Below are positions 1 to 64,000 of a stretch of 64,000 nucleotides of DNA, piece after piece. The stretch comes from Bacteroidales bacterium (GTDB lineage Bacteria > Bacteroidota > Bacteroidia > Bacteroidales > P3): contig JAGBJI010000002.1 in the NCBI GenBank assembly GCA_017934545.1, positions 271,303 through 335,302 on the forward strand. The letters run 5' to 3'. Made by a program: the position numbers and the translations under genes. The stretch's first letter is position 1; every line of letters starts with the position of its first letter. Under the pieces are notes generated by a model, which saw only the letters and a list, made by a program, of their open reading frames with translations, was not told where the DNA came from and made no database searches.

Positions 1-1
1 A

Positions 2-664
2 AAAATCAAACAAAACATCTCTACTTACTACAAACCGCAGGTTGTAAACAGTTTCAACCGCCCTTTGTACGATACGGAACAGTGGATGAAAATAGAGGAT
101 ACTTTCATTGCACAGGGCGGAGAACAATTCCTTACAATAGGCAACTTTTACCCTGAAGAGCAGAGCAATTTGATTAACCCTCAAAACACTACTAACATTC
201 TTCCGGGGGCGTACTATTATATAGATGACGTAGAATTGTACTGTTTGACGTGCAGTCAGAAAAAAGAAACCAACGGCGTGGTTATCTCAAAAACGAAAGA
301 CACCGTCAGTTATACAGTTGGCAAGGTAGTAGTGTTGGAAAACATATTTTTTGACTTTGACAAAAGCGTTTTACTTCCCCAATCATATGTTGAACTTCTG
401 AACTTGACAAAACTGTTGAACGAACATCCGAATATGAAAATAGAGTTGTCGGGTCACACTGACAACAAGGGCAAAGAATCTTACAATCAAAAACTGTCAA
501 CTTTACGCGCCCAAGCCGTGTACGATTACCTTACATCGCAGGGTATTGACAAAAAACGCCTTAAATACAAAGGTTACGGAGCCACGCAGCCTATTGCCGA
601 CAACAAAACCGACGAAGGCAGGGCTAAAAACCGCAGGGTAGAGTTCAAAATCATAGACATGTAA
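2..664 (+). CDS. OmpA-family outer membrane protein, C-terminal part (5' end outside window)
   Basis: The reading frame is open from base 2, so the gene begins upstream of the window and only about 220 C-terminal residues are seen. The last 100 or so residues form an OmpA-like peptidoglycan-binding domain: the strand FFDFDKS, then SGHTDNKG with the conserved Asp, LSTLRAQAV with the conserved Arg, and the closing NRRVEFKI. This domain normally holds the outer membrane to peptidoglycan through diaminopimelate. The preceding 100 residues (GGEQFLTIGNF, then YYYIDDVELYC) look like a beta-sandwich domain that often precedes OmpA domains in Bacteroidetes; that assignment is by pattern only. A TTG at 65 could be mistaken for a start but lies inside the frame. 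A 279-bp gap with a degenerate repeat array follows. Confidence 0.85.
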   Translation, partial: KIKQNISTYYKPQVVNSFNRPLYDTEQWMKIEDTFIAQGGEQFLTIGNFYPEEQSNLINPQNTTNILPGAYYYIDDVELYCLTCSQKKETNGVVISKTKDTVSYTVGKVVVLENIFFDFDKSVLLPQSYVELLNLTKLLNEHPNMKIELSGHTDNKGKESYNQKLSTLRAQAVYDYLTSQGIDKKRLKYKGYGATQPIADNKTDEGRAKNRRVEFKIIDM

Positions 665-740
665 TTGTTTTTATTGCTTTTGCATCAACAAAGCATATCC
701 GCACGCCGCTTTTTTAACGCTTGTCATATATTATAATGAT

Positions 741-837
741 AAGAAAACATTGTTTTTTCTTAAAAAACAAGAATTGTTTTCATAAGATAATTTTAAAAAA
801 CATATGTTTTTTCTTTTTACTTTCACAAAACAATTGT
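741..837. repeat. Degenerate A/T-tract palindrome array (CATATG family)
   Basis: One well-formed unit, AAAAAACATATGTTTTTT at 795-812, is accompanied by looser units centred near 750 (acattgt), 772 (caagaattg) and 833 (caattg). Spacing is 22 between the first two and about 30 between the others, so this is the least regular copy. The right flank (TTTTTACTTTCAC) resembles the right flank of the arrays at 22.4 and 27.2 kb. It occupies the gap between the OmpA-family gene and the lipoprotein gene at 944. Confidence 0.55.
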
Positions 838-943
838 GCAGGACGTAGGTTTGCAACAGTGAAAAAAGAAATTTTTTTACACTCGGTGTAACTTTTTTGC
901 ATTTTCGGGCGTTTTATATATGTTAAAAATAGAAAACAAATCA

Positions 944-1648
944 ATGAAGCGTAAAATTAAGACTTTATATATACTTGCTGCGGCGGCAATGATAGTGTTT
1001 GCCTCTTGCGGATTGGTACAGATGGATTTTGAAACAAGCCGTACCGTTAAACAGGCACAAAAACGTACGGACTATATATGTTTGAATGCCGCCAAGATGA
1101 AACAATTGATACTTTCGGACACAACGTGCTACAAGGTGGTGGACATCTATTCCCCTTGTTGCGGACCTTGTATTGAGAGTTTTGCAAACGCTTACCCGCA
1201 ATTCAAAAAACTCAATGACAGCCTGCCCGTTAAATATATTTATGTGTTGGACGGAACGGGTGCATTGAAATACAACGACAACGCAAGGGAAAAATACAAT
1301 ATCACGGGCGGCAAATATTATTTCCGCGACACCGTATCTTATTTTGCGGCACGCAAAGGCACGAAGTACAATGACTATTATCTGACAAATCTTACCAATT
1401 ACATTTTTAAAAACGACTCTCTGCCCAAGGTAACTCAACTTTTAGGCCTGCCGACATACTATTTGGTTAACAAGCAGGGGCGTTTGAAAAAATGCGTTTT
1501 TATAGATACGGACGGCAAACAATATATTGAACCGATGGATTTGCGGACGATTGCGGACAAACGTCTTGACGAGTTGGATTTTTATACTTTGGATACCGTA
1601 AGGATTGAAAACAATCAAATGATTTGCACTCCCGCAGGTTGCAAATAG
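944..1648 (+). CDS. Thioredoxin-fold (TlpA-like) lipoprotein
   Basis: This 234-residue protein starts with a lipoprotein signal (charged MKRKIK, a hydrophobic stretch, then FASC with the lipidated Cys at residue 22), so it should be anchored in the envelope. Residues 69-80 read YSPCCGPCIESF, giving the CGPC (Cys73-Cys76) dithiol motif typical of thioredoxin and TlpA proteins. A later cis-Pro candidate lies in LGLPTYYLVN. The likely role is thiol-disulfide exchange in the periplasm; the substrate is unknown. The frame extends to an ATG at 920, but only the ATG at 944 places the signal peptide at the N-terminus. No partner gene is adjacent. Confidence 0.75.
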   Translation: MKRKIKTLYILAAAAMIVFASCGLVQMDFETSRTVKQAQKRTDYICLNAAKMKQLILSDTTCYKVVDIYSPCCGPCIESFANAYPQFKKLNDSLPVKYIYVLDGTGALKYNDNAREKYNITGGKYYFRDTVSYFAARKGTKYNDYYLTNLTNYIFKNDSLPKVTQLLGLPTYYLVNKQGRLKKCVFIDTDGKQYIEPMDLRTIADKRLDELDFYTLDTVRIENNQMICTPAGCK

Positions 1649-1702
1649 TATTTGAGTGTAAATATTTGTACCTTGTGCATGCGGCAAAATGCAATTTTGT
1701 CT

Positions 1703-1710
1703 TATCTTTG
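1703..1710 (+). promoter_or_regulatory. -7 element of the Fic gene promoter
   Basis: TATCTTTG fits the Bacteroidetes TAnnTTTG consensus and lies 44 bp upstream of the Fic start codon. Confidence 0.5.
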
Positions 1711-1754
1711 CAATGATATAAGGCGGCAATTTCAATAAAAACTTTAAACGGTTT

Positions 1755-2492
1755 ATGAACAATATATTGAATATACTCAAAAGGGAAAAGGAAAATAAGA
1801 TAAAGGGCGGACTGTATCACAAAATACAGGTGTTGTTGACTTACAATTCCAATCATATAGAGGGAAGCAAGTTGACAGGAGAGCAAACCCGCCAGATTTT
1901 CGAAACAAATACCATCCTTGCAGACACAAACAATATTGACGTTGACGATATTTTGGAAACCGTAAACCATTTCCGTTGCATTGATTATATGATTGACAAC
2001 GCCCAAGCGGAACTCACCTCTGATTTTATCAAGCAATTGCACCGTATATTGAAAACCAATACTTCGCAATCCGGATTAGAGTGGTTTAAAGTCGGCGATT
2101 GGAAGATTTTACCCAACGAAGTGGGCGGTGAAGAAACGGTTGACCCTGAACAAACGGAAAACGAAATCAATAAACTTATTTCGCATTACAACAGTTTGAA
2201 GGAAAAAAGTTTTGAAGACATATTGGATTTCCATGTAAGGTTTGAAAAAATACATCCGTTTCAGGACGGAAACGGCAGAGTGGGCAGATTGGTCATGTTT
2301 AAACAATGCCTTGAAAACAATACAGTGCCGTTTATAATTGATGAAGAGCATAAACTGTATTATTACAGGGGATTGCAACAGTGGGACAATATAAAAGGTT
2401 ATCTTACGGACACATGTCTTTCGTGTCAGGATGTGTTTAAAACATATTTGGATTACTTTAAGATTGATTATACCGACGCAAAATCCGAATAA
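1755..2492 (+). CDS. Fic-domain protein (probable AMP transferase)
   Basis: The protein has 245 residues. The catalytic Fic motif is complete at residues 167-178 (HPFQDGNGRVGR), with His167 as the expected base and the Asp/Asn/Arg residues that bind the nucleotide phosphates. Near the N-terminus, S32-N-H-I-E36-G37 fits the inhibitory-helix motif (S/T)xxxE(G/N) of class II Fic proteins, where the Glu blocks productive ATP binding until relieved. The protein is therefore likely a self-inhibited AMPylase. No toxin-antitoxin partner or effector delivery gene is adjacent, and the target cannot be told. It has its own promoter and is followed by rnpB on the same strand. Confidence 0.85.
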   Translation: MNNILNILKREKENKIKGGLYHKIQVLLTYNSNHIEGSKLTGEQTRQIFETNTILADTNNIDVDDILETVNHFRCIDYMIDNAQAELTSDFIKQLHRILKTNTSQSGLEWFKVGDWKILPNEVGGEETVDPEQTENEINKLISHYNSLKEKSFEDILDFHVRFEKIHPFQDGNGRVGRLVMFKQCLENNTVPFIIDEEHKLYYYRGLQQWDNIKGYLTDTCLSCQDVFKTYLDYFKIDYTDAKSE

Positions 2493-2570
2493 ATTGCGTA
2501 AAAGTTTTCGTTCATTAGGCAAATAAACCGTAAGAAAAGCAAAATATTTTTTACGGAATATAATTTTTTG

Positions 2571-2578
2571 TAATTTTG
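2571..2578 (+). promoter_or_regulatory. -7 element of the rnpB promoter
   Basis: TAATTTTG matches TAnnTTTG. It lies about 90 bp before the mature RNase P RNA, implying a 5' precursor that is trimmed. Confidence 0.5.
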
Positions 2579-2668
2579 CAACGCAAAACGGCGGCGTAAA
2601 TACAATATTTAAAAAAGTATTGCACCGCAATGCAGGTCTTTGAACATAATTTAAACAATAAAAAACAG

Positions 2669-3084
2669 GGATGCAACGAAAGTTATCTGTCGCTTGCATT
2701 GTTTAAATGCAAGAGGAAAGTCCGTGCAACGCAGAGCATCATACTGTCTAACGGACAGGCAGGGATTTATTTTAATCTTTGACAGAAAGTGCAACAGAAA
2801 ATAACCGCCTTGAAAACAATTTGTGTCTTTTTAAGATATGAACCGTTTTCAGTGGTAAGGGTGAAAACGCAGGGTAAGAGCCTGCGGCAGCCGTCAGCGA
2901 TGGCGGTTTGCGTGTAAACCTTATGAGTTGAAAGTCCAAATATACCGGCAGGCAGAGATTAGTTCTTATTGCCAAGTGTCTGCTCGGCACTGCCGGGGGG
3001 TAGGACGATAGAGGCAAGCCGCAAGACTTGCCGTAGATTAATGACAGATGAAAAACAGAACACGGCTTACGAAACGTTGCATCC
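2669..3084 (+). ncRNA. rnpB: RNase P RNA (bacterial type A)
   Basis: The catalytic RNA of RNase P removes 5' leaders from tRNA precursors. The 5' conserved segment GAGGAAAGTCC occurs near 2711, the central GGGTGAAA and GTAAGAG segments near 2860-2880, and the 3' conserved ACAGAACACGGCTTAC near 3056. Helix P1 sets the ends: GGATGCAACG at 2669-2678 pairs perfectly with CGTTGCATCC at 3075-3084, and a run of eight T follows as a likely terminator. Length is about 416 nt, slightly longer than the E. coli RNA (377 nt). Short open frames across this region on both strands are not genes. Confidence 0.95.
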
Positions 3085-3119
3085 TTTTTTTTGTTCCTGT
3101 ACGGCATATGTTTGTGAAA

Positions 3120-3240
3120 AGAAAAAATTGTTTTCAGAATCCGTTTTGAAAAAACATATGTATTTTTACAAAAAAACATATGTTTTTTGATTAAAATTCA
3201 TATGTTTTTTTATTCAAAAACATATGTTTTTTATTTTTTA
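3120..3240. repeat. 22-bp-phased CATATG palindrome array
   Basis: Four units of the form A5-6 CATATG T5-6 have their CATATG at 3155, 3177, 3199 and 3221, exactly 22 bp apart; a further, less complete CATATG lies at 3105. The two inner units are joined by GATTAAAATT, as in the copies at 8.1, 15.2, 16.1 and 32.1 kb. The left flank contains TTTTCAGAATCC. The rest of the 406-bp gap between rnpB and metK holds the metK promoter and a leader of about 145 nt with no gene. Confidence 0.9.
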
Positions 3241-3331
3241 CTTCGCAAAAGAATGTTGTGTAATGCGGTTTTACACTGCGGAGGTGAAAATTTTTTGCAG
3301 TGTATATATATATTATATAAAAATATTGTCG

Positions 3332-3339
3332 TAATTTTG
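3332..3339 (+). promoter_or_regulatory. -7 element of the metK promoter
   Basis: TAATTTTG lies 152 bp upstream of the metK start, giving an unusually long untranslated leader. I see no recognisable SAM riboswitch fold in the leader by eye. Confidence 0.5.
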
Positions 3340-3490
3340 CAAAACAAAATGTGGACAGATTTGAATTGATTGCAACCACAATAAAAGAATGCTAAAACAA
3401 GAATCCTTTTATTTTTAAGAAAAATTCAATTCTTATTCATTTCCACTGATTTTATAATTAATTAACAATTAAAAAAAAACAGTAAAAGAA

Positions 3491-4735
3491 ATGTCAAGAT
3501 TTATAACTTCAGAATCAGTATCGGAAGGTCACCCTGACAAAATAGCCGACCAAATATCCGATGCGTTGTTGGACGAATTTTTAAGGCGTGACCCCAATTC
3601 GCGGGTTGCGTGCGAAACGCTTGTAACTACGGGTTTGGTGTTTTTAAGCGGCGAAGTAAAGAGCGAGAGTTATGTTGATGTACAGTTAGTTGCACGCAAT
3701 GTCATAGAGAAAATAGGTTACACCAAGGCCGAATATCAATTTGCGGCACATTCGTGCGGAGTTATATCCTCCATACACGAACAAAGCCCCGATATAAATC
3801 AGGGTGTTGACCGCAAAACGCCCGAACAGCAAGGTGCAGGCGACCAAGGAATGATGTTCGGTTACGCAAGCCGCGACACCGAAGACTTTATGCCTTTGCC
3901 GTTAGTGCTTGCACATCAGATTGTTTACGAATTGGCACAGATAAGGAAAGAAGGTATAATGATGAAATATCTTCGGCCTGACAGCAAATCGCAGGTGACG
4001 GTTGAATACGACGATAACAACCGCCCGGTTGCTATAAACACAATAGTAATTTCAACACAGCACGACGAAGACGTAAGTTTGAAACAGATAGAAAAAGATA
4101 TACGTCTGATACTTTTGCCCCGTATTGCTTCAAAGCAACGAAAAAAGGAAGTGAAAGCCATGTTTGAAAAAGAATTCCGTCTGTTTGTCAACCCGACGGG
4201 CAAATTCGTCATCGGCGGACCTCACGGCGACACTGGTTTGACAGGAAGAAAAATAATAGTTGACACATACGGCGGCAAAGGTTCGCACGGCGGGGGAGCG
4301 TTCAGCGGAAAAGATGCCAGCAAAGTGGACAGAAGTGCGGCTTATGCAATGCGTCACGTCGCCAAAAACATGGTTGCTGCGGGTTTGTGCGACGAAGTGT
4401 CGGTTCAGGTTGCCTATGCAATCGGCGTAGCAGAGCCTGTGGGATTGTACGTTGACACTTTCTCAACCAACCGTACACGTTTTTCCGAAGGGGAGATAGC
4501 ACAAAAACTGTTGAAAATATTTGATTTGCGTCCTTATGCAATCATTGAACGGTTCGGATTGAAGAATCCTATATTTTTACCGACCGCTACTTACGGACAT
4601 TTCGGCCGTACACCTTACAGAAAACCAGTTGAAATAATTGAAAACGGCAAAACAATAATGAAAGAAGTTGACTTCTATCCTTGGGAAAAGCTGGATTACA
4701 CGGACAAAATCAAAAAAGAATTCGGTTTGGAGTGA
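3491..4735 (+). CDS. metK: S-adenosylmethionine synthetase
   Basis: The enzyme makes S-adenosylmethionine from ATP and methionine in the cytosol. The N-terminus carries [19 protein letters not shown] with the ATP/metal-binding residues; the signature GAGDQG is at residues 115-120; the phosphate-binding GGGAFSGKD followed by KVDRSAAY lies in the central third; GHFGR is near the C-terminus. At 414 residues it is slightly longer than the E. coli enzyme (384). It is a single-gene unit with a long leader and a shared downstream terminator. Confidence 0.97.
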
Positions 4736-4770
4736 AAAAACGTTTTTTACGTTAACGTATCACAATAAAA

Positions 4771-4804
4771 AAAGCGGCACTTGAACTTTTTCAAGTGCCG
4801 CTTT
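4771..4804. terminator. Bidirectional terminator between metK and gpmA
   Basis: AAAGCGGCACTTGA and TCAAGTGCCGCTTT form a 14-bp stem around a short A/T loop. A-runs lie on the left and T-runs flank it, so it can end the convergent metK and gpmA transcripts. Confidence 0.9.
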
Positions 4805-4817
4805 GCTGCAATGAAAA

Positions 4818-5564
4818 CTATTTTTTGCCTTGGTTAGCCACCGCATCCATAAGTTTTTTTACGGTTTGCTCGTCGGCAAGAAACTCATCTTTGATTAAGT
4901 TCATATTTTCATCAAAAGTGAAAACATAAGGTATTCCCGTAGGGATATTGAATTTTATTATTTCTTCTTCACTCATCTTTTTAAGGTTCATAACTATTCC
5001 CCGCAAAGAGTTGCCGTGGGCGGCTATAAGCACGGTGTCATGGTTTTTAAATGCAGGCAACACCGTTTGATTGAAGTACGGCATGCAGCGGGCTATGCAA
5101 TCTTTCAGTGATTCGGTAAGAGGCAAATCTTTTTTGTCAACGTCTTTGTATCTTTCGTCAACCAACGGGCTTCTTTCGTCGTTTTCTTCCAAAGCAGGCG
5201 GCTGACAATCAAAAACCCTGCGCCATTTCAATACCTGTTCTTCGCCGTATTTTTCTGCAGTTTCTTTTTTGTTCAGTCCTTGCAACTGACCGTAGTGTTT
5301 TTCGTTCAATCTCCACGATTTGTAAACGGGAAGATAGTCCAAGTCCATTGCGTCCAAAGCAATGTTAAGTGTCTTTATAGCCCGTTTAAGATAGGAAGTA
5401 AAACAGATTTGCGGCTTTACACCGTATTGAATCATGGCTTTACCTGCCTCAAAAGCCTCTTGCTTTCCCTGTTCTGACAAATCAACGTCTTTCCATCCTG
5501 TAAAAAGATTCAATTTGTTCCATTCGCTTTGTCCGTGACGGACTAAAATCAGTTTCTTATTCAT
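4818..5564 (-). CDS. gpmA: 2,3-bisphosphoglycerate-dependent phosphoglycerate mutase
   Basis: The enzyme interconverts 3- and 2-phosphoglycerate in glycolysis. The start LVRHGQSEWN supplies the phosphohistidine RHG motif, NLFTGWKDVDLSEQG follows as in all dPGM proteins, and AAHGNSLRGI holds the second catalytic His. Length (248) is normal for the family. It lies just downstream of lgt on the same strand with a 20-bp gap, so the two are probably cotranscribed. Confidence 0.96.
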   Translation of the reverse strand: MNKKLILVRHGQSEWNKLNLFTGWKDVDLSEQGKQEAFEAGKAMIQYGVKPQICFTSYLKRAIKTLNIALDAMDLDYLPVYKSWRLNEKHYGQLQGLNKKETAEKYGEEQVLKWRRVFDCQPPALEENDERSPLVDERYKDVDKKDLPLTESLKDCIARCMPYFNQTVLPAFKNHDTVLIAAHGNSLRGIVMNLKKMSEEEIIKFNIPTGIPYVFTFDENMNLIKDEFLADEQTVKKLMDAVANQGKK

Positions 5565-5584
5565 GTTTTGTCGGTTTTAACTTA

Positions 5585-6448
5585 TTATTTATCTGTTTTT
5601 TTTATGATTGACAAATCCAATAATCTGCCTATGTTGCGTTTGGATGCAATGATTATTAAAACAATTCCTGCAATTATAAACGGTAAAGACAGAATTTGTC
5701 CCATGTTTATAAGCATTCCGTTCTCCCAAGACTCTTGTGAATTTTTTACAAACTCAATCAAAAATCTCATTGTGAACACTCCGAACAAAAATAATCCGAA
5801 AATCATGCCTTGGTTTACGGATTTTGTTTTTTTGTTCATAATAAAGAAAAGGATACATCCTATTATTATATATGATAAAGCTTCGTACAATTGGGTCGGA
5901 TGGCACGCCTGCGTCTGTCCGTCGCGTAAAAACACGAATCCCCACGGCAATTGGGTGGCTACACCGTATATTTCACTGTTGAACAAATTGCCTAAACGGA
6001 TGGAAGCACCCGCAAAACAGATGGCGATAACTAATCTGTCCACAACCCACATAAAAGGAATTTTGGTGTTGCGTGAATATATGTAAAGTGCAATCAGAAT
6101 ACCGATGGCTCCGCCGTGTGATGCCAAGCCTTGATAGCCTATAAACTTCAAACCGTCGGGCGTTATTTTTATGGGAAGAAGCATTTCAACGATGTGATGT
6201 GAGTAATAACCGAACTCATAAAACAGACAGTGTCCCAATCTTGCTCCTATTAAAACGGCTACAAATACATACAACGCCAATTTATCTAAATAAGATTGTT
6301 CTACTTTGTCTTTTGCAAAGAGTTTTTTGAGCATTAAATAACTTATAACGAATGCAAAAGCGAACAAAACGCCGTACCAACGGACTTCAATGTTGCCTAT
6401 ATGGGTTATAACGGGTGAAACATTCCAGTAAACGAACAATTCAGTCAT
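5585..6448 (-). CDS. lgt: Prolipoprotein diacylglyceryl transferase
   Basis: This inner-membrane enzyme moves diacylglycerol from phosphatidylglycerol to the lipobox Cys of prolipoproteins. It has 287 residues with about seven hydrophobic segments. The Lgt signature appears as GASIRLGNLFNSEIYG, and HGGAIG holds the conserved His-Gly-Gly segment. Many lipoprotein precursors in this window (for example at 944, 9385, 9941 and 37087) would be its substrates. A TAACTTTG -7 element (complement of 6471-6478) lies 23 bp upstream of the start. gpmA follows in the same direction. Confidence 0.96.
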   Translation of the reverse strand: MTELFVYWNVSPVITHIGNIEVRWYGVLFAFAFVISYLMLKKLFAKDKVEQSYLDKLALYVFVAVLIGARLGHCLFYEFGYYSHHIVEMLLPIKITPDGLKFIGYQGLASHGGAIGILIALYIYSRNTKIPFMWVVDRLVIAICFAGASIRLGNLFNSEIYGVATQLPWGFVFLRDGQTQACHPTQLYEALSYIIIGCILFFIMNKKTKSVNQGMIFGLFLFGVFTMRFLIEFVKNSQESWENGMLINMGQILSLPFIIAGIVLIIIASKRNIGRLLDLSIIKKTDK

Positions 6449-6470
6449 ACCAATATGAATATATTTTTTG

Positions 6471-6478
6471 CAAAGTTA
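6471..6478 (-). promoter_or_regulatory. -7 element of the lgt-gpmA promoter
   Basis: The minus-strand reading TAACTTTG fits TAnnTTTG and lies just before the lgt start. Confidence 0.5.
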
Positions 6479-6553
6479 CGAATAATTTTGCTAAAGATTG
6501 GAATTTTACCGCCTTATTTACACATTGTTCTGTTGTATAAACCGTTTTTTTTG

Positions 6554-6561
6554 TACTTTTG
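6554..6561 (+). promoter_or_regulatory. -7 element of the mnmE promoter
   Basis: TACTTTTG lies 30 bp before the ATG at 6591. It is inside the longest open frame, which shows that the upstream ATG at 6498 is not the start. Confidence 0.55.
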
Positions 6562-6590
6562 CAAGTTATAAACGTAAAAATGTGACGTAT

Positions 6591-7979
6591 ATGAATTTGC
6601 AAGACACTATCGCCGCACCTGCAACGGCAAGCGTAACATCGGCATTGGGCATTGTAAGACTGTCGGGCGGCGGTGCAATAGACATAGTATCAAAGATTTT
6701 TTCTTTACCTGATAAAAAAGATTTCGCAAAATGTGCTGCGGCAAACAGACTTTATTACGGTACGGTGACGGACAACGGTTCTGCGGTTGATGAAGTGGTT
6801 GTCGGCGTGTTCAAATCACCCCATTCGTTCACAGGTGAAGATATTGTTGAGATAACCCACCACGGCAGTGTGTTCGTTCAGCGTAAGATATTGGAGCTTT
6901 TGCTCTCCAACGGAGCAAGGCTTGCAGACAAGGGCGAGTTTTCGCTGCGTGCGTTTCTCAACGGCAAGATGAATTTGTCGCAGGCTGAAGCCGTGGCGGA
7001 CTTGATACAATCCACTTCCGAAGTTTCGCACAGTGTGGCTATGAGTCAGCTGCGTGGAGGCTATAACCGTGAATTGAAAAACCTGCGGCAACGGTTTTTG
7101 AAAATAGCATCTCTTTTGGAGTTGGAAATAGACTTTTCTGCCGAGCAGGAAGTGTTTGTTGACAGAAACGATTTGATAAATGAATTGAACGGGGCTATAG
7201 AAACGGTGAAAAGCCTTATAGGTTCGTTCCGTCAGGGCAACGCTTTTAAAAACGGAATACCCGTTGCCATTGCGGGCAAGCCCAATTCGGGCAAATCCAC
7301 TCTGATGAATGCACTTTTGAAAGATAACCGCAGCATAGTTTCAAGCACTGAAGGCACAACCCGTGACACTGTTGAGGAAACTCTGACGGTGAAAGGCATC
7401 AACATAAGGTTTATTGACACTGCGGGATTGCGTGAAAGCGACAACGAAATAGAACGTGAGGGTATCAAACGGTCGTTTCAGGCGATAAACAATTCGCAGA
7501 CGGTGTTGTATTTGATAGATTTGTCAAAAGACGATGTGCAATCGGTGGATTATCAGTTGGCTTTTCTCAAGCAGGATGCGGATTTAAACGGCAAGAAATT
7601 GATTTTGGTTGCCAACAAAGAAGATATTTCCAATCTGCCTGCAAAAGAAAGAAAAATATTGGAACAACGCGGGGCGGTGTTTATAAGTGCCAAGAACAAC
7701 GAATCGGTTGACAGAGTGTTGGATTTAATAGTTGAAGGTTTTGAAACCGAAGATATCAACTCCAAAGTGTTTGTCAGCAACGTCAGACATTGCGATGCAC
7801 TGAAAAAAGCATTGGAAAGCATGGAAGCGGCATACGAATGTGCATGTTCGGACGGCTCTGCGGATTTGATAAGCGAAGACATACGCCGTGCAAGCGGGGA
7901 TTTGGGACAGATAACGGGCGAGATAACCAACGAAGACGTGTTGACAAATATTTTCTCTTCATTTTGTATAGGCAAATAA
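6591..7979 (+). CDS. mnmE: tRNA uridine-5-carboxymethylaminomethyl modification GTPase
   Basis: With MnmG this GTPase installs the carboxymethylaminomethyl group on U34 of certain tRNAs. The 462 residues begin with the tetrahydrofolate-binding domain (DTIAAPATA, then GIVRLSG). The inserted G domain carries GKPNSGKST near residue 229, the switch DTAGLRE, and NKED. The protein ends in CIGK, the C-terminal CxGK motif with the catalytic Cys. The start at 6591 is chosen because it gives the standard N-terminus and lies 30 bp after the promoter. A strong hairpin follows the stop. Confidence 0.96.
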   Translation: MNLQDTIAAPATASVTSALGIVRLSGGGAIDIVSKIFSLPDKKDFAKCAAANRLYYGTVTDNGSAVDEVVVGVFKSPHSFTGEDIVEITHHGSVFVQRKILELLLSNGARLADKGEFSLRAFLNGKMNLSQAEAVADLIQSTSEVSHSVAMSQLRGGYNRELKNLRQRFLKIASLLELEIDFSAEQEVFVDRNDLINELNGAIETVKSLIGSFRQGNAFKNGIPVAIAGKPNSGKSTLMNALLKDNRSIVSSTEGTTRDTVEETLTVKGINIRFIDTAGLRESDNEIEREGIKRSFQAINNSQTVLYLIDLSKDDVQSVDYQLAFLKQDADLNGKKLILVANKEDISNLPAKERKILEQRGAVFISAKNNESVDRVLDLIVEGFETEDINSKVFVSNVRHCDALKKALESMEAAYECACSDGSADLISEDIRRASGDLGQITGEITNEDVLTNIFSSFCIGK

Positions 7980-7999
7980 ACGCAGTTTAATACTATTAG

Positions 8000-8040
8000 A
8001 AGGGCGGAAAAGTTTGCGGTTCTAAATTTTTTCCGCCCTT
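8000..8040 (+). terminator. Terminator downstream of mnmE
   Basis: AAGGGCGGAAAA and TTTTTTCCGCCCTT form a stem with a loop of about 15 nt just after mnmE, followed by TATTCCTTATT. Confidence 0.8.
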
Positions 8041-8077
8041 ATTCCTTATTATATATAGTTGCTTTGAGAATCCGCAG

Positions 8078-8168
8078 AAAAAAAAAACATATGTTTTTTC
8101 AACGAAAAACATATGTTTTTTGATTAAAATTCATATGTTTTTTTATAAAAATACATATGTTTTTTCAA
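8078..8168. repeat. 22-bp-phased CATATG palindrome array
   Basis: CATATG cores at 8088, 8110, 8132 and 8154 are exactly 22 bp apart, each between an A-run and a T-run; the two inner units are joined by GATTAAAATT. The left flank has GAGAATCCGCAGAAA and the right flank GAATTCAGAAAAG, which are roughly inverted with respect to flanks of other copies. It fills the 371-bp gap between mnmE and the DHH gene, after the mnmE terminator and before the next promoter. Confidence 0.92.
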
Positions 8169-8316
8169 AATGAATTCAGAAAAGAGTTTTTTTGTTTGTG
8201 AATAAAAAAGAGTTTTGCGGTGTGATAAAATTGTTTTTTATATTGCGGACGGGAGCGGGGCGTTGAATAATTTTCGGTTTTAAAGGGTGTATTTGTATTA
8301 ATTGTGTTTTTTTTTG

Positions 8317-8324
8317 TATTTTTG
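8317..8324 (+). promoter_or_regulatory. -7 element of the DHH phosphoesterase operon
   Basis: TATTTTTG with an upstream TTG at 8302 lies 27 bp before the start of the four-gene run that begins at 8351. Confidence 0.5.
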
Positions 8325-8350
8325 CATCTTATTACTTAAACAAACTGAAG

Positions 8351-9373
8351 ATGAAGTTCAAAAGAGGCGACATATTGAAACTGCAGAACTATATTGCAGA
8401 AAAGCAAACGGTGACTGTGATAACTCATTACAACCCCGACGGCGACGCAGTAGGCTCCGGGACGGCATTGTTCCACTATTTGAAACTGTTGCTTAAGGAC
8501 GTACACTTCATAATTCCTAACAATGTTCCGTACAGCATTAATTTTCTATTGCAAGATGTTGATTATACCATTGCCGAGCGTGATTTCAAAAAGGCAAAGC
8601 AACGTTTGATGCAGACGGATTTGCTTTTCATGGTTGACATAAACAACTATTCGCGTTGCGGGGACAATTTGGAAAGGGTTTTAAAGGAAATATCGCCTTC
8701 TACGGTGTTGATTGACCACCATGTAGGGCCGCAGGCGTACGATGTGGTGTTTTCTTACCCCGATGCGTCGTCAACGTGCGAAGCCGTATGGAACGTTTTG
8801 AACCGTTTGAGCGGCAAAAAAATCTTTCCGCAAAACATTTCACGGGCGTTGTATACGGGTATAATGACCGACACAGGCTCTTTGAGCTTTTCGTGCAACC
8901 ATCCCGAGTTGTATACGGTTATTGCCAATCTGTTGAAATCGGGAATCGTTGCCTCAAAAATAAATCAGAAGATATTTGATACATATTCTGCCGACAGGTT
9001 AAGCCTTTTGGGTTATGCGATAAGCAAAAAACTCAAAGTGTTTCCTAAACAAAGGGCGGCATTTATAGCTTTGAGTGCAAAGGAATTGAATGATTTTCAT
9101 TATCAGGCGGGAGATTTGGAAGGTGTGGTGAACTATTGTCTGAAATTGGAGCAGGTTGATTTTTGTGCGTTGTTAAGCGAGCGTGACAACAAGATAAGAA
9201 TGTCGTTCAGAAGCAAGGACGAAAGCATTGACGTCAACAAATTCGCCATGAAATATTGGAACGGAGGAGGACATGTCATGGCTTCGGGCGGAAAAAGTTT
9301 CCTTCCGTTGAAACAAGTGGTGGAAATACTTACAAAACAAATATACAATAAAGAGTTTATTGTGAGAAATTGA
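8351..9373 (+). CDS. DHH-family phosphoesterase (NrnA-like oligoribonuclease / pAp phosphatase)
   Basis: The protein has 340 residues. The N-terminal DHH domain shows VITHYNPDGDAVGS (metal-binding His and Asp residues), a middle metal Asp in MVDINNYSR, and LIDHHVGP, the DHH motif itself. The C-terminal DHHA1 domain ends with GGGHVMASGG, which binds substrate. Proteins of this size and layout degrade short RNA (nano-RNA) and dephosphorylate 3'-phosphoadenosine 5'-phosphate; which activity dominates here cannot be told. It is first in a run with three FKBP-like genes, the next start lying 11 bp after its stop. Confidence 0.88.
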   Translation: MKFKRGDILKLQNYIAEKQTVTVITHYNPDGDAVGSGTALFHYLKLLLKDVHFIIPNNVPYSINFLLQDVDYTIAERDFKKAKQRLMQTDLLFMVDINNYSRCGDNLERVLKEISPSTVLIDHHVGPQAYDVVFSYPDASSTCEAVWNVLNRLSGKKIFPQNISRALYTGIMTDTGSLSFSCNHPELYTVIANLLKSGIVASKINQKIFDTYSADRLSLLGYAISKKLKVFPKQRAAFIALSAKELNDFHYQAGDLEGVVNYCLKLEQVDFCALLSERDNKIRMSFRSKDESIDVNKFAMKYWNGGGHVMASGGKSFLPLKQVVEILTKQIYNKEFIVRN

Positions 9374-9384
9374 TTCGGCAGGAT

Positions 9385-9939
9385 ATGAAACGGATTTTTT
9401 GTGTACTGATATTGATTGCGGTGTTTTGCTCTTGCGGCAAAAGAAATTACAATGAAGATTTTGCACAGGGGGCTGATGAAGAACTCAACCGTCAGAAAGA
9501 GCGTGAACAAATGATGGAAGAATCGTTCAGACAGGCAAACCATGTAATCAATTACAAGGAACAGGAAAACATAAAGTCGTTTATAAACCGCAGAAAGTGG
9601 AACGCCGAGTACCGCAACGGCGTATGGATTGAGGTTTTGTCGCAGGGTAAAGGCGAAAAAGAGATAACGGAAGACAACACGGTGACGCTTTTGTATACCT
9701 GTATGTTGCTCAACGGCGGTAAATGTTCGTCTGACAGCGTGGAAGAGAAAACTTTCAACGTAAAAGGCGACACCCAAGTGCCGTTCGGTCTGATTACGGC
9801 GGTGAAAATGCTCAAAAAACTTTCAAAGGCACGCATAATAATTCCGTCGGCTCTGAATTTCTTTATATCGGAGGACGGGGAAAAAATTTCTGATAACAAT
9901 ACATTGATATATACCGTAGAAATAAAAGAAGTGAAATGA
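9385..9939 (+). CDS. FKBP-like lipoprotein with a degenerate isomerase domain
   Basis: The 184-residue protein has a lipoprotein signal (MKRIFCVLIL, lipobox FCSC). A charged helix follows (EELNRQKEREQMMEE), then a C-terminal region patterned like FKBP: GVWIEVLSQGKG, TVTLLYTCMLLNGG, and a final strand TLIYTVEIKEV. The typical FKBP segments (FDxS, VIxGW, IPxxLAYG) are poorly kept, so catalytic activity is doubtful. Similar proteins such as GldI assist protein secretion and folding in gliding Bacteroidetes; the link is inference. The ATG at 9385 is preferred to the TTG at 9370 because it starts the signal peptide. Confidence 0.72.
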   Translation: MKRIFCVLILIAVFCSCGKRNYNEDFAQGADEELNRQKEREQMMEESFRQANHVINYKEQENIKSFINRRKWNAEYRNGVWIEVLSQGKGEKEITEDNTVTLLYTCMLLNGGKCSSDSVEEKTFNVKGDTQVPFGLITAVKMLKKLSKARIIIPSALNFFISEDGEKISDNNTLIYTVEIKEVK

Positions 9940-9940
9940 G

Positions 9941-10828
9941 ATGAAAACGAAAAGGAATTTGATTTTAATACTGACCATTCTTTGTTTTGCTTTTACAGGA
10001 TGCAAAGGCGATGACGGATTTATACAAACCGAGTCGGGATTTTCATTTAAAAGATGCACCAACCACGATTCCGCTCCGAAAGCTTCTGTAGGTGACGTGA
10101 TATACGGCGAAATGAAAATTTTGCTTAATGATAAACAGCCCGTAGCTTCTACTTACGGCTCGCCGGGACGGATGTTTGTTATCGGCAATTCAGAAGTGGG
10201 CAGCATAGATGAGTTTTTGCTCACTTTGCATGTAGGAGATTCGGCGGTGATGACCGTTCCTGCCGACAGCATGTCGCAATATACATCCAACATAGTGACG
10301 CGTCCGGGCGATAAATTGTACATCTACATGACTGTATCGCAGATTATATCCCGCAGCGAGATATCTTCCCAACAGAGAGAGGTGATTGAACGTCAGAAAG
10401 CGGAGGAAGAATCGCTTACGGACTATGTTCTGAACAATTATTCCCGTGCCAACCGCATGGAAAGCGGACTTTTTTATTTGAGCAAGTACGAAGGACAGGG
10501 TGCAAAGGTGCAGTACGGCAAACGCATATATGTTAATTACAGCGTAAAAGACACTTCGGGCAAATTGTACGACACAAACGTGGAACAAATTGCTAAAGAC
10601 AATTCTGTTTATTACCCGCAAAGATTGTACAAACCGTTTGATTTCATATTGGGAGATGACGCTTTGATAGCGGGATGGACAGAAGGATTGTCATATATGC
10701 ACGTAGGAGGTAAAGCAACGTTGGTTATACCGTCCAAACTTGCGTACGGGGAAACGGGAATGGGACAAATACCGCCATACACTCCGTTGGTGTTTGAGAT
10801 AAGTGTGGTGAATATGACCGATGAGTAG
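9941..10828 (+). CDS. FKBP-type peptidyl-prolyl isomerase lipoprotein
   Basis: The protein has 295 residues and a lipoprotein signal ending in FTGC, so it is probably membrane anchored in the periplasm. The first half is an FKBP-like N-terminal domain without clear active-site residues. The second half is a canonical FKBP domain: YVNYSVKDTSGKLYDTN, PFDFILGDDALIAGW, GGKATLVIPSKLAYGE, PPYTPLVFEISV. It should catalyse proline isomerisation during folding of exported proteins. It starts 1 bp after the previous stop, and the next gene starts 31 bp after its own stop. Confidence 0.88.
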   Translation: MKTKRNLILILTILCFAFTGCKGDDGFIQTESGFSFKRCTNHDSAPKASVGDVIYGEMKILLNDKQPVASTYGSPGRMFVIGNSEVGSIDEFLLTLHVGDSAVMTVPADSMSQYTSNIVTRPGDKLYIYMTVSQIISRSEISSQQREVIERQKAEEESLTDYVLNNYSRANRMESGLFYLSKYEGQGAKVQYGKRIYVNYSVKDTSGKLYDTNVEQIAKDNSVYYPQRLYKPFDFILGDDALIAGWTEGLSYMHVGGKATLVIPSKLAYGETGMGQIPPYTPLVFEISVVNMTDE

Positions 10829-10859
10829 AGAGAATAATAATTTAAAAACACATACAGCA

Positions 10860-11777
10860 ATGAAAAAAACAATATTTACCGTTGCAATTATTTGTTTATG
10901 CAACTTGGTTACGGCACAAAACGATGTCAACACCATGACTTTGGGTGATGACGGAGTGAGATACAAGATAGAAATCAGCAATCCGCAGGGACGCCAACTC
11001 AAAGAAGGCGATTTAATCATAGGAAGATACGAGATATTTTACGACGATTCGTTGATATTCTCTTGTATGAACCGTCCGCCTCAACCTGCTATTCCAGTAT
11101 TGGAACAAAACCGCGTGTTCAAAGGCGATTTGATGGACGGTTTGAAGCATATGCGTGAGGGTGAAACGGCATTGTTTGCCTTTGCAAAGGACTCTATGGC
11201 CAAATATCCTACGGGTGTGCCGGCAGATTTGGAGGCTTCGTATATTTATTACCGCGTTGCAGTGGATTCGTTGACTACTTTGGCGCAAATGCAGCGTGAG
11301 ATGGAAGCCCGTCAGGCAGAAATAGACAAACAGGCCGACAGTATGCGGGCAATAGAAAACGAAATGATTGAAACTTATTTGCAGCAAAACTCTTGGGACA
11401 AGACCAAAAAAGACGGTATTTACGTAAAACACTTGGTTCAGGGCAGCGGACGGCAGGCCAAGGACGGCGACGTGGTTCAGATTCATTACATAGGACAGTT
11501 GCTTGACGGCAAAGTGTTTGACACATCTGTTGAAGATGTTGCAAAGGAAAACGGAAAGTACAATGCGGCAAGGGATTACAAACCTTTGGAATTCAAAATC
11601 GGAGCAGGTCAAATGATACCCGGCTTTGAGATTGCGGCAAAACAGTTGAAGCAAGGCGGCAAAGCAACGGTATTATTACCGAGCGATTTGGCTTACGGAA
11701 GCAGGGATTTGGGCGATATAAAGCCTTTCTCACCGCTTTTGTTCACAATAGAGTTGGTTAAAATTGTCAATAAATAA
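10860..11777 (+). CDS. Exported FKBP-type peptidyl-prolyl isomerase
   Basis: This 305-residue protein has a classical signal peptide (MKKTIFTVAIICLCNLVTAQ) with no lipobox Cys, so unlike its two neighbours it is probably soluble in the periplasm. A first, atypical FKBP-like region is followed by a helical linker rich in Gln/Glu/Arg, then a canonical FKBP domain: VQIHYIGQLLDGKVFDTS, PLEFKIGAGQMIPGFE, GGKATVLLPSDLAYGS, SPLLFTIELVKI. The ATG at 10860 is chosen over an upstream start at 10821, which would overlap the previous gene and bury the signal peptide. It is last in the DHH-FKBP run. Confidence 0.88.
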   Translation: MKKTIFTVAIICLCNLVTAQNDVNTMTLGDDGVRYKIEISNPQGRQLKEGDLIIGRYEIFYDDSLIFSCMNRPPQPAIPVLEQNRVFKGDLMDGLKHMREGETALFAFAKDSMAKYPTGVPADLEASYIYYRVAVDSLTTLAQMQREMEARQAEIDKQADSMRAIENEMIETYLQQNSWDKTKKDGIYVKHLVQGSGRQAKDGDVVQIHYIGQLLDGKVFDTSVEDVAKENGKYNAARDYKPLEFKIGAGQMIPGFEIAAKQLKQGGKATVLLPSDLAYGSRDLGDIKPFSPLLFTIELVKIVNK

Positions 11778-11839
11778 AAATAAAAAGGCGTTTTGTTGCA
11801 GCCTTTTCAGATAAAAATGATGCCCGACGCCGTTTAATT

Positions 11840-11952
11840 TCCGCCCCTTGCGGAAACAATTCCGAAAAAACCTATTTTTTCGCATCAAAAAAATAGGTTT
11901 TTTAAGGCAAAAAAATAGTTTTTTTTCACATTAAAGCGGCAAGGGGCGGAAA
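11840..11952. repeat. A/T-tract array with CCTA/TAGG cores
   Basis: Three units lie at about 11865-11880 (core CCTA), 11885-11903 (TAGG) and 11907-11927 (TAG), about 21-22 bp apart. The first two are reverse complements and can form a hairpin with a 6-nt loop. The array is framed by an inverted repeat, CCGCCCCTTGC at 11841-11851 and GCAAGGGGCGG at 11939-11949. It sits between the FKBP run and the exonuclease gene. Confidence 0.88.
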
Positions 11953-12027
11953 CACAAAGGCAAAAGGCGGATTTTTAATCTCAAGGGGCGGGGAAAAACA
12001 GCGTTTTTGTTTAAACAGAAAGAAAAG

Positions 12028-12831
12028 ATGGAACTTAATTTACAAAAACCGATAGTCTTTTTTGACCTTGAAACTACGGGAGTCAACATAGGAAAAGACC
12101 GTATTATACAAATAGGTATGATAAAACTTATGCCTGACGGCGGGCAAATGAAATACAATCAGTTAATCAACCCGAAGATGCATATTGCGGAGGAGATTTC
12201 AAGGCTTACGGGCATAACCGACGGCGATGTAGCCATGTCGCCCGAGTTCAAAACCGTGGCTCAGGAGATTAAAGACTTTATTGGCGAGAGCGATTTGGCG
12301 GGATTCAACTCCAATAAGTTTGACATACCGTTGTTGGTTGAAGAGTTTTTGCGTTGCGGTGTTGATTTTGAGTTGACAGGGCGCAGTCTTATTGACGTTC
12401 AGAACATATTTCACAAGATGGAACAGCGTACGCTTTCGGCAGCATACAAGTTTTATTGCGGCAAGGAGTTGACCGACGCCCATTCGGCAGACGGTGACAC
12501 GCTTGCAACGTTGGAAGTGTTGAAAGCACAGCTGGACCGATACGACGGAGTTGAGTACAAAGACGGCGAAGGCAGGATTTCCAAGCCCGTAGTTAATGAC
12601 ATGAAACAGTTGGGACGCTTTTCCCGTACTAACAATTGGGCGGATTTGGCGGGTCATATATATTATGACGACAATTTGGTGCCGTGTTTCAACTTCGGAA
12701 AGCACAAAGGTACTCCTGTTGCCGAGGTATTTAAAAAGGAACCGTCGTACTACGCTTGGATGATGAACGCCGAGTTTCCTCTGTCTACGAAAAAAATCAT
12801 CAAACAGATAAAAGAATTGAGCAGAATATAA
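12028..12831 (+). CDS. DnaQ-like 3'-5' exonuclease with an ExoX-type C-terminal region
   Basis: The protein has 267 residues. Residues 10-20 read VFFDLETTG, with Asp13 and Glu15 as the Exo I metal ligands of the DEDD exonuclease family; GFNSNKFDIPLL fits Exo II, and HSADGDTLAT near residue 152 fits Exo III with a His (DEDDh type). The C-terminal 50 residues (FNFGKHKGTPV, YYAWMMNAEFP) resemble the small C-terminal domain of exodeoxyribonuclease X-like proteins. It may act in proofreading or repair. The ATG at 12028 is preferred to a TTG at 12007. The next gene starts 13 bp downstream, suggesting cotranscription through recN. Confidence 0.85.
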   Translation: MELNLQKPIVFFDLETTGVNIGKDRIIQIGMIKLMPDGGQMKYNQLINPKMHIAEEISRLTGITDGDVAMSPEFKTVAQEIKDFIGESDLAGFNSNKFDIPLLVEEFLRCGVDFELTGRSLIDVQNIFHKMEQRTLSAAYKFYCGKELTDAHSADGDTLATLEVLKAQLDRYDGVEYKDGEGRISKPVVNDMKQLGRFSRTNNWADLAGHIYYDDNLVPCFNFGKHKGTPVAEVFKKEPSYYAWMMNAEFPLSTKKIIKQIKELSRI

Positions 12832-12844
12832 ACTGAAAACGATT

Positions 12845-13459
12845 ATGAAACTACTTTGCATTGGCAGAAACTATACCGAACACATCAAAGAGTTGGGAAA
12901 CCAAGTGCCAGAAGACATAGTGTTCTTTTTAAAGCCCGATACTGCATTGACAAGAGGCGGAGAGGATTTTTATTTTCCTGATTTTTCGTCCGAAGTTCAC
13001 TACGAATGCGAGCTTGTGGTGAAGATTGACAAGGTCGGAAAGTGCATTCCGATTGAATATGCCAAGGATTACTATTCGCAGGTGGGGCTTGGCATAGATT
13101 ATACGCTGCGTGACGTTCAGAGCAAGTACAAAGCCAAAGGCCTGCCGTGGACTTTGGCAAAGGGATTTGACTATTCTGCCCCCGTAAGTGAGTTTACGGA
13201 TTTGAAACAACTGCAAAAAGACATACAGGACATACACTTTACTTTGGTAAAGAACGGAGTTGAGGTGCAAAACGGTCACACTGCCTGCATGATACATACG
13301 GTTGACGAGATTATATCCTATATCTCACGGTTTATTACGCTGAAAACGGGCGATTTAATCTTCACCGGAACGCCGCAGGGTGTAGGAGCAATCCAAAAAG
13401 GCGATGTTTTGGAAGCCTTTTTAGAGGGAAAAAGCGTGTTGAAGCAGGAAATAAAATAA
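12845..13459 (+). CDS. Fumarylacetoacetate hydrolase family protein
   Basis: At 204 residues this is a minimal FAH fold. The start KLLCIGRNYTEHIKELGN and FFLKPDTAL match the substrate and metal loop. EVHYECELVV carries the acidic metal ligands, and TGDLIFTGTPQGVGAIQKGD is the diagnostic C-terminal segment. Members act as acylpyruvate hydrolases, oxaloacetate decarboxylases or tautomerases; the substrate cannot be chosen. It lies between the exonuclease and recN in the same direction. Confidence 0.9.
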   Translation: MKLLCIGRNYTEHIKELGNQVPEDIVFFLKPDTALTRGGEDFYFPDFSSEVHYECELVVKIDKVGKCIPIEYAKDYYSQVGLGIDYTLRDVQSKYKAKGLPWTLAKGFDYSAPVSEFTDLKQLQKDIQDIHFTLVKNGVEVQNGHTACMIHTVDEIISYISRFITLKTGDLIFTGTPQGVGAIQKGDVLEAFLEGKSVLKQEIK

Positions 13460-13502
13460 ACGTTAGGTTGTTTGCGGTTGATAAAACCTTTGTTTGACGG
13501 TT

Positions 13503-15161
13503 ATGTTAGTATCATTGAAAATAGAGAATTATGCCCTTATCCGTTCAAGTTGTATAAATTTTAATGACGGATTCAGTGCCGTGACGGGCGAAACGGGTGC
13601 AGGCAAAAGTATAATGATGGGTGCTTTGTCGCTTGTGCTTGGTGAACGTGCCGATACGCAGGTTTTGACGGATAAAAACTCAAAATGCGTTATAGAAGCC
13701 GTGTTCAGTTTGGGTGAAGAGATGAAAGATTTGTTTGAGGCCAATGATTTGGACTTTGATACTTCGTCCGTGTTCCGCAGGGAGATAACTCCGTCGGGCA
13801 AATCCAGGGCTTTTATCAACGATACGCCCGTTCAACTCTCGGTAATGAAGTCTTTTGCCGACGTATTGGTGGATATACATTCGCAGAGTTCCACCGTCAA
13901 ACTGTGTTCGCATGCTTACCAATTGTCAATAGTGGATTCGTTGTTGGAGGACAGGAATCTGTTGGCGTGCTGGCACAAAGAATTTTCACACTACCGCTTG
14001 ATACAAAAATCAATTGAGGAGTTGGAAGAGCGGCAAAACGCTTTGATAAAAGAGGAATCGTACAACCGTTTTTTGTTTGAAGAACTTGACAAAGCAAATT
14101 TGCAAGACGGCGAGCAGGAGGAAGACGAGAGATTGGCGGAACTGTATGCCAACAGCGGAAAAATAAAAGAGAATATAACTGAATCACTTTCGCTTTTGGA
14201 CAACGAGCAGGACAATAATATAATAGGTATGCTCAACGAAACCAATTACCGTTTGGAAAAAATAGCTTCGCACAATCAGTTGTTGGCTGAACTTTACAGC
14301 CGTTTGAAATCAGCAAGCATAGAACTCAAAGATATTTATGCCGAGTTGAATTCATTTAACGACGGGTTGGATTTTGATTCGAAAGATATGGAGCAACTCA
14401 CCCAACGGCTCAACGTGATTTATGATTTGGAGAGAAAACATAACGTCAAAACCATTGCAGAATTGCTTGCAATCAAAGATGATTTGCAGAAAAAATTGTC
14501 TGATATACAAAGTTTTGAATGGCAGATAGATGATTTGAACGGGCAGAAAAGACGCTCGGAATCAGAATTGGATATTTTGTCTGCAATGTTGACCGACCAA
14601 AGAAAGCAAGCCGCAGAATTTTTATCACAAAAGGTAAAACCGTTGTTGAGTTCCATGTCAATGAAAGACGCCGTTTTTCAGGTTGAAATCACGCAGGAAA
14701 ACGGTTACAACGTAAACGGAAACGACAAAGTAAGATTTCTTTTCAATGCCAACAAGACTAAAGACAATCAGTTGCAGGATTTGTCGGACGTTATCTCGGG
14801 CGGGGAACTCTCGCGTCTGATGTTGGCGGTAAAGACCGTGATTGCATCCAAATATTCCGTAGACACATTGATATTTGACGAGATAGATACGGGCATAAGC
14901 GGCGATATTGCTTCAAAAGTTGCTGACATTATGCGGACAATATCCCAAGAGCGTCAAGTTATTGCCATAACCCATTTGGTTCAGGTGGCTGCCAAGGCGG
15001 ACAATCAATATAAAGTATACAAACAAATAGTTGATAACCAGACCCAAAGCAATGTTTCGCTGCTTACACATGACCAAAGAATAGAGGAATTGGCTAAAAT
15101 GCTTTCGGGCGATAAGGTTACCAAGGAAGCCGTTGCCAATGCCAAATCATTGTTGCAATAA
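13503..15161 (+). CDS. recN: DNA repair protein RecN
   Basis: RecN is an SMC-like ATPase for double-strand break repair. The 552 residues carry Walker A GETGAGKSIMMG near residue 30, two long helical coiled-coil stretches (about 150-360), the signature VISGGELSRLMLAVK, and Walker B LIFDEIDTGISG. TH in AITHLVQVAAKAD matches the RecN C-terminus. The ATG at 13503 gives the standard MLVSLKIENYALI start. It may be cotranscribed with the exonuclease and hydrolase genes upstream. Confidence 0.96.
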   Translation: MLVSLKIENYALIRSSCINFNDGFSAVTGETGAGKSIMMGALSLVLGERADTQVLTDKNSKCVIEAVFSLGEEMKDLFEANDLDFDTSSVFRREITPSGKSRAFINDTPVQLSVMKSFADVLVDIHSQSSTVKLCSHAYQLSIVDSLLEDRNLLACWHKEFSHYRLIQKSIEELEERQNALIKEESYNRFLFEELDKANLQDGEQEEDERLAELYANSGKIKENITESLSLLDNEQDNNIIGMLNETNYRLEKIASHNQLLAELYSRLKSASIELKDIYAELNSFNDGLDFDSKDMEQLTQRLNVIYDLERKHNVKTIAELLAIKDDLQKKLSDIQSFEWQIDDLNGQKRRSESELDILSAMLTDQRKQAAEFLSQKVKPLLSSMSMKDAVFQVEITQENGYNVNGNDKVRFLFNANKTKDNQLQDLSDVISGGELSRLMLAVKTVIASKYSVDTLIFDEIDTGISGDIASKVADIMRTISQERQVIAITHLVQVAAKADNQYKVYKQIVDNQTQSNVSLLTHDQRIEELAKMLSGDKVTKEAVANAKSLLQ

Positions 15162-15224
15162 TTTTTTTCGGGCAAAGGGTCAAAGCAAAGTGTTAAAATC
15201 ACAGATGAAAAAATTGTTTTGTGA

Positions 15225-15340
15225 AAAGAAAAATAAAAAACATATGTTTTTCAATTCAAAAACATATGTTTTTTGATTAAAATTCATATGTTTTTTTGAA
15301 AAAATACATATGTTTTTTGTTTTTGGATTCAGAAAACGGT
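15225..15340. repeat. 22-bp-phased CATATG palindrome array
   Basis: CATATG cores at 15241, 15263, 15285 and 15307 are exactly 22 bp apart; inner units are joined by GATTAAAATT. The right flank is GGATTCAGAAAACGG, the same as the copy at 16.1 kb. The array fills the gap between recN and recR. Confidence 0.92.
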
Positions 15341-15356
15341 TAAAAGGAAAATGTTT

Positions 15357-15364
15357 TAATTTTG
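15357..15364 (+). promoter_or_regulatory. -7 element of the recR promoter
   Basis: TAATTTTG lies 19 bp before the recR start, directly to the right of the repeat array. Confidence 0.5.
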
Positions 15365-15383
15365 CACAAATATTATAATAAAT

Positions 15384-16001
15384 ATGAATTATCCGTCCGT
15401 ACATTTGGAAAGCGTTATCAATGAGTTTGCAAAACTTCCCGGCGTGGGCAGCAGAACGGCGTTGAGGTTTGCATTGCATCTTTTAAGCGAAGACCAAACG
15501 CAGGTCAATCAATTGGCACAGTCCATTATTAATTTGAAAAGCGAGGTCAAACTCTGCCGTCATTGCTATTCGGTTTCGGACAGCGACGAATGTGAGGTTT
15601 GCCGCGATACCCGCCGCAACCGTTCTTTGATTTGCGTGGTGGAAAACATCAGGGACGTTATGGCAATAGAGGATACGGATTCGTTCAACGGCGTATACCA
15701 TGTCTTGGGAGGGGTTATCTCGCCCGTTGACGGCATAGGTGCGGGCGACATAAGGATAAAGGAGTTGGTGGAGCGTGTGGCAAAGGAAGACATAAAGGAG
15801 ATTATACTTGCCCTGCCCACAACTATGGAAGGTGACACTACGTGTTTTTATATAAATAAATCGGTTAAAGATTTCGGCGTTAAAGTTTCTGCGTTGAGTA
15901 GGGGTGTAAGCATAGGCGACAATATAGAATACACCGACGGCATAACGCTTGCCCGTTCCATTACCAACAGAATGCCTTTTGATGCAATATACGGCAGATA
16001 A
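15384..16001 (+). CDS. recR: Recombination mediator RecR
   Basis: RecR helps load RecA at gaps with RecO or RecF. The protein has 205 residues: an N-terminal helix-hairpin-helix (FAKLPGVGSRTALRFALHLL), a four-Cys zinc finger (CRHCYSVSDSDECEVC), and a Toprim domain beginning ICVVENIRDVMAIE. Length is standard. The C-terminal RGVSIGDNIEYTD is typical. It is a single-gene unit between two repeat arrays. Confidence 0.96.
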   Translation: MNYPSVHLESVINEFAKLPGVGSRTALRFALHLLSEDQTQVNQLAQSIINLKSEVKLCRHCYSVSDSDECEVCRDTRRNRSLICVVENIRDVMAIEDTDSFNGVYHVLGGVISPVDGIGAGDIRIKELVERVAKEDIKEIILALPTTMEGDTTCFYINKSVKDFGVKVSALSRGVSIGDNIEYTDGITLARSITNRMPFDAIYGR

Positions 16002-16029
16002 CATTAAAGCGTTGTAAAACAAATCTATA

Positions 16030-16175
16030 TTGCGGTTAAAAAGTATTGAATTCAGAAAGTAAAGAAAAAAAACATATGTTTTTGAAAGAAAAAACATATG
16101 TTTTTTGATTAAAATTCATATGTTTTTTTGAAAAAATACATATGTTTTTTGAAAACGGATTCAGAAAACAATTTT
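16030..16175. repeat. 22-bp-phased CATATG palindrome array
   Basis: CATATG cores at 16073, 16095, 16117 and 16139 are exactly 22 bp apart; inner units are joined by GATTAAAATT. GAATTCAGAAAG lies left and GGATTCAGAAAACAATTTT right. The 309-bp gap between recR and dnaN contains only this array and the dnaN promoter. Confidence 0.92.
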
Positions 16176-16242
16176 TTAAACTCTGTGAATTAATTGTTGA
16201 TAAGTAATTGTATTATTTTATACGGGTATAAAATAAAGTTAT

Positions 16243-16250
16243 TATCTTTG
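16243..16250 (+). promoter_or_regulatory. -7 element of the dnaN promoter
   Basis: TATCTTTG fits TAnnTTTG and is 60 bp before the dnaN start. Confidence 0.5.
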
Positions 16251-16310
16251 CATAACGGTAGTTTTTTACTGCCTTGAAACAGATTGGTCAATTAAATAAA
16301 AGATAAAATT

Positions 16311-17459
16311 ATGAAATTTATTGTTCACGGCGGCACATTGTCCCGTTCGTTAAACTCAATACTGGGTTTGGTTTCAAAAAACAATACAATACCTATTGTA
16401 GAGAATTTCCTGTTTGAACTAAACGGCAAAACTCTGAACATAACGGCATCCGATTTGGAAACGGTTGCCAATGTCAGCATTGAGTTGCAGGACGCCGAAG
16501 AGATAGGCGTAACCCGTGTGTGTATACCCGGCAAAGACCTTAACACGCTGGTAAGTCAGTTGACGGACTCTCCGTTGAATATATTTGTCAACGAAGATTA
16601 TTCGGTTGACATTGCAACCAACGAGGGCGGCAAATACAACTTCAAAGGTTTGGATGCGGAAGATTATCCTCAGATGATAACCATTGAAGACAAGAACGAG
16701 TTTACGATACATTCGGCAACCTTTGTCAATGCAATCAACAAAACATTGTTTGCAACCTCAAACGACGAGTTCCGTCCGCAGATGGCAGGCGTTTTGTGCG
16801 AGTTTTCTCCTAAAGGATTGACGTTCGTAGGTACGGATTCCCACAAATTGGTGCGTTTCAGAAACACTTCCTATGCAACGGATGACGAAAAAGCGTTCAT
16901 ATTGCCTAAAAAAACGCTTAACCTTATGGGCAAAATATTGTCCTCAATCAACGAAGACATTGAGATAAAAGTTGAAAACAACGTTTCCAACATAGCTTTC
17001 TATTTCAACAATTACCACTTTGCATGCCGTTTGATAGAAGGTAAGTATCCTCAATACGAGGCTGCAATCCCGGTAAACAATCCTAACAAACTTTTGGTGG
17101 CAAAGAATCAGTTGACAGACAGCGTAAAGCGTATCTCAATCTTTACCAATCAGGCAACAAATCAGATTCGCTTTGAAGTAACGGGCAAAGAAATAATTAT
17201 ACAAGCCGAAGATATTGACGCCCAAAACAAAGCACAGGAACGCGTGGCATGCTCTTACGAGGGCGAAGATATGGTTATAGGTTTGAATGCCAAGTATCTG
17301 TTGGAAATACTTAACAACATAGATACGGAGAACGTTTGTTTCGAAATGTCAAAACCCGAACGTCCTTGCATAGTTACTCCTTATGACGAGGAAAACAAAG
17401 AAGAGCAGCAGACCGAAAGCCTTCTTATGTTGGTAATGCCCGTAATTTTGATGAATTAA
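16311..17459 (+). CDS. dnaN: DNA polymerase III beta subunit (sliding clamp)
   Basis: The clamp is a dimeric ring that tethers the polymerase to DNA. The 382 residues match the three-domain clamp: SRSLNSILGLVSKNNTIPI at the start, FKGLDAEDYPQM closing domain 1, the domain 2 segment FVGTDSHKLVRFR, and the C-terminal VTPYDEENK followed by LLMLVMPVILM. It is not next to dnaA here, and no origin-like boxes were recognised. The C1 peptidase gene follows after 32 bp. Confidence 0.96.
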   Translation: MKFIVHGGTLSRSLNSILGLVSKNNTIPIVENFLFELNGKTLNITASDLETVANVSIELQDAEEIGVTRVCIPGKDLNTLVSQLTDSPLNIFVNEDYSVDIATNEGGKYNFKGLDAEDYPQMITIEDKNEFTIHSATFVNAINKTLFATSNDEFRPQMAGVLCEFSPKGLTFVGTDSHKLVRFRNTSYATDDEKAFILPKKTLNLMGKILSSINEDIEIKVENNVSNIAFYFNNYHFACRLIEGKYPQYEAAIPVNNPNKLLVAKNQLTDSVKRISIFTNQATNQIRFEVTGKEIIIQAEDIDAQNKAQERVACSYEGEDMVIGLNAKYLLEILNNIDTENVCFEMSKPERPCIVTPYDEENKEEQQTESLLMLVMPVILMN

Positions 17460-17491
17460 TAGTAAAAAAGAAATCATAATATAACAAAACA

Positions 17492-18697
17492 ATGAAAAAA
17501 ATAGTTTATGTATTGGCAGCGTTAATGCTGTTGTCTTCACCTTCTTTTGCACAGAAAAAAGGTAAAAAGGCAAAAGAAGAACCTAAAGGTTATCAATTCA
17601 CGGTAGTAAAAGAGAATCCGGCAACGAGTGTTAAGGACCAAAACCGCTCGGGTACCTGTTGGGCTTATTCGGGCTTGGCTTTCATAGAGAGCGAATTGCT
17701 TCGGACGGGCAAAGGCGAGTATGACTTGTCTGAAGCTTGGATTTACCGAAATGCGTACACGGACAAAGCCGAGAGATACATACGCGCACACGGTTCGGCT
17801 ACATTTTCCGAAGGCGGAGCGTTTCAGGATATCCCTTATGTGATAAAAAAATACGGTATAGTACCTGAAGAAGTTTACCGCGGATTGAATTACGGAACGG
17901 AAAAACCTGATTTCACCGAAGTAACTCCTGTTTTGAGCGGATACATAACAGGACTTGCAAAAGGCAAGAGCCTTTCTACCGCATGGAAACAAGGTTTTGA
18001 GTCTTTGTTGGACTCATATTTCGGCGTTAAACCCGAAGAATTTTATTACAAAGGGGTAAAATACACTCCGAAATCCTTCGCTGCATCGTTGGGATTGAAT
18101 TGGGATGATTATATAGAAATAGGTTCTTACACCCATGTTCCGTTCTATGAGATGTTTGAATTGGAAGTTCCTGACAACTGGTTGCATGCAGATATTTACA
18201 ATGTGCCGTTGGACGAGATGATACAGATAATTGACGACGCTATAATGGCAGGTTACACTATCGGATGGGGAAGTGACGTCAGCGAAAAGGGATTTTCTTG
18301 GAAAAACGGTGTCGCTATAGTACCGGACGAAGACAAACGTGACCTTTCGGGTACGGAAAAAGAAAAATGGGAAAAGCTTACGGCTTCCGAGAAAGCAGCA
18401 GCAACATATTCTTTTGACGGAACAACGAAAGAAAAAACCATAACGCAGGAAGAAAGACAGAAAGGTTACGACAATTTTTCCACAACTGACGACCACGGAA
18501 TGCAGATTGTAGGTATTTATAAAGACCAAAACGGAAATAAATTCTACAAAGTAAAGAATTCATGGGGTACAGACAGCGGAAAATATGACGGTTATTTCTT
18601 TGCAAGTGAAGCATTCGTCCGTTACAAAACGATAGATTTCCAAGTTAATAAGAATGCTTTGACGGCTAAAATGAGAAATAAACTGAACATAAAATAA
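17492..18697 (+). CDS. Secreted C1-family (papain/bleomycin hydrolase-like) peptidase
   Basis: The 401-residue protein has a signal peptide (MKKIVYVLAALMLLSSPSFA). The papain-type active site is complete: Gln50 (oxyanion hole) and Cys56 in KDQNRSGTCWAYS, His335 in DDHGMQIVG, Asn356 in VKNSWG. The layout, with a large insertion between Cys and His, matches the aminopeptidase C/bleomycin hydrolase-like enzymes of Bacteroidetes. It should hydrolyse peptides in the periplasm or outside the cell. It may be cotranscribed with dnaN (32-bp gap) and ends at a strong terminator. Confidence 0.9.
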   Translation: MKKIVYVLAALMLLSSPSFAQKKGKKAKEEPKGYQFTVVKENPATSVKDQNRSGTCWAYSGLAFIESELLRTGKGEYDLSEAWIYRNAYTDKAERYIRAHGSATFSEGGAFQDIPYVIKKYGIVPEEVYRGLNYGTEKPDFTEVTPVLSGYITGLAKGKSLSTAWKQGFESLLDSYFGVKPEEFYYKGVKYTPKSFAASLGLNWDDYIEIGSYTHVPFYEMFELEVPDNWLHADIYNVPLDEMIQIIDDAIMAGYTIGWGSDVSEKGFSWKNGVAIVPDEDKRDLSGTEKEKWEKLTASEKAAATYSFDGTTKEKTITQEERQKGYDNFSTTDDHGMQIVGIYKDQNGNKFYKVKNSWGTDSGKYDGYFFASEAFVRYKTIDFQVNKNALTAKMRNKLNIK

Positions 18698-18719
18698 TTC
18701 TGTAACAACAGAATTTGAA

Positions 18720-18755
18720 AAAAGCGGTGTTTAAATCAGATTAAACACCGCTTTT
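18720..18755. terminator. Bidirectional terminator between C1 peptidase and CCA-adding enzyme
   Basis: AAAAGCGGTGTTTAA and TTAAACACCGCTTTT make a 15-bp stem with a 6-nt loop between convergent genes. Confidence 0.92.
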
Positions 18756-18762
18756 ATTATAT

Positions 18763-20193
18763 TTAGTTATTTTGTTTTTGCAATCCCAAGGCTTTAGCTT
18801 CCGTTTCCAATAAAAGCAAAGCAGCATTTCGGTCGTTAGGAATAAGACCGTCAAGAATGGAATCCTTGATTTTTTCTTTTAAAATGCCTATTGTGCGGCA
18901 CGGTTCCAAGCCGTACATCTGCATAATCTCTTCTCCGCTTACGGGAATCTTGAAATTACGGATTCGGTCTTTTTCTTCCGTTTCTTTCATTTTTTGTTTT
19001 ACAAGGCGTAAGTTCTGAATGTACTTGGCTTTTTTAGCCATATTTTTTGACGTAATGTCACTGTGGCACAGTAGCATCAAGTCTTCAATGTCGTCACCCG
19101 CCTCAAAAAGACAGCGTCTTACCGCAGAATCGGTCACGCCTTGCTCAACCAAGGCGATAGGACGCAGATGCAGTTGAACTAATTTCTGAACGTACCGTAA
19201 ATTTTCGTTCATCGGAAGTTTCAAACGGCGGAATATGTACTTGCACATCTTCATTCCCTTGATTTCATGTCCGTGAAACGAAAATCCGGTTGCGGGGTCG
19301 TAGCGTTTGCATAAGGGTTTGGCAATGTCGTGCAACAACGCAGCCCAACGCAACCACAGATTGTCCGACTGCGAAGCCACATTGTCCAAAACTTCCATAG
19401 TATGACGGAAATTATCCTTGTGCGAGCGTTCGCCGATACACTCAACACCCTTGAGATTTGCAACTTCGGGGAAAATTATCTGCAACAAACCGCACTTGTC
19501 AAGCAGTTTAAAGCCAATGGAAGGGAACTTTGAAAGCATTATCTTGTTAAGTTCTTCGGTTATTCTCTCCTGTGAGATGATGCCGATGCGTTCTTTGTTG
19601 CGGACAATGGCCTCAAAAGTTTCGGGCAATATGGAAAAATCCAATTGGGTGGCGAAACGGATACATCTCATCATACGCAACGGGTCGTCGGAAAAAGTAA
19701 TGTCGGGGTTTAAAGGCGTACGTATTATATGTCTTTCTATGTCGTACAATCCGTTAAAGGGGTCTGTCAATTCGCCGAAAGTATTGCTGTTGAGCGAAAC
19801 GGCCAAGGCGTTGATGGTGAAATCCCTTCTGTTTTGGTCATCTTCAAGAGTTCCGTTCTCCACCGTGGGTTTGCGGCTGTTGAAATTGTAAGATTCTTTT
19901 CTTGCACCTACAAATTCTATCTGCCAATCGCGGTCGGGAGTAGAGTAGTGTATCATCGCAGTGCCGAAGTTTTTGAATACCGACACTTTCTTTTTGTTCG
20001 GAATAAACTCCGCAACGGCTTTGGCAAGTTCAATGCCGCTGCCTACGGTCACAATGTCTATATCCGTACTCGGACGGTGCATAATCAAATCCCTTACATA
20101 ACCTCCCACGATATAGGCAGGCAGGTTCATCGTATCGGCTACATTGCCTATGAGTTTGAATATATCGTTGTCTATTTTTTCTTTACAGTTCAT
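18763..20193 (-). CDS. cca: CCA tRNA nucleotidyltransferase with HD domain
   Basis: The enzyme adds or repairs the 3' CCA end of tRNA. In the 476 residues, the N-terminal nucleotidyltransferase has YIVGGYVRDLI and STDIDIVTVG with the metal Asp pair; RRDFTINALAV and DPLRMMRCIRFA follow as in class II enzymes. A C-terminal HD domain has LRWAALLHDIAKP. The ATG at 20193 overlaps the stop of the upstream VWA gene by 4 bp (ATGA), so translation is probably coupled. The longer frame to 20265 would run well into that gene and is rejected. Confidence 0.93.
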   Translation of the reverse strand: MNCKEKIDNDIFKLIGNVADTMNLPAYIVGGYVRDLIMHRPSTDIDIVTVGSGIELAKAVAEFIPNKKKVSVFKNFGTAMIHYSTPDRDWQIEFVGARKESYNFNSRKPTVENGTLEDDQNRRDFTINALAVSLNSNTFGELTDPFNGLYDIERHIIRTPLNPDITFSDDPLRMMRCIRFATQLDFSILPETFEAIVRNKERIGIISQERITEELNKIMLSKFPSIGFKLLDKCGLLQIIFPEVANLKGVECIGERSHKDNFRHTMEVLDNVASQSDNLWLRWAALLHDIAKPLCKRYDPATGFSFHGHEIKGMKMCKYIFRRLKLPMNENLRYVQKLVQLHLRPIALVEQGVTDSAVRRCLFEAGDDIEDLMLLCHSDITSKNMAKKAKYIQNLRLVKQKMKETEEKDRIRNFKIPVSGEEIMQMYGLEPCRTIGILKEKIKDSILDGLIPNDRNAALLLLETEAKALGLQKQNN

Positions 20194-22277
20194 ATTTTTC
20201 CCCAGTATTTGCGTAAGAACCATTCCCCTGCAAGCGAAGATACAATCAGCATCCAATACCACCAAAGCGAAACGAACTTTTTGTTTTCCGTGCTTATGCG
20301 GATTACGGGCTTAATATCTTGGTTCTTTTTTATCATTTCTTCCAATTCCGACACCTGTTGAGGCATTACCCAAGCCCCCGCAGTCTTTTGAGATACGGTT
20401 GCAAGCTGACCGTGCATAGCCGTCAGAAGAGTAAGTTCGTTGTTGACGGAAGTTACGGAGAATTTGCCGTTTTTCACATAGTCCTTGCCCGAGTAAGATG
20501 TCTTGGCGGTGAAACTGTATTCGCCCTGCGGCAAAAAGCCCGTGTTTATATAATATGCGTTGTTGGTTCTGCCCAAAACGTATGAGTATTCCGACGAAGA
20601 GGATTTGATTTTAAGGCTTACGTCGGGCGTGTTAATCAGTTCATAGTTGTCGTTGTAAAGTTGGGCGGTGAAAATGATGTTTTCGTTTTGCTGATAAACG
20701 TCTTTGTGTTCCACCCTGAAGCGTTGTTTGTCGGTTTTGTCGCCCAAAAGCTGCACACTCTTGGCAATGATTGCGTCGGTTTCGGCATGGGAAGAGTTTA
20801 TCATAAAATTGTAAAGTCGCCAACGCCAAAGGTTTTCGCCGTTGATAAATCCGTATTTGCCGCTTGGGTTTTGTGTATTGAAAGATATCAAAGGGTTGGA
20901 GGTGTTTACCTGACCTATTTTCTCAAAAAACAATGTCTGAACGCCCGCCGAAATGTTGTATTTAGCCGTTACGGTCAACAGCGGAGGCATTTTGCGGAGC
21001 ATATCCGTGATACTGCCGTCCAAAGAAAACAAAGAAAACGAAGGATTGTACACAGCCAAGACCTGACTTTCGGCTGCGGACATCTTGGAAAGCGAAAGCC
21101 CTGTTTTCAATGCGTTGAACAGCGGAACGTTTATATCTTTGCCGATGATGAAAAGCATGTTGGTGTTTTTGGATTGCAACTGTTTGACGGCGTTAAACGA
21201 TTCTTGGTTGTTTGGAATATTGTGCAGAATGATTAAATCGCAATCCTTTGCTTTTGAAAGTTCATCTGCGGAGTTCAATACTTCAACCGTGTAGCCGTTG
21301 TTGCTTTCCAATGCGTTTTTAAGTGCCGCCACGTCGGGGTGGGGTGCAGCTGCGGCGATGAGAATCTTCTTTTTTGCGTCCAATACTTCAATGAAAATAT
21401 CCTTGCGGTTGTTTTCTTTGTTGGTTTCACCGTCTATAGTGCTGACATAGAAACTTATTTTCTCCGCTCCGGGTTTTAGGGACACGGTTTTTATTTCCAT
21501 GCTTACAAAGTAATCGTCTTTGTCTGCGGTAAATGTTTTCAATGCAGTGGTTTTGCCGTCTTTGACCATGAAAAGCGTAGCCTGCGAGTTTTTGGCTTTG
21601 TCCGCCCTGACGGTTACGGATATAGGGTATTCGGTGTCGGTGAATGTAATCTTGTTGTATTGAATGTCGGTAATGTAAATATCTTTTCTGACCGAGGTGT
21701 CGCCCATCATCACGGTATAAACGGGATAGGTGCAGTTGTCTGCAAGGTTTGCCGCACCCATTCCTTGCGTTGCTATGCCGTCTGTGGCAAGTATTACTGC
21801 CGAAAGGTTTTCCTGCGAAAAGTTGTCTGCAATAAATTTGAAACAATCCTCAATGTCGGTTGCAAAACCGTCAAAGTTCAAGGTGTCGGATTCCTTTGTG
21901 ATGTTGCTGAACGTTAATTGTCTGACGTCATAATCTTTTTCAAGGTTGGTTATCAACTTTTTGCGGTCTTTTAGATATTTATCCAAAACGTTCTTATACT
22001 TGTCTTTATAAGCGTATGCAACGGATTGGGAATTATCCTGTGCAAAGACTATGACGGGTTTGCTGATGGTTTTGTGCTTTACTGTTTTTACGGGCGAAAG
22101 CAACAAAAACAATATCAACAGTAAGGATAAAAATCTGAGTAGTGCCAAGCATAAACGTTGTTTTTTAGTGAAATGAGTGTCCTTACCTATACGTGAGAAA
22201 TAAGTAAAAAAAGCAAATGCCGCCGCAACGGCTGCAATCAGGGGAATAAACCATGCAGAATATTCGGTAAACATCAC
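20190..22277 (-). CDS. Membrane protein with von Willebrand factor A-like domain
   Basis: The 695-residue protein begins with two hydrophobic segments (WFIPLIAAVAAAFAFFTYF; LLRFLSLLLILFLLLSP) and ends with one (WYWMLIVSSLAGEWFL). Between them is a VWA-like fold: VIVFAQDNSQSVA holds the DxSxS metal site, and LSAVILATDGIATQGMG the downstream TDG motif. Later regions look like beta-rich domains. Bat-like proteins in Bacteroidetes have a similar plan, but no AAA ATPase or bat operon is adjacent, so the function is unknown. It shares a promoter (TATTTTTG, complement of 22311-22318) and an ATGA overlap with cca. Confidence 0.75.
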   Translation of the reverse strand: MMFTEYSAWFIPLIAAVAAAFAFFTYFSRIGKDTHFTKKQRLCLALLRFLSLLLILFLLLSPVKTVKHKTISKPVIVFAQDNSQSVAYAYKDKYKNVLDKYLKDRKKLITNLEKDYDVRQLTFSNITKESDTLNFDGFATDIEDCFKFIADNFSQENLSAVILATDGIATQGMGAANLADNCTYPVYTVMMGDTSVRKDIYITDIQYNKITFTDTEYPISVTVRADKAKNSQATLFMVKDGKTTALKTFTADKDDYFVSMEIKTVSLKPGAEKISFYVSTIDGETNKENNRKDIFIEVLDAKKKILIAAAAPHPDVAALKNALESNNGYTVEVLNSADELSKAKDCDLIILHNIPNNQESFNAVKQLQSKNTNMLFIIGKDINVPLFNALKTGLSLSKMSAAESQVLAVYNPSFSLFSLDGSITDMLRKMPPLLTVTAKYNISAGVQTLFFEKIGQVNTSNPLISFNTQNPSGKYGFINGENLWRWRLYNFMINSSHAETDAIIAKSVQLLGDKTDKQRFRVEHKDVYQQNENIIFTAQLYNDNYELINTPDVSLKIKSSSSEYSYVLGRTNNAYYINTGFLPQGEYSFTAKTSYSGKDYVKNGKFSVTSVNNELTLLTAMHGQLATVSQKTAGAWVMPQQVSELEEMIKKNQDIKPVIRISTENKKFVSLWWYWMLIVSSLAGEWFLRKYWGKI

Positions 22278-22310
22278 AATATAAGTATAGTTTTCTATTT
22301 TTTAGTTTTG

Positions 22311-22318
22311 CAAAAATA
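22311..22318 (-). promoter_or_regulatory. -7 element of the VWA-cca operon promoter
   Basis: The minus-strand reading TATTTTTG lies 33 bp upstream of the VWA gene start. Confidence 0.5.
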
Positions 22319-22384
22319 CGAATAAATCTTCACAATAAGCGGAAATACTTTTGCTAAAATTGAAAATAATTTTGCTTTACGCCT

Positions 22385-22505
22385 TTTCGTTTCCGCCCCT
22401 TCGCACTTTAATGTTGAAAAAATGTGATTTTTTGCCTCAAAAAAATAGGTTTTTTCAGTGAAAAAATCAGATTTTTTTGCTTTTACTTTCAGAAGGGGCA
22501 AAAAT
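22385..22505. repeat. A/T-tract array with GTGA, TAGG and CAG cores
   Basis: Three units have their A-run/core junctions near 22423, 22446 and 22467 (spacings 23 and 21). CCGCCCCTTCGC lies left and a right flank TTTTACTTTCAGAAGGGGC lies right, an imperfect inverted frame. The core series is nearly the same as in the array at 43.6 kb. The 316-bp gap between the divergent VWA and glycosyltransferase genes holds this array and two promoters. Confidence 0.85.
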
Positions 22506-22555
22506 TATTTCGCAAAAGGCGGGCAAATTATGACACGGGGCATTATTATTTTTCG

Positions 22556-22563
22556 TAAATTTG
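22556..22563 (+). promoter_or_regulatory. -7 element of the glycosyltransferase promoter
   Basis: TAAATTTG lies 31 bp before the start codon at 22594. Confidence 0.5.
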
Positions 22564-22593
22564 CATGTTGAACCATTGTTTGCAATATTTTGA

Positions 22594-24537
22594 ATGAAAC
22601 TGTCAATAGTTATAGTCAACTATAATGTGGAGCATTTCCTTGAACATTGCCTGTTGAGCGTAAGAAAGGCATTGCAGGGGATAGATGCCGAAGTGTTCGT
22701 TGTGGACAACAATTCCGTAGACGGTTCGGTGCCGATGCTCAAAAGCAAATTCAAGGACGTAAAGCTTATAGAAAACAAAGAAAACGTAGGTTTCGCAAAA
22801 GCAAACAACCAAGCCATACGCATGGCACAGGGAGAGTATGTTCTGTTGTTAAACCCTGACACCGTGGTTGAAGAAGATACTTTTTTAAAGTGTATAGAGT
22901 TTATGGACTCTCACCCTTCGGCAGGCGGATTGGGCGTAAAGATGATAGACGGACAAGGCAAAATATTGCGGGAGAGCAAACGCGGTTTTCCTACACCGTG
23001 GGTTTGTTTTTGCAAGATGGCGGGCTTGACGTCTTTGTTCCCAAAAAGCCGCAGGTATTGCGGGTATTATATGGGTCATCTGCCGTACGACCAGACCAAT
23101 GAGGTGGATATTTTGGCAGGAGCGTTCATGTTGATGCGTAAACAGGCATTGGACAAGGTGGGATTGCTGGACGAAAGTTTTTTTATGTACGGCGAAGACA
23201 TTGATTTGTCGTACCGCATAACCCAAGGCGGATACAAAAACTATTATTTCGCAGATACTTCCATCATTCACTACAAGGGCGAGAGTACAAAGAAGGGTTC
23301 GTTGAACTATGTCTATACTTTTTACAATGCAATGGACATCTTCGCTTCAAAACATCTGTCCGAAAAACAGTCAAAGATGTTTTCCCTTTTGATAAAGACG
23401 GCAATATGGTTGCGGGCTGTGCTTTCGTTCATGTCGCGTATATTTAAAAAGGCATTGCTTCCCCTTGCGGACTTTTTGCTTGTGTTCGCAGGATTTTATT
23501 TCCTTGAACAAACTTGGGCAAAATACTATTGGGGAAATGTGGATTATTATCCGCTGCACTATACCGCAGTTGCCATTCCGTGCTATATAATAATACTGTT
23601 GTTCTTTGTTTATTTGTTCGGCGGGTACGGCAAATTCCGTCCGTACAAAATACTTTACGGAGTAGGCACGGGTATGTTGACCTTGCTGGTGTTCTATTCC
23701 CTTTTACCTGCAAGTTTAAGATATTCGCGTGCAATGGTGATTATGGGCAGTATGCTGACGTTTTTCATACTGTTCGTTCAGAGATATATTCTTTATTATA
23801 TAAAACACCGTACGTGGAATATAAACTCGTCGGGCAATACCTATGTTATAGTCGGCGACAGACAGGAAACAAAGCGTGTGGCTGAACTTCTGCATTCCAC
23901 GGATTTGAATCCGGAGTGCATAGTGCTGGTAAGCAGTGAGGAAAATCAGGACAGGGAATATTTTTCGGGCAATGTCAACCAATTGGAAGACATTATACGG
24001 ATATACAATGCCGACGAAGTCATATTTTGCAGCAAATCTTTGCTGCAAAGCCGCATTATAAGCATAATGTCCGAACTTTCTTGGGCAAACGTACGCTATA
24101 CTATCGCACCAGAAGTTACGGATTTTATCATCGGAAGCAACACTATCAACACTCCGGCGGATATTTTCGTTACCAATGTCAACAGTATAGCATTGGAAGA
24201 CAACAGACGCAAGAAGCGGATGTTTGATTTAATCAGTTCAATTGTAATTTTAATCCTCACACCTGCGGTCGTGTTTGTATGCAAACGGCATTTCAAGGCA
24301 GTGACTGACAATTTGAAAGTAATGTTCGGTCTGCGTACGTACGTAGGTTACAACCTTGAGGACGCAAAATCAGATTCTCTTCCTCCGATACGCAAAGGTA
24401 TCTTTACGGCAAGCGAAAACGTTAAATCCATCGGACTTGACGCTCCGACAATACACAGATTGAATCTTATGTATGCTAATAATTGGTTGGTGAAAAAAGA
24501 TTCGGATATTCTGTTAAATAATTTCCGCAATATATAG
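22594..24537 (+). CDS. Glycosyltransferase family 2 fused to a membrane region and a truncated sugar-transferase-like domain
   Basis: The protein has 647 residues. Residues 1-230 are a GT-A fold family 2 transferase: LSIVIVNYN, VFVVDNNSVDGS, ENVGFAKANNQAI, LLLNPDTVVEE with the metal DxD equivalent, and FFMYGEDIDLSYRI. Residues about 270-415 have several membrane segments. The next part (NTYVIVGDRQETKRVAELL) looks like the nucleotide-binding-like domain of polyprenyl glycosylphosphotransferases, followed by RMFDLISSIVILILTP, their last helix. The catalytic core of that family is missing, replaced by a short tail. It probably works at the membrane in cell-surface polysaccharide synthesis; the sugar is unknown. 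Confidence 0.8.
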   Translation: MKLSIVIVNYNVEHFLEHCLLSVRKALQGIDAEVFVVDNNSVDGSVPMLKSKFKDVKLIENKENVGFAKANNQAIRMAQGEYVLLLNPDTVVEEDTFLKCIEFMDSHPSAGGLGVKMIDGQGKILRESKRGFPTPWVCFCKMAGLTSLFPKSRRYCGYYMGHLPYDQTNEVDILAGAFMLMRKQALDKVGLLDESFFMYGEDIDLSYRITQGGYKNYYFADTSIIHYKGESTKKGSLNYVYTFYNAMDIFASKHLSEKQSKMFSLLIKTAIWLRAVLSFMSRIFKKALLPLADFLLVFAGFYFLEQTWAKYYWGNVDYYPLHYTAVAIPCYIIILLFFVYLFGGYGKFRPYKILYGVGTGMLTLLVFYSLLPASLRYSRAMVIMGSMLTFFILFVQRYILYYIKHRTWNINSSGNTYVIVGDRQETKRVAELLHSTDLNPECIVLVSSEENQDREYFSGNVNQLEDIIRIYNADEVIFCSKSLLQSRIISIMSELSWANVRYTIAPEVTDFIIGSNTINTPADIFVTNVNSIALEDNRRKKRMFDLISSIVILILTPAVVFVCKRHFKAVTDNLKVMFGLRTYVGYNLEDAKSDSLPPIRKGIFTASENVKSIGLDAPTIHRLNLMYANNWLVKKDSDILLNNFRNI

Positions 24538-24585
24538 TGCGTACCTAAAAGTTTTGATTCACTGTCAAATTGAGTGAAGTGCGGA

Positions 24586-25305
24586 TTAAACGGCGTTGTT
24601 GTCGGACAATATGTATCCCAAAGAGTGTTTGTTTTCAAGCGTTATGCTTTTGTCCAACCCAAAGTAAGTCCTTAACCGTGATATATACACGTTCAGACTT
24701 TTTGCAGTGACGCTGTCGTCTTTTTTCCACACATCCGACATCAGTCTGTGGCGGGAAACCAATTTTCCTTTGTTGATACACAAAAGTAACAACAGACTTG
24801 CTTCTTTTTTTGTCAGTTTTTGACTTAACGTTCCCTGCGTCGAGGGCACGGTAAGCAGCGATTTGTCACAATGGAACGTGTATTTGCCTATATTGAACAG
24901 AGTTGTATGGCTTTCGTTTAAGTTTTCCCTGACATCCGTTGTCATTGCGTTCAGTTGAGTGAGCAAATTGCGTACGGGCTTTTGCGAAGAAAGTATTTTT
25001 ACGGGCAGATTCAATGCGGTTATACGGCTCTTGGTTTCATTGTCAGGGCATATGCACAGGGTGATTATCCTGTTGTCAAAATTGTTTGCATACTTTACCG
25101 TTTCCGATATAGTTTTTTCTGCAACGGAACTGCCTGTTATGATGAAATTCAGTGCATTGTTTCTTATGATTGCTGATATTTCTTTCTTATTGTGTGCAAC
25201 GAAGACCGCAAAATGTTTCCTTGAGAAATAATTTTGCAGAGCTGCACATTCCGAAACATCGTTCAGAACGAATAAAACCGAACCTTTAATCCTTTTTTTT
25301 ATCAT
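24586..25305 (-). CDS. OmpR/PhoB-type winged-helix regulator with a degenerate receiver domain
   Basis: The 239-residue protein has an N-terminal domain of about 115 residues shaped like a receiver (GSVLFVLNDVSE, LNFIITGSS), but the phosphoacceptor Asp expected after the third strand is not evident. Residues about 140-235 form a winged helix: LTKKEASLLLLLCINKGKLVSR, SLNVYISRLRTYFG, ENKHSLGYIL. It should bind DNA. The ATG at 25305 overlaps the stop of signal peptidase I by 4 bp (ATGA), so the two are probably translationally coupled. No histidine kinase is adjacent. Regulation by phosphorylation is doubtful. Confidence 0.8.
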   Translation of the reverse strand: MIKKRIKGSVLFVLNDVSECAALQNYFSRKHFAVFVAHNKKEISAIIRNNALNFIITGSSVAEKTISETVKYANNFDNRIITLCICPDNETKSRITALNLPVKILSSQKPVRNLLTQLNAMTTDVRENLNESHTTLFNIGKYTFHCDKSLLTVPSTQGTLSQKLTKKEASLLLLLCINKGKLVSRHRLMSDVWKKDDSVTAKSLNVYISRLRTYFGLDKSITLENKHSLGYILSDNNAV

Positions 25306-27041
25306 TTTACCGTTCTGAACACTTTGTTCAGCCTTATTTTGCGTAATCCTTTTTGGTCTTTGTTCCAAGACATCCAAACAAAAGAAGCTTTGCCTACGAT
25401 ATGGTCTTCAGGTACGAAACCCCAAAAGCGAGAGTCGGCACTGTTGTGGCGGTTGTCGCCCATCATCCAATAATAATCCATCTTGAATTCATATTCTGCG
25501 GAAGGCTTACCGTTTAAAAACCAAGTGTTGTTACGCTTTTCCAAACTGTTTGCTTCAAATATTCTTATACAACGGCCGAACAACAATACGTTTTCGTCGT
25601 TCAACTGTATCTTCATGCCCTTTTTCGGCACTGTAACCGAACCGTAATTGTCCACGTTCCAATTCAACGAAGCGGAATACGGGAACAAATCCCTGTCTTT
25701 GTAACCTTTCATTGCAATAACAGGTTCAATGGCGTCAATGAAGTGCATTTTCTTCAAATCTTTAATGATACCGCTGCTCAACGGAAGGGTGACATGGTTT
25801 TTCAAAGCGTTGATTGATTGGGCGTCAATTCCCGCTTGGGTTAAGAAAGTTTTGATGTCTATAAGTTCAGGGTGGAACAATATCTGACAGTAAAGCTTGG
25901 CATTGTCGTCTACTATCAGAGAATAGTCGCCTTGGTTGGCACTTGTCGGCTCTATGTTGATAACATAAGGATTGTTTTTCAGGGTTTGAATCTGTGCTTT
26001 TGACAATTCGGTGTACCAATACAGGTTCATAAGCTGCATGTCTTCCTTGCTGATACCGATGTTTATCAATTCGTTTTCGTTGAAATAATATCCGTCTTTG
26101 ACCTTTATACAATACGTCAGCTGATAATCCGTCGGCGAGTCAATCTTTCGGCCGTTGACGTAAACCTGTGCATTTTCTATTCTTACGGTTTCACCCGGCA
26201 GGGCAATACAACGCTTGATAAAGTTCTCCCTTTTGTCAACGGGGCGAGATATTATGTCGCCGAAATTGGCTTTGTCGTTGATTACGTTTTCCCGTCCGTA
26301 CTTGCGGACAAGCGAATAATAGCTTTCGTTGCTTTGAAAACGCGTTGAAAGCGTATCGCCGTCAGGAAAATTGAATACTACGGCGTCGTTGCGTTTTATT
26401 GTTGTCAAGCCCGGCAAGCGGTGATAAGGCAGTTTAATCCATTCAACATACGATTTGGCCTGCGAAAGCGGCAAAGTGTTGTGAGTAAGCGGCACGCTTA
26501 ACGGCGTCATAGGCACACGCGGACCGTACGCCAACTTGCTTACGAACAAGAAGTCGCCCACCAACAGACTTTTTTCCATTGAAGAAGAAGGTATTTTGTA
26601 GGCTTCGAAAAACATGCTTCGGATTATGGTTGCGGCAATTACCGCAAAGATGATGGCGTCAGCCCAATCTCTTACCCAACCTACTTTATAAGGCGACAAA
26701 TCTTTAGGATGTGTGTATTCGTCTTTGCCCCATCCCATCAATACGAGCATAACCCACGGGAACAGAGCCACAAGTACTTGGTATCCTAACGAAGTGTGTT
26801 TGAAACATTTTGCAAATTCAATGAACAAAAGTATGATTACAAATACGTTTATAAACGGAATCAAACAATAAATAAACCACCAATATTTTTTGTCTGTTAT
26901 TTTTACGGCAATCCAAATATTATAAAAAGGAATCAAAGACAGCCATCCTTTGTATCCGGCTTTGGTAAAAATTTTCCAAAGTCCCGCAAAAACCAATACG
27001 GTTTGTATTAATAATATCAGCAAATAGATATCCATAGCCAT
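25302..27041 (-). CDS. lepB: Signal peptidase I with an extra N-terminal membrane domain
   Basis: The enzyme removes signal peptides from exported proteins. The first 110 residues contain three to four hydrophobic segments resembling a small membrane domain (KGWLSLIPFYNIW, then FVIILLFIEFAKCF). The S26 peptidase follows: box B IPSSSMEKSL with nucleophile Ser152, box D FIKRCIALPGE with the general-base Lys, and box E GDNRHNSADSRFWG. At 579 residues it is longer than usual; a large periplasmic insertion lies between boxes D and E. A TAAATTTG -7 element (complement of 27074-27081) precedes it, and the regulator gene is coupled downstream. Confidence 0.92.
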   Translation of the reverse strand: MAMDIYLLILLIQTVLVFAGLWKIFTKAGYKGWLSLIPFYNIWIAVKITDKKYWWFIYCLIPFINVFVIILLFIEFAKCFKHTSLGYQVLVALFPWVMLVLMGWGKDEYTHPKDLSPYKVGWVRDWADAIIFAVIAATIIRSMFFEAYKIPSSSMEKSLLVGDFLFVSKLAYGPRVPMTPLSVPLTHNTLPLSQAKSYVEWIKLPYHRLPGLTTIKRNDAVVFNFPDGDTLSTRFQSNESYYSLVRKYGRENVINDKANFGDIISRPVDKRENFIKRCIALPGETVRIENAQVYVNGRKIDSPTDYQLTYCIKVKDGYYFNENELINIGISKEDMQLMNLYWYTELSKAQIQTLKNNPYVINIEPTSANQGDYSLIVDDNAKLYCQILFHPELIDIKTFLTQAGIDAQSINALKNHVTLPLSSGIIKDLKKMHFIDAIEPVIAMKGYKDRDLFPYSASLNWNVDNYGSVTVPKKGMKIQLNDENVLLFGRCIRIFEANSLEKRNNTWFLNGKPSAEYEFKMDYYWMMGDNRHNSADSRFWGFVPEDHIVGKASFVWMSWNKDQKGLRKIRLNKVFRTVK

Positions 27042-27073
27042 TAAAAATGTTTTGAATTTAAAAATTTAAAGTG

Positions 27074-27081
27074 CAAATTTA
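27074..27081 (-). promoter_or_regulatory. -7 element of the lepB-regulator promoter
   Basis: The minus-strand reading TAAATTTG lies about 33 bp upstream of the lepB start. Confidence 0.5.
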
Positions 27082-27149
27082 CACAAAAAAACAATATAAC
27101 AAAATATTTTTACGTTTGAAGATTGTAAAATCAGAATACATTTTTGCCT

Positions 27150-27255
27150 TTTCTGAAAAGAATATCAAAAAAACCTATTTTTTCGGGTGAAAAAAACTGG
27201 TTTTTTGACTGAAAAAACCTATTTTTTTTGAGATTACTTTCGCAAAGGGCAAAAA
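27150..27255. repeat. A/T-tract array with CCTA, CTGG and CCTA cores
   Basis: Units have cores at 27174 (CCTA), 27197 (CTGG) and 27218 (CCTA); spacings are 23 and 21. The left flank TTTTTGCCTTTTCTG and the right flank TTACTTTCGCAAAGGGCAAAAA are roughly inverted. The array lies in the 311-bp gap between divergent lepB and the S41 protease gene; apart from the lepB promoter I see nothing else there. Confidence 0.88.
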
Positions 27256-27352
27256 CGAAAAGCCGCAGGGCTGAAATGTTTTCGCAAAGGGCTGAAAACA
27301 AAAGGCAAAGAAAGAATAAACAAACAATGTAACAAAAAACAAGGATAAGATA

Positions 27353-29113
27353 ATGGTAAAAAGAATTTCACTGACAATTGCGTTATTGGCATTAAGCTTC
27401 GGTGCGTTTGCACAATCGCAGCAGGACAAAACCTCAAGGAAAATGCTTCAGTTGATGTATTTTATTGACAATCTGTATGTAGACACGGTTGATATGCCTG
27501 TCATAACAGAAAAAGGCATGGTTTCAATGCTCAAGGAATTGGACCCGCATTCGGTTTATATACCTCAAAAAGACGTAAAAAAAGCCAACGAACCGTTGCA
27601 GGGCAATATTGAAGGAATAGGGGTGACCTATCAGTTGGTTGACGATACCATACATGTGGTTGATGTAGTGGCTGACGGTCCGAGCGAAAAGGTCGGAATG
27701 CTCCCGGGTGACAGAATAATAAAAGTCAACGACACTGCGGCAACGGGCGACAGCATTAACGCCGATTGGGTTGCCTCTCACCTGCGGGGAAAGAAAGGTT
27801 CTGTGGTTAAGGTTACCGTTGACCGCCGCTCAAAAGGCAATATTGATTTCAGAATAGTAAGGGACAAAATTCCTTTGAACAGCATTGACACTTGGTTTAT
27901 GGTTGATGACCAAATCGGATACATATCCTTGAGGCGTTTTTCGCAGACAAGCGACAGCGAATTCAAAAAAGCCGTTGAAGAATTGACTTCGCAGGGTATG
28001 AAGAAGTTGATTTTTGACTTGCGGAGCAACGGCGGGGGATATTTGGATGCAGCCCAAAAAATAGTTGATGAGTTTATAAGCGATGACAAACTGATAGTAT
28101 ATACGCAGGGTGTGAAATCGCCGCGTCAGGAACTGAAAGCAGGCAAGAAAGGCGTATGGGAAAAAGGCGATTTGGTGATATTGACCGACGAATATACGGC
28201 TTCGGCGTCGGAGATTACCTCCGGTGCGGTGCAGGATTGGGACCGCGGGGTGATAATAGGCCGCAGAACGTTCGGCAAAGGATTGGTTCAGCGTCCTATG
28301 AATATGGTTGACGGCTCGCAGGTGCGGTTGACTACTTCACGTTATTACATTCCGTCAGGTCGTTGCATACAAAAACCTTACGACGACGGCGTTGAGGAGT
28401 ATTACCGTGACTATCAGAAACGTTACCAACACAAAGAAATGGTGTCGGCTGACAGTATATCGTTCCCAGACAGCTTGAAATACAAGACAAACAACGGACG
28501 GACGGTGTACGGCGGCGGAGGAATAATGCCCGACATATTTATACCGATGGATACTTCGCGTGCAAGCGATTATTTTATCAATTTGAGGAGTAAGAATGTT
28601 TTTAACGAGTTTGCGTTGTCGTGGACTGAATTGCACAGAAACGAAATGCTTGCCTCTTATCCGAAGTATGAAGATTTTGATGCGGCATGGGAAAGTCTGC
28701 ATTTGATGAAAGAGTTTGAAGATTATGCCGCATCCAAGGGCGTAAAACCCACGAACATCAAACCGCAATGGATAAACAACATAATAGACGGTTATTTGAA
28801 GCAGATGCAAAACGATTCCCTGCACGAGTATTCCTCATACAGTGCTTATGCAGACTCGCTTCTGACTTCCGGGTGGTTTGCCGACAGCCTTATGCTCAAG
28901 GCTAAAGAGGAAGATTTGAAGCAACAGGAGTATATAAACTCTTCCAATGCTTACATAGAGGCCAATCTGAAGGGAAATATTGCGAGAAACCTTTACGGAA
29001 TAAAGTATTATTACAAAGCAGTTCAGCAAAACGACGAAACGGTTCAACAAGCGGTTAAACTGTTGCGTGATGAAAAACGTTACAAATCTATTTTAAAGAA
29101 ATCAAAACATTAA
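27353..29113 (+). CDS. S41-family C-terminal processing peptidase
   Basis: The 586-residue protein has a signal peptide (MVKRISLTIALLALSFGAFAQ). A PDZ domain spans about residues 85-160 (ASDGPS-like segment, VGMLPGDRIIKVND). The catalytic core follows: LIFDLRSNGGGYLD, TDEYTASASEITSG with the Ser nucleophile, and RTFGKGLVQ with the Lys base 25 residues later. The long C-terminal helical part of about 200 residues is usual in Bacteroidetes tail-specific proteases. It should act on periplasmic proteins from their C-termini. It is a monocistronic unit ending at a perfect palindrome. Confidence 0.93.
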   Translation: MVKRISLTIALLALSFGAFAQSQQDKTSRKMLQLMYFIDNLYVDTVDMPVITEKGMVSMLKELDPHSVYIPQKDVKKANEPLQGNIEGIGVTYQLVDDTIHVVDVVADGPSEKVGMLPGDRIIKVNDTAATGDSINADWVASHLRGKKGSVVKVTVDRRSKGNIDFRIVRDKIPLNSIDTWFMVDDQIGYISLRRFSQTSDSEFKKAVEELTSQGMKKLIFDLRSNGGGYLDAAQKIVDEFISDDKLIVYTQGVKSPRQELKAGKKGVWEKGDLVILTDEYTASASEITSGAVQDWDRGVIIGRRTFGKGLVQRPMNMVDGSQVRLTTSRYYIPSGRCIQKPYDDGVEEYYRDYQKRYQHKEMVSADSISFPDSLKYKTNNGRTVYGGGGIMPDIFIPMDTSRASDYFINLRSKNVFNEFALSWTELHRNEMLASYPKYEDFDAAWESLHLMKEFEDYAASKGVKPTNIKPQWINNIIDGYLKQMQNDSLHEYSSYSAYADSLLTSGWFADSLMLKAKEEDLKQQEYINSSNAYIEANLKGNIARNLYGIKYYYKAVQQNDETVQQAVKLLRDEKRYKSILKKSKH

Positions 29114-29145
29114 AACGCTTGTCTTTAAGCGTATAAACGTTGCAG

Positions 29146-29177
29146 TCAAGTATTAAAACACGTGTTTTAATACTTGA
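29146..29177. terminator. Perfect palindromic terminator between the S41 protease and dnaX
   Basis: TCAAGTATTAAAACAC is followed directly by its exact reverse complement (32 nt in all). It lies between convergent genes, and the stop codon of the dnaX 3' frame (29167-29169, minus strand) is inside it. Confidence 0.8.
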
Positions 29178-29703
29178 TTTCGCATTTAAAGTTGTCTTTT
29201 AACTTTTCTATTGCAGGCGATTGTTTCATAAGAAAGGCGAACTTATCCACAGGGGAATAGATAATGCTTTTGGTAGAATCTGCATCTTGGGTTATTATTT
29301 CAAGTTTCATATGCGGATAATGCGTTCTTTGCATTATGAATTGGGTAAGTTCTTTGCGTACGGAGTCTATTGCCTGTTTGTCTTCCGAGGTCGGCACGGA
29401 CAATTGGGCAATGAAAGGTTCGTCTTTGTAAGTTTGGACTTTTGCTTTTGACAACGCAATGTAGATATTTATCAATCTTTGATTCTCGGTATTGGCAGCG
29501 TTGTTGTCCTGCGTGGTATAATTTTCTTCCTCTGCGTCTTCGCCGCCGTAAGTGTAAGAAGAATCGGCATCGCTTATGTCTTTTGTTTTACCGTGGACTG
29601 ATTCTGCAAAAATGTTTATACTTTTGCGTACTTCGTCCATAGAGAATACAACCGCTTTTTCGGGTTTTACGCTGGCTTTTATAAGTCTGTCGGCTTCACT
29701 CAT
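29167..29703 (-). CDS. dnaX: DnaX C-terminal (tau-specific) segment, reached by -1 frameshift
   Basis: This frame encodes the C-terminal part of the clamp loader tau subunit, not a separate protein. Its last residues (KFAFLMKQSPAIEKLKDNF) match the usual end of Bacteroidetes DnaX, a region that contacts the polymerase. The frame is open, without a stop, all the way back to the A9 run at 29753-29761, where the upstream dnaX frame ends within two codons. A -1 shift at that run joins both frames into a protein of about 606 residues, the normal DnaX length. The ATG at 29703 could in principle start translation independently, but no promoter precedes it. Confidence 0.8.
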   Translation of the reverse strand: MSEADRLIKASVKPEKAVVFSMDEVRKSINIFAESVHGKTKDISDADSSYTYGGEDAEEENYTTQDNNAANTENQRLINIYIALSKAKVQTYKDEPFIAQLSVPTSEDKQAIDSVRKELTQFIMQRTHYPHMKLEIITQDADSTKSIIYSPVDKFAFLMKQSPAIEKLKDNFKCEIKY

Positions 29704-29744
29704 GCTGATTGAGAACGCAGGAGTGAATGTTTGAGGGGTTTGGG

Positions 29745-30986
29745 TTACGGAGTTTTTTTTTCAGCCTGTGTTTGCGGACTGTTTAAATTAGGATTTGTAT
29801 TTACGGGATTTGTGTTTACGGCAGCGGGTTGTGTTTTCGTAGCGGTAGGAGTAGGAGTTTGTGTAATAGGTTTAGGTGCTAATTTGTTCATTATATTGCA
29901 CATTTTCATCAACATCAACTCTACGCACATCCTTTTGTTGTTTGCGTTTCTGTATTCCAATGCCGCCGTGTTTGCAAAGTCAAGTGCGCGCAGCAAAAAC
30001 AACTGCGGCGTCTGTTGGCTTTGGGTTATATACCGTTGTTGTACGTTTTCGGGAGCGTTGAACAACTTTACGGTCTGCGGGTCTTTGCTTACAAGCAGAT
30101 TCCTTAAGTGATTCATCAGCCCGTCGGTGAATATATCGCCCTGAAATCCCTTTGCAAGAACTTCATCAAACAAAAGAAGACAGGCGGATATATCCCTTTG
30201 CAGCATAAAGTCAACAAAACGGAAGAAATAATCGTAATCCAAAATATTCAAGGACTCAATTACCGATTTGTAAGTAAGATTTCCGTTGGTGAAAGCGACC
30301 ATCAAATCAAACATACTCAACGCATCTCTCAATCCTCCGTCGGCTTTTTGGGCTATAATGTCCAATGCTTCTTTTTCAAAACTTATCTTCTCCTGTGCGG
30401 CTATATATTCCAAATGGGCGGAAATGTCACCTGCGGTGATACGGTGGAAATCGAAAATCTGACAACGCGAAAGTATTGTCGGCAAAATCTTGTTTTTCTC
30501 CGTTGTAGCCAAAATAAATTTAACGAACTTCGGAGGTTCTTCCAATGTTTTGAGAAAAGCGTTGAATGCAGAGGTAGACAGCATGTGTACTTCGTCAATT
30601 ATATAGACTTTATACTTACCTGTCATCGGCGGAATGCCTATTTGCTGCACCAAATCCCGCATCTCTTCCACTGTGTTGTGCGAAGCGGCGTCAATTTCTA
30701 TTATATTCATGGAAGCATTGTTGTTAAAACTCGTGCATGATTCGCACTCGTTGCATGCTTCCGTATCGCTTGTTATGTTTGTACAGTTGATTGTTTTGGC
30801 TAAAATGCGGGCGCATGTGGTTTTTCCCACACCCCGCGGACCGCAGAACAGAAATGCCTGTCCCAATTGGCCTGTTGATATGGCGTTTTGCAGCGTTGAA
30901 GTTATGTGTTTCTGCCCTACAACCGACGCAAATGTCGCAGGACGGTATTTTCTGGCGGAAACAATATAAGGAGAATCTACTGGCAT
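29745..30986 (-). CDS. dnaX: DNA polymerase III gamma subunit (short DnaX form)
   Basis: DnaX is the ATPase of the clamp loader. The 413-residue frame contains the full AAA+ module: YRPATFASVVGQ, Walker A GPRGVGKTT near residue 50, a four-Cys zinc site (CTNITSDTEACNECESC), Walker B VYIIDEVHML, sensor 1 LATTE and the SRC motif. Domain III follows, then a Pro/Thr/Asn-rich linker. The frame ends at TAA just after the slippery A9 run, so unshifted translation gives a gamma-like protein without the tau tail. The start overlaps the end of rpoD by 10 bp, so the two are probably cotranscribed and coupled. Confidence 0.93.
   Translation of the reverse strand: MPVDSPYIVSARKYRPATFASVVGQKHITSTLQNAISTGQLGQAFLFCGPRGVGKTTCARILAKTINCTNITSDTEACNECESCTSFNNNASMNIIEIDAASHNTVEEMRDLVQQIGIPPMTGKYKVYIIDEVHMLSTSAFNAFLKTLEEPPKFVKFILATTEKNKILPTILSRCQIFDFHRITAGDISAHLEYIAAQEKISFEKEALDIIAQKADGGLRDALSMFDLMVAFTNGNLTYKSVIESLNILDYDYFFRFVDFMLQRDISACLLLFDEVLAKGFQGDIFTDGLMNHLRNLLVSKDPQTVKLFNAPENVQQRYITQSQQTPQLFLLRALDFANTAALEYRNANNKRMCVELMLMKMCNIMNKLAPKPITQTPTPTATKTQPAAVNTNPVNTNPNLNSPQTQAEKKTP
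29753..29761 (-). promoter_or_regulatory. Slippery A9 run in dnaX (candidate programmed -1 frameshift or transcription slippage)
   Basis: On the coding strand the run reads GCT GAA AAA AAA ACT CCG TAA in the upstream frame. It contains the heptamer A AAA AAA in the correct phase for -1 tandem slippage, and a stop follows two codons later. After a -1 shift the frame continues for 197 codons into the conserved DnaX tail. A weak 7-bp stem (29721-29727 with 29695-29701) lies about 25 nt downstream. Confidence 0.7.
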
Positions 30987-31843
30987 AAATATTTTGTCAG
31001 TTTTTGCGTTTTTTCGTTCTTTCTTAAACGTGAAAGAGCCCTCTCTTTGATTTTGCGGACACGCTCCCTTGTTATGTTGTTACGCTCCGCTATTTCATCA
31101 AGGGTAAGACTGCGTTGGTGTCCTAGGCCGAAATATTGGTAGATGATTCCCCGTTCCTGTTCGTTAAGCGTGGAAAGAACGTCTTTGATGTCGTCGTTAA
31201 GCGATTCTTTCATCACTATGTCGTCGGTATCTTCGGCACTGTTCTGTTCAAGTATGTCTATAAGGCACATTTCTTCGTCCTGCATAAGCGGAGCGTCAAC
31301 ACTCAAGGTATTGGCTCCTGCAATCACGGTTTCCATAAGTTTTTCTTTAGGAACGTCCAATGCGTCTGCCACTTCTTCTTCGGAAGGCGGGCGTTCAAAC
31401 TGTTGTTCCAATCTTGCCCTTTCTTTCTTTACCTTGTTGAGCATGCCTACCTGATGCAACGGAAGACGTACCATACGGCTTTGTTCGGCAATGGCCTGAA
31501 GTATGCTCTGTCTTATCCACCATACGGCAAACGATATAAATTTAAAACCTCTGGTTTCGTCAAATCTTTCTGCTGCCTTGATTAATCCCAAATTGCCTTC
31601 GTTGATTAAATCCTGCAAAGGCAATCCTTGGTTTTGATATTGTTTGGCAACCGAAACAACAAACCTTAAATTGCTGGTAACAAGTTTGTCCAACGCTTCT
31701 TTATCTCCGGCTTTTATTCTCTGTGCCAAAACCACTTCTTCGTCCGCCGTGATTAATTGTTCTTTGCTTATATCTTGTAAGAACTGGTATAAAGAGTTGT
31801 CGTTCCTGTTTGTTATTGATTTTGTTATCTTCAGTTGTCGCAT
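30977..31843 (-). CDS. rpoD: Primary RNA polymerase sigma factor (short Bacteroidetes form)
   Basis: At 288 residues it lacks region 1.1 and the long non-conserved region, as Bacteroidetes primary sigma factors do. It starts MRQLKITKS. Region 2 contains NLRFVVSVAKQYQNQGLPLQDLI and the -10-binding helix FKFISFAVWWIRQSI. Region 3 has RLPLHQ, and region 4.2 has SLTLDEIAERNNITRERVRKI for the upstream element. It should recognise the TTTG/TAnnTTTG promoters seen across the window. A TATTTTTG element (complement of 31870-31877) precedes it. The end overlaps dnaX. Confidence 0.96.
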   Translation of the reverse strand: MRQLKITKSITNRNDNSLYQFLQDISKEQLITADEEVVLAQRIKAGDKEALDKLVTSNLRFVVSVAKQYQNQGLPLQDLINEGNLGLIKAAERFDETRGFKFISFAVWWIRQSILQAIAEQSRMVRLPLHQVGMLNKVKKERARLEQQFERPPSEEEVADALDVPKEKLMETVIAGANTLSVDAPLMQDEEMCLIDILEQNSAEDTDDIVMKESLNDDIKDVLSTLNEQERGIIYQYFGLGHQRSLTLDEIAERNNITRERVRKIKERALSRLRKNEKTQKLTKYLCQ

Positions 31844-31869
31844 AATCGGTTATTATATTTTGTCGTTTG

Positions 31870-31877
31870 CAAAAATA
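31870..31877 (-). promoter_or_regulatory. -7 element of the rpoD-dnaX promoter
   Basis: The minus-strand reading TATTTTTG lies 26 bp upstream of the rpoD start. Confidence 0.5.
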
Positions 31878-32029
31878 GAAACTCTTGTATTTGTGTGCAA
31901 ATGTTCTTATACAAAGTTTTCAACCGTTAAATGTTGATTTCTGTTAAAACGCATTGCCCTCTGTCTTTATTGTAAGGCAAAGAAAATTTCAGAAATGCGG
32001 CTTGTGCGGTTTTAAGCAATGCAGGGCGA

Positions 32030-32150
32030 AATTGTTTTCTGAATCTAAAAATAAAAAACATATGTTTTTGAAAAGAAAAACATATGTTTTTTGATTAAAA
32101 TTCATATGTTTTTTTATAAAAATACATATGTTTTTTAAAATTGGAACAAA
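32030..32150. repeat. 22-bp-phased CATATG palindrome array
   Basis: CATATG cores at 32059, 32081, 32103 and 32125 are exactly 22 bp apart; inner units are joined by GATTAAAATT. The left flank TTTTCTGAATC is the reverse complement of the right flank GATTCAGAAAA seen at 15.3 and 16.1 kb. It lies in the 406-bp gap between divergent rpoD and the HU-like gene, so it is not a terminator for either. Confidence 0.92.
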
Positions 32151-32190
32151 AAAAGCATTCGGCAGGCGGGCGGGCTATCTGAATTTTTTG

Positions 32191-32198
32191 TAATTTTG
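32191..32198 (+). promoter_or_regulatory. -7 element of the HU-like gene promoter
   Basis: TAATTTTG lies 51 bp before the start at 32250. Confidence 0.5.
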
Positions 32199-32249
32199 TA
32201 ACCTCATTTTATAATTATTTATTTAACATTTTTAAAAAACCAAATTATT

Positions 32250-32669
32250 ATGTCTATACAATACATTAAAATCAGACAAAAGTACCTTATTAAAGGTGAG
32301 TTGAAAGAAAAAGTAAGGGCGAGAATTTACCGCCAAGCACCTATGACTTTGGACGAATTGGCACAAAGAGTGTCGCATGCAACCACAATATCACGGCCTG
32401 ATGTGATTGCGGTGCTTTCGGCTATGGAAGAAGAAATATCGGAAGCCGTTTTGTCGGGACGTCCCGTTAAGTTGTCGCATTTGGGTACGTTTTCACCGTC
32501 CATAAAAGCCAAAGCATGTGACAAAGAAAAAGACGTGTTGCCTTCAACGATAAAAGGTTTTTCGTGCAATTACGCTCCGTCGGCGTATATGAAAAAACGT
32601 TTTATGGATGTTGACTATCAGTTGCGGCGGCTGCCCGCAGCGGACGGTGCAAAAAAAGATAAGGATTAA
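32250..32669 (+). CDS. HU/IHF-like DNA-binding protein
   Basis: The 139-residue protein resembles the longer HU-like proteins of Bacteroidetes. The N-terminal part (YIKIRQKYLIKGELKEKVRARIYRQ) replaces the usual HU start. LDELAQRVSHATTISRPDVIAVLSAMEE matches the helical half, and GRPVKLSHLGTFSPSIKAKA the beta-arm half. The C-terminus is basic. It likely binds DNA as a dimer and shapes the chromosome, but sequence specificity is unknown. argS follows after 34 bp in the same direction. Confidence 0.82.
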   Translation: MSIQYIKIRQKYLIKGELKEKVRARIYRQAPMTLDELAQRVSHATTISRPDVIAVLSAMEEEISEAVLSGRPVKLSHLGTFSPSIKAKACDKEKDVLPSTIKGFSCNYAPSAYMKKRFMDVDYQLRRLPAADGAKKDKD

Positions 32670-32703
32670 AACAGATTATACATATATTATATATAGGAGT
32701 GAA

Positions 32704-34497
32704 ATGATAAACACCAAAATAAAACAAGCCGTCGGTTCGGCATTGGAACAATTGTACGGACTGAAAGTTGATACGCAGACAATAGAGTTGCAACCTACAA
32801 AAAAAGAGTTTGAAGGTGACGTAACCTTGGTGGTGTTCCCGTATGTCAAGACTGCAAAGAAAAAACCCGAAGACGTGGCGTTGCAAATAGGTGAGGCGGT
32901 AAAACAAACGGTTGAAGAAGTAGAATCATTTAACGTAATAAAAGGTTTCCTTAACTTTTTGGTTTCGGACAAATATTGGCTGAAATTTTTTAACGACAAT
33001 AAAAATAACGAATCTTACGGTTTGCGTCCTGCGGATGCAGACCGTAAACCCGTTGTAATAGAATATTCTTCGCCCAATACTAACAAGCCTTTGCATTTAG
33101 GCCATATCCGCAACAATCTTTTGGGTTGGAGCGTGGCACAAATACTCAAAGCCAACGGTCAAAACGTGAAAATGGTCAATTTGGTTAACGACAGAGGCAT
33201 ACATATATGCAAAAGCATGGTGGCATGGCAGATGTTCTCCGGCGGCGAAACACCGCAGACATCGTCAATGAAAGGTGACCATTTGGTAGGTAAGTATTAT
33301 GTTTTGTTTGACAAGGAATACAAAAGACAAATAGCCGAATTGACCGCCGCAGGTGCTGACGAGGAAACTGCCAAGCAGCAGGCTCCGATAATGAAACAGG
33401 CTCAACAGATGTTGGTTAAGTGGGAGCAGGGCGACAAAGAAGTAAGGCAGTTATGGGAAACGATGAACGGTTGGGTCTATGAGGGATTTGACCAGACGTA
33501 TAAGCGGTTGGGCATTGGCTTTGACAAGATATACTACGAATCGCAGACCTATAAATTGGGTAAATCGTTGGTTGAACAGGGCTTGGACAAGGGTGTGTTT
33601 TACCGCCGTGACGATGCAAGCGTGTGGTGTGACTTAACCAATGAGGGATTGGACGAGAAACTTCTTTTGCGTAAGGACGGAACGAGCGTTTATATGACCC
33701 AGGATTTGGGAACGGCACTTTTGCGGCACGAGGATTTTAATGCCGAGTCGTTGGTTTACGTTGTGGGCAACGAACAAATATATCACTTCCAAGTTTTGAA
33801 GCATATACTTTCAAAGTTGGGCTTTGAATGGGCGGAAAACATTTACCATCTTTCTTACGGAATGGTGGAACTGCCTAACGGAAAGATGAAATCAAGAGAG
33901 GGAACGGTGGTTGACGCCGACGACCTTATGCAGGATATGTACATGCAGGCAAAAGAAATTTCCGTTCAGCACGGAAAAAACAACGACATCTCACCTGAAG
34001 AAGCCGAAAAACTATACAACACCATAGCATTGGGGGCTTTGAAATATTTTATTCTCAAAGTTGACCCGTCAAAGACCATGTTGTTTGACCCGAAAGAGAG
34101 TATAGATTTCAACGGCAACACAGGACCGTTCATACAATATACTTACGCCAGAATATGTTCAATAGTGCGTAAGGCGGAAGCGGATTTCAACCACAAGGTT
34201 ACGGATTCGGTTTCTATGGATATTGAACTCAATGCAAAAGAAAAAGAGATTATAAAAAATATTTCCGCATTCGCATCCGTTATAAAAGAAGCCGGAAAGA
34301 ATTATTCCCCGTCAATAATTGCAAACTATGCGTATAATCTGGCCAAAAACTTCAACGGATTTTACCAAGAGTGCAGTATATTGAAGCAGGAAGAGGCAAC
34401 AATACGCCATATGCGTGTTTGCTTGGCGTATTTTACGGGTCAGGTGATAAAGACCGCCATGATGTTGCTCGGAATAGACGTTCCGCAGAGAATGTAA
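32704..34497 (+). CDS. argS: Arginyl-tRNA synthetase
   Basis: This class I synthetase charges tRNA-Arg. In 597 residues, the N-terminal tRNA D-loop domain is followed by EYSSPNTNKPLHLGHIRNNL, with the HIGH motif as HLGH. The KMSKS-like loop is MKSREG in GKMKSREGTVVDAD, normal for ArgRS. The C-terminal anticodon domain ends with ASVIKEAGKNYSPSII and AYFTGQVIKTAMMLLGI. The ATG at 32704 gives a standard start and follows the HU gene; upstream in-frame starts would overlap it. clpS follows after 18 bp. Confidence 0.95.
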   Translation: MINTKIKQAVGSALEQLYGLKVDTQTIELQPTKKEFEGDVTLVVFPYVKTAKKKPEDVALQIGEAVKQTVEEVESFNVIKGFLNFLVSDKYWLKFFNDNKNNESYGLRPADADRKPVVIEYSSPNTNKPLHLGHIRNNLLGWSVAQILKANGQNVKMVNLVNDRGIHICKSMVAWQMFSGGETPQTSSMKGDHLVGKYYVLFDKEYKRQIAELTAAGADEETAKQQAPIMKQAQQMLVKWEQGDKEVRQLWETMNGWVYEGFDQTYKRLGIGFDKIYYESQTYKLGKSLVEQGLDKGVFYRRDDASVWCDLTNEGLDEKLLLRKDGTSVYMTQDLGTALLRHEDFNAESLVYVVGNEQIYHFQVLKHILSKLGFEWAENIYHLSYGMVELPNGKMKSREGTVVDADDLMQDMYMQAKEISVQHGKNNDISPEEAEKLYNTIALGALKYFILKVDPSKTMLFDPKESIDFNGNTGPFIQYTYARICSIVRKAEADFNHKVTDSVSMDIELNAKEKEIIKNISAFASVIKEAGKNYSPSIIANYAYNLAKNFNGFYQECSILKQEEATIRHMRVCLAYFTGQVIKTAMMLLGIDVPQRM

Positions 34498-34515
34498 CGG
34501 AAAAATAAAACGGTT

Positions 34516-34794
34516 ATGAATAATCATAAAACACAGGATGAAGGTTACGGTTGTTTGGATTGCGTCAAAGAGGGCGGCAATGAGTTGATTGTCTTCAACG
34601 ACGACGTGCATACGTTTGACTATGTCATAGATTGTTTGATGCAGATATGCAAACTAAACAAGCAACAGGCCGTTTCGTGTACGAATATTATCCATTACAA
34701 AGGACTGTGTGCGGTAAAGCACGGCTCGTTTGACGAATTGTCGCGGATGAGCATTGCATTGGACGAAAAAGAATTGAAAAACGAAATAAGATAA
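34516..34794 (+). CDS. clpS: ATP-dependent Clp protease adaptor ClpS
   Basis: ClpS hands N-degron substrates to ClpAP. The 92-residue protein carries LIVFNDDVHTFDYVIDCL, the conserved NDD..TxxxV substrate pocket, and IIHYKGLCAVKHGSFDEL, matching the family's VHxxGxA segment. A Cys-containing N-terminal tail (GCLDCVKEGG) is less usual. It lies just after argS and before the NfeD gene, all in one direction. Confidence 0.9.
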   Translation: MNNHKTQDEGYGCLDCVKEGGNELIVFNDDVHTFDYVIDCLMQICKLNKQQAVSCTNIIHYKGLCAVKHGSFDELSRMSIALDEKELKNEIR

Positions 34795-34840
34795 TCTTCT
34801 CTTTATAAGAATTAAACACTGACAAAAATAAAATAAGATT

Positions 34841-35308
34841 ATGGAACTGTTAATCATATTGGTGCTTTTGATTTGCGGAATGGCACTTTTGGTGTTGGAA
34901 CTTGTGGTTATACCCGGCACAACCATAGCAGGAATAGGCGGAGTGGCGTTGACAATATGGGGATTTGTGCGTTTGTATGCCCAGTACGGCACAACCGTAG
35001 GTTCGGTTATACTTGCAGCGGATATACTTCTGTGTGTGATTTTGATAATCTACTCTTTGAAGAGCAAGACATGGCGTAAACTTGCACAGAACGAAGAAAT
35101 TGATTCCAAAGTTAATGAAATAAAAACCAAGGTAAGCGTAGGCGATACGGGCAAATCAGTTACCCGTTTGGCACCTATGGGAACTGCTGTGATAAACGGC
35201 GAACAGATGGAAGTGTATGCCGAAACCTCGTTCGTAGACCCCGACACCGAAATAACGGTTCAACAGGTTGAGGGCAACAGAGTGAGGGTTAAACCTGTTA
35301 ATAATTAA
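34841..35308 (+). CDS. NfeD-family membrane protein
   Basis: The 155-residue protein has three hydrophobic segments in its first 75 residues ([50 protein letters not shown]), then a C-terminal OB-fold-like domain: [45 protein letters not shown]. NfeD proteins partner with flotillin-like proteins, and the next gene is exactly that, 19 bp downstream. They are inferred to form a membrane microdomain complex. Confidence 0.92.
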
Positions 35309-35327
35309 TTCAAAAAATATAAAAATT

Positions 35328-36293
35328 ATGATTTACACAACAACAATTACAGTTATAGTAGTATGTTTCGTACTACTGATGGTATTTTTTTACCTTGTGC
35401 CTGTAAGCCAATGGATACAGTGCATATTGAACGGGGTAAGAATTTCTTTGTTGCAACTTGTAGCCATGCGATTGCGAAAAGTGCCGCCGTCAATCATAGT
35501 CAACGCTATGATTAATTCAAAAAAGGCGGGATTGAACTTAAGCAGCGACTTGTTGGAAGCCCACTATTTGGCAGGGGGACATGTTCAAAGAGTGGTGAAT
35601 GCTCTTATCAGTGCAGACAAAGCAAATATACCGTTGGATTTCAAAGCAGCCACTGCCATAGACCTTGCAGGACGCGACGTGTTTGAAGCAGTGCAGATGT
35701 CGGTTAATCCAAAGGTGATAGACACTCCTAACGTTGCGGCGGTAGCCAAGAACGGTATTCAGTTGATAGTAAAAGCCAGAGTGACGGTAAGGGCAAATAT
35801 CAACCAATTGGTAGGAGGTGCAGGCGAGGAAACAGTGTTGGCAAGAGTCGGCGAGGGTATCGTTACCTCAATAGGCAGTGCCGAGAGTCACGCTTTTGTT
35901 TTGGAAAACCCTGATTCTATTTCCAAGGTAGTGCTTTCAAAAGGTTTGGATGCAGGAACGGCATTTGAAATCCTTTCCATAGATATTGCCGACATTGATG
36001 TAGGAAAGAATATAGGTGCAGAGTTGCAGATGGACCAAGCCAATGCGGACAAAAACATTGCACAGGCAAAAGCCGAAGAAAGACGTTCAATGGCTGTTGC
36101 GGCAGAACAGGAAATGAAAGCCGAAGCACAAAAGATGCGTGCCAAAGTTATTGAAGCCGAAGCCGAAGTTCCTCTTGCAATGGCGGAAGCATTTCGTAAC
36201 GGCAATTTAGGAATAATGGATTATTACAAAATGAAGAATATTCAGGCCGATACGGATATGAGAGAGGCCATCTCAAAAGACCCTAAAATGTAA
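35328..36293 (+). CDS. floA: Flotillin-like protein FloA
   Basis: The 321-residue SPFH protein has an N-terminal membrane helix ([19 protein letters not shown]). The SPFH region includes [24 protein letters not shown] and [20 protein letters not shown]. Then comes an Ala/Glu-rich helical repeat ([20 protein letters not shown]) that drives oligomer formation. It would organise membrane microdomains with the NfeD protein encoded just before it. Two hairpins follow the stop. Confidence 0.95.
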
Positions 36294-36314
36294 TTATCTG
36301 TAACATAGCAAAAA

Positions 36315-36350
36315 TAAAACGGCGTTCTACTGACAGTGAAACGCCGTTTT
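36315..36350 (+). terminator. Terminator after floA
   Basis: AAAACGGCGTT and AACGCCGTTTT form a stem with a loop of about 12 nt, followed by ATTTTATT. Confidence 0.88.
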
Positions 36351-36357
36351 ATTTTAT

Positions 36358-36393
36358 TAAAGCGTCACTTCAGTAAATTAAAGTGACGCTTTA
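36358..36393. terminator. Second hairpin between floA and flavodoxin gene
   Basis: TAAAGCGTCACTT and AAGTGACGCTTTA form a 13-bp stem. It likely terminates the convergent flavodoxin gene as well. Confidence 0.85.
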
Positions 36394-36430
36394 TTTTGAC
36401 AGAATTGTATTTTAGTTTTGGTTGTATGTA

Positions 36431-37087
36431 TTAAAAACCTAATTTTTTCAACCAATCTATAACCTTTTTCTCATTTGAGCGGACGTCATGTCCGTACATG
36501 GCAAAACCGTTTAAGACATTGGCATTGGGATATGCCTTTTTGACGTCGTCAACGCAGGATGCCAACCCGCTTCCCTCGTGTGTGGTGAAAGGAATTATGG
36601 TTTTGTTGTTTAAATCGTATTCTTTGAAGAAAGTAAACATAACCTGAGGGTAAGTACCCCACCAAACAGGTCCGCCGATGAATATTGTGCTGTACCCGTC
36701 TATGTTTTCAATTTTGCCTTTGAATGCAGGCAACTCGCCGTCTGCGGCTTCTTGTTTTGCAAGTTTGATAAGGTCGTTGTAAGACATATCATAACTCTTT
36801 TCGGCTTTGATTTCAAACTGGTTACATCCTATATATTTACAGATGTAATCTGCAACTATTTTGGTGTTGCCCGTTTTGATGTTTCCTACCGAATATTGTT
36901 CGCCCGCTTGGGAGAAAAACACCACAAGAACTTTGTCTTTAGATGTTTCAATTTGTGAATTTTGTGTATTCATACCGTTTGTCTGTTTTTCGTTATTTTC
37001 ATTTTGTTTGTTGTTGGCGTTGCTTTGCGAACACGAGATGCAAAACAATGCCGAAAGAATCATTAAAATACTTTTTGCTTTTCTCAT
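36431..37087 (-). CDS. Flavodoxin-domain lipoprotein
   Basis: The 218-residue protein has a lipoprotein signal (MRKAKSILMILSALFCISC) and an Asn/Gln-rich spacer, then a flavodoxin fold from about residue 52: VLVVFFSQAGEQYSVG for the FMN phosphate loop, FIGGPVWWGTYP around the isoalloxazine, and FTTHEGSGLAS. Such periplasmic flavodoxins probably carry electrons; the partner is unknown. It follows the SDR gene on the same strand after a 29-bp gap. Confidence 0.87.
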   Translation of the reverse strand: MRKAKSILMILSALFCISCSQSNANNKQNENNEKQTNGMNTQNSQIETSKDKVLVVFFSQAGEQYSVGNIKTGNTKIVADYICKYIGCNQFEIKAEKSYDMSYNDLIKLAKQEAADGELPAFKGKIENIDGYSTIFIGGPVWWGTYPQVMFTFFKEYDLNNKTIIPFTTHEGSGLASCVDDVKKAYPNANVLNGFAMYGHDVRSNEKKVIDWLKKLGF

Positions 37088-37116
37088 TTTATTGTAATTA
37101 TTTATGTATAAACTGT

Positions 37117-37953
37117 TTAATGGGTTTGTTTAAGATATTGCAAATCGCCGTAAAAATATGATGCAGTAGTACCTCCGTCAATCAAAATGTCCGCTCCTGT
37201 GATGAATTTTCCCTTTTCGGACATAAGAAATTGTGCTAAATCGCCCACTTCGTCGGGAGTTCCAGCACGCATTGCAGGAGATGCTTGCAACATTTTGCGG
37301 TAACCTTCCCCGCGTGGTCCTTTCAATTCGTCTGCGGCAAGAGGTGTGATGATTATTCCGGGCGATACGGAGTTGATAGTCGCACGGCGTTTTGCCCAAC
37401 GGTTAGCCTCAAACATTACTTTCAGAACATTGCACCGTTTGGAGTATTGATAGGCTTTTAAGGTGTCGGTTATGTTTTTTACAAACGGCAGATTGATAAG
37501 AGATTCGGGGTCGGTGGTTGCCAGCAAATCGCTTTCTTGTTGGGTAAGAGTACCCAATCTGTGACCGCTTTGCGAAGATATGATTACACAGGAGCCTCCT
37601 TCGGATATTATTTTGCCGAATTCTTCCATGAAAACTGCCGTTCCGTACATGTCAACACTCAATATCTTTTCAACGGATGCCTGCGAGGGTGAAACGCCTG
37701 CCGCATTGATTACATATTTAACATCGCCTTTGGTCTGTGAATATTGAACCAAATCCTGTACGGACTGACGGCGGGATAAGTCAAATTGCATTGAAGAAAC
37801 TTCAAATCCCGCTTGTTTCAAAACGGTTTGTGCATTTTGCAGATTGTTTTTGTCATAATCGGCAAGGACTATATGTTTTGCCGTACCTATTCTCCTTGCT
37901 ATTGCAAGGCCGATGCTTCCTGCACCGCTTAAAACCACAACTTCTTTGTTCAT
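37117..37953 (-). CDS. Short-chain dehydrogenase/reductase
   Basis: The 278-residue protein has the NAD(P) loop VVLSGAGSIGLAIARRIG, the strand-2 acidic residue in VLADYDKNN, and NAAGVSPSQ after strand 4. The catalytic Ser lies in CVIISSQSG and the YxxxK pair in YQYSKRCNV. The C-terminus (FLMSEKGKFITGADILIDGG) is typical of SDR enzymes. The substrate is not predictable. The start at 37953 is chosen because a TACCTTTG promoter (complement of 37974-37981) lies inside the longer frame. The flavodoxin gene follows. Confidence 0.9.
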   Translation of the reverse strand: MNKEVVVLSGAGSIGLAIARRIGTAKHIVLADYDKNNLQNAQTVLKQAGFEVSSMQFDLSRRQSVQDLVQYSQTKGDVKYVINAAGVSPSQASVEKILSVDMYGTAVFMEEFGKIISEGGSCVIISSQSGHRLGTLTQQESDLLATTDPESLINLPFVKNITDTLKAYQYSKRCNVLKVMFEANRWAKRRATINSVSPGIIITPLAADELKGPRGEGYRKMLQASPAMRAGTPDEVGDLAQFLMSEKGKFITGADILIDGGTTASYFYGDLQYLKQTH

Positions 37954-37973
37954 ATATGTATTATATATTTTTA

Positions 37974-37981
37974 CAAAGGTA
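37974..37981 (-). promoter_or_regulatory. -7 element of the SDR-flavodoxin promoter
   Basis: The minus-strand reading TACCTTTG lies 20 bp before the SDR start. Confidence 0.5.
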
Positions 37982-38050
37982 AAGAAATTTTTCTTAATGG
38001 TTGAAAATTTGGCACAAAAAGTCAATTATCTGCATTTAAGCGTAAAAATA

Positions 38051-38079
38051 TTTGATTATAATTTATTTTCGTAACTTTG
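38051..38079 (+). promoter_or_regulatory. Promoter of the hexapeptide acetyltransferase gene
   Basis: TTTG at 38051 and TAACTTTG at 38072 are 17 bp apart, close to the Bacteroidetes two-element consensus. Confidence 0.55.
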
Positions 38080-38152
38080 CAAATGTAATTACGGCATTGC
38101 ATACATATAATATATGTAATGCGGAATATGTTTTATTAAAACCGATACAGTT

Positions 38153-38710
38153 ATGCAGACAGATGAATCCGTAAAAAATACAGGCGAAGAATATGTAGGA
38201 AGCAATGAGTTGTACGAAGATGTACACCGCACAATGCAGTTGGCGGCGAAAATGAACACGGGTTACAAGTCGGAAGACGAAGTAAGGGAGTATTTACGTA
38301 AGATTACGGATAAAGAAATAGACAATACGGTCCGTATTTTCCCGCCTTTCAATATTAATTACGGCAAAGGACTGTCGTTGGGTAAGGGTTCGTTTGTCAA
38401 TTTCGGCTGTACGTTCTTGGCATTGGGCGGAATAACGGTAGAAGATGATGTTTTCATAGGTCCGCATTGCGTGTTGGCGACGGAATATCACCCTGAAAAA
38501 CCAGAAATACGCCATTCGCTTCTGACCAAACCTATAACCATTAAACGCAATGTGTGGTTAGGGGCTAACGTTACGGTGTTGGCGGGTGTGACAATAGGGG
38601 AAAATTCCATTGTTGCGGCAGGCAGCGTGGTTACAAAGGATATTCCCGCCAATGTAGTTGCAGTGGGCAGTCCCGCAAAGGTGTTACGGCCTGTAAAGAC
38701 TGATGATTGA
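38153..38710 (+). CDS. Hexapeptide-repeat (maltose/galactoside-type) O-acetyltransferase
   Basis: The 185-residue protein has a helical N-terminus followed by left-handed beta-helix repeats from about residue 75: VNFGCTFLALGGITVEDDVFIG, then WLGANVTVLAGVTIGENSIVAAGSVV. The catalytic His is probably in FIGPHCVLATEYHP. The end, IPANVVAVGSPAKVLR, is typical of the CysE/LacA/NodL superfamily. It should acetylate a sugar or similar acceptor with acetyl-CoA. The MaoC gene follows after 48 bp with its own promoter. Confidence 0.9.
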   Translation: MQTDESVKNTGEEYVGSNELYEDVHRTMQLAAKMNTGYKSEDEVREYLRKITDKEIDNTVRIFPPFNINYGKGLSLGKGSFVNFGCTFLALGGITVEDDVFIGPHCVLATEYHPEKPEIRHSLLTKPITIKRNVWLGANVTVLAGVTIGENSIVAAGSVVTKDIPANVVAVGSPAKVLRPVKTDD

Positions 38711-38722
38711 AAAAAATTTTTA

Positions 38723-38730
38723 TAAATTTG
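38723..38730 (+). promoter_or_regulatory. -7 element of the MaoC gene promoter
   Basis: TAAATTTG lies 28 bp before the start at 38759. Confidence 0.45.
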
Positions 38731-38758
38731 CACAACCAAACAACTTAATATAAATATT

Positions 38759-39166
38759 ATGGACAAGATAAAAGCGGGTGATGTTTATGAGTTTGAAACC
38801 ATGTATCACCAAAAAGATGTAGACATGTTCGCACAAATAAGCGGCGACAACAATCCTATTCATGTCAACCAACAATATGCAAAGAATACTCCGTTCGGTC
38901 AGTGCATCGTTCACGGATTTTTTGCAGGTGCAGTGTTCTCCCGTGTTTTCGGAACTATGTGGCCCGGTGAGGGAACTATATATATGAATCAGGAGATGTC
39001 GTTCCGTGCGCCTGTTTTCGTAGAAAAACCGTACAAAGCCAAATTCAAAGTTTCGGAAGTCAACGAAGAAAAACACAGAGGTATAATTGAATGCGTGCTT
39101 GAGGACAATGAGGGCAAGCAAGCCATAATCGGCAAGGCTATGTTGATGCACAAAGAAAGATTTTAA
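38759..39166 (+). CDS. MaoC-like (R)-specific enoyl-CoA hydratase
   Basis: The 135-residue protein has the hot-dog fold hydratase motif: FAQISGDNNPIHVN contains the catalytic Asp and His, and IVHGFFAGAVFSR completes the site. YMNQEMSFRAPVF matches the second strand set. Its size fits PhaJ-type (R)-hydratases, which add water to crotonyl-CoA and related enoyl-CoAs. It lies near alcohol dehydrogenase, kamDE and ptb genes, so a part in C4 acyl-CoA metabolism is plausible but inferred. Confidence 0.88.
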   Translation: MDKIKAGDVYEFETMYHQKDVDMFAQISGDNNPIHVNQQYAKNTPFGQCIVHGFFAGAVFSRVFGTMWPGEGTIYMNQEMSFRAPVFVEKPYKAKFKVSEVNEEKHRGIIECVLEDNEGKQAIIGKAMLMHKERF

Positions 39167-39197
39167 GCCGAAGAAAAAATATTTGTTCTTAAAAAGA

Positions 39198-39240
39198 AAA
39201 CAACTGCGTAAGATTCAATCATTGTCTTACGCAGTTGTTT
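39198..39240. terminator. Bidirectional terminator between MaoC and alcohol dehydrogenase genes
   Basis: AAACAACTGCGTAAGA and TCTTACGCAGTTGTTT form a stem of about 16 bp between convergent genes. Confidence 0.9.
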
Positions 39241-39261
39241 GTTTTTGAATATTAGGTTTGG

Positions 39262-40449
39262 TTATAAACTTCTTCGTAATATCTCCACTACATCGTCATG
39301 CGAAAGCGTGCGGTAGTCGGTAGGATAGGTTATAGTGCTGTTGGCAACGGCTTGAAGCATATCTTCTTTAAGACCGAGTTCGGACGAATGCATTACAACT
39401 CCTATTTCCTTCATCCATTGTGCCAAAGCATCTATTCCCTGTGTTGCAATCTGTACGTCGGTTTTGTTTTCCGTCGGAATATTCCATACATTGACGGCAA
39501 AACGTTTGAATTTCTCAATGCCTTTGTTTTGATTTGCACAAATTCCTTCCAATATATATTTGTAATAAGGAACGGAAACAGCGGACAAAGTCATGCCGTG
39601 CGTTGCGTCGGTGTGGGCTCCGATGGCCTGACCTATCATATGAACCATCCAATCTCCGTTTTTGCCTTTTTTCAACAGCGTGTTCAATGCCCATGTTGCA
39701 GTCCACATTATATTGCTTCTTGCTTCGTAATTGTGCGGGTCTTTAACTGCGATAAGCGAACTGTGAACCAACGAACGCATAAGTCCCTCTGCAATATAGT
39801 CTGTGGTGTTGTCGTCAAAGTTAGAGAAGTATTGTTCCATTATATGCGACATTGTGTCAAAGAAACCTGCAATCATTTGGTATTGAGGCAAAGAAAAAGT
39901 AAATTCAGGGTTAAGTATAGAGAATTTAGGCATCAATCTGTCGTCAAAAACTTTTCCTATTTTTAAGTTTTCTTTGTGATTGGTTATAACGCTGCCGCCG
40001 TTCATCTCGCTTCCCGTGCCGACCATTGTCAATACACTGCCAACGGGAATAATTTTGCAGTCAGGGTCTTGTTGCTGAACATAATATTTAGCCCACGGGT
40101 CTTGCTCACAATAAGCCGAAGCGGCAACGCCTTTGGAGTAATCTATGGTACTGCCTCCTCCGACAGCAAGTATCAAGTCTACGTTGTGCTTTTTTGCCAA
40201 TGCAGCACCCTCATAAAGTTTTTCAACCGTAGGATTGGGCATTACGCCTGCGTCTTCTATAACGGTTTTGCCCGCTTGGTTCAATATATTTATCACTGCA
40301 TCGTATATACCGTTCTTTTTGATTGACCCGCCTCCGTAAGTCATCATTACAACAGGGCCGTAATTTTTTAATTCTTCTGATAAGAATTTTAAGCTGTCAT
40401 TACCGAAATAAAGTTTTGTCGGATTTGAATATTTGAAATTTCCTAACAT
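39262..40449 (-). CDS. Iron-containing alcohol dehydrogenase (butanol dehydrogenase type)
   Basis: The 395-residue protein is a group III alcohol dehydrogenase. VMMTYGGGSIKKNG and ILAVGGGSTIDYSKG form the NAD(P) site. The metal ligands lie in GFFDTMSHIMEQYF (Asp and His) and in AIGAHTDATHGMTLSAV (two His). The N-terminus FKYSNPTKLYFG is typical of the butanol dehydrogenase (BdhA/YqhD) group. It reduces aldehydes such as butyraldehyde or the reverse. The ATG at 40449 is chosen because the promoter TATCTTTG (complement of 40484-40491) is inside the longer frame. Confidence 0.92.
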   Translation of the reverse strand: MLGNFKYSNPTKLYFGNDSLKFLSEELKNYGPVVMMTYGGGSIKKNGIYDAVINILNQAGKTVIEDAGVMPNPTVEKLYEGAALAKKHNVDLILAVGGGSTIDYSKGVAASAYCEQDPWAKYYVQQQDPDCKIIPVGSVLTMVGTGSEMNGGSVITNHKENLKIGKVFDDRLMPKFSILNPEFTFSLPQYQMIAGFFDTMSHIMEQYFSNFDDNTTDYIAEGLMRSLVHSSLIAVKDPHNYEARSNIMWTATWALNTLLKKGKNGDWMVHMIGQAIGAHTDATHGMTLSAVSVPYYKYILEGICANQNKGIEKFKRFAVNVWNIPTENKTDVQIATQGIDALAQWMKEIGVVMHSSELGLKEDMLQAVANSTITYPTDYRTLSHDDVVEILRRSL

Positions 40450-40483
40450 GGTATTATAATGTTTTTTGATTTTTATTCCTTTG

Positions 40484-40491
40484 CAAAGATA
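40484..40491 (-). promoter_or_regulatory. -7 element of the alcohol dehydrogenase promoter
   Basis: The minus-strand reading TATCTTTG lies 34 bp before the start. Confidence 0.5.
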
Positions 40492-40629
40492 AACAAAAAA
40501 TGATAGTTTGCAATAGTTTGAATTGCGTTTTTGAATGTGTCGCATATGGTTTTGATTGCAATAAACACGTTTTTGTATAATAATGACGCAGTGTTTACCG
40601 TTTATTAATCAATAAAAAACGGATATAAT

Positions 40630-40956
40630 ATGGCTTCAACGGAAAATTTTAAAGATTTTATATTGGAACAACTATCACAGTTGCACACTGTAAGTGCAAG
40701 AAAAATGTTCGGCGAATATTGTTTGTATTACAATGAAAAGTTGGTCGGATTGATTGCCGACGACCGATTGTTTATAAAATATGCCCAACCTATTGAACAA
40801 ACGGTGAAAACTGTTAACTTGCTTTCTCCTTACGACGGGGCTAAACCAGCTTTTTACATAGAACAGGTTGACGACAGAGAATATTTGTGCAACTTGGTAA
40901 AAACGGCATATGAAGTTTTGCCTGCACCTAAACCGAAAAAGAAAAGCAAAAAGTAA
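40630..40956 (+). CDS. TfoX N-terminal domain protein
   Basis: The 108-residue protein matches the TfoX/Sxy N-terminal domain: ILEQLSQLHTVSARKMFGEYCLYYNEKLVGLIADDRLFIK and a Lys-rich end. The C-terminal TfoX domain is absent. In gamma-proteobacteria TfoX controls competence; isolated N-domain proteins are common and their function is not known. It is a single-gene unit ended by a hairpin. Confidence 0.85.
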   Translation: MASTENFKDFILEQLSQLHTVSARKMFGEYCLYYNEKLVGLIADDRLFIKYAQPIEQTVKTVNLLSPYDGAKPAFYIEQVDDREYLCNLVKTAYEVLPAPKPKKKSKK

Positions 40957-40981
40957 TCACTGCAAAGATTTTAAAACAAAA

Positions 40982-41010
40982 GACGGTTCATAAAATGATT
41001 ATGAACCGTC
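40982..41010. terminator. Bidirectional terminator between TfoX-like gene and kamE
   Basis: GACGGTTCATAA and TTATGAACCGTC form a stem around a tiny loop, with A-runs left and A-run AAAAAG right; suited to the convergent kamDE transcript and the TfoX-like gene. Confidence 0.8.
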
Positions 41011-41031
41011 AAAAAGTTATGAAAAGACAAA

Positions 41032-41838
41032 TTATTCTGTTTTGGACGGGGCGGTACCCATTCGTTTTGCCATTTCTTCAACGATGAACGATGCCACGTC
41101 ATCGGCATATGTGTTCATTCCGAACCCTGCATCGTAACCCAATTCCTTTGCCAACTCGTGTGTTATACGCGCTCCGCCGCAGCACAATATAACTTTGTCC
41201 CTCAAACCTTCGGCTTCCAACATTTCAACAAGTTCCGTCATATTTTTAATATGTACGTCTTTTTGGGTAACGGTTTGAGATACGAGCAAAGCGTCTGCAT
41301 TCATCTCAATGGCTTTGGCAATAAATTCTTCGTTAGGTACCTGCGAACCCATGTTCAATGCCTCTATCATTTCGTAACGCTCCAATCCGTAATGGCCTGC
41401 ATAACCTTTCATGTTCATTATGGCGTCTATGCCTACCGTGTGGGCGTCCGTTCCCGTTGAAGCACCCACTATGACTATTTTTCTGCCTATGTAATCCTTG
41501 ATATATTGGTCGGTTGCAGGCATATCCATAGTATGCGATTCAACTTTGGGTACATGTATTGAAGTATAGTCAACAGTGTGAATCGTAGAGCCGTAACAGT
41601 TGAAAAACGTAAAGCCTTCGGTCAGCTCTTTGTAATAAACCACCAACGGATTTTCAAATCCCATTTTTCTCAACAGTTGTTTGGCGGCTTCTATTCCTTC
41701 GTCGTTGCACGGTACGGGCAGGGTAAAACTCAATTGGGTCTTACCGTCGTTCATCGTATCGCCGTAAGGTTTTACTTTGGTTAAGTCGAGATTTGTGTCA
41801 AAATCCCTTTTCTCCATTGAATACAATCCTGCACTCAT
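41032..41838 (-). CDS. kamE: Lysine 5,6-aminomutase beta subunit
   Basis: With KamD this adenosylcobalamin- and PLP-dependent enzyme moves the terminal amino group of D-lysine or L-beta-lysine in lysine fermentation. The 268-residue subunit has the cobalamin motif DAHTVG at residues 131-136 (DxHxxG, His133 as lower cobalt ligand) and Lys144 in MNMKGYAGHYGLE; residues 133 and 144 agree with the ligand and PLP-lysine positions known from the clostridial enzyme. The C-terminal Rossmann domain includes LLVSQTVTQKDVHIKN and CCGGARITHELAKELG. Its start overlaps the kamD stop by one base (TAATG). Confidence 0.95.
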   Translation of the reverse strand: MSAGLYSMEKRDFDTNLDLTKVKPYGDTMNDGKTQLSFTLPVPCNDEGIEAAKQLLRKMGFENPLVVYYKELTEGFTFFNCYGSTIHTVDYTSIHVPKVESHTMDMPATDQYIKDYIGRKIVIVGASTGTDAHTVGIDAIMNMKGYAGHYGLERYEMIEALNMGSQVPNEEFIAKAIEMNADALLVSQTVTQKDVHIKNMTELVEMLEAEGLRDKVILCCGGARITHELAKELGYDAGFGMNTYADDVASFIVEEMAKRMGTAPSKTE

Positions 41839-43400
41839 TACTCTTTTCCTCCTTTTCCTTTCATTAAATCAATAAACGGATTGTAATAGTTGTCCGATTT
41901 TTCAAAAACGCCGTCCAATCCCTTGCCTCCGTCACGCGGACGCTTAACATCTCCGAATATACCTTTTTCCAATGCAGAGAACAATCCTTCGCTTTGCATT
42001 TTTTCAAGCAATTCAACGGCATCGTTCAATACCTTTTGGGCGCGGCGTTGCATTATGCCGTCTTTTTTGTATTCAATATCGTCGCCCAAGTGACGCATGT
42101 TGTTGAAAATATAGCGTGCGTTTTCAATCGAAACATATCTGTCGGACATAAAAGGAGTGTGGATAGCCTCGGTCATCATACCCAACAGTTGCAATCCCTG
42201 ATGGGTCATTATACCTATTTGGTTGAACAACGCATCCTGTATCTGTCCGCGGAATATATTGCCAGTCATAAATTTGGTCGGAGGCATGTATTTTATAGGA
42301 GCGTTAGGGAAAATCTCCCTTATCATCTGTGCCTGTGCCAGCTCGTACAAAAATCCGTCTTCCATCTGCGGGTCCATTTCAAAAGCGTGACCCAGTCCCA
42401 TCTGCTCTTCGGGCATACCTGCGGCGAAAGCCAACTGTTCGTTGATAAAGTCGGACGCCAAAACGGTGTGTGCCTGTTCAAAAGCGTCGGCAGTAGTCAG
42501 GTAATTGTCTTCTCCGGTGTTGATGATAACGCCTGCAAAGCCGTTGATGACACGTGAGAAAAATTGGTCAATAAGGGTTCGCTTCATGTTTATGTCACGG
42601 AACAATATTCCGTACAGAGCGTCGTTAAGCATTACGTCCAATCCTTCCAATGCACCCATCACCGCAATCTCCGGCATGCACAATCCCGAACAGTAGTTGC
42701 ACAAACGTATGTAACGGCCTACCTCTTCGCCCACTTCGTCCAATGCCTTACGCATTATGCGGAAGTTTTCCTGGGTTGCGAAAGTGCCTCCGAAACCTTC
42801 GGTTGTCGCACCGTACGGCACATAATCCAAAAGGCTCTGTCCCGTAGTACGGATAACGGCTATGATGTCCGCACCCTGACGCGCACCTGCCTGTGCCTGA
42901 ACCACGTCTTCGTAGATATTTCCCGTTGCAACTATTATATAAAGGTACGGTTTGGGTCCTTCGCCGATGGTGTCTATATAATGTTCGCGTTTTCTTCTGC
43001 GTTCAATTATTTTCTTTATTGATGCGTCTATATAAGGTTGCAAAGCCATGCGTGCTTTTTCTTTGTCGCCGTGAGGCAGTTTGGTTATATCCAGTTTGCC
43101 TTCGGCCGTTTGGCATGCTATCTCGTTGGGTGACAGTCCTGTTTGCAGCACTGCATTGCCCATGATGAACATTATACCGTCATTGAGCAGCCCTTTTTCT
43201 TTAACAAAATCAACTACCACATTGGGCAACGGCACTTGTTGGTCATTCACTCCGTCAATACCGAGCAGTCTGCATATAGTTCTTTCGCAGGTGACGGTAG
43301 AGTAGGAGGATGCAAAGTTTTCCACTTCGTCGGAAATCTTTTTTGCAAGTTGTTTTCCCCGCTTTACTTTCTCAAAGTCTAATCCTAATTTACTTTCCAT
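41838..43400 (-). CDS. kamD: Lysine 5,6-aminomutase alpha subunit
   Basis: This 520-residue TIM-barrel subunit supplies the substrate and PLP pocket of lysine 5,6-aminomutase. Recognisable segments are SKLGLDFEKVKRGKQLAKKI at the start, the central YIIVATGNIYEDVVQAQAGA, TEGFGGTFATQENFRIMRKAL and NPFIDLMKGK at the end; length fits the family (about 516). The ATG at 43400 is preferred because a longer frame contains the TATCTTTG promoter (complement of 43470-43477). No other lysine-fermentation gene (kamA, kdd, kce, kal) is in the window, so the pathway is either completed elsewhere or partial. Confidence 0.95.
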   Translation of the reverse strand: MESKLGLDFEKVKRGKQLAKKISDEVENFASSYSTVTCERTICRLLGIDGVNDQQVPLPNVVVDFVKEKGLLNDGIMFIMGNAVLQTGLSPNEIACQTAEGKLDITKLPHGDKEKARMALQPYIDASIKKIIERRRKREHYIDTIGEGPKPYLYIIVATGNIYEDVVQAQAGARQGADIIAVIRTTGQSLLDYVPYGATTEGFGGTFATQENFRIMRKALDEVGEEVGRYIRLCNYCSGLCMPEIAVMGALEGLDVMLNDALYGILFRDINMKRTLIDQFFSRVINGFAGVIINTGEDNYLTTADAFEQAHTVLASDFINEQLAFAAGMPEEQMGLGHAFEMDPQMEDGFLYELAQAQMIREIFPNAPIKYMPPTKFMTGNIFRGQIQDALFNQIGIMTHQGLQLLGMMTEAIHTPFMSDRYVSIENARYIFNNMRHLGDDIEYKKDGIMQRRAQKVLNDAVELLEKMQSEGLFSALEKGIFGDVKRPRDGGKGLDGVFEKSDNYYNPFIDLMKGKGGKE

Positions 43401-43469
43401 CTGCAAGATAAATGTTTTATATATTTCTTTGTTTTTTACAATTTTCCTGTTTTTAACGGATACAAGTTG

Positions 43470-43477
43470 CAAAGATA
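43470..43477 (-). promoter_or_regulatory. -7 element of the kamDE promoter
   Basis: The minus-strand reading TATCTTTG lies 69 bp upstream of kamD. No cobalamin riboswitch-like box is apparent in the leader. Confidence 0.45.
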
Positions 43478-43539
43478 ATAATTTTTGCTGAATTAACGGG
43501 TATAAAAATCCTGTTGCAGAGAAAATTTTCTGATTCCGT

Positions 43540-43680
43540 TACCGCCCTACGCCGTTTTGTTTTTGCCTTTTCAGAAAAGAGTTTTGAAAAAATGTGGTTT
43601 TTTGAGTGAAAAAAATAGGTTTTTTTAGGTAAAAAATCAGATTTTTTTGCTCCTAAAGCGGCATTGGGCGGCAGTGTAAT
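43540..43680. repeat. A/T-tract array with GTGG, TAGG and CAG cores
   Basis: Three units have A-run/core junctions at 43593, 43616 and 43637 (spacings 23 and 21), almost the same core series as at 22.4 kb. CGCCCTACGCCG left and GCGGCATTGGGCGG right form an imperfect inverted frame. It sits in the 491-bp gap upstream of kamD and downstream of the aldolase gene. The remaining 43680-43890 stretch is AT-rich and I see nothing functional in it. Confidence 0.87.
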
Positions 43681-43891
43681 AGCATAAGGCATAAATTTTA
43701 TCACTGAAGGCAGCGGAAAACGTTGAAATATATTTAATAAACGGTGTAAATAATGATATTGAAATATAGAAAGACAAGGTATAAGCGTAATGCACGTAGT
43801 TTTAACACTGAAATTAATTATACCTGTACATAATTAAAAACTGCGGGTGCAGTAATTAATACAGAAAACATTGGAAAGGTTAACGGGAAAA

Positions 43892-44929
43892 TTATAATGA
43901 AAAGATTATTTCTTTCAGTTTGTTGACGTCTTGCTGCGTTGTAGCCCAGCTGGTTACGAATCGGCATACGGTATGGCTACTGTCGTAGGGCATCCAACGG
44001 GTAAAGATTACTTTTTCGGCAAGTTGCTGCATTGTCTTGTTGTCAAGGATTATGAATTGTTGGTTGGTCGGCGAGTCGGTAAAGAATTGAAAACCTTTTT
44101 GAGTGAAGATGTTCTTGATTTGCATTGCCGTTTCAATGCCCTGACGGGCTGTTTTAAAGTAAAGATTGTCGGAAAAAAGCACGTCAAACTGTATTCCGAT
44201 AAGGCGGCTTTTGGACATGACGGCTCCGTGCCGCTTGGCAAGGGTGAAAAAATCCGCCGGCATGTTGCCGTGTGTGAATACGGCGGCTTCTCCGCACAAA
44301 GCACCGTTCTTGGTTCCGCCTATATAGAAAACATCGCAGTTTTTGCTGATGTGCGTTATGTCCGTGTCGCACTTAGGCGAAGCAAGGCCGTAGCCCAATC
44401 TGGCTCCGTCAATGAACAATTGCAACGAGTGTTTGCGGCAAACGTTGTATATTTGTTCAATTTCAAGTTTTGAGTACAAAGACCCCAATTCCGTAGGCTG
44501 CGTTATGTAGACCAATGCCGGCTGAACCATATGTTCTTTGCTTTCGTCGGCATGAAAATCCTGCATAAATTTGTCTAACGCTTCGGCGTTTATCTTTTCC
44601 TCGCAATTGTTTAAGACAATGACTTTGTGACCGCACGATTCTATAGCACCGGCTTCGTGTACGTTGATATGACTTTGACAAGTAGATATTACGCCTTGCG
44701 TAGGACGTAACAACGAATCAATTATCACGCTGTTGGTCTGCGTTCCTGCACAAAGAAAAAATACTTCCGCATCCTTGCAACCGCATACGGCTTTTATTTT
44801 TTCTTTGGCACACAAACTCCAACGGTCGTAACCGTAAGTCAAACTTTGCTCGTTGTTGGTTTGAACGAGTTTTTGCAATATTAAAGGGTGCGTACCGTTG
44901 TTGTAGTCGCACTCAAAGTTGAGTTTCAT
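43892..44929 (-). CDS. Threonine aldolase / beta-eliminating lyase family PLP enzyme
   Basis: The 345-residue fold-type I PLP enzyme resembles low-specificity threonine aldolases: FECDYNNGTHPLIL at the start, YGYDRWS near the active-site entrance, LFIDGARLGYGLASPK with the cofactor Asp, and YIGGTKNGALCGEAAVF with the PLP Lys in GGTKNG. It would split threonine or a related beta-hydroxy amino acid to glycine and an aldehyde, or act as a lyase. The ATG at 44929 overlaps the stop of the PAS-like gene by 4 bp (ATGA), showing likely translational coupling. Confidence 0.9.
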   Translation of the reverse strand: MKLNFECDYNNGTHPLILQKLVQTNNEQSLTYGYDRWSLCAKEKIKAVCGCKDAEVFFLCAGTQTNSVIIDSLLRPTQGVISTCQSHINVHEAGAIESCGHKVIVLNNCEEKINAEALDKFMQDFHADESKEHMVQPALVYITQPTELGSLYSKLEIEQIYNVCRKHSLQLFIDGARLGYGLASPKCDTDITHISKNCDVFYIGGTKNGALCGEAAVFTHGNMPADFFTLAKRHGAVMSKSRLIGIQFDVLFSDNLYFKTARQGIETAMQIKNIFTQKGFQFFTDSPTNQQFIILDNKTMQQLAEKVIFTRWMPYDSSHTVCRFVTSWATTQQDVNKLKEIIFSL

Positions 44930-45267
44930 TGCCTTACGTAGTGCGGCATTTGCTCGGGTATGACCAGTGAAAGTTCGGTCAATCCTCCGAAAGAGCCGTC
45001 TTCTTTGAACCAAGGTGCTTGGTAGATAAGTTTTTTCTGTCCGTTTTTGGATATGGTATAGACATTGGGTGTTTTGGTTTCAATTATTTTTTGAATAATC
45101 TGATTGCTGCGTTCGTTGTGGCAGTGTTTGATGTCTTTACCTACTACGGTTTTGTTTACGTCTTTAAGGTTTACTCTTTTGGAGTGGGTGTTCATGTCAA
45201 TGAAAATACCCTTGTCGTCGGTTACGGTGATGGCTACCTGTTCCAAACCGTTGGCCCATTGTTCCAT
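44926..45267 (-). CDS. Small PAS-like sensor domain protein
   Basis: The 113-residue protein is little more than one PAS fold: GLEQVAITVTDDKGIFIDMN, VGKDIKHCHNERSNQIIQKII, YTISKNGQKKLIYQAPWF, FGGLTELSLVIPE. There is no kinase, cyclase or DNA-binding domain, and no membrane segment. Similar single-PAS proteins of anaerobes may bind a haem or small ligand (a Cys-His pair is present in KHCHNE), but that is inference. It precedes the aldolase gene with an ATGA overlap. Confidence 0.7.
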   Translation of the reverse strand: MEQWANGLEQVAITVTDDKGIFIDMNTHSKRVNLKDVNKTVVGKDIKHCHNERSNQIIQKIIETKTPNVYTISKNGQKKLIYQAPWFKEDGSFGGLTELSLVIPEQMPHYVRQ

Positions 45268-45292
45268 AATGATAAAAAAGTTTTTGAAAATC

Positions 45293-45350
45293 AAAGAGTG
45301 ATTACCCTTTCAATGCGTAATGATATTGTCGTAAAGGATAATCACTCTTT
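45293..45350 (-). terminator. Terminator after ptb
   Basis: AAAGAGTGATTA and TAATCACTCTTT pair perfectly, with CCTTT/AAAGG extending the stem inward. It lies 22 bp after the ptb stop and before the PAS-aldolase pair, so the latter is probably a separate unit. Confidence 0.85.
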
Positions 45351-45372
45351 TGTTTATAAGGTTTAATGTTTT

Positions 45373-46278
45373 TTATTTAACATGCAATGCTGCCAAAGCG
45401 ATGGAATAAGTTTTCGTTTCTATTGAATCGCCTCTTGAAGACAGTACGCAAGGCACTTTGGCTCCGACAACCATTGCAGCAAGTTCTGCATGTGCAAATT
45501 TAGTTGCCGTTTTGTAAAATACGTTTCCTGCTTCTATGCACGGCCAAACCAAACAATCGGCGTCGCCTGCAACCTGTGAGTCCAATTTTTTGATTTGTGC
45601 GGATTCTTTATCTATGGCAACGTCCATAGCCAAAGGTCCGTCAACTACGGCTCCTTTTATTTGTCCGCGTTTGTTCATCGTAGCTATCAATGCTGCGTCA
45701 ACGCATGCCTGCATTCCTTCAAGCATTTGTTCCGTTGCTGCAATCATCGCCACTTTCGGACATTCTATTCCCAATGCGTGTGCAGTGTTTATAACGTAGT
45801 TTACAATTGCTTTCTTTTGTTTGAAATCAGGAGCCGGTATGATGGCAACGTCCGAAGTTATCAACAGTTTGTGATATGCAGGTATTTCAAAAACGGAAAC
45901 GTGCGACAAAACGGGTTTTCCCGCAGGCATCAATCCGCCTTCTTTTGCCAATATCGCTCTCATGTATTTGTCAGTTGAGCAAAGACCTTTCATCAATATC
46001 TGTCCTTTGCCTTCGTTTATAAGTGCAACGGCTGTCTTTGCAGCTTTGGTTTCGTCTGCTTCCTGAACTATTTCTTTATATTTATTGATGTCAATCCCTT
46101 CGGCTTTGCAAGTAGATTCTATCGTTGCCCTGTCACCTACAAGTATAACGTCAACTATTCCTTCATCTATTGCTTTGCTTGTAGCCCCTAAAGTATGGCT
46201 GTCGTTTGCGTACGCAGCCACAAGAGTTTTTTTGCCTTGTGCTTTGGCTGCTGCTATTATTTCTGATAATTTCTGCAT
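45373..46278 (-). CDS. ptb: Phosphate butyryltransferase / phosphate acetyltransferase family enzyme
   Basis: The 301-residue enzyme exchanges CoA for phosphate on butyryl-CoA (or a related acyl-CoA). Segments: EIIAAAKAQGKKTLVAAYA, ILVGDRATIESTCKAEGI, GKPVLSHVSVFEIP, TSDVAIIPAPDFKQKKAIV, WPCIEAGNVFYKTATKFA, and a C-terminal GAKVPCVLSSRGDSIETK. Length and pattern fit Ptb rather than Pta. A butyrate kinase gene, the usual neighbour, is not present. With kamDE, a MaoC hydratase and the alcohol dehydrogenase nearby, butyrate formation is plausible. Promoter TAATTTTG is the complement of 46319-46326. Confidence 0.9.
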   Translation of the reverse strand: MQKLSEIIAAAKAQGKKTLVAAYANDSHTLGATSKAIDEGIVDVILVGDRATIESTCKAEGIDINKYKEIVQEADETKAAKTAVALINEGKGQILMKGLCSTDKYMRAILAKEGGLMPAGKPVLSHVSVFEIPAYHKLLITSDVAIIPAPDFKQKKAIVNYVINTAHALGIECPKVAMIAATEQMLEGMQACVDAALIATMNKRGQIKGAVVDGPLAMDVAIDKESAQIKKLDSQVAGDADCLVWPCIEAGNVFYKTATKFAHAELAAMVVGAKVPCVLSSRGDSIETKTYSIALAALHVK

Positions 46279-46318
46279 TTTGTTTGTGATGTTTTGTTAA
46301 TTATAATGTATTTAAATG

Positions 46319-46326
46319 CAAAATTA
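46319..46326 (-). promoter_or_regulatory. -7 element of the ptb promoter
   Basis: The minus-strand reading TAATTTTG lies 40 bp before the ptb start. Confidence 0.45.
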
Positions 46327-46361
46327 CTTTGTTTTGTTGAAACGGCAAAATAAAAAATTAC

Positions 46362-46369
46362 TATTTTTG
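46362..46369 (+). promoter_or_regulatory. -7 element of the GNAT gene promoter
   Basis: TATTTTTG lies 17 bp before the start at 46387, divergent from the ptb promoter. Confidence 0.5.
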
Positions 46370-46386
46370 CAAAAAATTAAGACGGA

Positions 46387-46914
46387 ATGGATGTACAGGA
46401 TATTGTTTTGCGTGCAGTGGAACTGACTGATGAAGACAGTATATACAGATATGAAAACGATTTTAAGGCATGGACGGACGGAATAAACTCGAGGTTTTTT
46501 TCCCGTCAGGCAATCCGTGAGTATGTTTTGCAGGAACAAAACCTTGACGCATTCGCTTCGCAACAGATAAGACTGATGGCGGACGTGAAAAAAGACGGAT
46601 TGACAGTCACCGGGGGTTGCGTTGATTTGTATGATATGGATTTCAAAAACTCAAAGGCGGGAGTGGGAATATATATAGATGAGCCTTACCGCCGCAAAGG
46701 CTTGGCTGTAAAAGCCCTTGATGCGTTGGAAGATTATGCTTTTTCGGCTTTGAATCTGCATCAGTTGTATGCCGTTGTCAGAAAAGACAATGTGTATTGC
46801 TGCAAAGCGTTTGAAAAATGCCTTTACACCCGCAGTGCAACGCTGAAACAATGGATAAAGAAAGGAAATGATTATTATGATGCGTACGTTTACCAAAAGT
46901 TTTCTTTGCTTTAA
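46387..46914 (+). CDS. GNAT-family N-acetyltransferase
   Basis: The 175-residue protein has the acetyl-CoA-binding motif of GNAT enzymes, GVGIYIDEPYRRKGLAVKAL, followed by LNLHQLYAVVRKDNVYCCKAFEKC, as in RimJ/RimL and spermidine acetyltransferase-like proteins. The substrate is unknown. Its 3' end overlaps the start of the TonB receptor gene by about 38 bp, suggesting coexpression. Confidence 0.85.
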   Translation: MDVQDIVLRAVELTDEDSIYRYENDFKAWTDGINSRFFSRQAIREYVLQEQNLDAFASQQIRLMADVKKDGLTVTGGCVDLYDMDFKNSKAGVGIYIDEPYRRKGLAVKALDALEDYAFSALNLHQLYAVVRKDNVYCCKAFEKCLYTRSATLKQWIKKGNDYYDAYVYQKFSLL

Positions 46915-48880
46915 TCTTTTTTTGTTACTTTTTTGTTTACTTGATGCGGAGTTTGCCTATCCGCAGGACACGGTTAAGAGCGTTGATTTGGACAGTGTGT
47001 TGATTGAAGACACGCAGATAAGCATACAAACCGATATAGTAAGCGGTGATTATCTTTCAAAAAAACATTTAAGCAACATCAACGTGCAGAGTGCGGGCGA
47101 TGCGGCAAAGTTTTTGGGCGGAGTATTGGTCAAAGATTACGGAGGATTGGGCGGAATAAAGACCGTAAGCGTGCGGGGGCTGTCGTCCAATCACACTTCG
47201 GTGATGTATGACGGGGTCAGTTTGTTTGACAATCAGAGCGGACAGATAGATTTGAGCAAGTATTCGCTGTCAAACATCAATTCCCTTTCGCTTGCCAATG
47301 CACAGTTCAGCGAATTTCTGCCTACCGCTGCATCTTTGGCATATGCTTCAAGCGTTAACCTGCAAACACGCCGACCGGAAATGGGAGCAAACAGATTCAA
47401 AGGCGATTTGTCCTTGACTTACGGGTCGTTCAATCTGTTCAACGCAGGATTGTTTACGGCCGCAAAACTTTCGGACAAAGACATAATAACCGTTTTGGGC
47501 GATTTGACCAACACCGACGGCCGATATACATACAAGATGTATTACGGTGCGGGGCAAAGTCTTTCAACCGATAAGATGAAACGCGAGAACAACGATATGT
47601 TTTCTTCCCATGCGGAAGTGAATTGGTTTCATACTTTTTCGCTGCGTAACACCATGAAAGCAAAGGTTTACTATTATTATTCGGAACGCGGACTGCCCTC
47701 CAACGTCAATCTGTATTACCAAAACTCAAAGCAGCGTCTTTGGAACGGAAACCTGTTTGCCCAAAGCGAGTTTACATCCTTGGTCAGCAACCGTCTGACA
47801 TACAAAAACAGCGTTAAGGTTGATTGGAACTATACCCGATACAAAGACCCTCACTATTTGAGCGGACCCAACGGACAGGACGACCGCTATACACAGAAAT
47901 TCGTTTACATGAACAATTGCCTGAACGTAAAACTTACGGATAACGCTTTTGTGACTTTTACCGACGATTTGTCATACAATTCGCTTGATTACACTTTGTT
48001 GGAAACCGTACCCGAAAGAGTGTCTTCGCTGACTGCGGCGGTGTTGACCTGCAATACGGGCAATTGGACTTTTACCGCCGACGGCGTACACAGTTATTAC
48101 AAAGATAAATTCAAACTTGACGGCCGTACGTACAATTATTTTTCGCCTTTTTTCAGTGTTAAATACGCTCGGGGAGGATTTTCTTCGGTTTTGTTTTATA
48201 AAAACATCTTCCGTATGCCGACGTTCAACGAATTGTATTACAGACGTTCGGGCAATACGGCGTTGAAACCCGAGAAAACTTACCAACTTTCGCTCTCCAA
48301 TGCTTATTCTTTTTCTGTAGGCAATGTGCTTTTGAGGGCGGAAGCGGATATATATTATAATAATGTAAAGGACAAAATCGTAGCCATACCGCTCAATCAG
48401 TTCCTTTGGTCAATGCTAAACTACGGAAAGGTGGATATATACGGTTGCGACATAAAGACGGGAGCGGTATACAACATTGCAAAAGATGTCAATTTGGATT
48501 TAAAAATCAACTATTCTTACCAAAAAGGGGTGGATATGGATGAAAATTCATACACTTATAAACAGGATATTCCTTATATGCCCCGTAATGTAGGCAGTGC
48601 GGTGTTGGGTTTTGAGTACGGGCAATACAAAGTGGCGTATACCTGCCTTTATGTAGGCGACAGGTATTCTTTGCAGGAGAATATTCCGCAAAACCTGCTG
48701 AAATCCTACGCAGAACACGGTTTTAACTGCTCTTATACGGCAAAAATCAACCGTTACAAAGCGGAAAAGCTTTGTCTGACGGCTTCGGTTAACAACATTT
48801 TTAACAAACAATACGAAATTATCCGCGCTTATCCTATGATGGGACGCAATTTTAATCTTAAGGTGCAGATATTCTTCTGA
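46877..48880 (+). CDS. TonB-dependent outer membrane receptor
   Basis: The protein of about 667 residues has a signal peptide (FLCFNLFLLLFCLLDAEFAYPQ region). The plug domain includes NVQSAGDAAKFLGGVLVKDYGGLGG and TVSVRGLSSNHTSVMYDGV, the best-kept part of TonB receptors. A 22-strand-type barrel follows, ending in LKVQIFF with the C-terminal aromatic residue. No carboxypeptidase-like N-terminal domain and no SusD partner are present, which fits a BtuB- or siderophore-type receptor more than a SusC; the ligand is not known. Alternative ATGs at 46868 and 46880 exist. Cobalamin is an attractive but unproven ligand given nearby B12-dependent kamDE. Confidence 0.9.
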   Translation: MMRTFTKSFLCFNLFLLLFCLLDAEFAYPQDTVKSVDLDSVLIEDTQISIQTDIVSGDYLSKKHLSNINVQSAGDAAKFLGGVLVKDYGGLGGIKTVSVRGLSSNHTSVMYDGVSLFDNQSGQIDLSKYSLSNINSLSLANAQFSEFLPTAASLAYASSVNLQTRRPEMGANRFKGDLSLTYGSFNLFNAGLFTAAKLSDKDIITVLGDLTNTDGRYTYKMYYGAGQSLSTDKMKRENNDMFSSHAEVNWFHTFSLRNTMKAKVYYYYSERGLPSNVNLYYQNSKQRLWNGNLFAQSEFTSLVSNRLTYKNSVKVDWNYTRYKDPHYLSGPNGQDDRYTQKFVYMNNCLNVKLTDNAFVTFTDDLSYNSLDYTLLETVPERVSSLTAAVLTCNTGNWTFTADGVHSYYKDKFKLDGRTYNYFSPFFSVKYARGGFSSVLFYKNIFRMPTFNELYYRRSGNTALKPEKTYQLSLSNAYSFSVGNVLLRAEADIYYNNVKDKIVAIPLNQFLWSMLNYGKVDIYGCDIKTGAVYNIAKDVNLDLKINYSYQKGVDMDENSYTYKQDIPYMPRNVGSAVLGFEYGQYKVAYTCLYVGDRYSLQENIPQNLLKSYAEHGFNCSYTAKINRYKAEKLCLTASVNNIFNKQYEIIRAYPMMGRNFNLKVQIFF

Positions 48881-48953
48881 TATGCTGCGGTTACATATTT
48901 GTTTGGTTTATCTGAAGGTCGGAATTGTTTGATAAATATTTGTTTATAATCTT

Positions 48954-49112
48954 CCGCTACACACTGCTACACATTGCCACACTTATTTTTTATTAAAGAT
49001 TTTTTAAGAAAATAAGTTTATATAGAAAATGTGTGGCGATGTGTGGCGTTTTTGTTAATATTTTGATAACTAATTGTTTATGAAAAACAGGTGTGTAGCG
49101 GATGTGTAGCGG
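48954..49112. repeat. Inverted and direct copies of a TGTGTRGCG motif
   Basis: Three clusters: 48954-48982 holds about three copies in reverse orientation, 49031-49048 two forward copies, and 49091-49112 two forward copies. The segment 48967-48982 can pair with 49031-49046 over 16 positions (14 Watson-Crick and two G-U in the + strand RNA), followed by TTTTTG. It can pair alternatively with the third cluster. It lies after the TonB receptor gene. Confidence 0.75.
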
Positions 49113-49290
49113 GGAAATAACGGACTTTTTGCGGCAAAATTAAAAGAGTTTTTTCAAAAAACAGAGCGGAAAATTGATAAAGTAAAACAATAAATGCGGA
49201 AAATAAGACAAATTGTTTCTGATAGCAAAAGCATACGGCAAGGAAGTGAAAAAATGTTTTTACAACGCAAAAAAATAAAACCACAAACTG

Positions 49291-49365
49291 TCAAAACTCT
49301 TTTCAGAAAAGAAAAAATTCTTTTCTGAAAACAATTTTTTCTTTTCTGAAAAGGATTTTTATAAA
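49291..49365. repeat. A/T-tract array with CAGA/CTGA cores
   Basis: Units CTTTTCAGAAAAG, TTCTTTTCTGAAAA and CTTTTCTGAAAAG have cores at 49304, 49325 and 49346, 21 bp apart. They are mutually complementary and can form hairpins. The 513-bp gap between the TonB receptor and the DUF721 gene contains this array and the TGTGTRGCG clusters; I see no gene in it. Confidence 0.8.
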
Positions 49366-49393
49366 AAGACGCCGTTTTGCCGAAGAAAGAAAA

Positions 49394-49732
49394 TTACTTG
49401 ATTATAATACTGTTGACAACGGTTTTGCGGAGCGTTTTGTTTATGTTGTTTTTCAGTGCGTCCCTGACCATAAAGAGTTCGGCTTTGACCGAGGGCAGCG
49501 ATACTTTGACGTACAATATATTGTTTTTTAGTCTGATGTCCGAAACAAAGTTTTCAATCATTTTGCCCGTTATTTGTTTGAACGTCTGTATTACCTGTGT
49601 TTCGTCGGGGTTGTAGTCAATGTGGTTGGCTTTCATAAACGACGACAACACATCGGCAATAGGAGCCTCGGTAGCGGTGCTTTTGCCCCTTTTCTTTTTC
49701 TCCAAATAGTAATATTTGTTTATTCCGCTCAT
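49394..49732 (-). CDS. DUF721-family (DciA-like) protein
   Basis: The 112-residue protein matches the DUF721 pattern: PIADVLSSFMKANHID, VIQTFKQITGKMIENFV, LYVKVSLPSVKAELFMVRDAL. In other bacteria the DUF721 protein DciA loads the replicative helicase. It overlaps the recF stop by 4 bp (ATGA), so expression is coupled. Its place directly after recF is the usual Bacteroidetes order. Confidence 0.85.
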   Translation of the reverse strand: MSGINKYYYLEKKKRGKSTATEAPIADVLSSFMKANHIDYNPDETQVIQTFKQITGKMIENFVSDIRLKNNILYVKVSLPSVKAELFMVRDALKNNINKTLRKTVVNSIIIK

Positions 49733-50811
49733 AACTTAATCAAAACGCTTGACTCTTTTTTGTTTTCGGGTATTATCTTTTCCAACCTGTCTTGTTGGGT
49801 GTCGGTGATGAACACTTGTTTGAAATTGTCCTGTGCAACGAGTTGAAGTATTTTGGACACCCTTGAAAAGTCAAACTTGTCAAAAATATCGTCCAAAAGC
49901 AATATAGGTACGGTTTTGGTCTTGGTTTTGATAAAGTCAAACTGTGCCAATTTCAAGGCAAGGAGAAATGTTTTTTGTTGGCCTTGCGATGCCGTGCTGC
50001 TGACAGGGTGGGAGTTGAGCATGAATTTTAAATCGTCGCGGTGAATGCCCGCAGTTGTGTAGCCCAAGATACTTTCCTTGGCGGCGTTTTCTTTAAGAAT
50101 TGATGTTAAATCGCCCTCAAAGGTTGAGTACTGCACGCAAGGTATTTCTTCGGCGTTGCTTTGAGTTATGAAATTGTAATAGCGGGTAAAGGGAACGGCG
50201 AATTCGTCAAAAAACTCCTGCCGTTTGCTGCGGATTATATGTGCATTGGCTGCAAGTTGAGAGTCCCATATCTCCAGTTGGACGAAATCGGGCGAGGATG
50301 TTTGTTGGAAAAGTTTCAACAGTTTGTTTCTCTGTTCCAAACATTTGTTGTATTTAATCAAACAGTCCATATACGTGATGTCGGTCTGCGAGAGTATGAT
50401 GTCAACGAATTTACGCCTTACTTCGCTGCGTCCCGTAATCAAGTTGTGGTCGTTGGGAGATACCACCACGCACGGCAGTTTGCCTATATGCTGGGAGAAT
50501 TTTTTGTACAGTTGTTTGCCGTTTTTTATTTTTTTTCTCTCACCTTTTTTCTGTGAGATGACAAAACATTGCTCCGAACCGTCGTCAAAAACATATGTTC
50601 CGCACAAAGAAAAAAAGTCTTCGCCGTATTTGACCGTGTCCGAATCTGAAAAGGATAAAAAACTGCGGCAGAACGACAGGTAGTGTATTGCATCCAATAC
50701 GGTGGTTTTGCCTACGCCGTTGTTGCCTGCAATGCAGTTTATGTTTTTAAACTCAAATTCCTGCTGTGAAAAGTTTTTGAAATTATTCAGAGTCAATTTT
50801 TTGATGAACAT
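49729..50811 (-). CDS. recF: DNA replication and repair protein RecF
   Basis: RecF binds gapped DNA and helps load RecA. The 360 residues begin MFIKKLTLNNFKN, then Walker A GNNGVGKTTVLDAIHYLS, the signature SQGQQKTFLLALKLAQF, and Walker B ILLLDDIFDKFD. A start three codons upstream (50820) is also possible. The 5' end overlaps the ispH coding end by about 29 bp and the 3' end overlaps DUF721, so ispH-recF-DUF721 forms a tightly packed unit. Confidence 0.96.
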   Translation of the reverse strand: MFIKKLTLNNFKNFSQQEFEFKNINCIAGNNGVGKTTVLDAIHYLSFCRSFLSFSDSDTVKYGEDFFSLCGTYVFDDGSEQCFVISQKKGERKKIKNGKQLYKKFSQHIGKLPCVVVSPNDHNLITGRSEVRRKFVDIILSQTDITYMDCLIKYNKCLEQRNKLLKLFQQTSSPDFVQLEIWDSQLAANAHIIRSKRQEFFDEFAVPFTRYYNFITQSNAEEIPCVQYSTFEGDLTSILKENAAKESILGYTTAGIHRDDLKFMLNSHPVSSTASQGQQKTFLLALKLAQFDFIKTKTKTVPILLLDDIFDKFDFSRVSKILQLVAQDNFKQVFITDTQQDRLEKIIPENKKESSVLIKL

Positions 50812-51649
50812 ATTCTTCAATTTTTTTCATTAACCACATAGGCGTTGACGTAGCTCCGCTTATGCCTATGGTGTTGAAATGTTTTATTTTTTCAATGTCT
50901 ATGTCTTCCTGTGCGGAAATAAGAAAGGTGTTGTCGTTGTGTTGTTTGCACAGATTGAACAGATACTGCCCGTTGGAAGAATGTTTGCCCGAAACGAACA
51001 GTACGCAGTCCATGCTCTTGGCAAACTGTCCTATCTTTTCCGCCCGCAGCGATACTTTTTTGCAAATTGAGTCCGTAACAAATATTTCGCCCGTTTTGTG
51101 ACGTTGTTTTATCAACGAGATAATGTTTTCGTAGTCTTGTTTGTTTTTGGTTGTCTGCGAAAAAATGTGCAGGGGTTTTTCCATGTTTATCTTATCCAAA
51201 TCCGAGGGCGAGGATATGACTACGGCGGTGTTTTCGGTCTGACCTTCCAATCCCACAACCTCTGCGTGTCCAGCTTTTCCGAATATTATTATCTGTCCGC
51301 CCGCTTTTTTGAGTTTGCCGTATGCGTTGAGAACTTCTTTTTGAAGCTTTAAAACAATGGGGCATGTGGCATCTATCAGACTTATGTTGTTCTTTTTGGC
51401 GGTGAGGTAAGTTTGCGGCGGTTCGCCGTGAGCCCGTATCATCACCTTGCAATCGTGCAATCGGTTGAATTCTTCCAAAGTTACGGTCTTCAGCCCCATG
51501 GCTTCCAAACGGCTTACTTCCATATTGTTGTGGACTATATCGCCTATGCAGTAAAGTTGATTGCTTTTCTGCAATTCACGCTCTGAAGCCGTTATTGCAC
51601 GCACCACTCCGAAACAAAACCCCGCTTGCCGTTCAATGATTGTAGTCAT
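50783..51649 (-). CDS. ispH: 4-hydroxy-3-methylbut-2-enyl diphosphate reductase
   Basis: This [4Fe-4S] enzyme makes IPP and DMAPP in the last step of the MEP isoprenoid pathway. In 288 residues, the cluster ligands are Cys12 in AGFCFGVVRA, the Cys in LIDATCPIV, and the Cys in VTDSICKKVS. Substrate-binding segments GDIVHNN, MIRAHGEPP and GISGATSTPMW are present. It leads the recF cluster and has a divergent promoter with the gene at 51715. Confidence 0.95.
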   Translation of the reverse strand: MTTIIERQAGFCFGVVRAITASERELQKSNQLYCIGDIVHNNMEVSRLEAMGLKTVTLEEFNRLHDCKVMIRAHGEPPQTYLTAKKNNISLIDATCPIVLKLQKEVLNAYGKLKKAGGQIIIFGKAGHAEVVGLEGQTENTAVVISSPSDLDKINMEKPLHIFSQTTKNKQDYENIISLIKQRHKTGEIFVTDSICKKVSLRAEKIGQFAKSMDCVLFVSGKHSSNGQYLFNLCKQHNDNTFLISAQEDIDIEKIKHFNTIGISGATSTPMWLMKKIEEYVHQKIDSE

Positions 51650-51665
51650 AAGCAGTTTATTTTCT

Positions 51666-51694
51666 GCAAAGATATATAAAAATTGACTATCTTT
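51666..51694. promoter_or_regulatory. Divergent promoter pair between ispH and DUF2156 gene
   Basis: TATCTTTG on the minus strand (complement of 51666-51673) serves ispH, and TATCTTTG at 51687-51694 serves the gene at 51715. Only 13 bp separate them. Confidence 0.55.
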
Positions 51695-51714
51695 GCAAAA
51701 ATTTTTGACGAAAT

Positions 51715-52611
51715 ATGCTTGACTTTAAACCCATAGAGCCGTCGGACAGGGATTTGTTCATGGATTTTTATACGGATAAACCGTCCCAAACGGCAGACAA
51801 TTCTTTTGCGAATCTTTGTTGCTATTCTTTTTTGTACAAAGGCGAATATTGTGTTGAGGATAATGTGCTTTTGACCAGAATCCATTTTGATTATATGAAA
51901 CAGGTGTGCTACTATATGCCCATAGGCAGCACTCAACCCAAACCTTTTATTGAGCAAATAATCATTGACAGTGAGCAAAAAGGCTATCAACTGAATTTTG
52001 TTGTGGAAAATCCAAGGCAATTGGAAGAGATGTTTCCCTCAAAGTTTGACATAACCGCCAACCGCAACTTGTTTGATTATCTTTATTTGCGGAGCGATTT
52101 GGCGGAATTGAAAGGCAAAAAGTTCCAACCCAAAAGAAACCATGTCAATCAGTTCAACAACCGCTATCAGTACAAGTTCGTAGTTTTGCAAAAGCAGGAC
52201 AAACAGCGGTGTATGCAGATGTTGGAAACATGGCGTAGACAGGAGATGGACATAACTCCTGAGTTCAAACGTGATTATGACGACGAAAAATACGTTATAG
52301 AGTATTTGTTTGACAATTTTGAGCCGTTGGGTATATGGGGAGGCGGCATTGAAACCGACGGCAAGTTGATTGCTTTTTCGTTGGGCAGCAGAATAAACCG
52401 AAATACCTTTGACACACACATAGAAAAGGCGGACAGAAACTATTTGGGTGCCTATTCAGTGATAAACAAAGAGATGGCGTTGCATATGCCTGATGATTAT
52501 ATTTACATCAACCGCGAAGAAGACAAAGGTATCATGGGCTTGAGGCAGGCTAAAATGTCGTATCACCCTTATCAGATTATAGAAAAATACATTGCAAAAT
52601 ACAAACGGTGA
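51715..52611 (+). CDS. DUF2156 / phosphatidylglycerol lysyltransferase-like protein
   Basis: The 298-residue protein matches the soluble C-terminal domain of MprF-like lysyltransferases: MLDFKPIEPSDRDLFMDFY, NSFANLCCYSFLYKGEY, and a second GNAT-like half with GKLIAFSLGSRINRNTFDTHIEKAD and NREEDKGIMGLRQAKMSYHP. There are no membrane helices. It probably transfers an aminoacyl or acyl group; the acceptor is unknown. The next gene starts with an overlap of one base (TGATG), so the pair is likely coupled. Confidence 0.87.
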   Translation: MLDFKPIEPSDRDLFMDFYTDKPSQTADNSFANLCCYSFLYKGEYCVEDNVLLTRIHFDYMKQVCYYMPIGSTQPKPFIEQIIIDSEQKGYQLNFVVENPRQLEEMFPSKFDITANRNLFDYLYLRSDLAELKGKKFQPKRNHVNQFNNRYQYKFVVLQKQDKQRCMQMLETWRRQEMDITPEFKRDYDDEKYVIEYLFDNFEPLGIWGGGIETDGKLIAFSLGSRINRNTFDTHIEKADRNYLGAYSVINKEMALHMPDDYIYINREEDKGIMGLRQAKMSYHPYQIIEKYIAKYKR

Positions 52612-53576
52612 TGTTGCGTCGCAGGGCTGAACAAATATGGCATGAAGTTTTCGGTGACAGCGAAGAATTTATAGAAAAATATTTTGATATTTTCTGTGCT
52701 GAAAATTCGCTTCACTGCGTTTTGTCCCCCGATAAAGAAATTCAGTCCGTGCTTTTAGCCGTTGATTACTTGTATAGATATAATGAAAGCCGTGTAAAAG
52801 CGGCGTATCTTACCGCAATAGCCACATTGGAGCAGTACAGAAAAAAAGGTTTATGCACTTTGCTGATAAAAAACACTCTGAACAGTTTGTACAAACAGGG
52901 GGTTGTTTTCTGCGGATTGATAGCCCAAGACGACGGGTTGTGCAGGTATTACGGCAAATTGTCGTTTCATTGTTCAAAGCCCAAACAAGAACGTATTTTT
53001 AATTATTCCTGTATTGACAAAAATACAACCGGCGGATATACATTGCAAAAGTGCAGCGACATAACCTCAAAAGAGTGTTTGGAATTGATAAATGCAGGCA
53101 TCAGTACCGTAATTCACAACAAGCAAACGATGCAATTGTACAACCATGTGCCGTATGCAAGGTATTTGCTTACGGAAAACTCATGCATAAAAGGCATTGC
53201 AATAGGTGAAGAAAAGCAAGACAGGGTAGAGTTGTACGATGTTTTTGTTTCAAACTCCGGACTTGAAAAAGTATTTGCTTTGTTGATTGCCTCGGAAACT
53301 GAAAAAGATGTATGTATTGCGGCAAAACAACGGCATATGTTCAGAATTGTCAATGCTTACAAGGCGTTGGAGTTGTATGCCAAGCAACATTCGGACGGCG
53401 TTTTCGCATTTAAGGTTACAGATGACGTAATACAGGAAAACAACCGTGTGTTTTATTTGACGCAGGGCAGCGTTTCGTTTAATTCTAATACCGCAAAACC
53501 CGGGCAAATACACATAACGCAGTTGGCAAAGATGCTTTTCCCCGCATCTTATATGCCTTGTATGTTGGACAGATAG
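52611..53576 (+). CDS. GNAT-family acetyltransferase (Eis-like) with C-terminal extension
   Basis: The 321-residue protein has a GNAT core in residues 40-130: AAYLTAIATLEQYRKKGLCTLLIKN carries the acetyl-CoA loop (Q/RxxGxC/A), and LIAQDDGLCRYYGKLSF the second half. The rest resembles the second GNAT-like lobe and sterol-carrier-like end of Eis-type proteins only weakly. It is coupled to the DUF2156 gene. A shared role in modifying lipids or small molecules is inferred from the pairing. Confidence 0.78.
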   Translation: MLRRRAEQIWHEVFGDSEEFIEKYFDIFCAENSLHCVLSPDKEIQSVLLAVDYLYRYNESRVKAAYLTAIATLEQYRKKGLCTLLIKNTLNSLYKQGVVFCGLIAQDDGLCRYYGKLSFHCSKPKQERIFNYSCIDKNTTGGYTLQKCSDITSKECLELINAGISTVIHNKQTMQLYNHVPYARYLLTENSCIKGIAIGEEKQDRVELYDVFVSNSGLEKVFALLIASETEKDVCIAAKQRHMFRIVNAYKALELYAKQHSDGVFAFKVTDDVIQENNRVFYLTQGSVSFNSNTAKPGQIHITQLAKMLFPASYMPCMLDR

Positions 53577-53600
53577 TGATTTGAAAAAAGATATAAAGAT

Positions 53601-55826
53601 ATGAAAAAGACAGTTTTATTGTTTGCGGCTGCAATATTGTGCATGGTTTTTTGTCTGAATGCACAAACGGACAGCATAGACGTAACGCATTACGGTATCA
53701 ACCTCAATATTGACAACATTATACCCAAAGGACACACGGGTTATACGGATATAACCTTCAATTATGTGACAAGACAATACAACAGGGCGGAGTTTTCATT
53801 GAAGCGTCAGATGGTTGACAGTGTTTATGTATCAAACCAATCGGTCAATACGCCTGCACAAAAGGCGGCATTCACCGTCAAAGGCGACAAAGTGCAGGTT
53901 GACATGCCCCAATACGCAACCGACAGTTTTTATACCGTAAGAATTTATTACCACGGGGCGTCCACGGTTGAGCAAAACATGTATGCTTGGGGCGGATTGC
54001 ACTATGAAAGCAATATAATCTATTCCATGGGCGTTGCGTTTATGGATTATCCGCATTCGTACGCAAGGAGTTGGTTTGCAGTGCATGAATCGTTTACGGA
54101 CAAGGCAACGTACGATTTGTATATATCGGTCGGCAAAGACAAAGAGGCGGTTTGCAGCGGTAAGTTGATAAGCAAAACCGAGCAAGCGGACTTTGACACA
54201 TATCATTACCGATTGGAGCAAAACGTATCGCCATATTTGGTTGCCGTAACGGTGGCCGATTTCTATACATTTACAAAAACCGTTCACAGCGATACGTACA
54301 ATTACGATATACCGTTGGTTGTTAAATATGTTTATAAGGAAGATTCGGCGGGAATTGCACACAATTTTGATAAGATAGACAAAGCGTTCAACACAATGGA
54401 GCAACACTTCGGCAGATACCGTTTCAACCGTTTGGGTTATTGCGTTACGCCAATCGGAAGCATGGAACACGTTGACAATATCTCGCTTGCAAGGGGTGCA
54501 GTGACGGATACGGGCATAGATGCAGTAGGAACTATAGTGCATGAGATGGGTCATTCGTGGTTCGGCAACTTGGCAACCTGTCAAACGGCGGAAGACATGT
54601 GGCTGAACGAAGGTTGGACTACTTATTCCACGCGTCAGTCTTTGGAAGCCATATACGGCAAAGAACGGGTGAGCGATTATTGGAATGAAAAGCATTTTGC
54701 GGTTTTGAATTCCCTGCCTCACAAAGAAGGGGTGCGTGCCGTAACGCCCGTAGACTCGTCTTTGACCTATTCTTCTACGGTTTACGAAAAAGGAGCGATG
54801 GTTGTCACTACGCTTGAGGCATATTTCCCGCAGGGAGTGTTCTTCGATGCCGTTAAGGCAATGCTTGACAGTTTCCAATACAAAAACTACAACTCTTATC
54901 AGGTAAGGGATTTTATTGCAACATATACGCAGGACGAAGGGTTCAAGGATTTTTTCAACCGTTTGGTATTTGAAGACAAACAAATCAATTACGACGTTTA
55001 CCGCAGTGCAGACGGCGGCATCCATACCGTGCTTTACCCCGAAGAATATGACGGACAGTTGGCCGTACCCGTAAAAGAAGTTAACCAAAAACTGTTTACC
55101 GATACTGACCGCAGGCTTGCGGTGCTTACCACCTCGCATTGCACGCAGATAAGCACGGTAGGGGAGTATGACATGCCAACGGTGTACGGCAAAGTGAAAT
55201 TGAAAACTGCCAGTGAGCCGTCGGATTGGCAAACGGTTTTGCATTGGGTGGGACCATCGGCTGATTCATTACCGCAGGGTGTGGAGAAAATATCTTCCGT
55301 TCACTATTGGACGGTGCAGTATGACGGATTGACATCCGAAGATGCGGAGTTGAAGTTTTATTTTGAACTTTCGGACAATATATATTCTTTTGATTCGTCG
55401 TTGGTATCGGGCTTTGACGGCAAGGATTCCGTAATGCTTTTGTACAGAAAAGACTGCAAAAGTCCGTGGCAACGTGTGGGTATGAGTGAAATAAAAGATT
55501 TCAAAGGCTATGCGGCAACTCAATTCGTTGCCTGCGGAGATTATGTCTTTGCCAAGGGAGATAAGAGTAAGGTAAGCATTGATTTAACTGATTTTAACGC
55601 CGATGCAGTCAAAATCTATCCCAATCCGTCGTCGGACAAAGTCAATATTGTGGTTTCGGACAGGAATATAACCAAGGTAAACGTGTATTCACAAGAAGGC
55701 AAATTGATTTGCCGTCAAAAAATACACTCCGACTCACAAACACTCTGCGGTATACCGCAGGGCAGTTATGTTTTTGAGTTCGTAAGCGGCAAACAACGGA
55801 TTTCAAAACAAGTAATAATAAAATAA
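53601..55826 (+). CDS. M1-family metallo-aminopeptidase with T9SS C-terminal sorting domain
   Basis: The 741-residue protein has a signal peptide (MKKTVLLFAAAILCMVFCLNAQ). The zinc site is complete: H314 E315 MG H318, and E337 in WLNEGW, the HExxH-18-E pattern of M1 peptidases. GSMEH upstream stands for the GAMEN substrate loop. The last 80 residues are a T9SS type A sorting domain: VKIYPNPSSDKVNI, then KVNVYSQEGKLI and GSYVFEF. The protein is therefore probably exported across the outer membrane by T9SS and cell-surface bound. It is followed by a 22-bp-phased array that can act as a terminator. Confidence 0.92.
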   Translation: MKKTVLLFAAAILCMVFCLNAQTDSIDVTHYGINLNIDNIIPKGHTGYTDITFNYVTRQYNRAEFSLKRQMVDSVYVSNQSVNTPAQKAAFTVKGDKVQVDMPQYATDSFYTVRIYYHGASTVEQNMYAWGGLHYESNIIYSMGVAFMDYPHSYARSWFAVHESFTDKATYDLYISVGKDKEAVCSGKLISKTEQADFDTYHYRLEQNVSPYLVAVTVADFYTFTKTVHSDTYNYDIPLVVKYVYKEDSAGIAHNFDKIDKAFNTMEQHFGRYRFNRLGYCVTPIGSMEHVDNISLARGAVTDTGIDAVGTIVHEMGHSWFGNLATCQTAEDMWLNEGWTTYSTRQSLEAIYGKERVSDYWNEKHFAVLNSLPHKEGVRAVTPVDSSLTYSSTVYEKGAMVVTTLEAYFPQGVFFDAVKAMLDSFQYKNYNSYQVRDFIATYTQDEGFKDFFNRLVFEDKQINYDVYRSADGGIHTVLYPEEYDGQLAVPVKEVNQKLFTDTDRRLAVLTTSHCTQISTVGEYDMPTVYGKVKLKTASEPSDWQTVLHWVGPSADSLPQGVEKISSVHYWTVQYDGLTSEDAELKFYFELSDNIYSFDSSLVSGFDGKDSVMLLYRKDCKSPWQRVGMSEIKDFKGYAATQFVACGDYVFAKGDKSKVSIDLTDFNADAVKIYPNPSSDKVNIVVSDRNITKVNVYSQEGKLICRQKIHSDSQTLCGIPQGSYVFEFVSGKQRISKQVIIK

Positions 55827-55842
55827 TTTTTTACTTAAATTT

Positions 55843-55930
55843 CTACAAAACCGTTTTGCAAACCTTGCAAAACGGTTTTGTAATGCTTGCAGGACGGTTT
55901 TGCAGATGTTGCAAAACGGTTTTGCAGGAA
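55843..55930. repeat. 22-bp-phased array with CGG cores
   Basis: Four units of the form GCAAAACGGTTTTGC (first one inverted) have CGG/CCG at 55851, 55873, 55895 and 55917, exactly 22 bp apart. Units 1 and 2 form a 15-bp stem with a 5-nt loop. The right flank AATCCGGTGCGGAAAACAATTTTTC resembles the right flank of the CATATG array at 16.1 kb. It sits in the gap between the M1 peptidase and the ECF sigma gene. Confidence 0.92.
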
Positions 55931-56002
55931 ATCCGGTGCGGAAAACAATTTTTCAAAACGCAGAAAAACAAATTTATTTTCATAAGATAAAATATTTATG
56001 AT

Positions 56003-56010
56003 TATTTTTG
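56003..56010 (+). promoter_or_regulatory. -7 element of the ECF sigma operon promoter
   Basis: TATTTTTG lies 31 bp before the start at 56042. It is a housekeeping-type element, not an obvious ECF promoter. Confidence 0.5.
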
Positions 56011-56041
56011 CATACAAATTCTTCTGACAGTAATTATATAA

Positions 56042-56599
56042 ATGATGAATTCGGACAACGGACATATAGAAACCGTAGTTGCACTGTGTAAACAAGGGGA
56101 AAACAAAGGCAGAAAAGAATTGTTTGAAATGTTTTCTTCTTCCATGAAAGCATTGTGTTACAGATATGTGGGCAATGTCCAAGACGCCGAAGACTTGATG
56201 ATAGAGGGTTTTATCTCGGTCTATGAAAATATAGATAAGTACCGTCAGGGCAATTTTGTCGGTTGGATGAAACGGATTATGATAAACAATTGTCTGATGT
56301 TCTTAAAAAAAGAAAAGAATTACAACAAAAAGAACACGGACTATTTTTATCAGCAAAATGAAGAAGAAGTAACCGTTGAAAACGAGGCAAGGTTTACCAA
56401 ACAAGAGATTTTTAAGGCATTGGACAGCCTGCCTAAATCGTTCAGAACCATATTCAACCTCAGTGTGATGGACGGATATTCGCACGGGGAGATATGCCAA
56501 ATGCTCAATGTGGAGAATATAACGGTCAGGGCTACCTTGTACAAGGCTAAATGTATGCTCAAGCGTGAACTTATCAAAATAGAAAAGCAAAGAAAATGA
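56042..56599 (+). CDS. ECF-type RNA polymerase sigma factor
   Basis: The 185-residue protein has sigma region 2 (ELFEMFSSSMKALCYRYVGNVQDAEDLMIEGFISVYENI) and region 4 (LDSLPKSFRTIFNLSVMDGYSHGEICQMLNVENITVRATLYKAK) with no region 3, as in ECF factors. It would redirect RNA polymerase to a small regulon. The stop overlaps the next gene by 4 bp (ATGA), which encodes a single-pass membrane protein in the position of an anti-sigma factor. Confidence 0.92.
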   Translation: MMNSDNGHIETVVALCKQGENKGRKELFEMFSSSMKALCYRYVGNVQDAEDLMIEGFISVYENIDKYRQGNFVGWMKRIMINNCLMFLKKEKNYNKKNTDYFYQQNEEEVTVENEARFTKQEIFKALDSLPKSFRTIFNLSVMDGYSHGEICQMLNVENITVRATLYKAKCMLKRELIKIEKQRK

Positions 56600-57426
56600 A
56601 AATAGAAGAATTGTTTGCCAAAGAGCTTGAAGATTATACGATGGATGTGTCTGACAAGGCGTGGGGAAAGATTGAGTCAAAGTTGTCCTCATCCTCGGGC
56701 AGTGTTCATACACAGGCGGCAGGTGCAGCCAAAAGTCTGTCGGTTGCGGCTAAAACGGTTATAACCGTGCTTTCGGTTGCAGCGGTTTCGGCAGCGGGTT
56801 ATTTGGTTTATGACAATATAAAACCGCAAGAGCAACCTACTGCAGCATTGACGGTAAAGAATGAAACGGTTTTGCAGGAAAACTCCGCAAAAGCGGAAGT
56901 GATAACACTAGAAGACATACAACAAAACGTAAAACCGCAGCAGAGTACGGACAAAGCTAAAGACATTGTGTTTGAAATCACGGACGAAAACGGCATAATG
57001 ATAAAAGAGCCTGACATACAGCCGGATTTAAAGCCTATGGCGGTGCAGAACAATGCCCCGACATCGCTCGGTATGCCTCAAACAAAAGAAAATTCCGCCG
57101 ATGAGCCTTCATCAAGCGGTGAACAGCCTCAGCAACAGGCTGAACAGCACTCTGAAGACAGCGGAGTGCATATAGGGCTTCCTAATTTGATAACTCCCAA
57201 CGGTGACGGTATCAACGATTGTTTGGTGTTTAGCAATATAGAAAATTATCAGGACAATGTGCTGAAGGTTTTTGACCGTCAACAGCGTGTTATTTATCAT
57301 AAAGACAATTACAACAATGAGTTTTGCGGACAGAATTTGCCTAACGGAGTTTATTTTTACAGATTGGCTGTAAGACATAACGGCAAAACAACGGTGTATA
57401 CACGCTCTTTGGACGTGAGAAGATAG
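56596..57426 (+). CDS. Single-pass membrane protein with gliding/T9SS type B C-terminal domain; candidate anti-sigma factor
   Basis: The 276-residue protein has an N-terminal cytoplasmic stretch of about 48 residues (MKIEELFAKELEDYTMDVSDKAW), a membrane helix at about 50-71, a long Gln/Glu/Pro-rich linker, and at 194-276 a domain starting LPNLITPNGDGINDCLVF and ending GVYFYRLAVRHNGKTTVYTRSLDV. That last part is the gliding motility-associated (T9SS type B) C-terminal domain. There is no cleavable signal peptide. Coupling to the ECF sigma gene and topology suggest an anti-sigma factor whose outside part resembles a T9SS cargo signal. The anti-sigma role is inference. Confidence 0.75.
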   Translation: MKIEELFAKELEDYTMDVSDKAWGKIESKLSSSSGSVHTQAAGAAKSLSVAAKTVITVLSVAAVSAAGYLVYDNIKPQEQPTAALTVKNETVLQENSAKAEVITLEDIQQNVKPQQSTDKAKDIVFEITDENGIMIKEPDIQPDLKPMAVQNNAPTSLGMPQTKENSADEPSSSGEQPQQQAEQHSEDSGVHIGLPNLITPNGDGINDCLVFSNIENYQDNVLKVFDRQQRVIYHKDNYNNEFCGQNLPNGVYFYRLAVRHNGKTTVYTRSLDVRR

Positions 57427-57556
57427 ACAAAAATTAATTTTTTTGCTTTGAATAACAGGTTGTTAATATTTTCAGTTTAAATTTTTTTACAAAAACGGTA
57501 TTCAATATGGAAAAAACTGTTTAATATTGCAAAAAAATTTAAAACTGTAAATATCA

Positions 57557-58033
57557 ATGGCAACTCAAAAGAAAAAGAAACAGACCAAACAAGAGAAAAA
57601 AAGATTGATTATAAGCTACGAACGTCTTCCGCAGGCGGACAAGGAAGCGTTTGAAACTCTTTACGAAGACGGTTTTACGGATTATATACAAAGTGTGATG
57701 CGTCCCGACGGCACTCCGTTGTTTGTCGTACCTTTGGAAACGGAAGAAAATATTTATATGGTTAAGGTTGAGGTCAGAGTGGATTCGCACTTGAGTGAAG
57801 AAGAATTTGACAAAGAAGTTTTGCATCAAGACAAAGAAACAGAGGAAAGTATAGAGTCAATAGTTAATGCTGAAAACGGTAAGTTGAACAAGAAATTTGA
57901 GTTGAACCACGGGGATTATTCGTCATTGAAAAATTTGGAAGAAGCGGTAGCAAGGGAAGATATGGACGACGACAATTTCACGTCATTGGAAGATATTGAT
58001 ATTGAAGACAGGGGAATGAGCATTGATTTGTAA
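57557..58033 (+). CDS. Conserved-looking hypothetical acidic protein
   Basis: The 158-residue protein is not recognised. It starts with a very basic stretch (TQKKKKQTKQEKKR) and continues with a folded-looking part (LPQADKEAFETLYEDGFTDYIQSV, GTPLFVVPLETEENIYMVKVEVRV), then a strongly acidic tail. There is no signal peptide or membrane helix. Charge separation suggests binding to nucleic acid or ribosome at one end, but that is speculative. It stands alone between the ECF operon and ribF and ends at a clear terminator; codon use looks like its neighbours. Confidence 0.7.
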   Translation: MATQKKKKQTKQEKKRLIISYERLPQADKEAFETLYEDGFTDYIQSVMRPDGTPLFVVPLETEENIYMVKVEVRVDSHLSEEEFDKEVLHQDKETEESIESIVNAENGKLNKKFELNHGDYSSLKNLEEAVAREDMDDDNFTSLEDIDIEDRGMSIDL

Positions 58034-58059
58034 GAAAACACAGGTTTTAAAGAGGTTTG

Positions 58060-58092
58060 CGGACGCTTGGATTTAAAAGAAATCAGCGTCCG
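58060..58092 (+). terminator. Terminator after the acidic hypothetical gene
   Basis: CGGACGCTTGGATTT and AAATCAGCGTCCG form a stem with a short A-rich loop, followed by TAATTTTTTAT. Confidence 0.88.
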
Positions 58093-58107
58093 TAATTTTT
58101 TATCTTA

Positions 58108-58137
58108 TTGTCAATTCAATATAAATACGTATTTTTG
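58108..58137 (+). promoter_or_regulatory. Promoter of ribF
   Basis: TTG at 58108 and TATTTTTG at 58130 are 19 bp apart, a good match to the two-element consensus. It lies within the longest open frame and therefore excludes a start before about 58145. Confidence 0.6.
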
Positions 58138-58173
58138 CAAAAATTTTGTGAAACAAATAAAATTCAGCATAAA

Positions 58174-59103
58174 TTGGAATTACTGCAATTAGAAGATATT
58201 GATAAACTGAAAGGAAAGTCCTGCGTTGTAACGATAGGTATGTTTGACGGAGTGCATACAGGACATCAGCAGATGCTCAAAGAACTCAAATCCTTGTCGC
58301 AACGCACCTCTGGCAAATCCGTAGTCATCACTTTTTCCAACCATCCCCGTACGGTTTTGGACGCAAACAAAAACGACAGAGTGCAGTTGTTGCAGACCAA
58401 TGCCGAGCGTTATGCTTGTATAGAGCGTTATGGTGTGGATTATATCCTCACAGTGAAATTCACCGAAGAGTTTGCAGCCTTGTCTTCCGTGCAGTTTTTG
58501 GATTTATTGCTGCAATATTTGGACATCAAAGTGTTGCTTTTGGGTTATGACAACCGCTTCGGCAATCCCAAGGACGGCAGTTACGAACGCTTGGTGGCGT
58601 CGGGTTGTTACAAAAGCGTTAAGATAGAAAAAGATATTGAGGGTGTGTATTGTCAGGGCAGGGAAGTGTCGTCAACGCAGATACGCAATGCTCTTGTGCA
58701 GGGCGATGCAGAATTGGCGGCAAGTATGTTGGGCAGGTATTACAATATAACTTCAACCATTGAAAAAGGACTGCAAAACGGAAGAAAGTTAGGTTTTCCG
58801 ACAGCCAACATAGTTCTGCCCGAGGGCAAATTGCTGCCCAAAGCAGGCGTTTACGCAACCAAAGCTACGGTAGACAATACCTGTTACAATGCAATAACGA
58901 ACATAGGCAGCAATCCTACTTTTAATGCAGGCAAAACAACGGTTGAAACCTATATAATGGATTTTGACCGTGATATTTACGGCAAAGAAATGACCGTAGA
59001 ATTCGTTTCGTTTATCCGCAGTGACAAAAAATTTTCTTCACTTGAGGATTTAACCCGGCAGATAGAAAAAGATGAAAAACGGGCAAGGGAAATATTACAA
59101 TGA
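58174..59103 (+). CDS. ribF: Bifunctional riboflavin kinase / FAD synthetase
   Basis: The enzyme converts riboflavin to FMN and FAD. In about 309 residues, the adenylyltransferase half has VVTIGMFDGVHTGHQQML with the GxFDGxHxGH nucleotide loop and LLGYDNRFG; the kinase half has GRKLGFPTANI, the PTAN motif, and AITNIGSNPTF. No ATG is suitably placed. TTG at 58174 is chosen: it follows the promoter by about 36 bp and gives a start just before the conserved core. The 3' end overlaps the next gene by 32 bp. Confidence 0.9.
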   Translation: MELLQLEDIDKLKGKSCVVTIGMFDGVHTGHQQMLKELKSLSQRTSGKSVVITFSNHPRTVLDANKNDRVQLLQTNAERYACIERYGVDYILTVKFTEEFAALSSVQFLDLLLQYLDIKVLLLGYDNRFGNPKDGSYERLVASGCYKSVKIEKDIEGVYCQGREVSSTQIRNALVQGDAELAASMLGRYYNITSTIEKGLQNGRKLGFPTANIVLPEGKLLPKAGVYATKATVDNTCYNAITNIGSNPTFNAGKTTVETYIMDFDRDIYGKEMTVEFVSFIRSDKKFSSLEDLTRQIEKDEKRAREILQ

Positions 59104-59596
59104 TATATTATACGGTTGTTTTTTTGTGTTGATATTGATTGCGTGCAGCGTTTACGGACAAAACGGATATTATACTTCGCTGCAGCAGGCACTCAAACAG
59201 CCCGATTCGGTTGTCAGTCTGTCGTTGAAACATCAGAAACTGAAAACATTTCCTTCCGAAATTTTGGAGTTTAAAAACCTGCAACGTTTGGATTTATCTC
59301 GCAATTACATCCGCACAATACCGCAGGAAATATCTTCTTTGAAGCATTTGCACTACGTAAACTTTGCACAGAACAATATAGATTCGCTTCCTCTGACAAT
59401 GAGTTCGCTTCCTATAGATACATTAATATTATGGGATACGTACATCCGTGAATTTGATACGTCTTTCAGTCGCTTGCCGTTGAAATTTTTAGATTTGCGT
59501 GCCATAACCATGACCCGCAAAGAACAAAAAGCTATAATCAGTATCTTTCCCAATGCAAAAATACGGAAAGACCACCCTTGTAATTGCGGTAGGTAA
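59072..59596 (+). CDS. Leucine-rich repeat protein, exported
   Basis: The 174-residue protein has a hydrophobic N-terminal segment after a short polar start (ILYGCFFVLILIACSVYGQ), probably a signal peptide. Then come about four leucine-rich repeats: VVSLSLKHQKLKTFPSEIL, LQRLDLSRNYIRTIPQEI, LHYVNFAQNNIDSLPLTM, IDTLILWDTYIREF. The end is Cys-containing (CNCGR). It is likely a small protein-binding protein outside the cytoplasm. It overlaps ribF by 32 bp and is probably cotranscribed. Confidence 0.8.
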   Translation: MKNGQGKYYNDILYGCFFVLILIACSVYGQNGYYTSLQQALKQPDSVVSLSLKHQKLKTFPSEILEFKNLQRLDLSRNYIRTIPQEISSLKHLHYVNFAQNNIDSLPLTMSSLPIDTLILWDTYIREFDTSFSRLPLKFLDLRAITMTRKEQKAIISIFPNAKIRKDHPCNCGR

Positions 59597-59674
59597 TTGT
59601 TTGATTTTGCGTATTGTAGATTTAAAAGTTGAAAGATTGCGGATAAAAGTTAATTGTTTTTAACGGAAAAATAT

Positions 59675-59682
59675 GTAAATTC
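59675..59682 (+). promoter_or_regulatory. Probable -7 element of the atpDC promoter
   Basis: TAAATTCG differs from TAnnTTTG at one position; an upstream TTG lies about 19 bp before it. It is 55 bp from the atpD start. Confidence 0.4.
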
Positions 59683-59725
59683 GCAGTCTGATATTTACTT
59701 TTGAATAAAAAAGGTATTAAAATAA

Positions 59726-61249
<1,524 letters not shown>

Positions 61250-61264
61250 TTTATTTTTGTTGCG

Positions 61265-61501
61265 ATGAAAATAAGTATTATAACCCCCGATACCACAATT
61301 TTTGAAGGCGAAATAAAAAACGCACAAATGATAGGGACGGACGGACACTTTGAATTGCGTCCCAACCATGCACCTATCATTTCTGCGTTGGCAAAAGGCG
61401 AGATAAAATTGACTGATATGCAGGACAAAGAGCATAAATTCTTTATTAACGGCGGTTTGTTGGAGATGTCCGATAATACGATAGAGGTTCTTGCCCAATA
61501 A
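61265..61501 (+). CDS. atpC: ATP synthase F1 epsilon subunit (short form)
   Basis: The 78-residue protein is the N-terminal beta-sandwich of epsilon only: KISIITPDTTIFEGEIKNAQMIGTDGHFELRPNHAPIISAL. The C-terminal inhibitory helices are missing, as is common in Bacteroidetes. It links the rotor to the F1 head. It follows atpD in the same operon. Confidence 0.95.
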   Translation: MKISIITPDTTIFEGEIKNAQMIGTDGHFELRPNHAPIISALAKGEIKLTDMQDKEHKFFINGGLLEMSDNTIEVLAQ

Positions 61502-61534
61502 ATTTCATTTCAATTATTCTTAAGTTAAACAATA

Positions 61535-61915
61535 ATGAACCATAGTTTTGAAAAATATTGCGTCAGTTGCGGTGCTGTGATAGACAGAAACGCCGAATAT
61601 TGCCCTAAATGCGGAGTAAAACAAAGCGAAAACTACCAAGACAACCGTCAAAACCAAAACAATAACAATCCTTTCGGAAACAATCAACGCTCAAACGTAT
61701 TGGATATCAACAAAGAGTGGATTATAACCCTTTTGCTTTGCATATTTTTGGGAGAGTTGGGCGTTCATAGATTTTACAACGGCCGCATTGGAACGGGATT
61801 GCTGATGCTTATTACTTTGGGAGGGCTTGGTATTTGGTATCTTATAGATATTATCTTTGTCGTTATGGGGCGTTTTAAGGATAAAACGGGCAAATATATA
61901 CAATCCAATATATAA
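61535..61915 (+). CDS. Zinc-ribbon and TM2-domain membrane protein
   Basis: The 126-residue protein starts with a zinc ribbon (CVSCGAVIDRNAEYCPKCG, two CxxC pairs), an Asn/Gln-rich linker, and a TM2 domain with two membrane helices around LCIFLGELGVHRFYNGRIGTG and LGGLGIWYLIDIIFVVMG. Function is unknown; TM2 proteins are widespread. It follows atpC by 33 bp and precedes the AlkD-like gene by 15 bp. Confidence 0.88.
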   Translation: MNHSFEKYCVSCGAVIDRNAEYCPKCGVKQSENYQDNRQNQNNNNPFGNNQRSNVLDINKEWIITLLLCIFLGELGVHRFYNGRIGTGLLMLITLGGLGIWYLIDIIFVVMGRFKDKTGKYIQSNI

Positions 61916-61930
61916 CAATCAAAATTTTTT

Positions 61931-62920
61931 ATGACTAAACAGGAAGTTTTGCGTTTGCTTTCGCAGAAAAAAGATGACAAAAAAGCGGAAGGCATGCGTT
62001 CTTACGGCATACACGGCGAATTGTACGGGGTAGGTATGCCTGATTTGCGGAATATTGCAAAAAAGATTAAGACCGACCACGCACTTGCCATGCAGTTGTG
62101 GCATGAAAACGTGCATGAAGCCAAACTGCTGGCTACTTTAATTGCCGATTGCAAACTTTTGAGTGACAAAGAGATTGATTCGTGGTTGAAAGATTTTGAT
62201 TCGTGGGACTTGGTAGACCAAGCCTGCATGAATCTGTTCCGTTACACGCCCGCAGCCATTGAACGTATTGAGGAGTTTGCCCGCAACGACAACGAGTTTA
62301 TACGCCGTACAGCCTTTGCACTGATGGCAACTATGACTGTGAATAAAGATATTGAGGATAAACAATTTGTAAAATATCTGCCGTTGATAACAAAGTATGC
62401 AACCGACGAACGCAAGATGGTTTATCAGGCGGTGGATTGGGCATTGCGTAATATAGGCAAACGCAGTACAGAACTGAAAACAAAGGTTTTGGATATCGCA
62501 CACGCAATGTATGAGTCTGAAAATAAGATTCAACGGTACATAGGGCGGCAAAGCATCAAAGCATTGGAAGAAGGCAAGGTTGTTTCTTGTGTTTCGTTGA
62601 AAGAGGATAAGACTGACGGACTTAATGTGCCGAAAAAATCCGTTGCAAAGCCGCTCAATCATAAACTTTACGAGTTTGACGCCGTTATTATCCCTGACAG
62701 TGAGATAGATGCGGCGTGGATAGAGATTCCTTTTGACGTTAAAAAAGAATTCGGTAAGTCACGGGTCAAAGTCCATGCGACTTTTGACGGCGAGCCATAC
62801 GACGGCTCAATCGTTAAGATGGGAACGCCCTGCCACATACTCGGCATTTTGAAATCTATCAGAAAGAAAATAAATAAGCAAGGCGGTGATACAGTGCATG
62901 TAACCATCAAGGAACGATGA
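61931..62920 (+). CDS. AlkD-like DNA alkylation repair protein fused to a DUF1905 domain
   Basis: The 329-residue protein joins two domains. Residues 1-220 are AlkD-like HEAT repeats: [62 protein letters not shown]. This family excises alkylated bases as a DNA glycosylase. Residues 240-329 are DUF1905-like: [29 protein letters not shown] and [20 protein letters not shown], often fused to YdeI-type domains. The combined role is unknown. It probably shares a transcript with the TM2 gene and ends at a hairpin. Confidence 0.87.
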
Positions 62921-62976
62921 CCGTTTTTCCTCCCTCCGACCTTTATTTCGGGCTGTAAAACAAATGATTATATTTT

Positions 62977-63010
62977 CAAAGAGGATAATTTATAAAAATT
63001 ATCCCCTTTG
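62977..63010 (+). terminator. Terminator after the AlkD-DUF1905 gene
   Basis: CAAAG, GGATAATT and their complements AATTATCC, CTTTG form an interrupted stem of about 13 bp, followed by TTTTT. Confidence 0.85.
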
Positions 63011-63109
63011 TTTTTATAATTTGCAATACATATATATTAATGTATAAGATTAAAATTTTAATCTGCCGTCAATATCTCCGCCCTGCACATTTTTGATACA
63101 TATATATAA

Positions 63110-63180
63110 TAAGGTATACCTATATTATAATAATGGTGACCTCATATATAATATATGTATACCTATATATAATATATGTA
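63110..63180. repeat. AT-rich direct repeats upstream of the rRNA operon
   Basis: The string TATATAATATATGTA occurs twice within about 30 bp, with a related TATACCTATATTATAAT copy to the left. Base composition is almost pure A/T. No gene is visible. Confidence 0.6.
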
Positions 63181-63289
63181 AAAAATAAAACCGATAATAA
63201 AAACCCCGCACTTTTTAATAATAAAACCAATAACCCCTTCAACGCACTGCCGTTATAAATGATTAAAATCCGAGAATAACCCTCTGCAA

Positions 63290-63430
63290 TCAGAATCCGT
63301 TTTAGCCGAACGCCGCTTTGGAGAAGAAAAAAGCAGGTTTTTTGAGTGAAAAAACCACTTTTTTTGCAACAAAAAACCACTTTTTTTCTGATGAAAAAGC
63401 AGGTTTTTTCATTACTTAAATCAGAATCGG
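63290..63430. repeat. 22-bp-phased array with GCAGG/CCAC cores
   Basis: Four units have cores GCAGG at 63333, CCAC at 63355, CCAC at 63377 and GCAGG at 63399, exactly 22 bp apart. CAGAATCCG lies left and CAGAATCGG right. The array is in the 1,048-bp region between the AlkD-DUF1905 gene and the 16S rRNA gene. Confidence 0.9.
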
Positions 63431-63620
63431 CAAAAATAAAGCGACGAAACAAACCAACGAAACGAAAAAATAACCCTCAAAAAAACGAAGAAAAAAACAG
63501 ATAAAACCGCTAAAAAACGAAACAAAACGATAAAAATCGCCCGAAAAAACGCAAAAAAACACTGAAAAACACAGTAAATAAAAACAAAAAACGAAAAAAA
63601 ATTAAAATTTTTCGTTCTCA
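63430..63620. other. A-rich, T-poor tract upstream of the rRNA promoter
   Basis: About 190 bp of the + strand is mostly A with scattered C and G and almost no T; AAACGA-like strings recur. It ends in an inverted repeat (ACGAAAAA with TTTTTCGT, 63591-63614). It lies 70-260 bp upstream of the rRNA promoter and could bend DNA or act as an UP element. Confidence 0.55.
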
Positions 63621-63665
63621 AAATCAGCTAAATAAGAAAAAGGAATAAAAAAAGTTAGAAAAATA

Positions 63666-63697
63666 TTTGGTCAGAAGCGGAAAAGGTAGTAATTTTG
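63666..63697 (+). promoter_or_regulatory. rRNA operon promoter
   Basis: TTTG at 63666 and TAATTTTG at 63690 are 20 bp apart, a full match to the Bacteroidetes consensus. Transcription should start near 63704, giving a leader of about 265 nt that is strongly purine-rich. Confidence 0.75.
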
Positions 63698-63968
63698 CAA
63701 CTCCAAAACGGGAAGAAACGCTGAAGAGGAAGCGGAGAAGACCGTAGAGGGAAGGAAAGGTCATTGTAATAAAGAAGACGGAAAGAAAAAAAACCAAAAG
63801 TGTAGCGTGTAAGGATTCTTTGAAAAGAAAGATTGCTTCAACTAGAAACCTGAAAAAAGGAAAAGATGAAGTAAGAAAAAAAAGAATACGGCACATGTAA
63901 AAAAAAATCCTTGTCAAAAGAAAAGAGTAAGAGGAGAAGTTGTCCGTTGTGAAGGAAGAGGAATTTAT

Positions 63969-64000
63969 ACAATGGAGAGTTTGATCCTGGCTCAGGATGA
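63969..64000 (+). rRNA. rrs: 16S ribosomal RNA, 5' end (cut by window edge)
   Basis: The universal 5' segment AGAGTTTGATCCTGGCTCAG starts at 63976, equivalent to E. coli position 8, followed by GATGA. The start at 63969 is placed by that alignment. The rest of the gene is beyond the window. Confidence 0.97.

Follow-up and report, generated by a model that had tools for sequence, protein, structure and literature searches.

The 64,000-nt stretch of a Bacteroidales genome analysed here (the window; 41% G+C) carries A+T-rich tandem arrays in its intergenic gaps. Two A-tract families dominate: F1, made of four CATATG units, and F2, in which three or four A6-N3..5-T6 units are flanked by GCC modules at 21-bp intervals. 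The F1 array at 3149–3232 (four CATATG units, 22-bp period) lies downstream of the RNase P RNA gene (2672–3085) and upstream of a SAM-II riboswitch (3345–3405) and metK (3491–4735). Further four-unit F1 arrays stand at 8079–8170, upstream of a DHH-family gene (8351–9373); at 15233–15318, upstream of an ORF with its start at 15384; at 16065–16155, upstream of dnaN (16311–17459); and at 32053–32140, upstream of an HU-HIG family gene (32250–32669). All are on the + strand, as is a single F1 unit (A6-CATATG-T6) found in the printed sequence at 795–812 (272097–272114 of contig C1), within a degenerate A/T-tract stretch (741–812) that has TTTTACTTTC downstream.

The F2 arrays, which have no strand assignment, lie at 11864–11925 (three units; cores CCTA, TAGG and TAG; inverted CCGCCCCTTGC arms on the flanks), 22415–22478 (three; TGTGA, TAGG and TCAGA), 27168–27228 (three; CCTA, CTGG and CCTA; divergent genes on both sides), 43587–43649 (three; TGTGG, TAGG and TCAGA) and 63326–63409 (four; GCAGG, CCAC, CCAC and GCAGG; right arm containing ATCAGAATCGGC). 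Also unstranded are an F3 array of four CAAAACSGTTTTG-type palindromes with a 22-bp period (55846–55927) and an arm-type array of about three TTTTCWGAAAA palindromes with a 21-bp period (49293–49353); the latter is similar to the inner arms seen in F1 and F2. Tandem Repeats Finder (TRF) reports every array starting at 3149 or beyond except that at 11.9 kb, which was recovered by an A6/T6 unit scan. An earlier, sequence-only reading of the window had named 13 gaps as holding arrays of A-run, core and T-run. Repeats are indeed present in all 13, but the 0.75-kb example is degenerate, with one CATATG unit, and the arrays at 49.3 and 55.8 kb are members of other families and match that description only loosely.

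Spacing is the constrained feature of these arrays. Among 140 adjacent CATATG pairs, 138 are 22 bp apart and two are 23 bp apart. F2 cores vary in length (3, 4, 5 or 7 bp) and differ inside one array, and the first-to-last distance is 43.5–45 bp in all 27 arrays with three recognised units. We counted 250 substitutions in 44 F1 cores and found an indel in one of 45 F1 copies, despite the homopolymer runs. F1 divergence is 29% in the 4-bp spacers between units and 3.5% at tract positions, that of CATATG being zero by construction; the cores as a whole diverge by 6.6% against 32% for the inner arms, in an ungapped comparison that overstates the arms. Mean pairwise identity of the 45 copies is 75%, and the best pair reaches 90% over the core plus about 40 bp on each side. 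TRF assigns a period of 23 to four intergenic arrays; in those of them that were re-measured from unit centres, the spacing stays near 22.

Arrays comprise about 3–7 units, and in this genome (G000) the units are palindromic. Palindrome centres spaced 22, 44 and 66 bp apart number 35, 33 and 27, counts inflated by the shared ancestry of F1 copies, against 0 in one gap shuffle, and all eight TRF consensus units other than F1 and F2 are palindromic. Elsewhere the proportion (at p ≤ 0.1) is 8 of 24 in G001, 0 of 9 in G002, 1 of 5 in G013, 0 of 2 in G005 and 1 of 8 in the outgroup. The F2 array is the centre of a longer element, with GCC modules continuing outward in 21-bp steps. The arms share a consensus and are in opposite orientation on the two sides, but they have no sharp outer boundary and instead grade away from the centre. 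An element in G014 consists of three direct, three palindromic and three inverted modules.

The existence of the arrays is not in doubt, and they occur far above chance. In a 464-kb sample of this genome (the window plus contigs C10 and C11), with ORFs and hence gaps taken from our own crude ORF caller, a scan for at least three units gave 11 + 35 + 6 arrays against 0–1 per shuffle (five near-dinucleotide-preserving shuffles per contig); three of the 52 were later excluded as spurious or composite. F1, F2 or F3 arrays occupy 45 of the 108 gaps of at least 200 bp. Arrays with a period of 21–22 bp, or multiples of it, occupy 65 of the 152 gaps of at least 100 bp, whereas a period of 23–24 bp or its double is found in 7. 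The statement that every long gap carries an array is therefore true of this window only, and the companion statement that no gap below 200 bp has one does not hold: F1 is present in one gap of 100–149 bp and three of 150–199 bp. Two further species of the genus are comparably rich (89 of 234 gaps in G001, 56 of 148 in G009), whereas in all three species, mononucleotide shuffles give 0–2 gaps and five other period classes 0–7. The composition of the arrays and the window might suggest chance products of A+T-rich gaps; the shuffles, together with the palindrome spacing, refute this origin, to which we assign a negligible probability. Frequencies matching those of shuffled sequence, which the sequence-only reading had offered as grounds for dropping its claim, were thus not what we found.

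We compared 14 genomes of one genus and two of the same family (G014 and G015). Arrays were found in 8 of 23 gaps in G002, 10 of 24 in G013, 2 of 27 in G005, 1 of 11 in G011, 5 of 33 in G014 and 2 of 17 in G015; the density was low in the more distant relatives sampled, with 1 of 81 gaps in four genomes of the same order and 4 of 265 at 80 named MetK loci. F1 unit matches number 500 in G000, 50 in G009 and 0–6 in each of the 12 others of the genus. Sister species use unrelated units with the same period, and orthologous promoters in the three species mostly bear different array families. Opposite 22415–22478, the orthologous G001 gap (C9, about 138574) also has an F2 array, with G001-type cores. 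Among orthologous upstream gaps of at least 60 bp in G000 and G001, 25 bear arrays in both species, 12 in G000 only, 7 in G001 only and 26 in neither (p = 0.00012), in tables that divergent gaps enter twice. When restricted to gaps of at least 150 bp, the three species pairs give p = 0.082, 0.19 and 0.26, so shared position partly reflects the filling of most long promoter gaps; orthologous downstream gaps of at least 60 bp show a weaker association (p = 0.042, 0.028 and 0.11), so co-occurrence is not special to gene starts. The sequence-only reading had asked whether relatives carry the same arrays at the same places, and our partial check found many places shared, mostly by other families. 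That the spacing persists among related species while the letters mostly differ suggests that geometry outweighs sequence.

These observations lead us to a tentative reading, which we hold at somewhat less than an even chance, that the arrays provide docking sites on which a DNA-binding protein assembly would bend or wrap the gap. Short sites, palindromic in this genome, recur every 21–22 bp, that is, two turns of B-DNA, which would place all of them on the same side of the helix, and the better-preserved elements are dyad-symmetric, with direct modules, central palindromes and inverted modules. A dimeric or HU-like protein might bind several neighbouring sites and bend or wrap the gap, with the phased A-tracts of F1 and F2 pre-bending the DNA; the altered gap could then insulate or poise adjacent promoters. 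The arrays lie mostly on the upstream side of promoters, in many cases between a divergent pair, and in other gaps too. In 45 of 62 cases the promoter-like motif TAnnTTTG, oriented towards the gene, separates the array from the start of the gene, against 11 of 62 for the reversed direction and 2 of 36 on the gene-end side. On our best reading, the arrays are sequences of fast turnover, mostly upstream of promoters. Any sequence that a gap can tolerate would nonetheless be expected to lie upstream of promoters, which counts against docking. So do the arrays in convergent gaps (8 of the 43 arrays in G001), the small number of arrays in G005 and G011 of the same genus, the confinement of curvature to F1 and F2 and the weak palindromy outside G000. 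The earlier proposal of two-turn phasing for an architectural protein stands as regards the phasing, which is more general than A-tracts; no protein was identified. HU-family proteins have seven matches in G000, of which four adjoin a gap with a two-turn array, near the base rate.

The serious rival to docking, which we consider doubtful on balance, is that the arrays are selfish non-autonomous repeats (MITE- or minisatellite-like) accumulating in the gaps where they do least harm, their phasing serving copying by a recombinase or transposase, or array building, with no host function. Porphyromonas gingivalis belongs to the same order, Bacteroidales. Its BrickBuilt element, as described, lies between genes and consists of 23-nt tandem repeats accompanied by a leader, a tail and small inverted ends (PMC4596501). 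Such mobility, already raised by the sequence-only reading, would suit the dispersed, lineage-specific distribution of F1, the inverted F2 arms with their 21-bp GCC modules and the 3+3+3 element of G014, which formally resembles transposase-binding ends. Against it, with a mean F1 identity of 75% and a best of 90%, no fresh copies were seen in the sampled part, and neutral decay from a single age would not give the difference in divergence between F1 core and arms. Relatives often bear another family at the same promoter, which simple presence or absence of an insertion would not predict. Orthologous gaps are too diverged for a clean empty site to be recognised. No target-site duplication was recognised by eye among the 45 F1 copies; the BrickBuilt TIR GAGACCTTTGCA has 4 matches at up to 2 mismatches in the window, where 4.8 are expected; and Y1 transposase (PF01797), the one transposase family sought, has no match in G000, G001, G009 or G002 (controls match in 5 of 14).

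Intrinsic curvature without a specific protein, with phased A-tracts placing plectoneme tips or helping promoters, seems unlikely to account for the whole set. A wedge model, checked on A4T4CG versus T4A4CG, predicts strong curvature per 88 bp for G000 F1 (88 degrees), G000 F2 (96) and G001 F2 (110) against 38–39 for shuffles, falling to 20–39 when 5 bp are added per unit. Families of equal period are predicted to lack it: F3 gives 36 degrees (shuffle 41), F6 46 (36), arm arrays 15 (39) and G001 21-bp arrays 50 (36), only a slight excess, and the units of G014 and G015 are not A-tracts. The suggestion of curved DNA thus survives for F1 and F2 in the model and fails for the other tested families. 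Less probable still is a conventional regulon in which the four F1 units are tandem operators for a single sequence-specific regulator, either repressor or activator, and other families serve other regulators. Four palindromic CATATG copies that share a helical face and precede promoters would fit, but 500 unit matches imply roughly 125 arrays at four units each, the window neighbours (metK, dnaN, the DHH-family and HU-HIG genes) have no evident common pathway, most sister species have few F1 matches, the array-to-motif distance ranges from 38 to 427 bp for F1 and F2 together, and F2 cores differ inside one array. We regard terminators or RNA hairpins as very unlikely. Some G001 21-bp modules (AAACGCCGTTT then T-runs) look like bidirectional terminators, as does a hairpin at 36310–36400 between convergent ORFs, and one terminator-like site (3272–3304) lies 40 bp past the 3.2-kb array. 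However, none of 22 terminator-like sites in window positions 1–20000 (21.1 expected) falls inside the five main arrays, in a scan blind to A/T hairpins because it required at least three G-C pairs; among G000 gaps of at least 200 bp, 17 of 29 divergent ones hold arrays against 3 of 15 convergent ones; and the left arm of an element resembles its own right arm hardly more (0.52) than arms of different elements resemble one another (0.50).

Sequence is the usual basis for defining intergenic repeats in bacteria, whereas the constant here is helical phasing: several unrelated units share one period, which is strongly preserved under substitution, and orthologous promoters mostly bear different families. 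It is possible, though we lean against it, that these arrays form a new class of bacterial intergenic element defined by geometry and not by sequence, namely two-helical-turn, dyad-symmetric arrays that occupy a large share of promoter gaps and exchange their unit sequence completely from one sister species to the next, with position and phasing kept. Such a class would imply concerted turnover, as if the arrays co-evolved with a fast-changing binding protein or were actively rewritten. The constancy of phasing makes the question of nucleoid organiser versus parasite directly testable on phased repeats; one genus offers natural replicate designs, and half-turn insertions provide a clean control. 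A search by period only, blind to sequence, would catch such systems where similarity searches miss them.

REP/BIME and REPIN elements with RAYT resemble the present arrays as dispersed intergenic palindromes and inverted pairs. The arrays differ in their strict two-turn spacing and in the lack of PF01797 in the four genomes searched. BrickBuilt and MITEPgRS/MITE464, as described, likewise consist of short tandem repeats (23 and 41 nt) that lie between genes, are imperfect within an element and have flanking arms with inverted ends (PMC4596501). BrickBuilt is reported there in 19 non-identical copies in P. gingivalis ATCC 33277, each of 1 to 22.8 repeats, whereas our arrays fill about 40% of gaps of at least 100 bp in the three-species samples and, unlike the 23-nt unit, have a period of 21–22 bp and several unrelated unit sequences. 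The operator arrays of Lrp/AsnC proteins, described for BarR as several semipalindromic intergenic sites two helical turns apart on DNA that appears wrapped around an octamer (PMC10201364), are the best mechanistic match, and the G000 families likewise have palindromic sites spaced by two helical turns, located ahead of promoters. Lrp/AsnC itself was looked for and not found: AsnC_trans_reg (PF01037) has no match in the 14 genus genomes (controls match in 11 of 14, a Bacteroides included). With A-tract clusters and genome-wide A-tract periodicity, which have been proposed to help organise the nucleoid together with architectural proteins (PMC3940949), the arrays share phased A-tracts and intrinsic curvature; unlike the clusters described there, they are discrete and exact arrays in gaps, accompanied by families of the same period that have neither A-tracts nor model curvature.

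The sequence-only reading had claimed that all 13 gaps longer than 200 bp in the window carry A-tract/core/T-tract arrays phased at about 22 bp. Within the window this largely stands: Tandem Repeats Finder (TRF) returned eleven arrays, ten with a period of 22 bp (3149, 8079, 15233, 16065, 22415, 27168, 32053, 43587, 55846 and 63326) and one, at 49293, with a period of 21 bp; a scan for A6/T6 units recovered the 11.9-kb array, and the 0.75-kb stretch holds a single clear unit. The claim does not carry over to the wider genome (G000; 2.38 Mb in 14 contigs, the window being C1:271303-335302 with G+C 0.41). We sampled 464 kb of it, the window and 400 kb more (C10 1-340000 and C11 60001-120000), together with stretches of relatives, taking longest ORFs as genes under length cut-offs that varied between scripts; F1, F2 or F3, three array families, are present in 45 of 108 sampled gaps of at least 200 bp. 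The unit scan found 52 arrays with at least three units in these 464 kb against 0-1 per shuffle; three of the 52 (window 8185, C10 54686 and C10 144204) were later set aside as spurious or composite.

F1 consists of four units with the core CATATG in fixed orientation; the second inter-unit segment is almost invariant (1.7% divergence), the other short spacers variable. Allowing at most two mismatches, A6-CATATG-T6 has 500 matches in G000 (control pattern 7), 50 in the same-genus genome G009 (control 2) and 0-6 in the 12 remaining genomes of the genus, which is represented by 14 species in our comparison; the 13-34 matches in distant G028, G034 and G040 are not above their controls. F2 comprises three or four A6-N3..5-T6 units, and each species takes their cores from a small set of its own: CCTA/TAGG, TGTGA/TCACA, TCAGA/TCTGA, CCCCC, CCAC/GTGG and GCAGG/CCTGC, among others, in G000; predominantly CAG/CTG and CCC/GGG in the same-genus G001; and CCC, CTC, CAG, GAG and CTA in three G009 arrays. 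Inner arms resembling TTTTCWGAAAA are common to F1 and F2. Further out on the F2 arms, an outward GCC motif recurs in G000 at -30/-31 (34/34), -51/-52 (20/34) and -73 (10/34), and at the matching steps in G001 in 23, 19 and 18 of 24 arms, so that as many as about nine modules, arranged almost symmetrically at 21-22-bp steps, make up an F2 element. Other G000 families on this lattice are F3 (CAAAACSGTTTTG), F6 (TTTTGAACSGTTCAAAA) and arm-only arrays (TTTTCWGAAAA). As clustering of TRF units merged F1, F2 and arm arrays, we did not take the number of independent families from it.

What the arrays conserve is their phasing. Adjacent CATATG cores lie 22 bp apart in 138 of 140 pairs and 23 bp apart in the other two, and the first and last cores are separated by 66 bp in all but one of the 45 F1 arrays, the exception measuring 67 bp. 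Despite abundant homopolymer runs, 250 substitutions across 44 F1 cores are accompanied by an indel in 1 of 45 copies; divergence per bp is 6.6% in the core, whereas the arms, compared ungapped over their inner 25 bp, reach 32%. These statistics are based on 45 copies, identified by CATATG units that can still be recognised; more decayed copies therefore escape them, and CATATG itself shows zero divergence by construction. The arm-to-unit distance in F1, picked as the nearest to 22 bp and hence biased to that value, is 21.5-22.5 bp in 63 of 90 arms and 20.5 or 23.5 bp in 8, the motif being absent in 19. In F2, for which the 7-unit array C10 270858 was also left out, single intervals run from 21 to 23 bp and core lengths are 3, 4, 5 and 7 bp, with a first-to-last distance of 43.5-45 bp in all 27 arrays with three recognised units. 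Palindrome centres in G000 gaps of at least 80 bp fall 22, 44 and 66 bp apart 35, 33 and 27 times, counts inflated by F1 copies of common ancestry, against 0 in one gap shuffle. A search for a generic A5-N-T5-N-A5 pattern, whose control is itself periodic, is excluded from the evidence.

The same period recurs in relatives on different sequences. Among gaps of at least 100 bp, a tandem period of 21-22 bp or its multiples is present in 65/152 in G000, 89/234 in G001 and 56/148 in G009, against 0-2 in mononucleotide shuffles and 0-7 in five other period classes. Such two-turn arrays, named for a period of about two turns of B-DNA, occupy 8/23, 10/24, 2/27 and 1/11 gaps in smaller samples of the same-genus genomes G002, G013, G005 and G011, and 5/33 and 2/17 in G014 and G015, which belong to other genera of the family. 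Farther out, they are found in 1 of 81 gaps in four same-order genomes combined and 4 of 265 at 80 named MetK loci. Judging from these counts, some members of the genus show the trait strongly, it occurs in the family, and it is rare among the farther relatives sampled. (Most of the 80 listed MetK relatives are Bacteroidota, in a listing that may lack records of G000 itself; the closest named one, 72% identical, is a MAG from yak rectum with a Bacteroidales label, which would place G000 in that order.) The units are TTAATCACGCAGATTAAT and AAACGCCGTTT modules in G001, GTTTAAC types in G002, AAATAG..CTATTT and TACATTAGCAATGTA in G013, CTAACGTCGTTAG and CTAATGGCRTTAG in G014, and TTGTACAA in G015. 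One G014 element (L277, near 4700), made of direct modules, palindromes and inverted modules, three of each, repeats the plan of F2 in unrelated sequence. Under a strict test, TRF units are palindromic in 8/8 cases in G000, 8/24 in G001, 0/9 in G002, 1/5 in G013, 0/2 in G005 and 1/8 in the outgroup; because palindromy is clear only in G000, our claim of a common period is firmer than that of common palindromy.

Orthologous gaps, compared by eye, mostly carry arrays of different families. Upstream of metK, an F1 array in G000 and a 21-bp CTGCGA/AAACGCCGTTT array in G001 both precede one and the same promoter and SAM-II region. In the window the order is RNase P RNA (2672-3085), F1 array, SAM-II riboswitch (3345-3405) and metK; the RNase P gene is elsewhere in G001, where metK retains array and riboswitch region. 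The 8.1-, 11.9- and 15.2-kb gaps hold F1, F2 and F1 in G000, 21-bp arrays in G001 and arrays of the GTGCCGA..TTTTCTGAAAA type in G009. In G001, argS has an upstream array of that species' own type (G000 argS comes after the HU-HIG gene that the 32.1-kb array precedes), as do the orthologs adjoining the C10 54.6-kb and 47.0-kb F1 arrays; G009 shows no array at the 47.0-kb locus, and we saw none upstream of dnaN in G001, whose dnaN has another upstream neighbour than in G000.

Across 70 usable G000-G001 ortholog pairs with upstream gaps of at least 60 bp, arrays are present in both species in 25, in G000 only in 12, in G001 only in 7 and in neither in 26 (Fisher p 0.00012); the corresponding counts are 13/6/6/15 for G000-G009 (p 0.025) and 14/10/7/31 for G001-G009 (p 0.0021). 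The association is weaker for gaps of at least 150 bp (p 0.082, 0.19 and 0.26 for the three species pairs), since in every species the majority of long promoter gaps are filled; for gaps of at least 60 bp on the downstream side, p is 0.042, 0.028 and 0.11. The 25 shared G000-G001 gene pairs represent 21 distinct gap pairs, of which, judged by eye from the first unit listed per gap, 3 have F2 in both (window 22.4 kb, C10 232.4 kb and C10 277.7 kb) and 18 have differing families. Arrays thus coincide in position no less often than chance would give, and sequence is mostly not shared. Median ortholog identity is 85% between G001 and G009, whose arrays nonetheless differ, and 76% between either and G000.

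TAnnTTTG is the -7 promoter motif of Bacteroidota. Our test of it started from 49 scanned arrays and 3 F3 arrays, 52 elements in all; 3 elements that overlap short ORFs were then removed. Of 62 cases in G000, 45 have the motif between array and gene start pointing towards the gene and 11 have it reversed, against 2 of 36 on gene-end sides; its distance from the array ranges from 38 to 427 bp without a fixed value. For all two-turn arrays the test gave 34/47 in G001 (control 8), 5/7 in G002 (1) and 9/10 in G013 (1). Arrays occupy 17/29 divergent, 25/64 co-directional and 3/15 convergent G000 gaps of at least 200 bp; direction bias is weaker in G001 (13 divergent, 22 co-directional, 8 convergent). 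Position upstream of promoters is on its own no proof of function, because any DNA tolerated in gaps and excluded between promoter and gene would look alike.

What holds the period? Curved DNA, proposed in the sequence-only reading, survives for F1 and F2. In a wedge model over 88 bp, which reproduced the known curvature of A4T4CG and straightness of T4A4CG, the predicted bend is 88 degrees for F1, 96 for G000 F2 and 110 for G001 F2 (shuffles 38-39), falling to 20-39 degrees in F1/F2 after 5 bp is added per unit. The other arrays do not follow: F3 bends by 36 degrees (shuffle 41), F6 by 46 (36), arm arrays by 15 (39) and G001 21-bp arrays by 50 (36). Modelled curvature is therefore confined to two families and, on this model, is not the cause of the period. 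Pairing of left and right arms into an RNA stem or cruciform shows no sign in the sequences, since an element's own arms are barely more alike than those of other elements (0.52 vs 0.50 in G000, 21 elements including four later set aside; 0.73 vs 0.71 in G001, 12 elements). A selfish origin, with phasing required for mobilisation, is possible, but its REPIN/RAYT version is unsupported, no Y1 transposase having been found in the 4 genomes searched, and the terminal inverted repeat of the BrickBuilt MITE is no commoner in the window than chance. Clean empty sites were not discernible, as the relatives' intergenic DNA is too diverged at a median ortholog identity to G000 of about 76%.

A protein assembly is what the array layout points to over RNA structure: conserved sites would lie on the same helix face upstream of promoters, separated by spacers fixed in length and freer in sequence. 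The best-known geometry of this kind is that of the Lrp/AsnC octamer (PMC10201364). Its geometry fits, yet PF01037 is found in 0 of 14 genomes, which excludes it as far as that family shows. HU-family proteins have 7 matches in G000, 23 in G002, 25 in G014 and 13 in G006, and an HU-HIG family gene (window 32250-32669) adjoins the 32.1-kb array, but the share of the G000 genes with an array in a neighbouring gap, 4 of 7, is close to the base rate.

Our literature search yielded BrickBuilt, work on A-tract periodicity and one Lrp paper; within a coverage that left out most subscription journals, it listed nothing on two-turn arrays independent of sequence in Bacteroidales. The nearest relatives in kind are BrickBuilt and MITEPgRS, with repeats of 23 and 41 nt (PMC4596501). 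As far as this search reached, one period across unrelated sequences in a bacterial family is unreported, as are different array families at the same promoters in sister species.

Other intergenic repeats occur in the same genome. A TA-rich 21-bp tandem array (ATACCTATATATAATAATGT) at window 63096-63180 is a further unit type with the same period, and near-perfect 32-bp direct repeats at C10 133223-133373 (TRF, 4.7 copies, 95% match) form one of the few intergenic arrays without a two-turn period. A gap between convergent ORFs (window 36310-36400) has terminator-like hairpins, AAACGGCGTT...AACGCCGTTTTATTTT and AAGCGTCACTT...AAGTGACGCTTTATTTT, whose module is also a building block of 21-bp arrays in G001. 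At window 48954-49112, an element of about 160 bp consists of inverted runs of a tetramer plus CACA that recurs at 10-11-bp intervals, and has nine further copies in C10. The tetramer (GCTA, GATA, GACA, GGCA or GCCA) varies from locus to locus, uniform in some and mixed in others, and in most copies a TTTTCAGAAAA 21-bp array comes after the element.
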